A stretch of 64,000 nt of DNA from Zingiber officinale (Eukaryota; Streptophyta; Magnoliopsida; Zingiberales; Zingiberaceae). Below, piece by piece: positions 1-64,000 of this stretch. The stretch spans positions 8,876,894 through 8,940,893 of the forward strand of contig NC_056002.1 of assembly GCF_018446385.1 (NCBI RefSeq). Direction: 5' to 3'. The notes below the pieces were generated by a model. The model worked only from the letters and a program-made list of their open reading frames with translations. It was not told the origin of the DNA and searched no databases. Positions within the stretch are counted from its first letter, which is position 1. Each line of letters starts with the position of its first letter. A program made the position numbers and the translations under genes.

Positions 1-865
1 GTTGTAGTTATGACTTCAATTGGTTCAAGGGAGTCTTACAACAAAGGCGATGTTGTTGCCTTTCCAAGAGAGATCTTTTTTCGACATTAATAATGCATAG
101 GTTACGAAAGGACTCCTGCTTTCTTTAATAAAGTTTTTCTCTGTGGGAGTTCTTCGATCTAGTTATTTAGTTTAGCGTGTTCTCAAGATTCATATGGTAG
201 TATGGGAGTATTGACAAATGTGATCCATAAATGAGGTCTATTTTATGTTGAATCATGCACAAAGGTGGCAGTTCCTTGGGTATGACCCGACCTCAAACGA
301 AGGAATCACCTTGATGGGGACCTTGGTTGGTTGGTGAGGCGGTCGTGGTTCACTGCAGGTCACCAGTGGGATGTAGACCTGGTAGGGCTTTGCAGTGAGC
401 AGGAACTAGGGTGGTGCAAGGCTCTCAAATGCGGTGGTGGTTGGTGATGCTTGCAGCAAAGAAGGCAGCTGTTGGCAATGTGCCGCTGCTGGCATGCAGA
501 GACAAATGGTGGGAGTGATTTTTTTTGGGTGGAACGCTGGATGGGAGATCTGATGGTTTCGAGCACTTGAAGGGAAAGGAGAAGTGAATTGGGAATTCAC
601 ACATCTAGAAATTAGAGATTGAATTAGGAATTTAGCTCTGGTACCGATTGATGTAGCATGAGGAACAACTCAACTCATCAAAAGAGGAAATTTTTTATTA
701 ATTGAAATATTATCTAATACAAATATTCTAGGCAGGCAATGATATTCTTTATAGAAATATAACTTAATTATCTAAAAACTATCAAATTCATTAAAATATC
801 TAAATAATCTTATTTTTAAGATCTAAAGAAACACTTAAATGAATCTAAAAAAATATTTTATGTCA
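1..865 (-). mobile_element. LTR-element fossil in UPL intron, partial (copy 1)
   Basis: Tail part of the element described at 30490-32638. Here only the end of the internal region (1 to about 634), a primer-binding-site-like stretch (635-645, complementary-sense match to the initiator Met tRNA type) and one LTR (649-865) fall in the window. Target-site copy CCCTG follows at 866-870. Old and not coding. Confidence 0.6.
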
Positions 866-1071
866 CCCTGTGCATTTCTCATGATTTTAGCTTTTGAGAT
901 AATGGTTTACCCAGCCATGTCACACTCATATTTCCTTGATTTTGTGCCATATGAAATTAGACAAAAGATTGTGTTTTCAATGCCAATTAAACCTGATTAC
1001 TGCTCAAGGATTCAACTTGCTTATGAAGCATTACACTTTCTTGGGGATTTTAGAGTGTTTTTTCTCTGCAG

Positions 1072-4000
1072 ATTATCTGATAATGCATACAATCTTGTTG
1101 CTGAGGTCTTAAAAAAAGTGGTGGCCAATGCTCCAGCGTATTGTCATTTATTTACTACAGAGCTGGTCAATTCAGTGCGAAATTTAAGTATTTATGCAAT
1201 TAATGAACTTAACCTATACGAGGATGCTGAGAAAGCACTTCTCAGCTCATCTTCTATTAATGGTACTGCAATCTTGAGAGTTCTGCAGGCTTTGAGCTCT
1301 CTTATTGCTGCATTGCACGAAAAGAAGGACCCAGTTTCATTCCCCGACAAAGACCATATTAATGCTCTTTCTCATGTATGGGATATAAATTCTGCACTTG
1401 AACCTTTGTGGCTAGAGTTGAGCAATTGCATAAGCAAAATTGAGATCTCTTCAGGACCTCCATCAGAGCCTGAATCTATTTCAGGAAATTTGGCATCGAC
1501 GAGTACAATTGTAGTATCACCACTCTCTGTTGGTGCCCAAAACATCTTGCCATATATTGAGTCATTCTTTGTGACATGTGAAAAGTTGCGTCCTGGGCAA
1601 TATGAAACTGTTCAAGATTTTGCTACTACGGCAACTGACATTGAAGATGCAACTACACCAACTGCACAAAAATCATCTTGTGGGCCATGTACAAGCACCC
1701 ATGAAAAACAGGTTGTTTTTGTTAGGTTTCTGGAGAGGCATAGGAAGTTGTTAAATTCATTCATTCGTCAGAATCCTGGTTTGCTTGAGAAGTCATTTTC
1801 TCTCATGCTCAAAATTCCACGATACATTGACTTTGACAATAAACGGTCTCATTTTCGATCAAAAATAAAACATCAACATGATCATCATCACAGTCCTGTT
1901 AGAATTTCAGTGAGAAGAGCCTACATATTGGAGGACTCATATAACCAATTGCGAATGCGCTCGCCACAAGATTTGAAGGGAAAATTAACTGTCCATTTTC
2001 AAGGTGAAGAAGGTATTGATGCCGGTGGACTTACCAGGGAATGGTATCAGTTGCTTTCTCGGGTAATTTTTGATAAGGGTGCCCTTCTTTTCACAACTGT
2101 TGGCAATGAATCAACATTCCAGCCAAACCCCAATTCAGTTTACCAGACGGAACATCTTTCATATTTTAAGTTTGTTGGACGAGTGGTGAGTGATTTGATT
2201 ATTATCCTTTTCAAGCTTTTTTTGTTGTGATCACTAACATTGTCAAATTTTGCAGGTCAGTAAAGCACTCTTTGATAGTCAGCTCCTTGATGTCCATTTT
2301 ACAAGGTCATTTTACAAACACATTCTTGGTGTAAAGGTTACTTATCATGACATTGAGGCTGTTGATCCAGATTACTATAAAAATCTGAAGTGGATGCTTG
2401 AGGTATCCTGAAGTTCCTTGTACATTTTGGTGTTCTTTTACTGCATCAACATCTTCATTCTTTGATGTTTCATGATTCTTCTATTTTTCAAAATTTTTGA
2501 TCTTCCATTTATTTTATTTGCCATATTGCAGAACGATATAAGTGAGGTATTGGATCTTACTTTCAGTATGGATGCTGATGAGGAAAAACTGATATTGTAT
2601 GAAAAGGCTGAGGTGAATGCTATTCTTTTTCCCTTTATAATCATGTACTCCCATTATCTTTTATGTTAAGTTTGTACACTATAGGTATCATATAGCCTGT
2701 TTGTTTTGAAACTAAGGGGGTGCTTGGTTCGGGTAAGGGAATGGGAAAGGATATGGGAATGATTGCAAATATTATTGAAATGGGAATAATACCCATACCC
2801 CTCATATTAGTGGGGAATGGCCCATTCCTCTATTTAGAGGAATGAATCCGTGGGTCCCACCTTCATTTCCCCAAACCAAGCACAAGTTTAGTTTCATTCC
2901 CATTCCAAACCCCCCAAACAAGCAGCCCCTAAGTTTCTAGGAAATTAACCAAAATACATGGACCCTTGGAGTGACCTACACTTACCTAAAGATATGCAAT
3001 AGTAAATAGTTCAATGGATGTGATCTTGTCTTTTAATTATAAACTGATTCTATGTCTTGCTTTTAAATTTTTCTGGACTGTAGTTTGTTCCCTTTTATGT
3101 ACAAATCTATCCTGATTTGTATATATACTTCTCTTCTTGTGCATAGGTCTTTTACGATATTATACGTTCTTGGTGGAAAAGCTTGTACCGGAGCCTTAAA
3201 ATAATACACTAGATGCCTGTTTATTATACATTTCTCTTTCCTATTTATGACATGTTTATTGGGTGCATTTATATGCTAATTTTCGCTTTCAAGTCAGAAT
3301 TATGGTCCTTTACTAAATCTGTGAGACTTGAGAAACTTTAGACCGTCTTTTGCATGTTTGAAGTTGTATCCCCTTAAGTCCTGAACCTTTTAATTCATTA
3401 AATACATTTTTGTTTCTTGTTTTAGGGGTTATTATATTTTTCTGACATGTTCTTATATGCTTATATTTCAGGTAACTGATTCTGAGTTGATTCCTGGTGG
3501 GAGAAATATTCGAGTCACTGAAGAAAACAAACACGAATATGTTGATCGTGTGGCTGAACATTTGCTAACCACTGCAATTAGGCCTCAAATAAATGCATTT
3601 ATGGAAGGCTTTAATGAGTTGATACCCAGGGATCTGATATCTATTTTCAATGATAAAGAATTAGAATTATTAATAAGTGGACTTCCTGATATTGATTGTG
3701 AGTTGATGTTTGATGTGTTTTAAAGTTCCCACAGATATACTTTTCATATACACTTCTCTTATTCCTATTCTGTTTCACTTGTGACAGTGGATGACCTGAG
3801 AGCAAATACTGAATATTCTGGCTATAGCAATGCATCCCCTGTAATTCAATGGTTTTGGGAAGTCGTTCAGGGCTTCAGCAAAGAGGACAAGGCCCGATTC
3901 CTTCAATTTGTAACTGGCACCTCAAAGGTAGGTTCTTTGGCTAGATAAATGATAGTTGTTTGTATATGAAACATTGTCCTTAAAGTAGTAGATAGATAAT

Positions 4001-7000
4001 TTATAGGAAATTTGCTTAACTTTCTATTGTTAGTTGACCTCAAAGGGTCCAATATTTTCATGTATGGTGGTTTCCTTCTTATAAGCACCAGTAGGATTGC
4101 CTTGTTTGAAGCAAGTGATGCAACCGTGTGTTTCTGCTAATTTTGTATAAAACAAATTGATGTACAAGAAAATACCATGCCTGAAAGTTAGTCCATTTGC
4201 CTAGGCTTTCATTTTCATTGTATGGAGCCTAGGAGCTCTTGATTCCAAGTCCTGAAAAGAGCTTACTGGATTCTGTCTATGATGTCCAACCATTTGATAG
4301 CAAACATATTTGTGCTGTCTCTTGCTAGTAATCCCGTCTATTCTTCAAATCCCTATAGTTGCTGCTTTCTTGGTGGAATTATATATGTTTGTTTCATATC
4401 TGCAAATTATGTTTGTGTCCCACGATACGATACTTGTCCAACAGTTTCATGTGCACATTGCTTCCCCTTATCGGCTGGCATGAAATTGTTTGGTATAGCA
4501 CTAATTTCTTGTTGCACACCAAGGGCTGACACTGATCTTTCTTTTCCAGCTGGTTGATAGTCAATAAGATTCTTAAATGCATGCTAACGTGTCAAGTTTG
4601 AAGTTACCTTTGGGTTTCATTGTATGAAATCTGTATTTTCGAGTTTGAGATACAAAACAATGGATAGTGTGATTTGTTGCAGGATTGTTTGTCATACTAA
4701 ATCATATTATTTTGTTATTAATCAGAGTATTCCCAATTATAGAAATTATTCATCAAATAGTTAGAATAAAATTTTATTATAATTTGTTCCCATTTATACT
4801 AATTCTTTAAACATTCTCACACCATCTATTCTAAAGCTATCAGTTAGCCAAATAGTTGAAGCGATTTAAGTTGAAGGTCTGAGGGGGATATTGCCTACCC
4901 CGAACAGTTGGGAACAAATGCAGGCTGATGAAGATGTGTAACAAGCAATCATTGATATAGGCATTATGACTTCGTCATTTTCATTTTGTTTGTGTGACTT
5001 AATTTCTTTAGCATTTTATTTTCTATGGTTGTTTGTATTCAACAGCAGTTTGTTACTGTAAATAACACTCATCTAATGTTTCTTTTGTACATTTCCATGT
5101 CTCAACTAGTTGACTTCTTTATTTCTTCTTTCCTAATATCTTTTACTGTAATAGGTGCCTCTGGAAGGATTTAGTGCACTTCAAGGAATCTCAGGCTCTC
5201 AGCGGTTTCAGATTCACAAGGCATATGGAACCCCGCACCATCTGCCTTCAGCTCATACTTGGTATGATATTTTTTTTCCCATTATAGCATGTTTTGTTTA
5301 AAAACAAGAAAATAGGCTGGAGAAAGAGACACTATTGAGTATTTTATGATTCTTCTTTGAAAGAAAACCACTCCATATTTTGTCTTTATCCAATTATAGG
5401 CAAAGTGCTGATCATTCTACGTAGGTATATTTGGTATAAAATATATAATATTGCTGGTAGAGAACTAATATAATGACAACCAAACTTTTATCCTATTAAA
5501 TGCGGTCAACTATATGGATGTTCCTATGTCATTGGACACGATCTCCTACTATAATTTTATATTATTTTATCATTGTAATCAAATATTTTTTTGGTCATTT
5601 TTCTTTATTAATGTGCGTATTTATCATAGTCTCACTTTGTCGAACTGGGACATTTATTGGTTGCTTAAGTATATGTAGATACTATCTTAAATATATTTCT
5701 CGGAATTTTTCCTTATTAAATGCAACTTTGACTTTCTCTTTAATATTCTTATTTTTTATAATATCCATCCTCGTATGCTTGTGCATTCACCTTAACTTTT
5801 TATCTTCGTGATTATCATCTTTGCTTGTGTGCTCGATCTATAACTCAACATTCAACTCCATATAACACAACAATTCTAACTATCAATTTGTAAAATTTCT
5901 CTTTTAACTTTTAAGTATTAGAGATATCTTACTATCATAAAAAAACACCTGACACCCTTCTGCTTGTATTCTATATAAAACATCACAATCAATCTTTCAG
6001 TCCTTTTACAAAAAACAAACCTAGATACTTAAAGCACTCGGTTACACGTAACTCGTCATCTCGTATCCTAACAAATTACCTTGTTACATTTACTACTAAT
6101 ACTAAACTTAAATTCTATATTACTCTACTAAGTCTAAAACCTTTTACTTCTAGTGTTTCATGTCAAGATTGACGCTTAACATTTACTCATTCACGTGACT
6201 TATCAATCAAAATAATATCATATGTAAATAACATGCACCATGATAACACATCTTGGATGTATATATTGAGTTCATACCCGTGTAAAAATATATAAATTTA
6301 GAGTTGATCTTTATGAAACATTTCAATTAATTTGTTTAAAATTTTCACTCTTGTCGTTACATCTTATAGACATCCTTAATTATTTTAATATACGCTATAA
6401 TAATACATTTCTTTTCTAGAATTCTCTATATAATCTTTCTTGAGAATCTTCCGTAAGCTTTTTTGAGGTCAATAAATATCATATATAAGTCTTACTTCTT
6501 TTCTCGATACTTTTCAACCAATTGTTTGAAAAGATATATAGCTTCTTTTGCTAACTTTTCATGCATGAATTTAAATTAATTTTTGATCACCTTGGTATCT
6601 TTCTTTAATCTTTTTCTTTCTTTTCTAAAGTTTCATAGTATGACTCATTAGCTTAATGTCCCTATAACTGGCACAATTTTGTACATCTTTGTTTTTATAA
6701 GGGGATTAGAGTACTTATCCTCCATTGTTGAGACATTTTGTTCCTTTTCAATATCAAAATTGAATAAATTTGTAAGTCATTTAATACCCTGCTCTTCTAG
6801 GCATTGTCCTACTTTTATTGGAATATCATTTAAACCAATTGCTTTTTCATTTTGCATCCAATTTAAAGTTTGCTTAAATTTTCCGATAAAAATTTAAATT
6901 TTTATACTCCTCTGACTTAAATCATTCTTTTATTCTTTTCATCCTTCATTAGTATCCTTTGGTTTGGTGCAACGGTAAAGTTGTTACTTTGTGACCTAAA

Positions 7001-8651
7001 GGTCATGAGTTTGAATCCTGGAAACAACCTCTTGCAAAAAAACAGGGTAAAACTGCTTATAATGGATCCTTTCCTGGGACCCCACATGGCAGGAGTTTCA
7101 TGCACCGAGCTGCCCTTATTAGTACCCTTTGACTTCATCTTTAATGTATCTTATTTGGGAAAGATCGTTTGTTTTACTCTAGCTTTCGTTATTGTATAGA
7201 TGTCTTTTTTCTCTTCTTTTGTATCAAGGGCATTCAAAAGCTTAATCCTTGACGTCACTCAATGCTTTCTTGGCTTCTCTCTTTGCTACTACATATTCAC
7301 ATGTATTTCTCCTAATACTTGCTCTTGTCCTCACCCTAAAGATATTTTGCTTTCAATCTATAAATTTTTCTATCTCCCTTCTCGATTATAAGATCTAAGA
7401 AAATCAATTTGTGACTTATTGTTTCCACTTTTGAATGTAACTAGGTGTTTTCATCTCTTCTTAAAAAGTTTATTAGCTATTATAAGTTCATATATTATCA
7501 CAAAATCCAATATAAATTTTCCTTCATTTCTTGTTTCAAAACCACAACCTTCATGCACTCTATTATTTTTTATTCTTATATACTCATTTAGATCTCCTCC
7601 TACTAAAATAATATCATCTATCTTAAGTTTTTTTTAACCACCTCATCCAGGCTTTTCTAACACCTATGTCAGATGTTTTCATTTAATCTTAACTTGAGGT
7701 GCATATATGTTAATTACATTAATAATTTCATTTTCTAACTAATTACTCTTATTATTTCATCTCTTAACAAACTATATACAATAATACCTATTCCATTTTT
7801 CATTTTATTTTTTCTTGTATATCATAACTTAAATTCTTTATCATCTCTAGCTTCTTCTGTACCCATTTTATCTTTTATAAACATAAAATATTAATTATTC
7901 TCCTAATCATCGTATTTACTATCTCTAATATTGTCAGTGAGCGTTTTCACATTCCATGTTCAAAATCTAAGACAATCGATATTATAATATCTGTTCTTAT
8001 CCAATCTAGAATGTGAGAACTTGTGTAATTTGTATATTTGACACTATACTCAAGTTGTGATAGAGATGTCTTTGGGCATTATAGTTGGACCCTATAACGA
8101 GTTCCTTCCAAGAAATAACTTAACATTAGTTTAATAGTTTGATAAATCCATACATAATATTCCTTCTCTTTTTTAGGGATGGGCACGCAGTTTATTGGCA
8201 GTTGATATAAATAAATTTATAATCATAATAAATATATTTTATTCTGTTGTGGAATTTCTTTGTTGGTATCGCTAGGCCAGGTAGATGTATGTTTGTTGTC
8301 AAGATAGCTAGTTGTCCATTCTAGGCAACGGAACAAGTGATTAACCAACAGCCAATCCACTATGCTTGGGATTAGCTTCACTTAAATATATATATTCATC
8401 TACCAATCTACTATTAATGAGTTGCATTTTTTTCTCTGATTGACATTGTTCATTCTCTTTTGTTTTGTTGTCTCTTGTGGTTTACTGATGAGGTGAATTC
8501 TATCCCAAGTCTTTCTTATGACGGTCTTTGTACATTGTACTTGTGCAGCTTCAACCAATTGGACCTGCCTGAGTACACCTCAAAAGGACAGTTGCAGGAG
8601 AGGTTACTTCTAGCTATCCATGAAGCGAATGAAGGGTTTGGCTTCGGTTGA
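1072..8651 (+). CDS. UPL1: HECT E3 ubiquitin-protein ligase, UPL1/UPL2 type, 3' exons (copy 1)
   Basis: C-terminal part of a very large HECT ubiquitin ligase; upstream exons lie before the window. Exons: 1072-2185, 2256-2402, 2532-2612, 3472-3697, 3788-3927, 5155-5261, 8549-8651. All have GT-AG borders and phases that join without a break, giving about 638 residues. The first exon carries a region typical of plant UPL1/2 ([15 protein letters not shown], then [18 protein letters not shown]) and enters the HECT domain at [16 protein letters not shown], followed by [19 protein letters not shown]. Later exons hold the N-lobe/C-lobe motifs [29 protein letters not shown] and the active site [12 protein letters not shown]. 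The catalytic Cys is 34 residues from the end, forms the thioester with ubiquitin, and its codon (TG|C) is split by the last intron. The end GFGFG is usual for the family. The ATG at 839 opens a longer frame, but it lies in an intron and is not the start. UPL1 versus UPL2 cannot be told apart from this segment. Confidence 0.93.
2716..2929. mobile_element. Tourist-like (PIF/Harbinger) MITE in UPL intron (copy 1)
   Basis: A 214-bp non-coding element with imperfect terminal inverted repeats: GGGGGTGCTTGGTTCGGG at the left, and the complement of CAAACAAGCAGCCCC at the right. It is flanked by TAA direct repeats at 2713-2715 and 2930-2932. Terminal GGGG(N)TG(C/T)TTGGTT with a 3-bp TAA/TTA target duplication is the signature of Tourist-type MITEs. 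It lies in the intron between exons 2532-2612 and 3472-3697. Confidence 0.75.
5476..8000 (-). mobile_element. Antisense RTE-clade LINE relic in last UPL intron (copy 1)
   Basis: Read on the minus strand, it starts near 8000 with an apurinic-endonuclease-like domain: [13 protein letters not shown], then [44 protein letters not shown] and [17 protein letters not shown]. Further on, about 6900-6600, comes reverse-transcriptase sequence ([20 protein letters not shown], then NPLIKTK). The 3' end at 5476-5550 carries the complement of the RTE tail block that ends in CAACCAAAC. Frames are broken by many stops and shifts, so it is long dead. Endonuclease plus RT order and the tail assign it to plant RTE-type LINEs. 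An Au SINE interrupts it at 6962-7117. The 5' limit is approximate. Confidence 0.78.
6962..7117 (+). mobile_element. Au-type SINE nested in the RTE LINE (copy 1)
   Basis: A tRNA-derived SINE with an A box around TGGTGCAACGG and a B box around GTTTGAATCC. It has the Au-family body CCTCTTGCAAAAA / CAGGGTAAAACTGC and ends with GCACCGAGCTGCCCTT. Target duplications are ATTAGTATCCTTTG (6948-6961) and ATTAGTACCCTTTG (7118-7131), one mismatch. Many C-to-T-like changes against the other Au copy suggest greater age. It is on the plus strand, opposite to its LINE host. Confidence 0.85.
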
Positions 8652-9170
8652 GAGTGGGAAGGAAGGTGTGCACTTGTACAGATAGGTGTATTCGACAGGG
8701 TTTTAAAAGCCAACTCTCTCCTTGCTGAGGGTCTGAAGTGTGGTTGCTTGGTCGCACTTATGGAATAGGGACTTCCTCAAATTGGAATTCAACCATGAAG
8801 TAGTCACCTTATGATTTGTGAGAGAAACCCCCATATATGATATACCACTCTTACTCCAGGCTGATGTTGCAGATTGTGGATGTGTCAGTCGTCCGAATCC
8901 CCGTGACTGCAAATCAAATCGTCTTGTATGGCGTCTCCTTTGCTAACTTTGTTTTTTTTTCCATATTATTTTTTAGTACAACTTTTGTACTCAAAAAACA
9001 GCAAAGCTCTCGTGGATATTTGGAACAGATTGTGAATGGCAACATCTTGTTATTCAGTAAAATGCATCCTTTTCTTATGAATCATCAACGTTCAGAATTG
9101 TAGATGTTCTTTTTTGATTAATTATTAAAAAAATATTCCAATCTTATCTGACCATCTAAAATAACAAATC
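8652..9170 (+). other. UPL 3' untranslated region and downstream flank (copy 1)
   Basis: Non-coding sequence directly after the UPL stop. It is mixed in composition at first, then T-rich with TTTTGTAC-type motifs (about 8945-8990) that could serve 3'-end formation. No clear AATAAA is seen at a usual spacing, so the poly(A) site is undecided. Copy 2 differs here by a few changes, including a 2-bp loss (GATGTGTCAG versus GATGTCAG near 8880). Confidence 0.4.
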
Positions 9171-9450
9171 AGATTACTTCTTTTATCCGTGGCAAAAGGA
9201 ATCGTTTCCTTGACGATTCCTCGTGTAGAGGGGTGAGGTAATTAGGAGGGCATTCCGATCCTACATCTGTGTGGCAATACTGTTGTATAAACCATCAGCG
9301 CGAGATTACTTCTTTTATAAATATAAGTGATGTATTTCTTGCGACTTGAACTCTATCTACAAGATATAAATCCTGAGACTAGACTCGAATCCTATTCACT
9401 ACAGGTAAACTATCATGTATTTACCAAGAGTTTGAGATTACTTCTTTTAT
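9171..9450. repeat. Diverged 132-bp tandem repeat (copy 1)
   Basis: The phrase AGATTACTTCTTTTAT starts at 9171, 9303 and 9435, exactly 132 bp apart. The sequence just before each start is also related (TGTATAAACCATCAGCGCG versus TGTATTTACCAAGAGTTTG). Unit interiors are strongly diverged, so this is an old tandem duplication, perhaps of a small transposon. Confidence 0.45.
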
Positions 9451-9639
9451 CAAAAGTCAATCTGTTATCTTATCTTAATGGTCTTATATTGGTTAGGGAT
9501 ATGGAGGAAGATCAATATAGATACATAAACGTTAGATACATAAAAGAATAAATCCAATTAATTAATTATCCTTTTAAATCAATAAGACTTTTTTGGTCTA
9601 AGCATACGCCGTTGCCTTCTAGTTGTTTTGATCCTGTCT

Positions 9640-10228
9640 AAAATATGTGAGAAGATGTGCTCGCTCTAATGAACAGTGACTCTGAGGAAGATGAACTTCG
9701 AAAATCAAGGGCTTCTCAACGATCTTGCACAGAGTGTGACGAGCCAACAAAGCGTTAGCAACCTAAGACCGGGATGAGAATCCCTGGCTAGGTCCTCCGA
9801 CGCTCAAGTCAGTTCTCTCTTTTCAAAGTGGAAGGAGCAGAAGTATTCTAATGAAAGTACAAAGAAGTAGATTTTTAGATGACAGAGTTTGTGAGCGTCA
9901 GCATACCTTGCCATCAAAGAGGACTCCCCTTTTTATACTACCTCATACAACTTCCGCAATCATGAAGTGGTCCCCAGTTTGTTAGAAGATGGAGAAAGTA
10001 CAACCTGAACCTCTACCAATAATTCTTCAAGTAATCATTTTCATACCCCAGCTGTACCTCTTTTGTCGTTTATGACACCTCATTTTAATGAAATATGCAG
10101 AAGAATGTACCCCTGCAACTGAAGAAGCTTCGAGAGAATGTTTTCCGCCAAACTTGTCAGGCTGTCATAAAATAATCTACTACATGTGTCTCGACTGGTC
10201 ATTTAAGCTAATGACATATTAAAATGAC
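9640..10228 (-). mobile_element. Possible LTR-type fossil, antisense (copy 1)
   Basis: On the minus strand there is a TATA-like motif TAGTATAAAAAGGGG (complement of about 9926-9940). It is followed by a GC-richer leader-like stretch with GACTTGAGCGTCGGAGGACC and CTCATCCCGGTCTTAGG. This layout, with a promoter then an R/U5-like segment, resembles a solo LTR. No paired LTR, primer site or coding region was found, and the ends are undefined. The minisatellites at 10229-10835 may be part of the same U3-like region. Confidence 0.3.
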
Positions 10229-10364
10229 CTTTTATGAAGCATATCTCGACCAGTCGTTTGAACCAATCATATAAGGAGAACACCTTTTGCGAAGCATTTC
10301 TTGATTGGTTGTTTAAACCAATCATGTATGAAGAATACCTGAAGCATATCTTGACTGGTCATTT
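10229..10364. repeat. Short diverged repeats around GAAGCATATCT(C/T)GAC(C/T)(A/G)GTC (copy 1)
   Basis: Three related units begin with GAAGCATATCTCGACCAGTC, GAAGCATTTCTTGATTGGTT and GAAGCATATCTTGACTGGTC, each followed by a (T)TTGAACCAATCAT-like or AT-rich stretch. Spacing is about 50-60 bp. They lead directly into the 108-bp array. Copy 2 lies at 42005-42140. Confidence 0.5.
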
Positions 10365-10835
10365 ATATACTAGAAACCTTATAAGGCCGAGTGCCTCTAA
10401 GCTCGGTCGGGTTTTACCCATTCGAGCACATACAAGAACATTTGTGCTTGTTCGACCTTCGCTCGGTTATTCATATACTAGAAGCTTTACAAAGCTGAGA
10501 GTCTCTAAGCTTGATCGGGCTTTGCCAGCCTGAGCGCTTACAAGCACGTTTGTGCTTGTTCGACCTTCGCTCGGTCACTTACATACTAGAAGCTTGATAA
10601 GGTCGAGCGCCTCTAAGCTCTGTCGGGCTTTGCTCGTTCGAACATATACAAGCACGTTTGTGCTTGTTTGACTTTCGCTCGATCATTCATATACTAGAAG
10701 TTTGATAAGGCCAAGCGCCTCTAAGCTCAGTCAGGTTTTGCCCGTCCGAGCGCATACAAGCACGTTTGTGCTTGTTCGACCTTCATTCGGTTATTCATAT
10801 ACTAGAAGCTTTATAAGGCCGAGCGCCTCTAACCA
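10365..10835. repeat. 108-bp minisatellite with conserved hairpin (copy 1)
   Basis: Units begin with ATATACTAG (or ACATACTAG) at 10365, 10473, 10581, 10689 and 10797, exactly 108 bp apart, giving 4.4 units. Each contains GCCTCTAAGCTCGGTCGGG-like sequence, then the perfect stem-loop ACAAGCACGTTTGTGCTTGT (8-bp arms, 4-base loop) in three of the four full units, with a slightly decayed arm in the first. CGACCTTCGCTCGGT-like sequence follows. It is GC-richer than its surroundings and in no convincing reading frame. Confidence 0.85.
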
Positions 10836-11437
10836 TGAACATTCCTTCAAATGAGGTGTAGCCGACTGATTAGATATTAGTTTTAGTTTTGTCTGCTTAC
10901 TTGTCTACTTTATTATTTTATATTTTTTTTTCTTTAATCGTACCTAGAGAGTTGAGCCACTTTTCAAAACTCTCATTGATAATTGGTCATTTAATGGAGA
11001 AAGAATGTTTTAGTCTTCCACATTGGAGGCACACGAAGGTATGGCGCCTCAACCCAAGCATGATTTGATCTTTCATGAGTTTTTCTCCTTTTCAATGATA
11101 TTGTTGTTCTTTAAATATTCGAGTTTTCATTTTTTTTACTTTGTTTTGATATAGTTGACTGTTATTTATCATTCTGTGTTTTTAAGTTAACCCTATATAT
11201 CTAGTCAACCCTAATTAATTCTGGGATGATCAATTTGACCCATATAAATTTTCTATCGACAATTAAGATAAATCGAGATGCACTTGTAGCGGATGATTGA
11301 TCAATTCAGTATTCTTAGGTTAATTACATATTAAGAGAAATTCATCCATTAATTTACTAAAGTTGGGACTCAATCCTTAAATATTTGAAAAACTGAGAAT
11401 ACGCTCTACTATTGCATCATTGTCTCGGGACTTATTA
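10836..11437. other. Intergenic stretch with no recognised feature (copy 1)
   Basis: AT-rich, no coding signal. It contains TCTTCCACATTGGAGGCACA near 11015, which resembles phrases common in plant LTR sequences, but nothing paired to it was found. The copy 2 counterpart is 42612-43213. Confidence 0.35.
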
Positions 11438-12690
11438 TTTATCATTCATGGTGGCAAAATGTGAAGTCGTCACCTTAGTGACCCCTCCAGGACGACCCCA
11501 CACACTCTGGAAGGGAGTAAATTATGGGAGCTTATTCCATCTCAATCGAGCGACCTTCCTAGATAGGGAGCACGAGATAACCCAAAACAGTATTTGCACT
11601 TACCAAGAATTGAACCATGTCTCTCTGGGAGTTCGGATCCTCTATCCCGAACTCCCATGTCCCCTTGTCGATCAGACGGTCGTGATATTTTTGAGATGTG
11701 TGGGACAGAGGGGACACGGGAGTTCGGGACAGAGGATCCGAACTCGTCTCTCTAGTGACAAGCCCCATTGTTATTTATCATTCATTTGATTGATACAAAA
11801 ATGTGATAATGCTCACGCCAAGCGCTACTTATCACTATCCCCACAGTGAATTGAAGTGAGGTAAATTAGGTACTGTGTGACCCCCTAAGTGGAAAGGTTA
11901 TTTACCGTAACCGAGACTTGAATCCTTGCCTATTGATTGTTATTTATCATTCATTAGAACAAAAGGTGATATTACTCACCACCAGCAGCCAGTATCGCCG
12001 ACCCCACGCTAATATGTAGACAAATAAATTATAGGGGACATTTTTCCTAGCGCAGAGGCCCTTTACATGAGATTATCATTCATTGAAGCAAAAATGAAGT
12101 GCTCAACTTAGCGGCCTCTCCAAGGCGACTTCACACTCTCTGGAAGGGGTAAATCAGGGGGACATTTGCTTTAGTGTAGCGGCCCTTTACATGGGGAGGT
12201 AGATACCCATCGAGACATTTTGCAGCCGATGTGAATTGATCCCAAGACCTATTGGAGTAACCACTTATACATGTACCAACTGCACCAACACGTGGGGACA
12301 TTGCTATTTATCATTGATTGAAGTAAAATGTGATATTGCTTACCCCAAGCAGTTCAGTATCATTGATTCCACGACAAGATAGATGTAAGGAAATCACAGG
12401 GGCCTCTTGCCCTAGCACAACGGTCCTTTGCATGAAGGAGGTCATACACTCAACGAGACATACCAATTTTGTATTTATCATTCACTAAATTAAAAAGTGA
12501 TATCTCTCACCTTAAGCAGCTCAGATACTGAATGAGATATTTTTACACTAGTTGAGAATTGATCTTAAGACCCATTGAAGTAAATACTTATGTAAGTATC
12601 AACTATGTCAGCCCGTGAAAACATATTATTTATCATTCATTGTAGTACATAGGTGATTCATTACACCATATATATTTATCATTCTCTAGG
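11438..12690 (-). repeat. Array of related SINE-like fragments separated by TTATTTATCATTCATT (copy 1)
   Basis: The spacer-like motif (T)TATTTATCATTCATT recurs near 11438, 11769, 11937, 12303, 12470 and 12627, with a partial match near 12079. After most copies comes AAAA(A)TGTGATATTGCTCACC-like sequence and blocks such as GGCGACTTCACACTCTCTGG. On the minus strand, 12300-12240 reads GTGCAGTTGGTACATG then TTGGGATCAATTC, at A-box/B-box-like spacing, so a tRNA-derived origin is plausible. Units vary from about 100 to 330 bp. Family not recognised. Confidence 0.45.
11629..11745. repeat. Foldback with 36-bp arms (copy 1)
   Basis: Arms at 11629-11664 and 11710-11745 are reverse complements at 34 of 36 positions. 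The left arm begins GAGTTCGGATCC and ends GTCCCC. The 45-bp loop begins TTGTCGATCAGACGG. The transcript would form a strong hairpin. It sits inside the SINE-like array. It may be a small foldback MITE, but no target duplication is evident. Confidence 0.75.
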
Positions 12691-12726
12691 GATACATAAA
12701 TTGCCATTCCCCACCAACTCTATAGA

Positions 12727-12734
12727 TATATAAA
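12727..12734 (+). promoter_or_regulatory. Candidate TATA box upstream of the FFDS-motif gene (copy 1)
   Basis: TATATAAA, 507 bases ahead of the ATG at 13241. It is the best TATA-like match before the gene. The distance would need a long leader or a 5' UTR intron, so it is only a candidate. A pyrimidine-rich stretch (about 13025-13240) fits a plant 5' UTR. Counterpart in copy 2 at 44503-44510. Confidence 0.25.
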
Positions 12735-13240
12735 TTGCATTGGAATCGTGAATCTAGTCCAGCTGCTCTATCTGCACGTTCTACTTGTTTATAGTTTTCA
12801 TAAATGATGATAGCGCAATCAGAATTCAAAGTTTTGGGGCTTCCTAATCGTAATCTGGATGTAGAACAAAAAGATGATCATTAAAACGAATAATTTATGG
12901 AACCAGTGAACAGGTACAAACTTCGTCAACTAGCAGAGCATATCTTGTGAATTATTTTAGTGATGTAGACATGAACACATGTGGCTGAAACAATTGGCAA
13001 AGAAGTCCACTTTCTCAGCACATGCAAGACCACATCTACCGCCCTTCTTCTCTTCCAGTTGGACCCATTGAACCATAAAGCTTTCTGCAAATTTGCTTGT
13101 CACTCTCTCTTTCAAACCCACCACCCCTCACACACTTGCTTTTGTTTCCCTGTAATTGCATCTTTTTTTATGTCAGCGCTTTCCTTCTTGTTCCTTTCTG
13201 TCTCACAATTCTGCAAGTCCCCAAGTTTTCGCATTCCCTC

Positions 13241-14222
13241 ATGAAACTGAAGCTGAGAATTGTGTCCAAGGCAAGGCAGCTCCTGACTGCATCCTCAGAG
13301 GAGGACAAGGTGGTCAATAGTGAACAATTGGACTCCAGGAGACAGAGCGCCGGCCATGGTATTGCCCTTGCATTTCTTCCTGTTTCTCTATCTGATTTCT
13401 TTGCTTATTCATCTGGATGCTTTTTGTATGCAATTCTATTTTACAGTTGACATGTTCTTCAGTTTTATTTTGGAGTTAAAAAGTAGAACTTTTCTTAGTA
13501 AGCGGATCATATTGAGTATCTTTTCCTTATGTAGATCAAATTTCAAAATTACCTTTATTTTATGATTCCTTAATGCTCTGTTGGTGGTTGCTCTTTTGAA
13601 TCTGATTCATCTATGGGACCGCCACTTCGACTAGGAAGAGACAATGCGTTTAATGTACTTCCAACAAATAGAAATGTGTTCTAATGTGCTGATTCATTGC
13701 ATATTTATTAGGTACAAAGGATGAGACCTTCTTTGATTCACAGACATGGTTAGTAGATTCAGATTGTGAAGATGATTTTGTCAGTGTCAATGGAGGTTGT
13801 AAGATCACATATAAGTCTCAGATTATACTTTTTATTTCAACTTTCTTACAAATTTTGAAGATTTCTCTTTCCTGTCATATTTAGATTTCGTTCCTTCCAG
13901 TTCCAGAAATCAACTGGGCAACATCTTCTCCCCTACTAGTTTTCCTGAAGTTATCTCTGAGCCTCCGACTTATGGGAAAAGAAGTCTTGCTGAACTTCTT
14001 CAGGAGAGTCAACTAGATGAACTGGAAATCAAACAAAACGATGCCAATCACAAGTTGAAAGTCAATGGACAGCCATGCCGAGATGACATTAATTCTCCAG
14101 ATCACAAGGATTCAAGTCATCAGAAAGCTAAAAAAATGAAGCCCAAGCAGCGTTGCTTGTCAAGCTTGGTGCAGAGTCTGAGTTTCAAGGACAGGAGGAA
14201 CCGCAATGTTAATGAGCTCTAG
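13241..14222 (+). CDS. Plant-specific FFDS/SDCEDDF-motif protein, function unknown (copy 1)
   Basis: Three exons, 13241-13358, 13712-13795 and 13885-14222, total 540 bases and encode 179 residues. The basic start MKLKLRIVSKARQLL is followed by the motif FFDSQTWLVDSDCEDDF and VSVNGDF, then PPTYGKRSLAELLQES, and a basic tail KPKQRCLSSLVQSLSFKDRR. The acidic DSDCEDDF...VNGDF block and the basic C-terminus recall, from memory, uncharacterised plant proteins such as At3g27210. No catalytic domain, signal peptide or membrane segment is seen. It is probably an intrinsically disordered soluble protein. The ATG at 13241 is the only in-frame start before the motif that splices correctly. Exon 2 has two possible donors 3 bases apart (13796 and 13799). 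It lies alone between UPL and GCS1 on the same strand. Confidence 0.75.
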
Positions 14223-14877
14223 TTTGCTTAACCTGTTCTCTTGTTACGCTTAAATTAGAATGACAGATGCTTATGAGTTGAATGGATTGTTCTCCTTTCC
14301 AATTTTGATTTCAATTCGAAAGACAATGGGAATTGATCAAATAGGTTTGTATAGTCAATAGTTTCTTCATTCACACTTGTTTAACCGGATAACAATCCAT
14401 TCCGGATCAACTCAGACCGATCCGAGTGAGTCGACTCGGTCGGATTAACCAAGCTGGCCGAATTAGCTAGGATAAACTGTTTTGATTTCCTCCACAGCTC
14501 CAGTATTCAATCTTGCTTTATTCTATTCCATTGAGAATGCAATTGAAAAGGAAATACAAAAAAAAATAAACTTTACATATTTAGTAAATATGCTAAATGA
14601 TTATATATTTTGTAATAAATTAAAAAAATAAAACAAAATCTAAAAATAATGACAGATGAATCTAGCAATAATTGAATTTTATCAAATGGAAATATCGCTT
14701 AATGTGACGAAGGATTTTTTATTAAATCACTTAGGTTGTTTGAAAATAATGAAATCATGTATAATATACCGATTTTATCCCTTTACTGTTCTTAGTCGAA
14801 TTGATATTTTTTATCAGTCCAACCATTTTCTTTCATCAACTAGTTTCAATCAAAATCAGGTGCTTAGTCGATTTCGA
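14223..14877. other. 3' flank of the FFDS-motif gene, AT-rich (copy 1)
   Basis: Probable 3' UTR to about 14340, then AT-rich sequence without coding signal. At 14434-14460 CCGATCCGAGT and ACTCGGTCGG form a short imperfect inverted repeat. A-rich tracts lie at 14555-14650. Copy 2 counterpart: 45999-46653. Confidence 0.4.
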
Positions 14878-16515
14878 AACCTAGAGATCTCGGAATTATA
14901 TGAAATCAATTCCTATGTGTTCATCTAGTTATCCTGATTATATTTATGCCTTCAAATATCAATTTTACTCGATATATTGAGAGCAATGATTTTTTAAACA
15001 TAAAAATGGGTTCGAAAAACTAAAAAAATCATTGCTTTCAATATATTAGGTCAAATTAATGTTTAAGATCATGCATATAAACAAGAGAATTAGACGAACA
15101 CATAAGAATAAACTTCATATCATTCCAAGATCCCTAGGTTCATCAATTCCTCCATTAGTTAATTTTGGCCGAAATTGACTGATAGATGAATTTTTTAAAA
15201 ATCGATTCAACTGAAAAAAAAAAACTCAGTCGAATCGATTTCTGATGGATTTTTCAAATAGTTTAGAAATCTATTCGAATGAATATTTTCCAGTCAAATC
15301 GATTTTCGAAAAATCTATCGATCAGCCGATTTCAGACAAAACGGCTGATGGACCTGCCATGAAATCAATATCTATGCATTCGTCTAGTTATCCTAATTAT
15401 AAAAATACCTTCAAACATTAATTTGATCCGATATATTGAGAGCAATGATTTTTTTTATCACGTATATGTTTGAAAAACTAATTCATATTTAAAAAATCAT
15501 TGTTTTCAATATATTAGGTCAAATTGATGTTTAAGAGTATGAATATAATTATAAGAATTAGAACAACTCATAGGACATGATTTCACTTCATTCTGAGTTT
15601 TCTATGTTCATCAATTGATTTTAGATTCATTTGATCAAAATCGATTGATGGACCTAGAGAACTCAAAATGAAGTGAAACTAGGTTCATTGTGTTCGTCTA
15701 GTTCTCTTGATTATATCTATGCCATCAAATATCAATTTAATCCAATATATTGAAAATAATATTTTTTTTGAACATGAATTAGTTTTTTGAATATATTTTT
15801 AGATTCAAAAAATTATTGCTCTCAATATATCTAGTCAAATTGATATTTGAGGGCATGAATATAATCAAGAAAACTAGACAAACGCGTAGAAATTGATTTC
15901 ATGTTATTCCGAGGTCTCTAGGTCCATCAACTTGTCCACTAGTCGCTTTTAGCTAAAATTGTTCGAAATCGGTTGATGGACCTAAAACTTCGGAATAATA
16001 TGAAATTATGTCTCTATGTGTTCGTCTAATTCTCCTGATTATATAAATACTCTTAAATATCAATTTGACATAATATGTTGAGCACACTATTCGTTTCAAC
16101 ATGAATAAATTTTTTAAAAAATATTTCTATTCATGATGAATTTTTGGAAATCGATTCGATTCCAATCGAATTGATTTTTAAATAATTTATTTTGGGAAAA
16201 ATTATTGATGGGCAAATGATCTCTGATTGATATGAAATCAATTTCTATGTGTCCGAAGTCTAGTTCTCACGATTATATTTATTCTCTTAAATATTAATTT
16301 CACCTAATATATTGGGAGCAATGATTTTTTGAACATAAATTAATTTTCAGAATCCAATTTTATGTTCACAAACTCATTGCTTTCAATATATCAGGTCGAA
16401 TTGATATTTGAGAACATAAATATGATCGAAATAAATAGATGAACACATAGAAACTGATTTCATATAATTATGAAATTTCCAGATTTCGAAGTTGATTGAT
16501 CAATCAACTTTGATT
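14878..16515. repeat. Array of alternately inverted ~140-bp units (copy 1)
   Basis: A unit with the phrases GAAATCAATTTCTATGTGTTCG, (T)TCTCCTGATTATAT and ATATATTGAGAGCAATGATT appears alternately forward and reversed. Complete foldbacks lie at about 14878-15145, 15345-15620, 15641-15931 and 16218-16512. A partial one, mainly its left arm, lies at 15972-16115. Neighbouring foldbacks also meet in inverted orientation (for example 15585-15615 against 15650-15685). The whole is therefore a head-to-head/tail-to-tail chain of about nine half-units. Arms are 80-90% alike by eye and the centre is an AT-rich loop. There is no coding capacity, and the sequence matches no family I know. Confidence 0.8.
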
Positions 16516-16901
16516 GAAATCGATTGATGAATCAATTTTAATTGAAATCGGTTCATGAACAAAAATAAATGGTCCGAATAATAAAAAAATCGATTCAACT
16601 AATAACAGGGTAAAATCAGTATAGCATATATAATTTCGTCATTTTCAAACTAACCAACGTAATTTAATAATTTCACAAACTTATTGGGTTCAGTAAAAGG
16701 ATTTTTCTATGCACATCTGTCCATAGGGAAAGTTAATTAATAATCAATTTGAGATGTATTTTGAGATATACTAAATCTGAAGGTATGTTTTGGTAAAATG
16801 CTCTAACAAGTCAAGTCAACTAAGGATTTGTATTGATTCGTATCCATCTCAGCGCTTCTGACAAGTCGATCAATTCGTCGCGAGTGTCGACGGAGACGGC
16901 C
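16516..16901 (+). promoter_or_regulatory. GCS1 promoter region and 5' UTR (copy 1)
   Basis: About 390 bases between the inverted array and the GCS1 ATG. AT-rich until about 16840, then abruptly CpG-rich into exon 1 (GTCGCGAGTGTCGACGGAGA). No convincing TATA box is seen at a standard distance. The transcription start is probably near the composition change. Copy 2 counterpart 48293-48678 differs at several bases, including AAAAGGATTT versus AAAAGCGATTT. Confidence 0.4.
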
Positions 16902-19900
16902 ATGAGCGGAGGTAGTCGACGGACGGCCCGCAATCGGGGGCGGCCGCCGACTATAGATGCCAGTGACGGAAAATCCCACCGCGACTCCCGCCCTGTGGAT
17001 GCGGTGAGAAAGGTTCGGAGCCGCGATCATGGCCCCATCCGTCTTATGGACGTCAGCCTCAAGACCCTTCTATGGTTAGGGTTTGGGTTCCTGGCTTTCA
17101 TTTCTGTATTTTTGTTGATTTATAATCATCATTGGGAATCTTGGCACGAGTCTCCGGCTTTGATGAGGTTGAGGAGGGTTGTCACCCCTTTGCAGGCCTC
17201 TAAGATGATGGATCTTGCCCAGGTTAGGTTGTCATCTATGAGAAATTGAGGTTATCATCTATGAGAATTTGTCTTAAGTTCAGTGTTAATCATCTGAAAA
17301 AAAGGAAAAAAGATGTATTTTAAAATATTTGGAATGGTTGCAGTTTCAAGGAGAGCATAAGGAAAGCCTGTACTGGGGCACATACCGGCCCCATGTCTAT
17401 TTCGGAATACGAGCAAGGTTACTTCCTTTTGTGGTTGTTTATTCCCCAATAACTCAATAGAAGATGCTAACATATTTCTTGAATTAGCTTGGCACCTGAT
17501 TGGAACCACTGCAAGTAGGGTTGAGTAATCGTGCATTTGGACTTACTTTGTAATTAAAAATGTTATTCTCTCTTTTGAGATGTCAGCAATAAAGTTGGAA
17601 TATTTCTAAGGAGTAAGGATTTTGTGAATCTCTAAGTGCACTAGCTACTTTCATACCTGAACCCTAAACACTACAAATCTTTATAATTTTTCTTTCTTAA
17701 TTTGTGACTTTTTTAAAGTTGAATGTTACTTAAATATATTCTATGATTTACATGTAGATTTCCTTTAAAGAAAGAAAGCCAAGTAATATTTTTATAAGCA
17801 TTTGTTTGGGAGTGATCTGTTGCTGTCTCTGCAGAACTCCACAGTCACTAATTGCTGGACTAATGTGGATAAGCATGCGAAATGGTCAGTACTTTCTTCG
17901 CCATGTTTGCCAAGATTCTGATGATCTAAGCACATATGGATGGAAAGATCACAATGGTAGGAGCTATGGTCGTCAATTAATCGTCGATCATGGATTATCA
18001 TTCACAACTAGTTTCTTAAAGGAGAAGAAGGAAGGAAGTGGCTTTGGAGGTGACTGGGCTGTCAGATTGGATCTACAGAATGCAAAGTAATTTTGGTCAT
18101 TCTTCCAGTTAATTTTATCAAACATTGAACTTTATTATGTCTCTAAGTATCGTGCTTTTTAGATTTATGGATTCTTCCAATCTTGTGGTATGATCAATTT
18201 CCCGTTCGGTTCGTTTACAGATCAATTGTACATGAGGGCAATGAAGAGACTACACATCTTTTCTTTTATATTGCTGATGAGGAAGGAAATTCTTTAAATG
18301 TAAAGAAGCAGCTATTTGAAACACGTGATGCCACCCTACTGGCATTTGGAACACGCAATGATATTGGAGGTTGGGAACTACATTTAGATTCCCAGGTATA
18401 GACCTCAGTAGATTCTGAATAACAGAACCTGATGCATCTTTTTTTAAGACTTGTCATGGTGGTATCATACTGCACTTTTTTGGTCATTCTCAGATGTTAG
18501 TATAGGCCTTGTATACCTTCTCATGTTGAAGTTTTAAATCCACTATTTTACTTTGTTCTTTTACTTGATAGGTCACATTTCATCTTATATTTGTAACAAA
18601 TGAACTGAACTTACTTTATAAGTATACATTCCATGTTTACATTAGATTATCCAATTTTAATGTTTTCGCTAAATATATAGTTGCAATAAGTTTGATTTAG
18701 TCAGGAGCTTAAATCCAGAAATTAGTTCTTTTACCAAGTGCTATTTAAACTGTCAAGGGACTTGGTAAAGTTTGATGGAAAGATCCTGCATCGGTTGAGG
18801 CAAAGAAAAGTGCTTACAATTTATGTCTTGATCGAGAGGATTTTTTTTTTTTTCACAATAAAAGTAACCTTGATCAAAGGCCCTTGGAAAGAGTTTCAAA
18901 GTTATATTTTTTTACAAGATATCTTGTACCTATAGGAGCAAAGCTATAGGTCCTGATTTGACACCACTTTTGGTCATGCGGACAATACTCAGCTAGTGTA
19001 GACCTAGTTTTTGATTGACCCCGTAAGTATAGTCCAATAGCACCCAGGTTTAAAATTTTGACATGTGCCTAAGTTTCAGTATATGACTGAAATGATACGG
19101 TTCCGGTTCCGTATTTTGTCATGCCGATATGGTTTTGATATATTTTTTTTTAATATAAAATATAATAATTAAAAATATTTTTATTAATATTTGATCGTTA
19201 TAGATGTATATTATTAAGTTATATTTGAGATATAATTTTATAGAGTTAGAAATTATATTATATTTATTTTTTTTTTATCTAAGAAGGGAAAAGGATTATA
19301 ATCTTTAAAGAGGTTAAGAGATTTTGTTTTTTTTTCTCTATTTAACTTAAGAGGTATTTTTTTTCCTCTTTATTTATTTTGATGGAGAAAAAAATAATGA
19401 ATAAAAGTAGGAAAAAATTAATAAGGGAGAAAAAAATTAATGAATAAAAGAGAAAAAATTAAGAAGGAAAAATTTAATAGGGAAAAGGAAATACCTATTT
19501 AAAAAATAAAAAATAACCTTTAAAATTTAAAATAAAAAATAAAACATGTCCTGGCCCTTAGTCTTAGAAGTTATCTCTGAAACTAATAATAGCTAGAGAT
19601 AAATATAATTTTGGGTATTTAAAAATGTTTAGGTACTTCACTTTTGTATTTTTTTTTTGAAAAAGGAATTTTTTTAGTACACATGCAGTCATTCATTTTT
19701 TTTTTTTTTTTATGAAGTAGAAGGATACATCAGAGTCTTTTAAAATAGCAAGTTTAGGTACTTCTCTTAAACCACATATACAAATCTATTAGGTGAAGAG
19801 TTTCTTCTTGCCAATTTATAGTATAAAAATTAAGTTATTCTGACCTAATGGTTTTTGCATGTGCTTTGCAGAGACATGTGGATACTCATTTTTCTGGGTT

Positions 19901-22900
19901 CAGAACCCATCATATGCACAATTTGACAGAACTCGTTCAGGGTACTCTCGCATTTCAAGTAAGTTTCCTCTTTTAGCAGTGATGTAAAATATATTGAGAT
20001 AAGGACATGTCCTTGTTTGGTAATCGTCTTCCCTTCAGCTTTCCCTTCTTTTTCTAAGGCTAAGATTGCATGAATGTTAATTAAAACTTTTTCTTGATTG
20101 CTGGCTTGTACTCAAGGCAAGAAGAACTGGGGAACTTCAGCTATCTGACACAATTGAAGAATCTTCAAATGTAGTTGTTATTCAGGTATTAATAGTTAAG
20201 AGTCTATATTGAAAATTTCAGTTTCTCTTGTTGGAATTCTGGAAAAGGACTGATAATGCTTTGACTGTGATGACTAAGGTAACTGTAATTCTGAAGCATG
20301 TACATTAAACTTTGGATCAGTGTTAATGTCACGATGCAACATGATTATATTAGATACCCACTCCTGTGACACATATTAGATGTGACTTCTCAGTCTTATT
20401 TTATTTTATTCAAGGACATCTGAGATTCTCTGCTCACAACTTCTAGATATTGAGAAGCTATTCTAGATGCTCAAATTTTGGAGTTAGATATCTGGCATAC
20501 TAATGATGTAAATAATTTTCCTTTGCTTTCTAAATGTTCTGAAGAAAACTTGTGAATGTTTGTTACAAGATATGGTATGGTGATTATAAATGCTTAAAAT
20601 ATCATAATGCATAAGACTTGGACTGCACATAATTACTAATAATCACCTTGTTCATAATGTGAATTGGACTACTATTTTAGATCTTATTGTGGCTTCTTTA
20701 TCTGGCCTCAATATCCTCATGTCTTCTTTCGGTGCTTCATACTCGAGTAATTTCACTGTTTAATCTATCTAATGGGTATATTCTCTGGATATTGTCGATA
20801 ATATGGTTTTATCTAAACACTGGCATAGATGAATTGCCGATTTAAAAGAAAGTTTGTGTTATGTTTGTTGAGTCAATATTCTTTTATCTATAGAAAATCT
20901 TCCTCATGATTTTAGTTATTTGGTTATTGTTTTCTTTCAAAACTTATTGTATTTCCTTCCAGATTTCAACTGTTCTTCCTGCAAAACTAGATATTGCTTT
21001 TGTATCTGGAACTAATATGAAAGGCTCTTTGGTAGATCAACGTCTCCACAGTCTTACAGGTATGATTGTCCCACCTCCCCTCAGAAAAAAGGAAAAAAAA
21101 TTAACGTTCCTGATAGCACATTCTCAACTGATCCAACCATATTCTGTTGACCATAGCTATGACCAGGACTTGATATTTGATAGATTGAAAGAACAATATT
21201 TAAATCACAAAACATCTTGATGAGTTACTGGAGTCAATGTGAACTTTTTTAAAATCATTTTCGTATAATGTTACTTAATGTCAGCAAAATGAAGAAGGGG
21301 AGCCTTGGCGCAACGGTAAAGTTGTTGCCATGTGACCAAAAGGTCACGGGTTCGAATCCTGAAAACAGCCTCTTGCAAAAAGCAGGGTAAGGCTGCGTAC
21401 AATGGATCCTTCCCCGGGATCCCGCACGGCGGGAGCTTTGTGCACCGGGCTGCCCTTTTTAATGTCAGCAAAATGAAGCAAGAACTTTTTCTTGAGACTG
21501 TCCCTTAAAATTGAGAAAGGTTATACTATGAAAATGGAATATAATGTATCCATTTGTCACCAACAACAATGGATTTTTCAGTGTAAGAGCTTTTCTGTTG
21601 TCTATTATTATTTTTGTATTTTTTAAATAATTTAGCAACAGACAATTCCTACTTTATGCTGCAGTTTTCCCACCAATGTCCTTTTCTTTAAAAGAAGTTC
21701 TTGTTAATTCTTTCCATCAGGAGAAATATTGTCTACTCGTCTAGATGAGAAGCAAAAGGAATTTGAAGACAAGTATCTTAGATATTTTAAACTGAAGGAT
21801 AAGGTATGTTCGTTTGATTTTTTTTTTCTACACACAATCATGTGTAGTTGATTACCCATTTTAGCTTCCTTTCCGATTACTTACCATTCCACAATATTTC
21901 AGCATTTACGCTTGTTGTTTGTGCGCAATGCACTTTAGATCATATTGATTCTCCATTTTAGATTCCTTTCAAATTACTTGCATATGTTTTATGTTTGAGT
22001 GCAACACACAGCACACTTAAGATCACAGTAGTAAAATTTCTTATACCTTTTGGTGTTACCATAATTATTTATATGTATCATAAGCTTTGAAGCACAGATT
22101 TTTGTTAACAGAAAAAAAGAATAACATATGTCAATCCCAGCTACTTTGATCAATTTCATTAACTCTATCCTTCCAGTGAAATCTATGAAAGCTTATATCA
22201 GTAATTACAGCTAAGCTTTTAAATCAATTTTAATTATTTTTTGATTATGTTAATTAGAGTTTTTTTTGGATAAGTAAAAAATATATATCAAAGCAAGACC
22301 AAGGTACAATACTAGAAATTAGTAGCGTCTTATGTCTAACATAATGTCAGATCAAAAAACACTCCCAAAGTCTTGTAAATATGCATTTGTACATTTCTAA
22401 AGATTTTCTCACTCTCCAACTGTCCCTCATCAAAGATGCAAGTGTTCTTAGATCTCTATACAAAGTGTATCAAAGTCGACATCTCAAGGTGTCGGGCTTT
22501 AGTCAAGAGACGTCCTCCTTTGAAGACATGCCCAAAGACTCGTAGCATTTGTTGGTAGGTAGACATCTCCGACCCCATCTGTAGTTACTCTTTGACCCTT
22601 CGCCATAAAATCACTACAGGAGGGCATCCAAAAATAAGTGTGACTCCATTTCCTGCCTACAAAAGACACAACACTGATCCTCCATGTAGTCCAATTTGTC
22701 TTTGGTTGGAAGTCGCCCAGCATCCAAAGTGTAATTTCATGACTAGGCTGGATGTAGGGCTTCCACACTTCCTCACCCAGGGCTTCTTAGGACTGGGATA
22801 CCTAAAAATGTCATAAGCCCTAGCCACACCTCTGTCCTGCTCAAACCAATCTGCCAACCTTTGCATAGAACATGCTGGGAATCAGAGTAGCCGTAGGATG

Positions 22901-25900
22901 AGGTCATGGATATTCAACAACCGCTTGATCAGCGGGGAATCTGAGTGCACCGCCTCCCAATTAAAGTTTTCTTTTGTCTTCCTCTGTCCCTCATTGTTGG
23001 GTTTGAGAATTTTTCTATTTTCTTTGTTGTTTATAAGAAAATAAAAATTTGAAGGTTGAAAGGATAATAAAACAAATATTTAACATTGATTTCTTTGACA
23101 TATTTAAATTTTATAGAGGTGAATGATATGTTAAGTATTTGTTTTTTATTTTTCAATTTTCAATGACCTTGTTTTGTCTTATGAAATCGGCAAACTGGAA
23201 GTAGAAATTTTACATGAATAAGTTTTATTAAACATAATTGTTCCCCAGCTATATTTGTTATATCATCTTTTTCAGTAACACCATAAGTGGTTGATCATAC
23301 TTCAATTTAAAAAAAAAATAATCTAAAAGGCACACAATGAACACAGAAGATTCTAGATGTTTCTCTCCAATTCAACTGACTGCTCTTTATCTGATTGACA
23401 ATATCTTTATCTACCTCTTGCTATAAATAGCACAGTCAAGACAATTTAAAACTCTCTATATGCTAGTCCTTTCTTGATTTGCTAGATTTCCCTAATTGTT
23501 CCTTTTTTCCCCAATCATTTCACTGTAAAAGTATTATTTGTTTGCATATTTCAATGTTTGAGGATGTTGAACTTGAATTTACTTATAGAAAGTAAAAAAT
23601 TACCAAGACAGCACCTTTGTGCATAGTTAATGATTAAATTGATTCTTTGGTACTTTGTAAAGTTTAGATTAGTGATCTATTGCATCTAAGTTTAAAGCAG
23701 TAGATATATAATTCGTGCCTGAATAAGGAACGTGCTAACAATTGAAGCTATGATCTTACTACAATAACGCTAAAAGTAAGGGTATTTTTGGAAACGAAGA
23801 TGTGTTAAGGTGGGATGAGTGCTGTTTTGATGATAAATGAAAAAGGAGTGCTCTTTTGACGATTCCAATAAAAAGGGATGTTCTTTTGATTTTTGCCCAT
23901 CTGTTTTCGACAAAAAAAATCCAAACACTCCATTAGAGACTATTGAGAAGTTTTTAGCATGATTTTCTAGTCAAAATTCTATGATTTAGGCCATGACAGA
24001 GTTATTATCAACTTAAAACATGTGAACAATCCGTTTAGGACTCCTAGGAAGTCTAGATTTTTTTTGCCAAAATAACAAATTTTGGTCATTTAGGACTTGG
24101 GAAAAATTCTTTTGTGGTCAATTTTAAATTAATTATGCTTTGGTATACATCTCACTCCTACAAATTCACTGCTATATCCTTTTTTTTTCAACAAATTTTG
24201 CCATTGAAATAATTAGATAAGAAAAAGAGATTTTCGTTTGCCAAACCATGGGATATTTTGGACTATGTGGTGAGAAAAAGTATTTTATTTTGGCAAAAAG
24301 AAAGTATGATGTGTCCTTTAGGGAAAATCCAAACTGAGAAAACTGAAATTTTCTTGGCAAATCTGTCTCAGATGTTTATTGTTCCTTTTTTTTATAAATT
24401 GTTTCTTCAAAGTCTCACTTTTTTCTATATTAATATTTTTGAAAATAACCATGCAAAGTGAAGGGAATTAGAAGAGTGAAATCAGCTTGACATCATATTG
24501 ACATGTTTTGAGGATTTCATAGCATGCTGAGTTCTGGCATGACATCACACTGGAATAGTATTGTATGGGCCAAGCTTTGAAACTCCATTATAGAGTGCTA
24601 CTTTGAACCTTGCTTTGGAAAAACATAGGCTTCTATATCAATAAGTGCACTTCTGTTTACATGCTTATTGCAGACTATCTAGGCAGAATTGTTTAACAGC
24701 ATAAGTTGTTTATAGTATACATCTTATGGTATGTCTGCACCATAGTTTCCATGGAAACATAAGCATTGAAGATGGAAAATGGATTGACATGGAACACTAT
24801 TTGACTTCTTAACTTAATTCAGGTTGATTCTGAACTGATGGCTGTTGGTAGGGCAGCCTTAGGAAATCTGCTTGGAGGAATTGGCTACTTCTATGGTCAG
24901 TCAAAGATTGCCTTACCAGAAGGTTACACTGTAAGTGTAAGGTTTGTTAAGTTTCAAAGATTTTTAACCTGCTGCACATTCTCTCTTTCTATTTATCAAC
25001 CATAGCTTTTATGATCATCAAACTTAGAGGTGTGATAGACAGTGGGAATATATGTCAAATCATTGAAAATTTTATTTTATTTTATAATTCTTCCATATAA
25101 GCTTGCTATTTTATTGTCTCGTTTGATTTACTTTATTTATCTTTTGAAAATTTGTGTCATATACTCTGAGATGTATATGAATCTTTTATCACCTAAATTT
25201 GTGATATTTTTTTTGCCCATTTATCTCCTAAATCCTAAATAGATTAGTCACCATTAATCCTTGGTAATTAGATTATGGTGTTCACGTGAAAGGACTTTTA
25301 TATTATAAACATGCCATATTTTCTGTTAGATTTATTGTATCAAATCATTCTGCTCAAGATAGAAATTGACCTTTGATTATGAGCACTAAGCATGCAAGCA
25401 TGTTATATTTGATCCCTGAAGTTGTATTATGTTATTATGATTAACCTTTGGTAGAAAGTATAGTAAGAATGTTATATTTGATCTCTTTGGCAGCAAAAGA
25501 ATGGGGATAAGTTTATTTCTTATTGGCCAGCTGCACTTTTTACAGCTGTTCCTAGTAGATCATTCTTTCCAAGAGGTTTTCTTTGGGATGAAGGCTTCCA
25601 TCAAATGATCATCGGGTTTGTCATATACTATGATTATTTTCGCAGAGTCTAGCAGCTCAGCTGTTAAATTTCTATTGAATAAAATTCTAGCATCTGGAAT
25701 TAGGCTCATTTATGATCTGATGTACTTTTCTTGAAATATGTATCATGTTAATGTTAATAGGCGTTGGGATGCTGATTTATCCATGGACATCATTGGGCAT
25801 TGGTTGGATCTCATTAATGCTGATGGATGGATTCCTCGTGAGCAGATTTTAGGTGCTGAAGCGTTGAGGTAATTTAATCGCAATTTATATGAGATTGTGG

Positions 25901-27848
25901 ACAATTTATTCACATGAAACTTGTTCAATATTTGCAGTAAAGTACCTGAGGAATTTGTTCTTCAATATTCAACAAATGGGAATCCACCAACTTTATTTCT
26001 TGTTATAAGAGGTGCAGTAACTTTACCTATACATATATTGCCTACCTACTAATTGAAAAATGTATTGTTTTTGAATTTATGCTGTGTGCTTATAAAATTG
26101 TGTTGATGATTAAATTGCCTTCAATTTGTTGTCCTTGCTTGTGGAGGCATGTATGTTTAGCCAAAGTTCACAATATTCATTCACATACCAAGATTTTGAC
26201 CAACTTAAAAAATGACTAAGTTTCAAAACAGATATTGAAATAAAGATCTACTCATGGATTTTCATCTTCTAACAAATACAATCACAGCTTGCTGTCTCAG
26301 ATTTCAACTCATCTTTTTGGAGCTCCATAAATGGAACTATTCCTGAAATATATTAAGCATGGTCAGTTCAAAGTGCTTGCGAGATTCGAGTTTTGCTTGC
26401 ATTGCGTGATAAATTAGCATATTGTTTTGTAAATACATTGCTTATATATTGTACAAAGAGTAAATTTATGGAGAGGCAGTGCTGGGCGGGGCTAGGTAGC
26501 AAGGAGAGGAAGTGCAAGATGATTAACTGACTTGATTTGGGTGTTGGCAAGGGTGATGGTGACATACTTGATGGTGGCGGTGCCAACAAGGGCCTTCTGC
26601 TCCAACAAGGGGCCCTTGAGGCAGTTGAGAGCTACCATCAGGGGAAGCAATGCCGCCATGGGATCCAACGGAGAACCCCCAATGTTTCCTTGTTGCAAGA
26701 GAAAGAAAGGTGTGAATGAGACTTTTTCCATTCTATTTACAAGTGATCATTGCTGATTAGCTGCTTCTCTGTTCAATGTTCTCCACAAATTTATGTGGAA
26801 CTTTTTTTTTTGGGCCAAAGATGTTGCTGCAGAAAGCTTCCTGTTTTTTACTCCCAGCAGAAGTTACAAGGGTTAACAGTGGAAATGCCACTCAATCCTT
26901 GCTCTGGAGGCATAGCTTCTGGAGAAGTTGCAGAAAAGTTGCAGAAATTGTGACAGTTTTGTTGGAACTTTGAATTTAGTTTTTTCCATATAATTTTAAC
27001 TCAGGGCATTAGGAGTTAAGACGAACTGAAATTGTGGGCTAGAGATGGATGCTGCCAAGTGTTTGTAACATATTTGTTTAAGCAGCATCTTGGGATATAG
27101 TTATCACTAAATAAGCAAACTACAGCCATAAAGATTTTAGCACCAGTGGGTAAAGAATCTACTGCTCTTTAGATGATAGAAGGGTGAGTCTTAAGTTTTC
27201 CATGATGTAAAAATAAATATTGTGTTTTGGGTGCCTTAATTTTTTTTAATATATATCACATGATTGGGTGACTGAATCATCCTCTATCTTGCTGTTGCAA
27301 TTCAGAACTATTCTACAGAAATCTCAGATTCCTTTGCTATGCTATTTTCTGAGGTAGTTTTAGTTGGTTACATGTATTTTTTTTAAAAAACAATTTATAT
27401 ATATAGATATTTGGTATGATTTGATTGAAGCATCCTCCATACTGTTGTTACGGTTCATAACTATTCTATAGATTGTCTCAGTTTCATTTATATGCTATTT
27501 TCTGAGATAATTATAGCTGTTTCCCGTGGATATGCATACATTGAGTGTGTGTGTGTGTGTCGGTAACTTAACTGGGGAGTTGTATATGCCCATGAGAATT
27601 GTTTCTGCAGATGTGGTTATTTGCCTGATTTGACAGGAAAAATAAATCTGTGTTTGTGCTAACTGTTCTTTCTGTTGAAACATTTATAAGTGGGTGTTTG
27701 ATTGCAAACAATCTTCTAACAGACTTACTAAATGGCATACGGTCAAGTAAATTTTCACCTCAGGAAACCGATGAGATCACTGATTTCCTCAAGAGAGCCT
27801 ATGTCCGCTTGAATGCATGGTTCCAATGGTTCAATAGTACACAATCTG
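16902..27848 (+). CDS. GCS1: Mannosyl-oligosaccharide glucosidase (alpha-glucosidase I, GH63), exons 1-13, cut by gap (copy 1)
   Basis: Removes the outermost alpha-1,2 glucose from Glc3Man9GlcNAc2 in the ER, the first trimming step after N-glycan transfer. Exons: 16902-17222, 17344-17417, 17835-18086, 18221-18395, 19872-19958, 20117-20185, 20963-21059, 21721-21803, 24823-24930, 25494-25615, 25761-25868, 25938-26011, 27723-27848. Phases join throughout. An Arg-rich cytosolic N-terminus (residues 6-14 and 36-41) precedes one membrane anchor (about 53-74, [19 protein letters not shown]), as in type II ER membrane proteins. GH63 landmarks are [12 protein letters not shown] (117-128) and [14 protein letters not shown] (446-459), followed by [15 protein letters not shown]. 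Exon 13 encodes [11 protein letters not shown] and [18 protein letters not shown]. The C-terminal third is missing because the sequence stops at the N gap, not because the gene is damaged. Confidence 0.94.
19045..19560. mobile_element. Partial non-autonomous hAT element in GCS1 intron 4 (copy 1)
   Basis: It begins CAGGTTTAAAATTTTGACA and stays alignable for about 65 bases (through GATACGGTTCCGGTTCCG) with the inverted right end of the intact hAT element at 61228-61831. AT-rich sequence of the same style follows, but the opposite terminus and the GC-rich core are not found, so it is truncated or internally replaced. The right limit is a guess. Long A/T-rich purine tracts fill 19260-19560. Confidence 0.5.
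21295..21460 (+). mobile_element. Au SINE in GCS1 intron 7 (copy 1)
   Basis: A full-length tRNA-derived SINE of the Au family. It reads GGAGCCTTGGCGCAACGGTA (A-box region), then GGTCACGGGTTCGAATCCTG (B box), CCTCTTGCAAAAAGCAGGGT, GGCTGCGTACAATGGATCC and GTGCACCGGGCTGCCC, and ends in TTTTT rather than poly(A). A perfect 18-bp target duplication AATGTCAGCAAAATGAAG lies at 21277-21294 and 21461-21478. It is close to the remembered family consensus, so fairly young. It is in sense orientation, between exons 7 and 8. Confidence 0.93.
22262..22985 (-). mobile_element. Antisense L1-type LINE 3' fragment with zf-RVT domain, GCS1 intron 8 (copy 1)
   Basis: On the minus strand it encodes, in shifting frames, [36 protein letters not shown], then [20 protein letters not shown]. 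The pattern of W, CxxC and H is that of the reverse-transcriptase zinc-binding (zf-RVT) domain found at the C-terminus of plant L1-type LINE proteins. A T run at 22260-22268 would be the poly(A) tail of an antisense, 5'-truncated insertion. Frames are broken. No clear target duplication. Confidence 0.72.
22990..24822. other. Rest of GCS1 intron 8, AT-rich, no feature recognised (copy 1)
   Basis: Low-complexity A/T sequence with no coding signal. A few echoing phrases (AGTGCTGTTTTGATGATAAA and AGTGCTCTTTTGACGATT, 23820-23860) suggest a small local repeat. Exon 9 follows at 24823. Copy 2 counterpart about 54769-56600, with small indels near 55270 and 55970. Confidence 0.4.
26012..27722. other. 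GCS1 intron 12 with a GC-richer island at about 26465-26960 (copy 1)
   Basis: A 1.7-kb intron. The island is compositionally unlike the rest and keeps open frames on both strands. One is a 79-codon minus-strand frame (26492-26731) reading [20 protein letters not shown] and [21 protein letters not shown] do not recognise it. It may be a captured gene or transposon fragment. A (GT)n microsatellite lies at about 27544-27560. Copy 2 counterpart: 57791-59505. Confidence 0.35.
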
Positions 27849-28087
27849 GTGAGTTTTTATTTTGAGTAAACTGTAACTAAAACCTTTTTCTGTTCTCATG
27901 TGTAGCATTCTGATTCTAAAAAAAATAACACCAAGTGCTGTTCAAACTTTTAAGTTGTAATCATGGTCATGAAGACCATAGCTGCTCAAGAGTTCTAGCA
28001 AGCTATATACTGATACCCATTTCTAAGTTCATAGCTGTGGACTCATAGTAAATATTGGGATCAAACTATTAGTTTTTTCAATATAAA

Positions 28088-28443
28088 GTTGTCGGGTCAC
28101 TGATTAATTGCCCACTTGGAGACAACTGATTTTCTTTATATTATTTGCAATATGTTCACCTGTTTTGTTGCAATGTGGTTATTCATTTTTATATGATGGA
28201 ACTAATATAGGCAATGAGTTCCTTTGAATTCAACATTGAAAATATATATGATGGAATTAATTTAGCTGGATGAGTTCCTTAACCTTCAACATTGTCGGGT
28301 CACTCCTTAACTCCACTTGGTGATGACTAATTATCTCTATCCTATTTGCAATAGGCTTACCTGTTTGATTGCAATGTGGTTATTCTTTCATGTATGATGG
28401 AACTAATATAGGCAATCAGTTCCTTAAAAGTTCAACGTTGAAT
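28088..28443. repeat. Direct duplication of ~150-bp units, period ~203, GCS1 intron 13 (copy 1)
   Basis: Units start at 28088 and about 28291 with TTGTCGGGTCACT. They share TTGCAATGTGGTTATTC, ATGATGGAACTAATATAGGC, AATNAGTTCCTT and TTCAAC(A/G)TTG. Between them another TATATGATGGAATTAATTTAG echo gives a partial third unit. An old local tandem duplication, non-coding. Confidence 0.7.
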
Positions 28444-28550
28444 ATATAAATACATCATATTTAGTGTTTTTTATTAAAATTTGAGCACATGTTTCACCTT
28501 TTCTTGCAAAGTGTTTAGAGCCTGTGTAACCTCTATGTTTAGTGGTTACT

Positions 28551-28573
28551 TATTATTATTATTATTATTATTT
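28551..28573. repeat. (TTA)n microsatellite, GCS1 intron 13 (copy 1)
   Basis: About seven TTA/ATT units run into a T tract. The copy 2 counterpart at about 60331-60358 is longer by one unit. Within-species variation of this size is ordinary. Confidence 0.8.
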
Positions 28574-28922
28574 TTTTATATTGCCACATCTCATTCAAGA
28601 ATGTTTGACGAGATGTTTAGCTTGATGAGTTTTGCAGCTAGACACTAGGATTATGTACTGGGCTTACTCGTGCATGTGCATATCTGTGTATATATTGCTT
28701 TTTGTATGACAGTGTCAACATTCTCATTTGAAGTATTTAGTGTGTATGCATACATAACTTTTTGTGTGTTCCTGCTCTATATCAATCAATCAATATTGTA
28801 CTTGTGCAAAATGTAGATTAGTCCATAGAATTCTCATGGAATTTGCACTACACTTATACGTGAGTGATGCTAAATGGCCAACTGAAAGTTCTATGAGATT
28901 GGCTATTTTGCTCTGCACCTTA

Positions 28923-29022
28923 NNNNNNNNNNNNNNNNNNNNNNNNNNNNNNNNNNNNNNNNNNNNNNNNNNNNNNNNNNNNNNNNNNNNNNNNNNNNNN
29001 NNNNNNNNNNNNNNNNNNNNNN
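28923..29022. other. Assembly gap, exactly 100 N
   Basis: One hundred consecutive N. A round 100 is a common scaffolder placeholder and says nothing about true length. It separates GCS1 intron 13 on the left from the inside of a UPL exon on the right. Any reading frame drawn across it is artificial. Confidence 0.99.
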
Positions 29023-32000
29023 TTGCCCATCGTCATCATACTGGAGGACTGTTTGGCATAAGTTCTAGAAGTCGACGCGGTGAGTCTTCTAGGCATGGAG
29101 ATACTATCGGGTCTACTCTGGACCGAAATATTGAGGCTTCTGCTCGCAGATCTACAGTTGGAAAACTAATTGAAACTGATGGTGTTCCCCTAGTTGGCAT
29201 CAATGATCTAAAAGCAATGATCAGATTGCTACGTATAGTTCAGGTGGATGCTTGTTTCTTCTAACTTGCTTTTCTATTACGTTTTACATGCTGACAGTTT
29301 GATGGTTTATTTGCAGCCTTTGTATAAAGGTCAACTACAGAGGCTTTTCTTGAATCTATGTACTCATCACGAGACAAGAACTTATTTGGTGGAAGTTTTA
29401 ATGGATATGCTAATGTTGGATCTACGGGGACCCACTAACACTGCAGTTGAATACGCTGAATCCCCGTTTAGGTTGTATGGGTGTCAGAGTTATGTCGCCT
29501 ATTCCCGTCCTCAATTTTATGGCGGTAATTCTTTAATTGCAGCAGTATATTTGTTTGATGACCTGTCATGAGACCTTAAAGATTCAGTTATATCTTGTTA
29601 ACATGTTATATGTTCCTCTACTACAAAACTGGGCGGATTTCCTTAAAATGCTGAACAACTAACTTTTTTGAAATATGACTGTTGTTTACATCTTCTAATC
29701 AAAAGCATTGTCATGATTCATGATCTGTTTCACAATCACTATGTTTTTTTGGATATACAGGAGTGCCTCCGTTAGTGTCTCGCCGTATTTTGGAGACTTT
29801 GGCCTACTTAGCAAAAAATCATCCAAATGTATCCAAGCTCCTATTGCATCTTGTATTACCATGTTCACCTACAAGCGTACCTGAAGTATCGGACAAGGGA
29901 CACGGGAAAGCTGTTCTGATGGAGGAAGATAAATCCGAGGTTAAAACAGGAGCTTTTGCTATTGTGTTACTTCTTGAACTCTTGAATCAACCATTGTACA
30001 TGCGGAGTGTTTCTCATCTGGAACAGGTGCCTACTAAATAGAAGTTACAGTGGTCTTATTCCTATTTTGCAAGTAACTGACTAACTGAGCCATTGCTTTT
30101 CAGTTGTTAAATCTCATTGAGGTTGTTATTGATTCTGGCCTGTCAAACAAACCTGAAGCACCAACTGAGCTACAATCTGCTTCTGACATTATGCAAGACA
30201 CACCAGTTAATGCTGATGCTGTTGTGTCTTCTGCTAAAGAGGATATTAAATCAAAGAAAAGTGAGGATTCTAAAAAGGCTTCTACTTCTGGTACAAACAA
30301 CAAAAACAATATTAGTGATATTTTATTGAGCATTCCAGAAGGAGAGCTTAGACTTCTCTGCTCTTTGCTTGCACGTGAAGGGTACAGTTTTCTTGTTTAT
30401 TTGCCTTTAGACTTACACTGGTTAATCATTTCTGTGACAATAATTCTAAATAAGTTTGTTAGAACCTGATTTTGTTTTGTGAGATCCTGTGATGCATCAT
30501 GAGGAACAATTCAACTTACTGAAAGAGGACAAGTATTATTGATTGAAAGAGGATCTAATACATTGGATCCTATTCCCTTTATTAGGCTAGTAACAAGAGC
30601 AATTTTCTGTAAAAATATGACACAATTACCTAACAAATTTAATATTTTTTTGTAAATATCTAAACAAACTTTTTAAAAAAAAAATAAATTTAAACAAACT
30701 CCTAAATAAATCTAAACAACCTTTTAAAGAATCACTATGTCATTTTCTCTCACCAAGAAGAATTCAACTTATCAAGTAGAAAGCCAGATGGTCTGTTAAG
30801 TTTTACAATGCCTCATAAATGTGTGAAATGGGTAACAAAGGGTGCATCCGTGGAAGATGACTTTGGTGCCTCTTGTTTGGTCTAAGCAAATAAATTGAGG
30901 GTTGTGCATTGTAGTTCTCATAATATTCAGGAGGGAAGTCAGCAATATAAACATTAAGATGTATTTTTCTCATAATGCCGAAATACCATAAGGACTGTAA
31001 TCTTTTTGTTTATGTGTGTATCTTTGTGATCCTTATAAAATTCATTGGTATGTATCCTTGGTTTTCTCCTAACATTGACGTGTCTTTCGGATATGCGCAA
31101 AAAAGTTATTCGTTGACTTAGAAGTGTAGAAGATGGTAGATAACGGAACTACTAGTAATGGAACCAAATGGACTAAATGATGATCTTTAGACCTATAGAG
31201 TATCGTGAATGGACTTTTACCTATAGAATGATTTACATAATTATTATCAGTAAACTCTACAATTGGTATTATGGAATTCTAAATCATGGGGTTTTCCTAC
31301 AAAATACCTCAGCAAAATGCCTAAGTAGATTTTCAGTTTGAGCTTCGACGTTGTGGATGAAATGTGATGAGATTTTGAGTTGGATTCTAAACAGCTTCCA
31401 TAGGATCTTTCAAAAATAGCTTACCAATTTAACATATTTATTACCGATAAATGTTCATATGAAACTGTGACAAATATGCACATCAAACGAGAAAGATAAA
31501 AAAGACTTAGTTAGCAACAATAAAATAAGATAAAATTTATTTAAATATAGATGATCATATAATAAGGGATAGAGCACAATGATATAAAAAGATCCATATA
31601 GTCAATCCCATCTAGTGGGATAAGGCTTGGTTGTTGTTGTTGTTGTATTTATTACGATCAATATATGTAACCCGTGCAATAGAACAATCTTCGTAAAGAA
31701 CAATTTAGCTATGTGAGATGCATCGTTAGTGTTGTTGCAGGAATGCAATGCTCCATTTTAAAGAACTTGTCTTGTTGTAGTTATGACTTCAATTGGTTCA
31801 AGGGAGTCTTACAACAAAGGCGATGTTGTTGCCTTTCCAAGAGAGATCTTTTTTCGACATTAATAATGCATAGGTTACGAAAGGACTCCTGCTTTCTTTA
31901 ATAAAGTTTTTCTCTGTGGGAGTTCTTCGATCTAGTTATTTAGTTTAGCGTGTTCTCAAGATTCATATGGTAGTATGGGAGTATTGACAAATGTGATCCA

Positions 32001-35000
32001 TAAATGAGGTCTATTTTATGTTGAATCATGCACAAAGGTGGCAGTTCCTTGGGTATGACCCGACCTCAAACGAAGGAATCACCTTGATGGGGACCTTGGT
32101 TGGTTGGTGAGGCGGTCGTGGTTCACTGCAGGTCACCAGTGGGATGTAGACCTGGTAGGGCTTTGCAGTGAGCAGGAACTAGGGTGGTGCAAGGCTCTCA
32201 AATGCGGTGGTGGTTGGTGATGCTTGCAGCAAAGAAGGCAGCTGTTGGCAATGTGCCGCTGCTGGCATGCAGAGACAAATGGTGGGAGTGATTTTTTTTG
32301 GGTGGAACGCTGGATGGGAGATCTGATGGTTTCGAGCACTTGAAGGGAAAGGAGAAGTGAATTGGGAATTCACACATCTAGAAATTAGAGATTGAATTAG
32401 GAATTTAGCTCTGGTACCGATTGATGTAGCATGAGGAACAACTCAACTCATCAAAAGAGGAAATTTTTTATTAATTGAAATATTATCTAATACAAATATT
32501 CTAGGCAGGCAATGATATTCTTTATAGAAATATAACTTAATTATCTAAAAACTATCAAATTCATTAAAATATCTAAATAATCTTATTTTTAAGATCTAAA
32601 GAAACACTTAAATGAATCTAAAAAAATATTTTATGTCACCCTGTGCATTTCTCATGATTTTAGCTTTTGAGATAATGGTTTACCCAGCCATGTCACACTC
32701 ATATTTCCTTGATTTTGTGCCATATGAAATTAGACAAAAGATTGTGTTTTCAATGCCAATTAAACCTGATTACTGCTCAAGGATTCAACTTGCTTATGAA
32801 GCATTACACTTTCTTGGGGATTTTAGAGTGTTTTTTCTCTGCAGATTATCTGATAATGCATACAATCTTGTTGCTGAGGTCTTAAAAAAAGTGGTGGCCA
32901 ATGCTCCAGCGTATTGTCATTTATTTACTACAGAGCTGGTCAATTCAGTGCGAAATTTAAGTATTTATGCAATTAATGAACTTAACCTATACGAGGATGC
33001 TGAGAAAGCACTTCTCAGCTCATCTTCTATTAATGGTACTGCAATCTTGAGAGTTCTGCAGGCTTTGAGCTCTCTTATTGCTGCATTGCACGAAAAGAAG
33101 GACCCAGTTTCATTCCCCGACAAAGACCATATTAATGCTCTTTCTCATGTATGGGATATAAATTCTGCACTTGAACCTTTGTGGCTAGAGTTGAGCAATT
33201 GCATAAGCAAAATTGAGATCTCTTCAGGACCTCCATCAGAGCCTGAATCTATTTCAGGAAATTTGGCATCGACGAGTACAATTGTAGTATCACCACTCTC
33301 TGTTGGTGCCCAAAACATCTTGCCATATATTGAGTCATTCTTTGTGACATGTGAAAAGTTGCGTCCTGGGCAATATGAAACTGTTCAAGATTTTGCTACT
33401 ACGGCAACTGACATTGAAGATGCAACTACACCAACTGCACAAAAATCATCTTGTGGGCCATGTACAAGCACCCATGAAAAACAGGTTGTTTTTGTTAGGT
33501 TTCTGGAGAGGCATAGGAAGTTGTTAAATTCATTCATTCGTCAGAATCCTGGTTTGCTTGAGAAGTCATTTTCTCTCATGCTCAAAATTCCACGATACAT
33601 TGACTTTGACAATAAACGGTCTCATTTTCGATCAAAAATAAAGCATCAACATGATCATCATCACAGTCCTGTTAGAATTTCAGTGAGAAGAGCCTACATA
33701 TTGGAGGACTCATATAACCAATTGCGAATGCGCTCGCCACAAGATTTGAAGGGAAAATTAACTGTCCATTTTCAAGGTGAAGAAGGTATTGATGCCGGTG
33801 GACTTACCAGGGAATGGTATCAGTTGCTTTCTCGGGTAATTTTTGATAAGGGTGCCCTTCTTTTCACAACTGTTGGCAATGAATCAACATTCCAGCCAAA
33901 CCCCAATTCAGTTTACCAGACGGAACATCTTTCATATTTTAAGTTTGTTGGACGAGTGGTGAGTGATTTGATTATTATCCTTTTCAAGCTTTTTTTGTTG
34001 TGATCACTAACATTGTCAAATTTTGCAGGTCAGTAAAGCACTCTTTGATAGTCAGCTCCTTGATGTCCATTTTACAAGGTCATTTTACAAACACATTCTT
34101 GGTGTAAAGGTTACTTATCATGACATTGAGGCTGTTGATCCAGATTACTATAAAAATCTGAAGTGGATGCTTGAGGTATCCTGAAGTTCCTTGTACATTT
34201 TGGTGTTCTTTTACTGCATCAACATCTTCATTCTTTGATGTTTCATGATTCTTCTATTTTTCAAAATTTTTGATCTTCCATTTATTTTATTTGCCATATT
34301 GCAGAACGATATAAGTGAGGTATTGGATCTTACTTTCAGTATGGATGCTGATGAGGAAAAACTGATATTGTATGAAAAGGCTGAGGTGAATGCTATTCTT
34401 TTTCCCTTTATAATCATGTACTCCCATTATCTTTTATGTTAAGTTTGTACACTATAGGTATCATATAGCCTGTTTGTTTTGAAACTAAGGGGGTGCTTGG
34501 TTCGGGGAAGGGAATGAGAAAGGATATAGGAATGATTGCCAATATTATTGAAATGAGAATAATACCCATACCCCTCATATTAGTGGGGAATGGCCCATTC
34601 CTTTATTTCGAGGAATGAATTTGTGGGTCCCACCTTTATTTCCCCAAACCAAGCACAAGTTTAGTTTCATTCCCATTCCAAACCCTCCAAACAAGCAACC
34701 CCTAAGTTTCTAGGAAATTAACCAAAATACATGGACCCTTGGAGTGACCTACACTTACCTAAAGATATGCAATAGTAAATAGTTCAATGGATGTGATCTT
34801 GTCTTTTAATTATAAACTGATTCTATGTCTTGCTTTTAAATTTTTCTGGACTGTAGTTTGTTCCCTTTTATGTACAAATCTATCCTGATTTGTATATATA
34901 CTTCTCTTCTTGTGCATAGGTCTTTTACGATATTATACGTTCTTGGTGGAAAAGCTTGTACCGGAGCCTTAAAATAATACACTAGATGCCTGTTTATTAT

Positions 35001-38000
35001 ACATTTCTCTTTCCTATTTATGACATGTTTATTGGGTGCATTTATATGCTAATTTTCGCTTTCAAGTCAGAATTATGGTCCTTTACTAAATCTGTGAGAC
35101 TTGAGAAACTTTAGACCGTCTTTTGCATGTTTGAAGTTGTATCCCCTTAAGTCCTGAACCTTTTAATTCATTAAATACATTTTTGTTTCTTGTTTTAGGG
35201 GTTATTATATTTTTCTGACATGTTCTTATATGCTTATATTTCAGGTAACTGATTCTGAGTTGATTCCTGGTGGGAGAAATATTCGAGTCACTGAAGAAAA
35301 CAAACACGAATATGTTGATCGTGTGGCTGAACATTTGCTAACCACTGCAATTAGGCCTCAAATAAATGCATTTATGGAAGGCTTTAATGAGTTGATACCC
35401 AGGGATCTGATATCTATTTTCAATGATAAAGAATTAGAATTATTAATAAGTGGACTTCCTGATATTGATTGTGAGTTGATGTTTGATGTGTTTTAAAGTT
35501 CCCACAGATATACTTTTCATATACACTTCTCTTATTCCTATTCTGTTTCACTTGTGACAGTGGATGACCTGAGAGCAAATACTGAATATTCTGGCTATAG
35601 CAATGCATCCCCTGTAATTCAATGGTTTTGGGAAGTCGTTCAGGGCTTCAGCAAAGAGGACAAGGCCCGATTCCTTCAATTTGTAACTGGCACCTCAAAG
35701 GTAGGTTCTTTGGCTAGATAAATGATAGTTGTTTGTATATGAAACATTGTCCTTAAAGTAGTAGATAGATAATTTATAGGAAATTTGCTTAACTTTCTAT
35801 TGTTAGTTGACCTCAAAGGGTCCAATATTTTCATGTATGGTGGTTTCCTTCTTATAAGCACCAGTAGGATTGCCTTGTTTGAAGCAAGTGATGCAACCGT
35901 GTGTTTCTGCTAATTTTGTATAAAACAAATTGATGTACAAGAAAATACCATGCCTGAAAGTTAGTCCATTTGCCTAGGCTTTCATTTTCATTGTATGGAG
36001 CCTAGGAGCTCTTGATTCCAAGTCCTGAAAAGAGCTTACTGGATTCTGTCTATGATGTCCAACCATTTGATAGCAAACATATTTGTGCTGTCTCTTGCTA
36101 GTAATCCCGTCTATTCTTCAAATCCCTATAGTTGCTGCTTTCTTGGTGGAATTATATATGTTTGTTTCATATCTGCAAATTATGTTTGTGTCCCACGATA
36201 CGATACTTGTCCAACAGTTTCATGTGCACATTGCTTCCCCTTATCGGCTGGCATGAAATTGTTTGGTATAGCACTAATTTCTTGTTGCACACCAAGGGCT
36301 GACACTGATCTTTCTTTTCCAGCTGGTTGATAGTCAATAAGATTCTTAAATGCATGCTAACGTGTCAAGTTTGAAGTTACCTTTGGGTTTCATTGTATGA
36401 AATCTGTATTTTCGAGTTTGAGATACAAAACAATGGATAGTGTGATTTGTTGCAGGATTGTTTGTCATACTAAATCATATTATTTTGTTATTAATCAGAG
36501 TATTCCCAATTATAGAAATTATTCATCAAATAGTTAGAATAAAATTTTATTATAATTTGTTCCCATTTATACTAATTCTTTAAACATTCTCACACCATCT
36601 ATTCTAAAGCTATCAGTTAGCCAAATAGTTGAAGCGATTTAAGTTGAAGGTCTGAGGGGGATATTGCCTACCCCGAACAGTTGGGAACAAATGCAGGCTG
36701 ATGAAGATGTGTAACAAGCAATCATTGATATAGGCATTATGACTTCGTCATTTTCATTTTGTTTGTGTGACTTAATTTCTTTAGCATTTTATTTTCTATG
36801 GTTGTTTGTATTCAACAGCAGTTTGTTACTGTAAATAACACTCATCTAATGTTTCTTTTGTACATTTCCATGTCTCAACTAGTTGACTTCTTTATTTCTT
36901 CTTTCCTAATATCTTTTACTGTAATAGGTGCCTCTGGAAGGATTTAGTGCACTTCAAGGAATCTCAGGCTCTCAGCGGTTTCAGATTCACAAGGCATATG
37001 GAACCCCGCACCATCTGCCTTCAGCTCATACTTGGTATGATATTTTTTTTCCCATTATAGCATGTTTTGTTTAAAAACAAGAAAATAGGCTGGAGAAAGA
37101 GACACTATTGAGTATTTTATGATTCTTCTTTGAAAGAAAACCACTCCATATTTTGTCTTTATCCAATTATAGGCAAAGTGCTGATCATTCTACGTAGGTA
37201 TATTTGGTATAAAATATATAATATTGCTGGTAGAGAACTAATATAATGACAACCAAACTTTTATCCTATTAAATGCGGTCAACTATATGGATGTTCCTAT
37301 GTCATTGGACACGATCTCCTACTATAATTTTATATTATTTTATCATTGTAATCAAATATTTTTTTGGTCATTTTTCTTTATTAATGTGCGTATTTATCAT
37401 AGTCTCACTTTGTCGAACTGGGACATTTATTGGTTGCTTAAGTATATGTAGATACTATCTTAAATATATTTCTCGGAATTTTTCCTTATTAAATGCAACT
37501 TTGACTTTCTCTTTAATATTCTTATTTTTTATAATATCCATCCTCGTATGCTTGTGCATTCACCTTAACTTTTTTATCTTCGTGATTATCATCTTTGCTT
37601 GTGTGCTCGATCTATAACTCAACATTCAACTCCATATAACACAACAATTCTAACTATCAATTTGTAAAATTTCTCTTTTAACTTTTAAGTATTAGAGATA
37701 TCTTACTATCATAAAAAAACACCTGACACCCTTCTGCTTGTATTCTATATAAAACATCACAATCAATCTTTCAGTCCTTTTACAAAAAACAAACCTAGAT
37801 ACTTAAAGCACTCGGTTACACGTAACTCGTCATCTCGTATCCTAACAAATTACCTTGTTACATTTACTACTAATACTAAACTTAAATTCTATATTACTCT
37901 ACTAAGTCTAAAACCTTTTACTTCTAGTGTTTCATGTCAAGATTGACGCTTAACATTTACTCATTCACGTGACTTATCAATCAAAATAATATCATATGTA

Positions 38001-40424
38001 AATAACATGCACCATGATAACACATCTTGGATGTATATATTGAGTTCATACCCGTGTAAAAATATATAAATTTAGAGTTGATCTTTATGAAACATTTCAA
38101 TTAATTTGTTTAAAATTTTCACTCTTGTCGTTACATCTTATAGACATCCTTAATTATTTTAATATACGCTATAATAATACATTTCTTTTCTAGAATTCTC
38201 TATATAATCTTTCTTGAGAATCTTCCGTAAGCTTTTTTGAGGTCAATAAATATCATATATAAGTCTTACTTCTTTTCTCGATACTTTTCAACCAATTGTT
38301 TGAAAAGATATATAGCTTCTTTTGCTAACTTTTCATGCATGAATTTAAATTAATTTTTGATCACCTTGGTATCTTTCTTTAATCTTTTTCTTTCTTTTCT
38401 AAAGTTTCATAGTATGACTCATTAGCTTAATGTCCCTATAACTGGCACAATTTTGTACATCTTTGTTTTTATAAGGGGATTAGAGTACTTATCCTCCATT
38501 GTTGAGACATTTTGTTCCTTTTCAATATCAAAATTGAATAAATTTGTAAGTCATTTAATACCCTGCTCTTCTAGGCATTGTCCTACTTTTATTGGAATAT
38601 CATTTAAACCAATTGCTTTTTCATTTTGCATCCAATTTAAAGTTTGCTTAAATTTTCCGATAAAAATTTAAATTTTTATACTCCTCTGACTTAAATCATT
38701 CTTTTATTCTTTTCATCCTTCATTAGTATCCTTTGGTTTGGTGCAACGGTAAAGTTGTTACTTTGTGACCTAAAGGTCATGAGTTTGAATCCTGGAAACA
38801 ACCTCTTGCAAAAAAACAGGGTAAAACTGCTTATAATGGATCCTTTCCTGGGACCCCACATGGCAGGAGTTTCATGCACCGAGCTGCCCTTATTAGTACC
38901 CTTTGACTTCATCTTTAATGTATCTTATTTGGGAAAGATCGTTTGTTTTACTCTAGCTTTCGTTATTGTATAGATGTCTTTTTTCTCTTCTTTTGTATCA
39001 AGGGCATTCAAAAGCTTAATCCTTGACGTCACTCAATGCTTTCTTGGCTTCTCTCTTTGCTACTACATATTCACATGTATTTCTCCTAATACTTGCTCTT
39101 GTCCTCACCCTAAAGATATTTTGCTTTCAATCTATAAATTTTTCTATCTCCCTTCTCGATTATAAGATCTAAGAAAATCAATTTGTGACTTATTGTTTCC
39201 ACTTTTGAATGTAACTAGGTGTTTTCATCTCTTCTTAAAAAGTTTATTAGCTATTATAAGTTCATATATTATCACAAAATCCAATATAAATTTTCCTTCA
39301 TTTCTTGTTTCAAAACCACAACCTTCATGCACTCTATTATTTTTTATTCTTATATACTCATTTAGATCTCCTCCTACTAAAATAATATCATCTATCTTAA
39401 GTTTTTTTTAACCACCTCATCCAGGCTTTTCTAACACCTATGTCAGATGTTTTCATTTAATCTTAACTTGAGGTGCATATATGTTAATTACATTAATAAT
39501 TTCATTTTCTAACTAATTACTCTTATTATTTCATCTCTTAACAAACTATATACAATAATACCTATTCCATTTTTCATTTTATTTTTTCTTGTATATCATA
39601 ACTTAAATTCTTTATCATCTCTAGCTTCTTCTGTACCCATTTTATCTTTTATAAACATAAAATATTAATTATTCTCCTAATCATCGTATTTACTATCTCT
39701 AATATTGTCAGTGAGCGTTTTCACATTCCATGTTCAAAATCTAAGACAATCGATATTATAATATCTGTTCTTATCCAATCTAGAATGTGAGAACTTGTGT
39801 AATTTGTATATTTGACACTATACTCAAGTTGTGATAGAGATGTCTTTGGCATTATAGTTGGACCCTATAACGAGTTCCTTCCAAGAAATAACTTAACATT
39901 AGTTTAATAGTTTGATAAATCCATACATAATATTCCTTCTCTTTTTTAGGGATGGGCACGCAGTTTATTGGCAGTTGATATAAATAAATTTATAATCATA
40001 ATAAATATATTTTATTCTGTTGTGGAATTTCTTTGTTGGTATCGCTAGGCCAGGTAGATGTATGTTTGTTGTCAAGATAGCTAGTTGTCCATTCTAGGCA
40101 ACGGAACAAGTGATTAACCAACAGCCAATCCACTATGCTTGGGATTAGCTTCACTTAAATATATATATTCATCTACCAATCTACTATTAATGAGTTGCAT
40201 TTTTTTCTCTGATTGACATTGTTCATTCTCTTTTGTTTTGTTGTCTCTTGTGGTTTACTGATGAGGTGAATTCTATCCCAAGTCTTTCTTATGACGGTCT
40301 TTGTACATTGTACTTGTGCAGCTTCAACCAATTGGACCTGCCTGAGTACACCTCAAAAGGACAGTTGCAGGAGAGGTTACTTCTAGCTATCCATGAAGCG
40401 AATGAAGGGTTTGGCTTCGGTTGA
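29023..40424 (+). CDS. UPL1: HECT E3 ubiquitin-protein ligase, UPL1/UPL2 type, partial 5' at gap (copy 2)
   Basis: Same gene as at 1072-8651, seen further upstream. Exons: 29023-29243 (cut at the gap), 29317-29524, 29761-30026, 30104-30381, 32845-33958, 34029-34175, 34305-34385, 35245-35470, 35561-35700, 36928-37034, 40322-40424. Phases join to give about 962 residues of a protein that in plants is usually well over 3,000. The extra exons encode [18 protein letters not shown], then an alpha-helical repeat-rich section ([40 protein letters not shown]), then an acidic/lysine-rich linker. All are typical of the region ahead of the HECT domain in UPL1/2. The only exon difference from copy 1 that I noticed is a silent AAA/AAG Lys change near 1869/33642. 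The acceptor at 32845 joins AREG to LSDNAYN exactly as in the family, which confirms the 2.46-kb intron before it. Confidence 0.93.
30490..32638 (-). mobile_element. Degenerate LTR retrotransposon fossil filling a UPL intron (copy 2)
   Basis: Two related terminal repeats lie in the same orientation: 30490-30742 (253 bp) and 32422-32638 (217 bp). Each starts TGATG and ends TATGTCA. They share the stretch CATGAGGAACAA(C/T)TCAACT and similar AT-rich interiors, but are clearly diverged, so the insertion is old. Near-matching 5-bp target copies flank it (TCCTG 30485-30489, CCCTG 32639-32643). On the minus strand a tRNA-iMet-type primer site (32408-32418) adjoins the second repeat, and a purine-rich tract adjoins the first. 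That sets the orientation as antisense to UPL. The 1.7-kb interior has no gag-pol I recognise, so it is either a small non-autonomous element or a deleted Copia-like one. Inside it sits an RTE LINE tail. Confidence 0.62.
31540..31648 (+). mobile_element. 3' end fragment of an RTE-type LINE with (TTG)n tail
   Basis: The stretch GATCCATATAGTCAATCCCA then TCTAGTGGGATAAGGCTTGG, followed by about five TTG units, is the typical 3' end of plant RTE-clade LINEs. The 5' limit near 31540 is approximate. It is severely 5'-truncated with no coding capacity, and lies inside the LTR fossil, so it inserted later. Flanking TTTATT-like sequence may be a target duplication but is too AT-rich to trust. Confidence 0.62.
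34489..34702. mobile_element. Tourist-like (PIF/Harbinger) MITE in UPL intron (copy 2)
   Basis: Positional counterpart of 2716-2929 with the same TAA flanks (34486-34488, 34703-34705). It differs from copy 1 at 12 of 214 positions, whereas the 2.7 kb upstream shows about one difference. Nine of the 12 are G-to-A or C-to-T going from copy 1 to copy 2. Confidence 0.75.
37249..39773 (-). mobile_element. Antisense RTE-clade LINE relic in last UPL intron (copy 2)
   Basis: Counterpart of the element at 5476-8000, with the same broken endonuclease and RT segments and the same nested SINE. One extra T near 37572 is the main difference seen. The intron between 37034 and 40322 owes most of its 3.3 kb to this element. 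Confidence 0.78.
38736..38891 (+). mobile_element. Au-type SINE nested in the RTE LINE (copy 2)
   Basis: Counterpart of 6962-7117 with the same 14-bp target duplications (38722-38735 and 38892-38905). Its presence at the identical base in both copies shows that the insertion predates the split of the two copies. Confidence 0.85.
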
Positions 40425-40941
40425 GAGTTGGAAGGAAGGTGTGCACTTGTACAGATAGGTGTATTCGACAGGGTTTTAAAAGCCAACTCTCTCCTTGCTG
40501 AGGGTCTGAAGTGTGGTTGCTTGGTCGCACTTATGGAATAGGGACTTCCTCAAATTGGAATTCAACCATGAAGTAGTCACCTTATGATTTGTGAGAGAAA
40601 CCCCCATATATGATATACCACTCTATCTCCAGGCTGATGTTGCAGATTGTGGATGTCAGTCGTCCGAATCCCCGTGACTGCAAATCAAATCGTCTTGTAT
40701 GGCGTCTCCTTTGCTAACTTTGTTTTTTTTTCCATATTATTTTTTAGTACAACTTTTGTACTCAAAAAACAGCAAAGCTCTCGTGGATATTTGGAACAGA
40801 TTGTGAATGGCAACATCTTGTTATTCAGTAAAATGCATCCTTTTCTTATGAATCATCAACGTTCAGAATTGTAGATGTTCTTTTTTGATTAATTATTAAA
40901 AAAATATTCCAATCTTATCTGACCATCTAAAATAACAAATC

Positions 40942-41222
40942 AGATTACTTCTTTTATCCGTGGCAAAAGGAATCGTTTCCTTGACGATTCCTCGTGTAGA
41001 GGGGGTGAGGTAATTAGGAGGGCATTCCGATCCTACATCTGTGTGGCAATACTGTTGTATAAACCATCAGCGCGAGATTACTTCTTTTATAAATATAAGT
41101 GATGTATTTCTTGCGACTTGAACTCTATCTACAAGATATAAATCCTGAGACTAGACTCGAATCCTATTCACTACAGGTAAACTATCATGTATTTACCAAG
41201 AGTTTGAGATTACTTCTTTTAT
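40942..41222. repeat. Diverged 132-bp tandem repeat (copy 2)
   Basis: Counterpart of 9171-9450. One extra G in a G run near 41003 makes the first period 133. Confidence 0.45.
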
Positions 41223-41411
41223 CAAAAGTCAATCTGTTATCTTATCTTAATGGTCTTATATTGGTTAGGGATATGGAGGAAGATCAATATAGATACATAA
41301 ACGTTAGATACATAAAAGAATAAATCCAATTAATTAATTATCCTTTTAAATCAATAAGACTTTTTTGGTCTAAGCATACGCCGTTGCCTTCTAGTTGTTT
41401 TGATCCTGTCT

Positions 41412-42004
41412 AAAATATGTGAGAAGATGTGCTCGCTCTAATGAACAGTGACTCTGAGGAAGATGAACTTCTGAAAATCTGAAGGGGCTTCTCAACGATC
41501 TTGCACAGAGTGTGACGAGCCAACAAAGCGTTAGCAACCTAAGACCGGGATGAGAATCCCTGGCTAGGTCCTCCGACGCTCAAGTCAGTTCTCTCTTTTC
41601 AAAGTGGAAGGAGCAGAAGTATTCTAATGAAAGTACAAAGAAGTAGATTTTTAGATGACAGAGTTTGTGAGCGTCAGCATACCTTGCCATCAAAGAGGAC
41701 TCCCCTTTTTATACTACCTCATACAACTTCCGCAATCATGAAGTGGTCCCCAGTTTGTTAGAAGATGGAGAAAGTACAACCTGAACCTCTACCAATAATT
41801 CTTCAAGTAATCATTTTCATACCCCAGCTGTACCTCTTTTGTCGTTTATGACACCTCATTTTAATGAAATATGCAGAAGAATGTACCCCTGCAACTGAAG
41901 AAGCTTCGAGAGAATGTTTTCCGCCAAACTTGTCAGGCTGTCATAAAATAATCTACTACATGTGTCTCGACTGGTCATTTAAGCTAATGACATATTAAAA
42001 TGAC
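41412..42004 (-). mobile_element. Possible LTR-type fossil, antisense (copy 2)
   Basis: Counterpart of 9640-10228. It differs by a small 4-base net insertion near 41470 (GAACTTCTGAAAATCTGAAG versus GAACTTCGAAAATCAAG). Same caveats. Confidence 0.3.
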
Positions 42005-42140
42005 CTTTTATGAAGCATATCTCGACCAGTCGTTTGAACCAATCATATAAGGAGAACACCTTTTGCGAAGCATTTCTTGATTGGTTGTTTAAACCAATCA
42101 TGTATGAAGAATACCTGAAGCATATCTTGACTGGTCATTT

Positions 42141-42611
42141 ATATACTAGAAACCTTATAAGGCCGAGTGCCTCTAAGCTCGGTCGGGTTTTACCCATTCG
42201 AGCACATACAAGAACATTTGTGCTTGTTCGACCTTCGCTCGGTTATTCATATACTAGAAGCTTTACAAAGCTGAGAGTCTCTAAGCTTGATCGGGCTTTG
42301 CCAGCCTGAGCGCTTACAAGCACGTTTGTGCTTGTTCGACCTTCGCTCGGTCACTTACATACTAGAAGCTTGATAAGGTCGAGCGCCTCTAAGCTCTGTC
42401 GGGCTTTGCTCGTTCGAACATATACAAGCACGTTTGTGCTTGTTTGACTTTCGCTCGATCATTCATATACTAGAAGTTTGATAAGGCCAAGCGCCTCTAA
42501 GCTCAGTCAGGTTTTGCCCGTCCGAGCGCATACAAGCACGTTTGTGCTTGTTCGACCTTCATTCGGTTATTCATATACTAGAAGCTTTATAAGGCCGAGC
42601 GCCTCTAACCA
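42141..42611. repeat. 108-bp minisatellite with conserved hairpin (copy 2)
   Basis: Counterpart of 10365-10835 with the same number of units and the same unit-to-unit differences. The array has therefore not expanded or contracted between the two copies, despite being a tandem repeat. Confidence 0.85.
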
Positions 42612-43213
42612 TGAACATTCCTTCAAATGAGGTGTAGCCGACTGATTAGATATTAGTTTTAGTTTTGTCTGCTTACTTGTCTACTTTATTATTTTATATT
42701 TTTTTTTCTTTAATCGTACCTAGAGAGTTGAGCCACTTTTCAAAACTCTCATTGATAATTGGTCATTTAATGGAGAAAGAATGTTTTAGTCTTCCACATT
42801 GGAGGCACACGAAGGTATGGCGCCTCAACCCAAGCATGATTTGATCTTTCATGAGTTTTTCTCCTTTTCAATGATATTGTTGTTCTTTAAATATTCGAGT
42901 TTTCATTTTTTTTACTTTGTTTTGATATAGTTGACTGTTATTTATCATTCTGTGTTTTTAAGTTAACCCTATATATCTAGTCAACCCTAATTAATTCTGG
43001 GATGATCAATTTGACCCATATAAATTTTCTATCGACAATTAAGATAAATCGAGATGCACTTGTAGCGGATGATTGATCAATTCAGTATTCTTAGGTTAAT
43101 TACATATTAAGAGAAATTCATCCATTAATTTACTAAAGTTGGGACTCAATCCTTAAATATTTGAAAAACTGAGAATACGCTCTACTATTGCATCATTGTC
43201 TCGGGACTTATTA

Positions 43214-44466
43214 TTTATCATTCATGGTGGCAAAATGTGAAGTCGTCACCTTAGTGACCCCTCCAGGACGACCCCACACACTCTGGAAGGGAGTAAATTA
43301 TGGGAGCTTATTCCATCTCAATCGAGCGACCTTCCTAGATAGGGAGCACGAGATAACCCAAAACAGTATTTGCACTTACCAAGAATTGAACCATGTCTCT
43401 CTGGGAGTTCGGATCCTCTATCCCGAACTCCCATGTCCCCTTGTCGATCAGACGGTCGTGATATTTTTGAGATGTGTGGGACAGAGGGGACACGGGAGTT
43501 CGGGACAGAGGATCCGAACTCGTCTCTCTAGTGACAAGCCCCATTGTTATTTATCATTCATTTGATTGATACAAAAATGTGATAATGCTCACGCCAAGCG
43601 CTACTTATCACTATCCCCACAGTGAATTGAAGTGAGGTAAATTAGGTACTGTGTGACCCCCTAAGTGGAAAGGTTATTTACCGTAACCGAGACTTGAATC
43701 CTTGCCTATTGATTGTTATTTATCATTCATTAGAACAAAAGGTGATATTACTCACCACCAGCAGCCAGTATCGCCGACCCCACGCTAATATGTAGACAAA
43801 TAAATTATAGGGGACATTTTTCCTAGCGCAGAGGCCCTTTACATGAGATTATCATTCATTGAAGCAAAAATGAAGTGCTCAACTTAGCGGCCTCTCCAAG
43901 GCGACTTCACACTCTCTGGAAGGGGTAAATCAGGGGGACATTTGCTTTAGTGTAGCGGCCCTTTACATGGGGAGGTAGATACCCATCGAGACATTTTGCA
44001 GCCGATGTGAATTGATCCCAAGACCTATTGGAGTAACCACTTATACATGTACCAACTGCACCAACACGTGGGGACATTGCTATTTATCATTGATTGAAGT
44101 AAAATGTGATATTGCTTACCCCAAGCAGTTCAGTATCATTGATTCCACGACAAGATAGATGTAAGGAAATCACAGGGGCCTCTTGCCCTAGCACAACGGT
44201 CCTTTGCATGAAGGAGGTCATACACTCAACGAGACATACCAATTTTGTATTTATCATTCACTAAATTAAAAAGTGATATCTCTCACCTTAAGCAGCTCAG
44301 ATACTGAATGAGATATTTTTACACTAGTTGAGAATTGATCTTAAGACCCATTGAAGTAAATACTTATGTAAGTATCAACTATGTCAGCCCGTGAAAACAT
44401 ATTATTTATCATTCATTGTAGTACATAGGTGATTCATTACACCATATATATTTATCATTCTCTAGG
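43214..44466 (-). repeat. Array of related SINE-like fragments (copy 2)
   Basis: Counterpart of 11438-12690; I saw no difference in unit number or order. Confidence 0.45.
43405..43521. repeat. Foldback with 36-bp arms (copy 2)
   Basis: Counterpart of 11629-11745, arms at 43405-43440 and 43486-43521, with the same two mismatches. Confidence 0.75.
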
Positions 44467-45016
44467 GATACATAAATTGCCATTCCCCACCAACTCTATA
44501 GATATATAAATTGCATTGGAATCGTGAATCTAGTCCAGCTGCTCTATCTGCACGTTCTACTTGTTTATAGTTTTCATAAATGATGATAGCGCAATCAGAA
44601 TTCAAAGTTTTGGGGCTTCCTAATCGTAATCTGGATGTAGAACAAAAAGATGATCATTAAAACGAATAATTTATGGAACCAGTGAACAGGTACAAACTTC
44701 GTCAACTAGCAGAGCATATCTTGTGAATTATTTTAGTGATGTAGACATGAACACATGTGGCTGAAACAATTGGCAAAGAAGTCCACTTTCTCAGCACATG
44801 CAAGACCACATCTACCGCCCTTCTTCTCTTCCAGTTGGACCCATTGAACCATAAAGCTTTCTGCAAATTTGCTTGTCACTCTCTCTTTCAAACCCACCAC
44901 CCCTCACACACTTGCTTTTGTTTCCCTGTAATTGCATCTTTTTTTATGTCAGCGCTTTCCTTCTTGTTCCTTTCTGTCTCACAATTCTGCAAGTCCCCAA
45001 GTTTTCGCATTCCCTC

Positions 45017-45998
45017 ATGAAACTGAAGCTGAGAATTGTGTCCAAGGCAAGGCAGCTCCTGACTGCATCCTCAGAGGAGGACAAGGTGGTCAATGGTGAA
45101 CAATTGGACTCCAGGAGACAGAGCGCCGGCCATGGTATTGCCCTTGCATTTCTTCCTGTTTCTCTATCTGATTTCTTTGCTTATTCATCTGGATGCTTTT
45201 TGTATGCAATTCTATTTTACAGTTGACATGTTCTTCAGTTTTATTTTGGAGTTAAAAAGTAGAACTTTTCTTAGTAAGCGGATCATATTGAGTATCTTTT
45301 CCTTATGTAGATCAAATTTCAAAATTACCTTTATTTTATGATTCCTTAATGCTCTGTTGGTGGTTGCTCTTTTGAATCTGATTCATCTATGGGACCGCCA
45401 CTTCGACTAGGAAGAGACAATGCGTTTAATGTACTTCCAACAAATAGAAATGTGTTCTAATGTGCTGATTCATTGCATATTTATTAGGTACAAAGGATGA
45501 GACCTTCTTTGATTCACAGACATGGTTAGTAGATTCAGATTGTGAAGATGATTTTGTCAGTGTCAATGGAGGTTGTAAGATCACATATAAGTCTCAGATT
45601 ATACTTTTTATTTCAACTTTCTTACAAATTTTGAAGATTTCTCTTTCCTGTCATATTTAGATTTCGTTCCTTCCAGTTCCAGAAATCAACTGGGCAACAT
45701 CTTCTCCCCTACTAGTTTTCCTGAAGTTATCTCTGAGCCTCCGACTTATGGGAAAAGAAGTCTTGCTGAACTTCTTCAGGAGAGTCAACTAGATGAACTG
45801 GAAATCAAACAAAACGATGCCAATCACAAGTTGAAAGTCAATGGACAGCCATGCCGAGATGACATTAATTCTCCAGATCACAAGGATTCAAGTCATCAGA
45901 AAGCTAAAAAAATGAAGCCCAAGCAGCGTTGCTTGTCAAGCTTGGTGCAGAGTCTGAGTTTCAAGGACAGGAGGAACCGCAATGTTAATGAGCTCTAG
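45017..45998 (+). CDS. Plant-specific FFDS/SDCEDDF-motif protein, function unknown (copy 2)
   Basis: Exons 45017-45134, 45488-45571 and 45661-45998 give the same 179-residue product. The one coding difference seen from copy 1 is AGT to GGT at codon 27 (Ser to Gly), in the polar segment between the basic N-terminus and the FFDS motif, where little constraint is expected. Exon borders and the closely spaced double donor are unchanged. Confidence 0.75.
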
Positions 45999-46653
45999 TT
46001 TGCTTAACCTGTTCTCTTGTTACGCTTAAATTAGAATGACAGATGCTTATGAGTTGAATGGATTGTTCTCCTTTCCAATTTTGATTTCAATTCGAAAGAC
46101 AATGGGAATTGATCAAATAGGTTTGTATAGTCAATAGTTTCTTCATTCACACTTGTTTAACCGGATAACAATCCATTCCGGATCAACTCAGACCGATCCG
46201 AGTGAGTCGACTCGGTCGGATTAACCAAGCTGGCCGAATTAGCTAGGATAAACTGTTTTGATTTCCTCCACAGCTCCAGTATTCAATCTTGCTTTATTCT
46301 ATTCCATTGAGAATGCAATTGAAAAGGAAATACAAAAAAAAATAAACTTTACATATTTAGTAAATATGCTAAATGATTATATATTTTGTAATAAATTAAA
46401 AAAATAAAACAAAATCTAAAAATAATGACAGATGAATCTAGCAATAATTGAATTTTATCAAATGGAAATATCGCTTAATGTGACGAAGGATTTTTTATTA
46501 AATCACTTAGGTTGTTTGAAAATAATGAAATCATGTATAATATACCGATTTTATCCCTTTACTGTTCTTAGTCGAATTGATATTTTTTATCAGTCCAACC
46601 ATTTTCTTTCATCAACTAGTTTCAATCAAAATCAGGTGCTTAGTCGATTTCGA

Positions 46654-48292
46654 AACCTAGAGATCTCGGAATTATATGAAATCAATTCCTATGTGTTCAT
46701 CTAGTTATCCTGATTATATTTATGCCTTCAAATATCAATTTTACTCGATATATTGAGAGCAATGATTTTTTAAACATAAAAATGGGTTCGAAAAACTAAA
46801 AAAATCATTGCTTTCAATATATTAGGTCAAATTAATGTTTAAGATCATGCATATAAACAAGAGAATTAGACGAACACATAAGAATAAACTTCATATCATT
46901 CCAAGATCCCTAGGTTCATCAATTCCTCCATTAGTTAATTTTGGCCGAAATTGACTGATAGATGAATTTTTTAAAAATCGATTCAACTGAAAAAAAAAAA
47001 CTCAGTCGAATCGATTTCTGATGGATTTTTCAAATAGTTTAGAAATCTATTCGAATGAATATTTTCCAGTCAAATCGATTTTCGAAAAATCTATCGATCA
47101 GCCGATTTCAGACAAAACGGCTGATGGACCTGCCATGAAATCAATATCTATGCATTCGTCTAGTTATCCTAATTATAAAAATACCTTCAAACATTAATTT
47201 GATCCGATATATTGAGAGCAATGATTTTTTTTATCACGTATATGTTTGAAAAACTAATTCATATTTAAAAAATCATTGTTTTCAATATATTAGGTCAAAT
47301 TGATGTTTAAGAGTATGAATATAATTATAAGAATTAGAACAACTCATAGGACATGATTTCACTTCATTCTGAGTTTTCTATGTTCATCAATTGATTTTAG
47401 ATTCATTTGATCAAAATCGATTGATGGACCTAGAGAACTCAAAATGAAGTGAAACTAGGTTCATTGTGTTCGTCTAGTTCTCTTGATTATATCTATGCCA
47501 TCAAATATCAATTTAATCCAATATATTGAAAATAATATTTTTTTTGAACATGAATTAGTTTTTTGAATATATTTTTAGATTCAAAAAATTATTGCTCTCA
47601 ATATATCTAGTCAAATTGATATTTGAGGGCATGAATATAATCAAGAAAACTAGACAAACGCGTAGAAATTGATTTCATGTTATTCCGAGGTCTCTAGGTC
47701 CATCAACTTGTCCACTAGTCGCTTTTAGCTAAAATTGTTCGAAATCGGTTGATGGACCTAAAACTTCGGAATAATATGAAATTATGTCTCTATGTGTTCG
47801 TCTAATTCTCCTGATTATATAAATACTCTTAAATATCAATTTGACATAATATGTTGAGCACACTATTCGTTTCAACATGAATAAATTTTTTAAAAAATAT
47901 TTCTATTCATGATGAATTTTTGGAAATCGATTCGATTCCAATCGAATTGATTTTTAAATAATTTATTTTGGGAAAAATTATTGATGGGCAAATGATCTCT
48001 GATTGATATGAAATCAATTTCTATGTGTCCGAAGTCTAGTTCTCACGATTATATTTATTCTCTTAAATATTAATTTCACCTAATATATTGGGAGCAATGA
48101 TTTTTTGAACATAAATTAATTTTCAGAATCCAATTTTATGTTCACAAACTCATTGCTTTCAATATATCAGGTCGAATTGATATTTGAGAACATAAATATG
48201 ATCGAAATAAATAGATGAACACATAGAAACTGATTTCATATAATTATGAAATTTCCAGATTTCGAAGTTGATTGATCAATCAACTTTGATTG
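46654..48292. repeat. Array of alternately inverted ~140-bp units (copy 2)
   Basis: Counterpart of 14878-16515 with the same number and order of arms. A few substitutions between the copies appear just downstream (48440-48480) rather than inside it. Confidence 0.8.
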
Positions 48293-48678
48293 AAATCGAT
48301 TGATGAATCAATTTTAATTGAAATCGGTTCATGAACAAAAATAAATGGTCCGAATAATAAAAAAATCGATTCAACTAATAACAGGGTAAAATCAGTATAG
48401 CATATATAATTTCGTCATTTTCAAACTAACCAACGTAATTTGATAATTTTACAAACTTATTGGGTTCAGTAAAAGCGATTTTTCTATGCACATCTGTCCA
48501 TAGGGAAAGTTAATTAATAATCAATTTGAGATGTATTTTGAGATATACTAAATCTGAAGGTATGTTTTGGTAAAATGCTCTAACAAGTCAAGTCAACTAA
48601 GGATTTGTATTGATTCGTATCCATCTCAGCGCTTCTGACAAGTCGATCAATTCGTCGCGAGTGTCGACGGAGACGGCC

Positions 48679-51600
48679 ATGAGCGGAGGTAGTCGACGGA
48701 CGGCCCGCAATCGGGGGCGGCCGCCGACTATAGATGCCAGTGACGGAAAATCCCACCGCGACTCCCGCCCTGTGGATGCGGTGAGAAAGGTTCGGAGCCG
48801 CGATCATGGCCCCATCCGTCTTATGGACGTCAGCCTCAAGACCCTTCTATGGTTAGGGTTTGGGTTCCTGGCTTTCATTTCTGTATTTTTGTTGATTTAT
48901 AATCATCATTGGGAATCTTGGCACGAGTCTCCGGCTTTGATGAGGTTGAGGAGGGTTGTCACCCCTTTGCAGGCCTCTAAGATGATGGATCTTGCCCAGG
49001 TTAGGTTGTCATCTATGAGAAATTGAGGTTATCATCTATGAGAATTTGTCTTAAGTTCAGTGTTAATCATCTGAAAAAAAGGAAAAAAGATGTATTTTAA
49101 AATATTTGGAATGGTTGCAGTTTCAAGGAGAGCATAAGGAAAGCCTGTACTGGGGCACATACCGGCCCCATGTCTATTTCGGAATACGAGCAAGGTTACT
49201 TCCTTTTGTGGTTGTTTATTCCCCAATAACTCAATAGAAGATGCTAACATATTTCTTGAATTAGCTTGGCACCTGATTGGAACCACTGCAAGTAGGGTTG
49301 AGTAATCGTGCATTTGGACTTACTTTGTAATTAAAAATGTTATTCTCTCTTTTGAGATGTCAGCAATAAAGTTGGAATATTTCTAAGGAGTAAGGATTTT
49401 GTGAATCTCTAAGTGCACTAGCTACTTTCATACCTGAACCCTAAACACTACAAATCTTTATAATTTTTCTTTCTTAATTTGTGACTTTTTTAAAGTTGAA
49501 TGTTACTTAAATATATTCTATGATTTACATGTAGATTTCCTTTAAAGAAAGAAAGCCAAGTAATATTTTTATAAGCATTTGTTTGGGAGTGATCTGTTGC
49601 TGTCTCTGCAGAACTCCACAGTCACTAATTGCTGGACTAATGTGGATAAGCATGCGAAATGGTCAGTACTTTCTTCGCCATGTTTGCCAAGATTCTGATG
49701 ATCTAAGCACATATGGATGGAAAGATCACAATGGTAGGAGCTATGGTCGTCAATTAATCGTCGATCATGGATTATCATTCACAACTAGTTTCTTAAAGGA
49801 GAAGAAGGAAGGAAGTGGCTTTGGAGGTGACTGGGCTGTCAGATTGGATCTACAGAATGCAAAGTAATTTTGGTCATTCTTCCAGTTAATTTTATCAAAC
49901 ATTGAACTTTATTATGTCTCTAAGTATCGTGCTTTTTAGATTTATGGATTCTTCCAATCTTGTGGTATGATCAATTTCCCGTTCGGTTCGTTTACAGATC
50001 AATTGTACATGAGGGCAATGAAGAGACTACACATCTTTTCTTTTATATTGCTGATGAGGAAGGAAATTCTTTAAATGTAAAGAAGCAGCTATTTGAAACA
50101 CGTGATGCCACCCTACTGGCATTTGGAACACGCAATGATATTGGAGGTTGGGAACTACATTTAGATTCCCAGGTATAGACCTCAGTAGATTCTGAATAAC
50201 AGAACCTGATGCATCTTTTTTTAAGACTTGTCATGGTGGTATCATACTGCACTTTTTTGGTCATTCTCAGATGTTAGTATAGGCCTTGTATACCTTCTCA
50301 TGTTGAAGTTTTAAATCCACTATTTTACTTTGTTCTTTTACTTGATAGGTCACATTTCATCTTATATTTGTAACAAATGAACTGAACTTACTTTATAAGT
50401 ATACATTCCATGTTTACATTAGATTATCCAATTTTAATGTTTTCGCTAAATATATAGTTGCAATAAGTTTGATTTAGTCAGGAGCTTAAATCCAGAAATT
50501 AGTTCTTTTACCAAGTGCTATTTAAACTGTCAAGGGACTTGGTAAAGTTTGATGGAAAGATCCTGCATCGGTTGAGGCAAAGAAAAGTGCTTACAATTTA
50601 TGTCTTGATCGAGAGGATTTTTTTTTTTTTCACAATAAAAGTAACCTTGATCAAAGGCCCTTGGAAAGAGTTTCAAAGTTATATTTTTTTACAAGATATC
50701 TTGTACCTATAGGAGCAAAGCTATAGGTCCTGATTTGACACCACTTTTGGTCATGCGGACAATACTCAGCTAGTGTAGACCTAGTTTTTGATTGACCCCG
50801 TAAGTATAGTCCAATAGCACCCAGGTTTAAAATTTTGACATGTGCCTAAGTTTCAGTATATGACTGAAATGATACGGTTCCGGTTCCGTATTTTGTCATG
50901 CCGATATGGTTTTGATATATTTTTTTTTAATATAAAATATAATAATTAAAAATATTTTTATTAATATTTGATCGTTATAGATGTATATTATTAAGTTATA
51001 TTTGAGATATAATTTTATAGAGTTAGAAATTATATTATATTTATTTTTTTTTTATCTAAGAAGGGAAAAGGATTATAATCTTTAAAGAGGTTAAGAGATT
51101 TTGTTTTTTTTTCTCTATTTAACTTAAGAGGTATTTTTTTTCCTCTTTATTTATTTTGATGGAGAAAAAAATAATGAATAAAAGTAGGAAAAAATTAATA
51201 AGGGAGAAAAAAATTAATGAATAAAAGAGAAAAAATTAAGAAGGAAAAATTTAATAGGGAAAAGGAAATACCTATTTAAAAAATAAAAAATAACCTTTAA
51301 AATTTAAAATAAAAAATAAAACATGTCCTGGCCCTTAGTCTTAGAAGTTATCTCTGAAACTAATAATAGCTAGAGATAAATATAATTTTGGGTATTTAAA
51401 AATGTTTAGGTACTTCACTTTTGTATTTTTTTTTTGAAAAAGGAATTTTTTTAGTACACATGCAGTCATTCATTTTTTTTTTTTTTTTATGAAGTAGAAG
51501 GATACATCAGAGTCTTTTAAAATAGCAAGTTTAGGTACTTCTCTTAAACCACATATACAAATCTATTAGGTGAAGAGTTTCTTCTTGCCAATTTATAGTA

Positions 51601-54600
51601 TAAAAATTAAGTTATTCTGACCTAATGGTTTTTGCATGTGCTTTGCAGAGACATGTGGATACTCATTTTTCTGGGTTCAGAACCCATCATATGCACAATT
51701 TGACAGAACTCGTTCAGGGTACTCTTGCATTTCAAGTAAGTTTCATCTTTTAGCAGTGATGTAAAATATATTGAGATAAGGACATGTCCTTGTTTGGTAA
51801 TCGTCTTCCCTTCAGCTTTCCCTTCTTTTTCTAAGGCTAAGATTGCATGAATGTTAATTAAAACTTTTTCTTGATTGCTGGCTTGTACTCAAGGCAAGAA
51901 GAACTGGGGAACTTCAGCTATCTGACACAATTGAAGAATCTTCAAATGTAGTTGTTATTCAGGTATTAATAGTTAAGAGTCTATATTGAAAATTTCAGTT
52001 TCTCTTGTTGGAATTCTGGAAAAGGACTGGTAATGCTTTGACTGTGATGACTAAGGTAACTGTAATTCTGAAGCATGCACATTAAACTTTGGATGAGTGT
52101 TAATGTCACGATGCAACATGATTATATTAGATATCCACTCCTGTGACACATATTAGATGTGACTTCTCAGTCTTATTTTATTTTATTCAAGGACATCTGA
52201 GATTCTCTGCTCACAACTTCTAGATATTGAGAAGCTATTCTAGATGCTCAAATTTTGGAGTTAGATATCTGGCATACTAATGATGTAAATAATTTTCCTT
52301 TGCTTTCTAAATGTTCTGAAGAAAACTTGTGAATGTTTGTTACAAGATATGGTATGGTGATTATAAATGCTTAAAATATCATAATGCATAAGACTTGGAC
52401 TGCACATATTTACTAATAATCACCTTGTTCATAATGTGAATTGGACTACTATTATAGATCTTATTGTGGCTTCTTTATCTGGCCTCAATATCCTCATGTC
52501 TTCTTTCGGTGCTTCATACTCGAGTAATTTCACTGTTTAATCTATCTAATGGGTATATTCTCTGGATATTGTCGATAATATGGTTTTATCTAAACACTGG
52601 CATAGATGAATTGCCGATTTAAAAGAAAGTTTGTGTTATGTTTGTTGAGTCAATATTCTTTTATCTATAGAAAATCTTCCTCATGATTTTAGTTATTTGG
52701 TTATTGTTTTCTTTCAAAACTTATTGTATTTCCTTCCAGATTTCAACTGTTCTTCCTGCAAAACTAGATATTGCTTTTGTATCTGGAACTAATATGAAAG
52801 GCTCTTTGGTAGATCAACGTCTCCACAGTCTTACAGGTATGATTGTCCCACCTCCCCTCAGAAAAAAGGAAAAAAAATTAACGTTCCTGATAGCACATTC
52901 TCAACTGATCCAACCATATTCTGTTGACCATAGCTATGACCAGGACTTGATATTTGATAGATTGAAAGAACAATATTTAAATCACAAAACATCTTGATGA
53001 GTTACTGGAGTCAATGTGAACTTTTTTAAAATCATTTTCGTATAATGTTACTTAATGTCAGCAAAATGAAGAAGGGGAGCCTTGGCGCAACGGTAAAGTT
53101 GTTGCCATGTGACCAAAAGGTCACGGGTTCGAATCCTGAAAACAGCCTCTTGCAAAAAGCAGGGTAAGGCTGCGTACAATGGATCCTTCCCCGGGATCCC
53201 GCACGGCGGGAGCTTTGTGCACCGGGCTGCCCTTTTTAATGTCAGCAAAATGAAGCAAGAACTTTTTCTTGAGACTGTCCCTTAAAATTGAGAAAGGTTA
53301 TACTATGAAAATGGAATATAATGTATCCATTTGTCACCAACAACAATGGATTTTTCAGTGTAAGAGCTTTTCTGTTGTCTATTATTATTTTTGTATTTTT
53401 TAAATAATTTAGCAACAGACAATTCCTACTTTATGCTGCAGTTTTCCCACCAATGTCCTTTTCTTTAAAAGAAGTTCTTGTTAATTCTTTCCATCAGGAG
53501 AAATATTGTCTACTCGTCTAGATGAGAAGCAAAAGGAATTTGAAGACAAGTATCTTAGATATTTTAAACTGAAGGATAAGGTATGTTCGTTTGATTTTTT
53601 TTTTCTACACACAATCATGTGTAGTTGATTACCCATTTTAGCTTCCTTTCCGATTACTTACCATTCCACAATATTTCAGCATTTACGCTTGTTGTTTGTG
53701 CGCAATGCACTTTAGATCATATTGATTCTCCATTTTAGATTCCTTTCAAATTACTTGCATATGTTTTATGTTTGAGTGCAACACACAGCACACTTAAGAT
53801 CACAGTAGTAAAATTTCTTATACCTTTTGGTGTTACCATAATTATTTATATGTATCATAAGCTTTGAAGCACAGATTTTTGTTAACAGAAAAAAAGAATA
53901 ACATATGTCAATCCCAGCTACTTTGATCAATTTCATTAACTCTATCCTTCCAGTGAAATCTATGAAAGCTTATATCAGTAATTACAGCTAAGCTTTTAAA
54001 TCAATTTTAATTATTTTTTGATTATGTTAATTAGAGTTTTTTTTGGATAAGTAAAAAATATATATCAAAGCAAGACCAAGGTACAATACTAGAAATTAGT
54101 AGCGTCTTATGTCTAACATAATGTCAGATCAAAAAACACTCCCAAAGTCTTGTAAATATGCATTTGTACATTTCTAAAGATTTTCTCACTCTCCAACTGT
54201 CCCTCATCAAAGATGCAAGTGTTCTTAGATCTCTATACAAAGTGTATCAAAGTCGACATCTCAAGGTGTCGGGCTTTAGTCAAGAGACGTCCTCCTTTGA
54301 AGACATGCCCAAAGACTCGTAGCATTTGTTGGTAGGTAGACATCTCCGACCCCATCTGTAGTTACTCTTTGACCCTTCGCCATAAAATCACTACAGGAGG
54401 GCATCCAAAAAAATAAGTGTGACTCCATTTCCTGCCTACAAAAGACACAACACTGATCCTCCATGTAGTCCAATTTGTCTTTGGTTGGAAGTCGCCCAGC
54501 ATCCAAAGTGTAATTTCATGACTAGGCTGGATGTAGGGCTTCCACACTTCCTCACCCAGGGCTTCTTAGGACTGGGATACCTAAAAATGTCATAAGCCCT

Positions 54601-57600
54601 AGCCACACCTCTGTCCTGCTCAAACCAATCTGCCAACCTTTGCATAGAACATGCTGGGAATCAGAGTAGCCGTAGGATGAGGTCATGGATATTCAACAAC
54701 CGCTTGATCAGCGGGGAATCTGAGTGCACCGCCTCCCAATTAAAGTTTTCTTTTGTCTTCCTCTGTCCCTCATTGTTGGGTTTGAGAATTTTTCTATTTT
54801 CTTTGTTGTTTATAAGAAAATAAAAATTTGAAGGTTGAAAGGATAATAAAACAAATATTTAACATTGATTTCTTTGACATATTTAAATTTTATAGAGGTG
54901 AATGATATGTTAAGTATTTGTTTTTTATTTTTCAATTTTCAATGACCTTGTTTTGTCTTATGAAATCGGCAAACTGGAAGTAGAAATTTTACATGAATAA
55001 GTTTTATTAAACATAATTGTTCCCCAGCTATATTTGTTATATCATCTTTTTCAGTAACACCATAAGTGGTTGATCATACTTCAATTTAAAAAAAAAATAA
55101 TCTAAAAGGCACACAATGAACACAGAAGATTCTAGATGTTTCTCTCCAATTCAACTGACTGCTCTTTATCTGATTGACAATATCTTTATCTACCTCTTGC
55201 TATAAATAGCACAGTCAAGACAATTTAAAACTCTCTATATGCTAGTCCTTTCTTGATTTGCTAGATTTCACTCATTGTTCCTTTTTCCCAATCATTTCAC
55301 TGTAAAAGTATTATTTGTTTGCATATTTCAATGTTTGAGGATGTTGAACTTGAATTTACTTATAGAAAGTAAAAAATTACCAAGACAGCACCTTTGTGCA
55401 TAGTTAATGATTAAATTGATTCTTTGGTACTTTGTAAAGTTTAGATTAGTGATCTATTGCATCTAAGTTTAAAGCAGTAGATATATAATTCGTGCCTGAA
55501 TAAGGAACGTGCTAACAATTGAAGCTATGATCTTACTACAATAACGCTAAAAGTAAGGGTATTTTTGGAAACGAAGATGTGTTAAGGTGGGATGAGTGCT
55601 GTTTTGATGATAAATGAAAAAGGAGTGCTCTTTTGACGATTCCAATAAAAAGGGATGTTCTTTTGATTTTTGCCCATCTGTTTTCGACAAAAAAAATCCA
55701 AACACTCCATTAGAGACTATTGAGAAGTTTTTAGCATGATTTTCTAGTCAAAATTCTATGATTTAGGCCATGACAGAGTTATTATCAACTTAAAACATGT
55801 GAACAATCCGTTTAGGACTCCTAGGAAGTCTAGATTTTTTTTGCCAAAATAACAAATTTTGGTCATTTAGGACTTGGGAAAAATTCTTTTGTGGTCAATT
55901 TTAAATTAATTATGCTTTGGTATACATCTCACTCCTACAAATTCACTGCTATATCCTTTTTTTTTCAACAAATTTTTGCCATTGAAATAATTAGATAAGA
56001 AAAAGAGATTTTCGTTTGCCAAACCATGGGATATTTTGGACTATGTGGTGAGAAAAAGTATTTTATTTTGGCAAAAAGAAAGTATGATGTGTCCTTTAGG
56101 GAAAATCCAAACTGAGAAAACTGAAATTTTCTTGGCAAATCTGTCTCAGATGTTTATTGTTCCTTTTTTTTATAAATTGTTTCTTCAAAGTCTCACTTTT
56201 TTCTATATTAATATTTTTGAAAATAACCATGCAAAGTGAAGGGAATTAGAAGAGTGAAATCAGCTTGACATCATATTGACATGTTTTGAGGATTTCATAG
56301 CATGCTGAGTTCTGGCATGACATCACACTGGAATAGTATTGTATGGGCCAAGCTTTGAAACTCCATTATAGAGTGCTACTTTGAACCTTGCTTTGGAAAA
56401 ACATAGGCTTCTATATCAATAAGTGCACTTCTGTTTACATGCTTATTGCAGACTATCTAGGCAGAATTGTTTAACAGCATAAGTTGTTTATAGTATACAT
56501 CTTATGGTATGTCTGCACCATAGTTTCCATGGAAACATAAGCATTGAAGATGGAAAATGGATTGACATGGAACACTATTTGACTTCTTAACTTAATTCAG
56601 GTTGATTCTGAACTGATGGCTGTTGGTAGGGCAGCCTTAGGAAATCTGCTTGGAGGAATTGGCTACTTCTATGGTCAGTCAAAGATTGCCTTACCAGAAG
56701 GTTACACTGTAAGTGTAAGGTTTGTTAAGTTTCAAAGATTTTTAACCTGCTGCACATTCTCTCTTTCTATTTATCAACCATAGCTTTTATGATCATCAAA
56801 CTTAGAGGTATGATAGACAGTGGGAATATATGTCAAATCATTGAAAATTTTATTTTATTTTATAATTCTTCCATATAAGCTTGCTATTTTATTGTCTCGT
56901 TTGATTTACTTTATTTATCTTTTGAAAATTTGTGTCATATACTCTGAGATGTATATGAATCTTTTATCACCTAAATTTGTGATATTTTTTTTGCCCATTT
57001 ATCTCCTAAATCCTAAATAGATTAGTCACCATTAATCCTTGGTAATTAGATTATGGTGTTCACGTGAAAGGACTTTTATATTATAAACATGCCATATTTT
57101 CTGTTAGATTTATTGTATCAAATCATTCTGCTCAAGATAGAAATTGACCTTCGATTATGAGCAGTAAGCATGCAAGCATGTTATATTTGATCCCTGAAGT
57201 TGTATTATGTTATTATGATTAACCTTTGGAAGAAAGTATAGTAAGAATGTTATATTTGATCTCTTTGGCAGCAAAAGAATGGGGATAAGTTTATTTATTA
57301 TTGGCCAGCTGCACTTTTTACAGCTGTTCCTAGTAGATCATTCTTTCCAAGAGGTTTTCTTTGGGATGAAGGCTTCCATCAAATGATCATCGGGTTTGTC
57401 ATATACTATGATTATTTTCGCAGAGTCTAGCAGCTCAGCTGTTAAATTTCTATTGAATAAAATTCTAGCATCTGGAATTAGGCTCATTTATGATCTGATG
57501 TACCTTTTCTTGAAATATGTATCATGTTAATGTTAATAGGCGTTGGGATGCTGATTTATCCATGGACATCATTGGGCATTGGTTGGATCTCATTAATGCT

Positions 57601-60600
57601 GATGGATGGATTCCTCGTGAGCAGATTTTAGGTGCTGAAGCGTTGAGGTAATTTAATCGCAATTTATATGAGATTGTGGACAATTTATTCACATGAAACT
57701 TGTTCAATATTTGCAGTAAAGTACCTGAGGAATTTGTTCTTCAATATTCAACAAATGGGAATCCACCAACTTTATTTCTTGTTATAAGAGGTGCAGTAAC
57801 TTTACCTATACATATATTGCCTACCTACTAATTGAAAAATGTATTGTTTTTGAATTTATGCTGTGTGCTTATAAAATTGTGTTGATGATTAAATTGCCTT
57901 CAATTTGTTGTCCTTGCTTGTGGAGGCATGTATGTTTAGCCAAAGTTCACAATATTCATTCACATACCAAGATTTTGACCAACTTAAAAAATGGCTAAGT
58001 TTCAAAACAGATATTGAAATAAAGATCTACTCATGGAATTTTCATCTTCTAACAAATACAATCACAGCTTGCTGTCTCAGATTTCAACTCATCTTTTTGG
58101 AGCTCCATAAATGGAACTATTCCTGAAATATATTAAGCATGGTCAGTTCAAAGTGCTTGCGAGATTCGAGTTTTGCTTGCATTGCGTGATAAATTAGCAT
58201 ATTGTTTTGTAAATACATTGCTTATATATTGTACAAAGAGTAAATTTATGGAGAGGCAGTGCTGGGCGGGGCTAGGTAGCAAGGAGAGGAAGTGCAAGAT
58301 GATTAACTGACTTGATTTGGGTGTTGGCAAGGGTGATGGTGACATACTTGATGGTGGCGGTGCCAACAAGGGCCTTCTGCTCCAACAAGGGGCCCTTGAG
58401 GCAGTTGAGAGCTACCATCAGGGGAAGCAATGCCGCCATGGGATCCAACGGAGAACCCCCAATGTTTCCTTGTTGCAAGAGAAAGAAAGGTGTGAATGAG
58501 ACTTTTTCCATTCTATTTACAAGTGATCATTGCTGATTAGCTGCTTCTCTGTTCAATGTTCTCCACAAATTTATGTGGAACTTTTTTTTTTGGGCCAAAG
58601 ATGTTGCTGCAGAAAGCTTCCTGTTTTTTACTCCCAGCAGAAGTTACAAGGGTTAACAGTGGAAATGCCACTCAATCCTTGCTCTGGAGGCATAGCTTCT
58701 GGAGAAGTTGCAGAAAAGTTGCAGAAATTGTGACAGTTTTGTTGGAACTTTGAATTTAGTTTTTTCCATATAATTTTAACTCAGGGCATTAGGAGTTAAG
58801 ACGAACTGAAATTGTGGGCTAGAGATGGATGCTGCCAAGTGTTTGTAACATATTTGTTTAAGCAGCATCTTGGGATATAGTTATCACTAAATAAGCAAAC
58901 TACAGCCATAAAGATTTTAGCACCAGTGGGTAAAGAATCTACTGCTCTTTAGATGATAGAAGGGTGAGTCTTAAGTTTTCCATGATGTAAAAATAAATAT
59001 TGTGTTTTGGGTGCCTTAATTTTTTTTAATATATATCACATGATTGGGTGACTGAATCATCCTCTATCTTGCTGTTGCAATTCAGAACTATTCTACAGAA
59101 ATCTCAGATTCCTTTGCTATGCTATTTTCTGAGGTAGTTTTAGTTGGTTACATGTATTTTTTTTAAAAAACAATTTATATATATAGATATTTGGTATGAT
59201 TTGATTGAAGCATCCTCCATACTGTTGTTACGGTTCATAACTATTCTATAGATTGTCTCAGTTTCATTTATATGCTATTTTCTGAGATAATTATAGCTGT
59301 TTCCCGTGGATATGCATACATTGAGTGTGTGTGTGGGTGTCGTGTAACTTTAACTGGGGGAATTGTATATGCCCATGAGAATTGTTTCTGCAGATGTGGT
59401 TATTTGCCTGATTTGACAGGAAAAATAAATCTGTGTTTGTGCTAACTGTTCTTTCTGTTGAAACATTTATAAGTGGGTGTTTGATTGCAAACAATCTTCT
59501 AACAGACTTACTAAATGGCATACGGTCAAGTAAATTTTCACCTCAGGAAACCGATGAGATCACTGATTTCCTCAAGAGAGCCTATGTCCGCTTGAATGCA
59601 TGGTTCCAATGGTTCAATAGTACACAATCTGGTGAGTTTTTATTTTGAGTAAACTGTAACTAAAACCTTTTTCTGTTCTCATGTGTAGCATTCTGATTCT
59701 AAAAAAAATAACACCAAGTGCTGTTCAAACTTTTAAGTTGTAATCATGGTCATGAAGACCATAGCTGCTCAAGAGTTCTAGCAAGCTATATACTGATACC
59801 CATTTCTAAGTTCATAGCTGTGGACTCATAGTAAATATTGGGATCAAACTATTAGTTTTTTCAATATAAAGTTGTCGGGTCACTGATTAATTGCCCACTT
59901 GGAGACAACTGATTTTCTTTATATTATTTGCAATATGTTCACCTGTTTTGTTGCAATGTGGTTATTCATTTTTATATGATGGAACTAATATAGGCAATGA
60001 GTTCCTTTGAATTCAACATTGAAAATATATATGATGGAATTAATTTAGGCGATGAGTTCCTTAACCTTCAACATTGTCGGGTCACTCCTTAATTTCCACT
60101 TGGTGATGACTAATTATCTCTATCCTATTTGCAATAGGCTTACCTGTTTGGTTGCAATGTGGTTATTCTTTCATGTATGATGGAACTAATATAGGCAATC
60201 AGTTCCTTAAAAGTTCAACGTTGAATATATAAATACATCATATTTAGTGTTTTTTATTAAAATTTGAGCACATGTTTCACCTTTTCTTGCAAAGTGTTTA
60301 GAGCCTGTGTAACCTCTATGTTTAGTGGTTACTTATTATTATTATTATTATTATTTTTTTATATTGCCACATCTCATTCAAGAATGTTTGACGAGATGTT
60401 TAGCTTGATGAGTTTTGCAGCTAGACACTAGGATTATGTACTGGGCTTACTCGTGCATGTGCATATCTGTGTATATATTGCTTTTTGTATGACAGTGTCA
60501 ACATTCTCATTTGAAGTATTTAGTGTGCATGCATACATAACTTTTTGTGTGTTCCTGCTCTATATCAATCAATCAATATTGTACTTGTGCAAAATGTAGA

Positions 60601-63450
60601 TTAGTCCATAGAATTCTCATGGAATTTGCACTACACTTATACGTGAGTGATGCTAAATGGCCAACTGAAAGTTCTTATGAGATTGGTTGGCTTTTTTGCT
60701 CTGCACCTTAAATTTAGTAACACTTTCTTCTACTCAATTATTTGTCTTATTTTAACTACTTTAATAAATAGAAGTGAAGCTCCTCAACGATGTTCAGTGC
60801 ATTTTGCTTAAAGTATAAAAAGTTTTAATATATTTCATCCATTTGGAACGCATGCTTTATGTGATTTTGGGGCTTTTGCATGACATATTGTTGTCTTAAT
60901 TACAATGGTTCACAGGAAATGATGTAAACACGTTTTACTGGCATGGAAGAGATAATGCAACAACTAAAGAATTAAACCCAAAGGTTTGGTTCCTTGCTTC
61001 TTCGTTTTCATGTATAGCATTTGGCATTTAATTAGATTATTTATTTGAACTCGTTTCTACGTGACTTGCACGTGCATTATTATCCATTAAAGAATCAATA
61101 TAATATACTGATATAAAAATCGAGTTCCAGAATGAATTCCAAATCTTAATATAAAAAATTATGTAGATAAATAACACTTTTGAATTGCACTATAAATGGT
61201 TCCATGGAAGAATTAAGATATAGTGTCCAGGGATTAAAATACTGTGCCGAAACGGGTGAAACATCTCGTTCTGCTCGTTGACCGGCATCAGCACGATCCC
61301 GGTACCAGGCCCCGGGGCAACAGAGAGGTGTCGCGCGACCCCCGCATCTGCAGCGGTGGCGTAGCGCGACCCCGCGGTAGTCGCGGAGGGGTGGCGTGAC
61401 CCCCATGGCCCTAGGGGGTCGCCCGACCCTGCGGCCGTGCTGGAATCGCATGAACCTGCGACTGTGACTTTCTTGTGCGCAGGTGGGTGTTTTTTCTATT
61501 AAAACTCAGGTAAATTATTTTAATCAATTCCTAGTTATGATAAAGATAATATAAAGAGGCTTTATTAAACCCTAATAAAATTATCTAATTAATTTATTTT
61601 AACTCTATAAAAATATAATAAAATTTTTATTTATTTATCTATCTATTTTCATATTTATTTTCAGATTATTTTTATATTTAAAATATTTATGTTAAATATT
61701 TTATTTTAAATTAATATATTATATATTTAAAAAATACTGAAACTATATTGACACAGTGCGATACGATACCGAAACTGTATCGTTCCGATCTAGGACCGAA
61801 ACCTCAGCACGGGTCGAGATTTTAAACCATGATAGTGTCTACTTCCAATTATTATTATCAGAATAGTAAAATGAAGTTCTAGTAAACTTAACAAGATGTG
61901 GTCAATATATTCTGAGTCTTAAATAACCTTCGGTCATTTTACTTGCATATGTATCATATTCTTCTGAGATTTAAAATGTCATTGCCAAGATTTTTATTTT
62001 ACCACATCATATTGTCCAGATATGTAATGCTACTGGATTTCAACTTGAGGGAATATTGGTTTAGAGTGAATAAGGTCATGGACCTTTGGAGGAAATTCAT
62101 GAAGACTTGGCTTGGAGGATCATTTGACTTTCTCTATTTAAAATTTTTGTGAACAACCAGTTGGAATGAAAAAACAACTATGGATCATCATAGTCAAGAT
62201 TGCATCTGGGATCTTGGATTTTACAGTCCTCCAATCTAAATTAACCTAAACGATCTAGATCCCAAGTAGGATGTCAATTGAGCCAGGATCTTATCAACCT
62301 ACAATCTAATCCTATGTTTGCTTAATGTTCCTGCATAGGATCTCAGTTCCAACAATCATTACTAGATAGATGGTTTGACAAAATATATGTAAATACAATT
62401 AGGCATTTTAAAAATTGTTATTTATTATTGCAAATATTTTGTTTGTTTTATATCATTTGAGAAAATTTCCAATTGTATAATGTTCTTTCTAAATCCCAAG
62501 TAACAAAACCTTTTTAAATATTGCCATTATCATCCATCTTATAACTATTGTTATATTATATATAATTAGTTGTATTTCTTTTGTCTACTATTTTACTATC
62601 TGAATAATTTTATTTGTGCTTCATGATATCATAATGATAGCACTTAAAATGTTTACATTAATACTATATATTGAAACTTTATATATATATATATATATAT
62701 ATTATAAAAGTCAAATATAGGTCTAAACTATTTTAATAAAAAGGTAGTATCTTATGATCTTATGCTTTTATCATATGAACCTCTTCACATTCCATGGTAT
62801 GATTTTGATCCTGACAACCTTGTCATAGAAAGCTGTTACTCATAGTTAACATTCACAGCTTCTTTTGTCTCTATCACATTTTTTGCAATGATTTCGTCAT
62901 TAGAATAAGTGACAGCTAATTAAAGATATATACTTTATGACTTGTTCTCTAGCATGAATGCCATGCCTTTGCTTATCAGAAACTAAATACTGCATTTGAT
63001 TTGTTCAATAACTCAGAGATCATAATGCCTAAAATTGGTAGTTTTTTTGCTATCATATCAGGCTGGTTAACCTTTTGGGATAACCCATAAGCCAGCACAG
63101 CTGAACAGGAAATAATTTTGTATTTCAGGTTTGTTTTAGCTTTGATTAATTTTTATATCACGTTTTAATTTGCAGACATTGACTTCTGGATTGGATGATT
63201 ATCCTCGTGCATCCCATCCAACTGATGAAGAACGTCACCTAGATCTAAGATGCTGGATGCTTCTCTCTGCAGATTGCATGCATTCAATTGCAGAACTTCT
63301 CAAAATGGAAAATGATGTCACGGAGGTATTGAATTAGATTTATATCTATATCATTAATCTATACTCTATAGTAAAATAAACTTTCCAGTAAATTTGCAGG
63401 ATTACCACACAATGGTGAAGCAACTTTCAGATTTTGAGAAACTTAATCAG
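48679..63450 (+). CDS. GCS1: Mannosyl-oligosaccharide glucosidase (alpha-glucosidase I, GH63), exons 1-16, runs off window (copy 2)
   Basis: Exons: 48679-48999, 49121-49194, 49612-49863, 49998-50172, 51649-51735, 51894-51962, 52740-52836, 53498-53580, 56601-56708, 57272-57393, 57540-57647, 57717-57790, 59506-59631, 60916-60983, 63176-63325, 63400-63450. These give 655 residues in one uninterrupted frame; plant homologues are roughly 850, so about 200 remain beyond the window. Exons 14-16, absent from copy 1, encode [20 protein letters not shown] and ERHLDLRCW (607-615). The last matches the nonapeptide described as the substrate-binding motif of mammalian glucosidase [11 protein letters not shown] ends exon 16, and no further exon is evident before 64000. 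Difference from copy 1: residue 431 Ser (TCT) to Tyr (TAT) in exon 10, plus a silent Leu change in exon 5. Confidence 0.94.
50822..51337. mobile_element. Partial non-autonomous hAT element in GCS1 intron 4 (copy 2)
   Basis: Counterpart of 19045-19560, same start motif and same missing terminus. Confidence 0.5.
53072..53237 (+). mobile_element. Au SINE in GCS1 intron 7 (copy 2)
   Basis: Identical by eye to 21295-21460, with the same perfect 18-bp target duplications at 53054-53071 and 53238-53255. Confidence 0.93.
54039..54764 (-). mobile_element. Antisense L1-type LINE 3' fragment with zf-RVT domain, GCS1 intron 8 (copy 2)
   Basis: Counterpart of 22262-22985. It has two extra A in the run near 54408, which shifts the residual zf-RVT frame relative to copy 1. 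Confidence 0.72.
59871..60225. repeat. Direct duplication of ~150-bp units, GCS1 intron 13 (copy 2)
   Basis: Counterpart of 28088-28443, second unit starting near 60073. It differs at several bases (for example ATTTAGGCGATGAG versus ATTTAGCTGGATGAG in copy 1). The copy 2 form restores similarity to the GGCAATGAG of the neighbouring unit. Confidence 0.7.
61228..61831. mobile_element. Non-autonomous hAT element with GC-rich core, GCS1 intron 14
   Basis: A 604-bp element with terminal inverted repeats CAGGGATTAAAAT / CATGGTTTAAAAT (right end read inward). Perfect 8-bp target duplications ATAGTGTC lie at 61220-61227 and 61832-61839. An 8-bp duplication with CAGGG-type ends is the hAT signature, and the left end is close to that of maize Ac. 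The left third (about 61250-61480) is very GC-rich with recurring (G)GTCGCGCGACCCCC-like units about 30-40 bp apart. The right part is extremely AT-rich. No transposase, so it is mobilised in trans or dead. It lies between exons 14 and 15. Confidence 0.82.
61840..63175. other. Rest of GCS1 intron 14
   Basis: AT-rich intron sequence with no coding signal. A perfect (AT)n run lies at about 62681-62702. Exon 15 starts at 63176 after TTTGCAG. Confidence 0.5.
62681..62702. repeat. (AT)n microsatellite
   Basis: Eleven or so AT units in GCS1 intron 14. Confidence 0.85.
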
Positions 63451-64000
63451 GTGTGGCTTTCTTTTGTTTGTGAACAGGTTTACTATGTTCACGAAAGACT
63501 ATTTTTAAATCTTGTGTAATTAATGTTCATACATTTGTTAACTCTGAAATAGCTTTGTCTGAAAATATACATGGATATGTAAATTAAGGTAATTGTACAT
63601 ATGACATCTGAAAGGAGAGAAATATTACAAACACTAATTAATTTTAGTGCTAATCTTTTAGTATGGCATATCAATCAATCTCAAAATTTAGATGATGAAT
63701 TCCAATTGCATTATCTTTGCTCTTGCTAATTTTACTGACACATGAAGAGATTTATGTAAATAGTTATTACAAATTTGATATTTTAAAATTTCTAATAATC
63801 TGTTGAAGATGATCACTATACTTCAGTTGGTCATTCTGGTAGTTTTTTCTGTTCTCACAAAAGATGTATTTTAAATGTTTACTTCTTTCCATGTTTCAGT
63901 GAATTTTAGTTATATATACACTTTTCAACTAAAAGGGAGATATCCCCAATAATTATTTATATTTCAATCATCTATTTACTTTGCTATATTGTGTAACAAG
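63451..64000. other. Start of GCS1 intron 16
   Basis: Follows the donor GTGTGG after exon 16. AT-rich, no exon with the expected next motif of the family was found before the window ends. Confidence 0.5.

Follow-up and report, generated by a model that had tools for sequence, protein, structure and literature searches.

Probable unmerged contig overlap on one ginger homologue beside a plausible tandem duplication of the same 37-kb unit on the other

Two nearly identical sequences set end to end across an assembly gap may record a tandem duplication, or a single chromosomal sequence that was assembled twice. This question is raised by a 64,000-nucleotide stretch of the Zingiber officinale genome (the window; C17:8876894-8940893, in an assembly of 3,090,333,446 bases in 211 sequences), wherein positions 1-28922 recur at 31774-60710 as one collinear alignment of 99.755% identity (44 mismatches, 19 gap openings and 27 gap bases). 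The initial annotation had read the repeat as two unmerged contigs or haplotigs, citing near-identical collinear copies that share their transposon insertions, a run of exactly 100 N as the only junction, and a dovetail arrangement of contig ends. For comparison we added 30 kb to the left and 20 kb to the right of the window, and 130 kb of C18; the copies on the left and right C17 contigs are designated A and B, and the two on C18, C1 and C2. Each of the cited observations was borne out. The N run (28923-29022) measures exactly 100 and is the sole one in the 114 kb of C17 examined, no transposon-sized indel separates A from B in an overlap alignment whose gap bases total 27, and, with flanks included, the A-B overlap extends to 31,694 columns (31.7 kb) at 99.779% identity, starting at C17:8905916, the first base of the right contig after the N run, and stopping at C17:8905815, the last base of the left contig before it. 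The forward-strand repeated unit begins 6.9 kb upstream of the window (C17:8869958). Copy A (1-28922) ends 1.3 kb before the unit does, and copy B (29023-62017) begins 4.2 kb inside the unit and continues to its end at 62017 (C17:8938910), where a right flank common with C18 takes over. Jointly, A and B span one complete 37-kb unit, which as a single sequence would measure 37,165 bp, against 37,001 for C1.

Both limits of the unit fall within genes. On the left, the limit interrupts a long open frame (C17:8866147-8872731) with DUF908, DUF913 and UBA domains by Pfam match, about 150 bases 3' of UBA. HECT-domain matches occur on the forward strand at 2256-3930 in A (C17:8879149-8880823) and at 34029-35703 in B (C17:8910922-8912596); these HECT exons and the DUF908/DUF913/UBA gene we take to be a single UPL1/2-type ligase. 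Farther along the same strand lie an open frame with the N-terminal Glyco_hydro_63 domain of GCS1 (17758-18087; E 2e-21) and GCS1 catalytic-domain exons covering PF03200 positions 65-210 (25494-27856 in A, 57272-59639 in B). The exon for PF03200 positions 226-283, also on the forward strand (63161-63337), is outside the unit and, like the later GCS1 exons, has a single match on C17 and a single one on C18; the right limit accordingly falls after the exon for positions 164-210 and before that for positions 226-283, in what is presumably intronic sequence. The gene identities proposed initially for UPL (HECT, DUF908, DUF913, UBA) and GCS1 (Glyco_hydro_63 and 63N) agree with these domains, and two open frames of the middle gene, provisionally named for an FFDS motif (13079-13447 and 13815-14219), gave no Pfam match at E 0.01. 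Because the limits of the unit cut UPL and GCS1, a chromosome carrying the duplication holds each of these genes once in full and once truncated; two full UPL or GCS1 genes would not be expected even from a real duplication, contrary to the two of each that the sequence suggests at face value. Several minor repeats also populate the region. A 108-bp unit is tandemly repeated in 4.4 copies (80% matches) at 10357-10832; numerous partial repeats within 14.7-16.7 kb of the window, in direct and inverted orientation and 67-77% identical, are probably decayed repeat sequence; and two directly repeated sequences of about 2.8 kb, 4.7 kb apart and 95-97% identical (C17:8846947-8849701 and 8851669-8854461), could be the LTR pair of one element.

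Genome-wide, a 901-base segment taken from the unit matches at four places, with C17 and C18 holding two each. C18 (120.7 Mb, vs 137.7 Mb for C17) is the homologue of C17, the flanks adjoining the unit being collinear at about 97-98.5% identity and, farther out, at 90-95% with insertions; HECT matches likewise pair adjacent contig numbers at similar positions (C11/C12, C9/C10, C17/C18), and the C17-C18 haplotype difference is about 2%. On C18 the 37-kb unit forms a direct tandem, C1 at 9349380-9386380 followed by C2 at 9386379-9423880, and there is no N in the 130 kb of C18. At their junction the end of the unit (...CATATTGTCC) and its start (TCCTGC...) have 3 bp in common, TCC, and GCS1, between two of its exons, is joined to the giant exon of the UPL1/2-type HECT gene. 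A 1,001-base query across this junction has one full match, on C18, among 42 matches listed (the best 40 of 2,780 candidates scored), the next four from the same 40 of 2,780 being half matches at unit starts or ends; the large number of candidates stems from a common repeat inside the query. As assembled, therefore, C18 carries a gap-free junction with both unit limits fixed, and its tandem duplication is supported, because duplications inside one contig are, by the excerpted text of one survey (PMC2864568), rarely false. The junction (C18:9386379-9386381) places the 5' part of GCS1 ahead of a UPL1/2 gene lacking its N-terminal region, and a fused transcript may result.

Sequence running directly from GCS1 into the UPL exon had been named beforehand as what would refute the overlap reading. 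The C18 junction is nearly that sequence, but on the other homologue: it is present as assembled on C18 and absent on C17, so that the locus may hold a real duplication besides an assembly overlap. No sequenced inter-copy junction was found on C17, the sole full match among the scored candidates being that on C18, though the C17 gap could hide one; nor did the scored candidates include a second junction or a fourth unit start on any other contig. We also considered unequal crossing-over between long repeats at the limits, and rejected it: neither on C18 nor on C17 do the 4-kb stretches around the left and right limits align with each other over more than 20 bp (E up to 1), and recombination between long repeats is hence not a likely origin.

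The four copies offer a direct view of how A and B relate to C1 and C2. A duplication that predated the split of the haplotypes, and was not followed by homogenisation, would predict many characters that unite A with C1 and B with C2. The four-copy alignment comprises 31,019 gap-free columns, 29,935 constant and 1,084 variable; among the latter, 561 separate A and B from C1 and C2, twelve group A-C2 against B-C1, and the opposite grouping, A-C1 against B-C2, never occurs. The remainder are private to C2 (432), C1 (36), A (17) or B (13), or multiple (13), although 294 of the 432 C2-private sites lie at 26664-27321 of the window, where C2 has a different insert and aligns poorly. Indels of at least 5 bp in the overlap (n=48) tell the same story, being assigned to A and B (16), to A, B and C1 (13), to C1 and C2 (9), to C2 only (6), to C1 only (3) and to B and C1 (1), with none splitting A-C1 from B-C2. 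The positional pairing expected of a shared duplication is thus absent (0 of 1,084 columns, 0 of 48 indels), which fits a single C17 sequence assembled twice, so far as the comparison of these sequences can tell. Separately, a rearranged 1.1-kb block within GCS1 (C18:9420003-9421092, vs 9382835-9383546) sets C2 apart from the other three copies; when a 1,201-base query with this block was compared with the 114 kb of C17, its first 762 bases had no match, identity reached 98% over bases 763-1115, and short segments at the ends were 100% identical.

The number of unit starts points the same way. A 1.5-kb piece taken between 1.0 and 2.5 kb into the unit occurs in three copies at about 100% (A, C1 and C2), with the next best match at 83%, among the best 40 of 62 candidates scored. 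Given only three unit starts in the scored candidates, the assembly would have to lack about 5.5 kb (4.2 + 1.3) if C17 held a second unit, while nothing is absent if A and B are one unit with both of its flanks. Nor can A and B be taken for the two haplotypes of the plant, since C18 is the homologue and the divergence between A and B is roughly one tenth of that between C17 and C18. Of the initial reading, then, the unmerged contigs stand, with an overlap that runs to both contig ends, but the haplotig does not, the other haplotype being C18 and about 2% different; an unmerged overlap of one haplotype suits A and B better.

The few differences between A and B merit closer scrutiny. They amount to 72 events, 18 indels and 54 substitution columns, about one third of the latter representing, from our reading of the list, shifted indels or contig-end errors. 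They concentrate near where contig A ends and within a short insertion (2717-2929, limits approximate) of a repeat with many genomic copies, which is present in A and B and absent from C1 and C2; 1-2 base indels in runs are similarly error-like. Within the insertion, A is up to 99% identical to other genomic copies and B at most 94%, among the best 40 of 337 and the best 40 of 362 candidates in the two comparisons, a simple reading being that polishing overwrote A with reads from other copies of that repeat. We therefore do not accept the A-B differences as proof of two loci, their densest cluster lying in this insertion, where A and not B resembles the other copies. The twelve sites at which A has the base of C2 and B that of C1 are another matter. 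Six fall within 409 bp (19949-20357), three at 25032-25519, and the last three inside or close to the terminal error cluster of A (28267, and perhaps 27556, inside it). They are not random error, and could be either true A-B differences or the product of mixed read correction; they are the best evidence against a single-copy C17. A further point against an artefact is the identity of 99.78% itself, as few of the falsely duplicated contig pairs surveyed by Kelley and Salzberg (2010; PMC2864568, excerpted text) exceed 99.5%. Many of the differences are error-like and twelve sites match C2, and the differences may accordingly include both errors and alleles. In its general behaviour the A-B pair resembles a single sequence bearing assembly errors more than two paralogues of long standing.

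We judge it probable, on what the assembled sequences reveal, that C18 is duplicated, that the assembly was thereby tangled, and that a single C17 copy was left as two unmerged contigs. C17 would then have one copy of the 37-kb unit, and two contigs overlapping by 31.7 kb would have been joined through 100 N instead of being merged. The C18 junction would offer reads from the unit end two continuations, into the right flank or into the unit start, and at this fork the assembler would have cut its path. Contig A halts 1.3 kb before the putative fork; contig B would begin at the start of the leftmost read crossing the fork into the C17 flank, 33 kb leftward, a plausible long-read length. A chance overlap of contigs with no biological cause is unlikely, because the very unit concerned is tandem on C18. 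The published haplotype-resolved ginger assembly (Cheng et al. 2021; PMC8342452) names the longer homologue A and has 219 scaffolds; according to the excerpted text, Canu-corrected ONT reads were assembled by SMARTdenovo or wtdbg2, with no phasing-aware step among those described, then polished, Hi-C scaffolded and gap-closed, with 577 gaps remaining, about one per 5 Mb. If ours is that assembly, an unphased ONT origin with 577 gaps fits an unmerged overlap. The excerpts of a second report describe a PacBio assembly of the ginger 'Zhugen' (PMC8342499).

The contig layout itself does not decide the matter, as a true duplication on C17, concealed by the gap, would yield the same arrangement, each contig ending within the unit, at 1.3 and 4.2 kb from the respective limits. 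Tandem duplication of both homologues, in which the 100-N gap has swallowed the C17 junction with about 5.5 kb of surrounding sequence, and in which exchange between neighbouring copies on a chromosome keeps them alike, is accordingly a rather unlikely possibility, though one to be taken seriously. It would account for the placement of the gap where C18 is tandem, with both C17 contig ends inside the unit, and the twelve sites described above suggest that A and B may truly differ. Yet it leaves unexplained the complete lack of sites and indels pairing A with C1 and B with C2, it requires homogenisation over 31.7 kb of C17 when parts of the C18 copies are 1.9-2.2% apart by BLAST, and it calls for a fourth unit start, which was not found among the scored candidates.

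The composition of C1 bears on the remaining possibilities. C1 (C18:9349380-9386380) nearly always equals either A/B or C2, only 49 of 1,084 variable columns being C1-private or multiple (36 private sites in 31,019 columns), and these two affinities alternate in blocks, seen at 6.9-28.9 kb of the window. The two site types form 53 runs, where 2,000 shuffles gave 489 on average and never fewer than 442; with the badly aligned repeat block excluded, over 6.5-26.7 kb of the window only, they form 40, where the shuffles averaged 206 (lowest 175). Left of the junction, C1 is C17-like, B differing from C1 at 9 of 1,279 sites and from C2 at 41 of 1,241, where the nine exclude gaps and the match to C17 over 1 kb has 27 gap bases. 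Right of the junction C2 is C18-like, differing from A at 19 and from C1 at 3 of 4,184 sites, while across the 18 kb that follow it departs from C1 at 25 sites of 18,371 compared, and from A at 376 of 18,202. Such a patchwork could reflect either a recent duplication between homologues or read correction that mixed them. We tentatively entertain the former, namely that the C18 tandem arose very recently in one diploid plant, as a duplication between homologues by microhomology-mediated template switching, with a left copy that mixes the plant's own haplotypes, has a C17-type end at TCC, and sets the 5' part of GCS1 ahead of a UPL1/2 gene from which the N-terminal region and the UBA domain are missing; this more specific account is, at present, doubtful.

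The patchwork could instead be taken to mean that all of the duplication is artefactual, C18 being single too and C1 a chimeric contig of C18 and C17 sequence, joined to C2 by a chimeric read or in gap closing. The run counts (53 vs 489, and 40 vs 206 without the badly aligned block) and the C17-like left and C18-like right sides of the junction would accord with this. It is nonetheless very improbable: the junction is embedded in sequence free of gaps, both of its sides are matched and overlap cleanly by 3 bp, duplications within a single contig are rarely false in the excerpted survey (PMC2864568), and without a real junction there would be no evident cause for disturbance on both homologues. 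Scarcely credible is a duplication on C17 only, with its junction reads pulled into the C18 contig, for although the 502 bases left of the junction are 100% identical to C17 and 97% to C2 among the matches listed, the right side is C18-like, C2 differing there from C1 far less than from A (3 vs 19 of 4,184 sites; 25/18,371 vs 376/18,202 in the next 18 kb).

Under the preferred reading, a duplicated C18 and a single-copy C17 left as unmerged contigs, a probable artefact and a plausible real duplication of one and the same unit sit on two homologues, and removal or retention of duplicates by identity alone would get one of the chromosomes wrong. Ginger is propagated clonally. Should the C18 duplication be both real and recent, it would represent an inter-homologue rearrangement in a crop whose infertility is discussed by Cheng et al. 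in the excerpted text (PMC8342452).

Heterozygous tandem segmental duplication with a microhomology junction is a general known kind of structural variant. The direct repeat of 37 kb on C18, with 3 bp shared at its junction, resembles it; the haplotype patchwork of C1 is unusual for a simple duplication, or is partly a consensus artefact. On C17, neighbouring contigs that align with each other up to both of their ends recall the duplicated overlapping contigs of Kelley and Salzberg (2010; PMC2864568), in which aligned ends of neighbour contigs form a false segmental duplication; in the excerpted text, however, those cases involve two haplotypes in one assembly and are mostly under 2 kb, with a median identity of 98.1%, whereas the C17 pair is of one haplotype type and 99.78% identical over 31.7 kb. 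Ko et al. (2022; PMC9516828) list inter-copy gaps and low depth, again in excerpted text, as marks of false duplications, and the gap between near-identical copies on one scaffold of C17, with many error-like differences beside the twelve sites that match C2, is as in their homotype false duplications. The C17 case differs in that it was likely triggered by a duplication on the homologue. This locus would represent a new case of a known artefact, next to an ordinary kind of structural variant.
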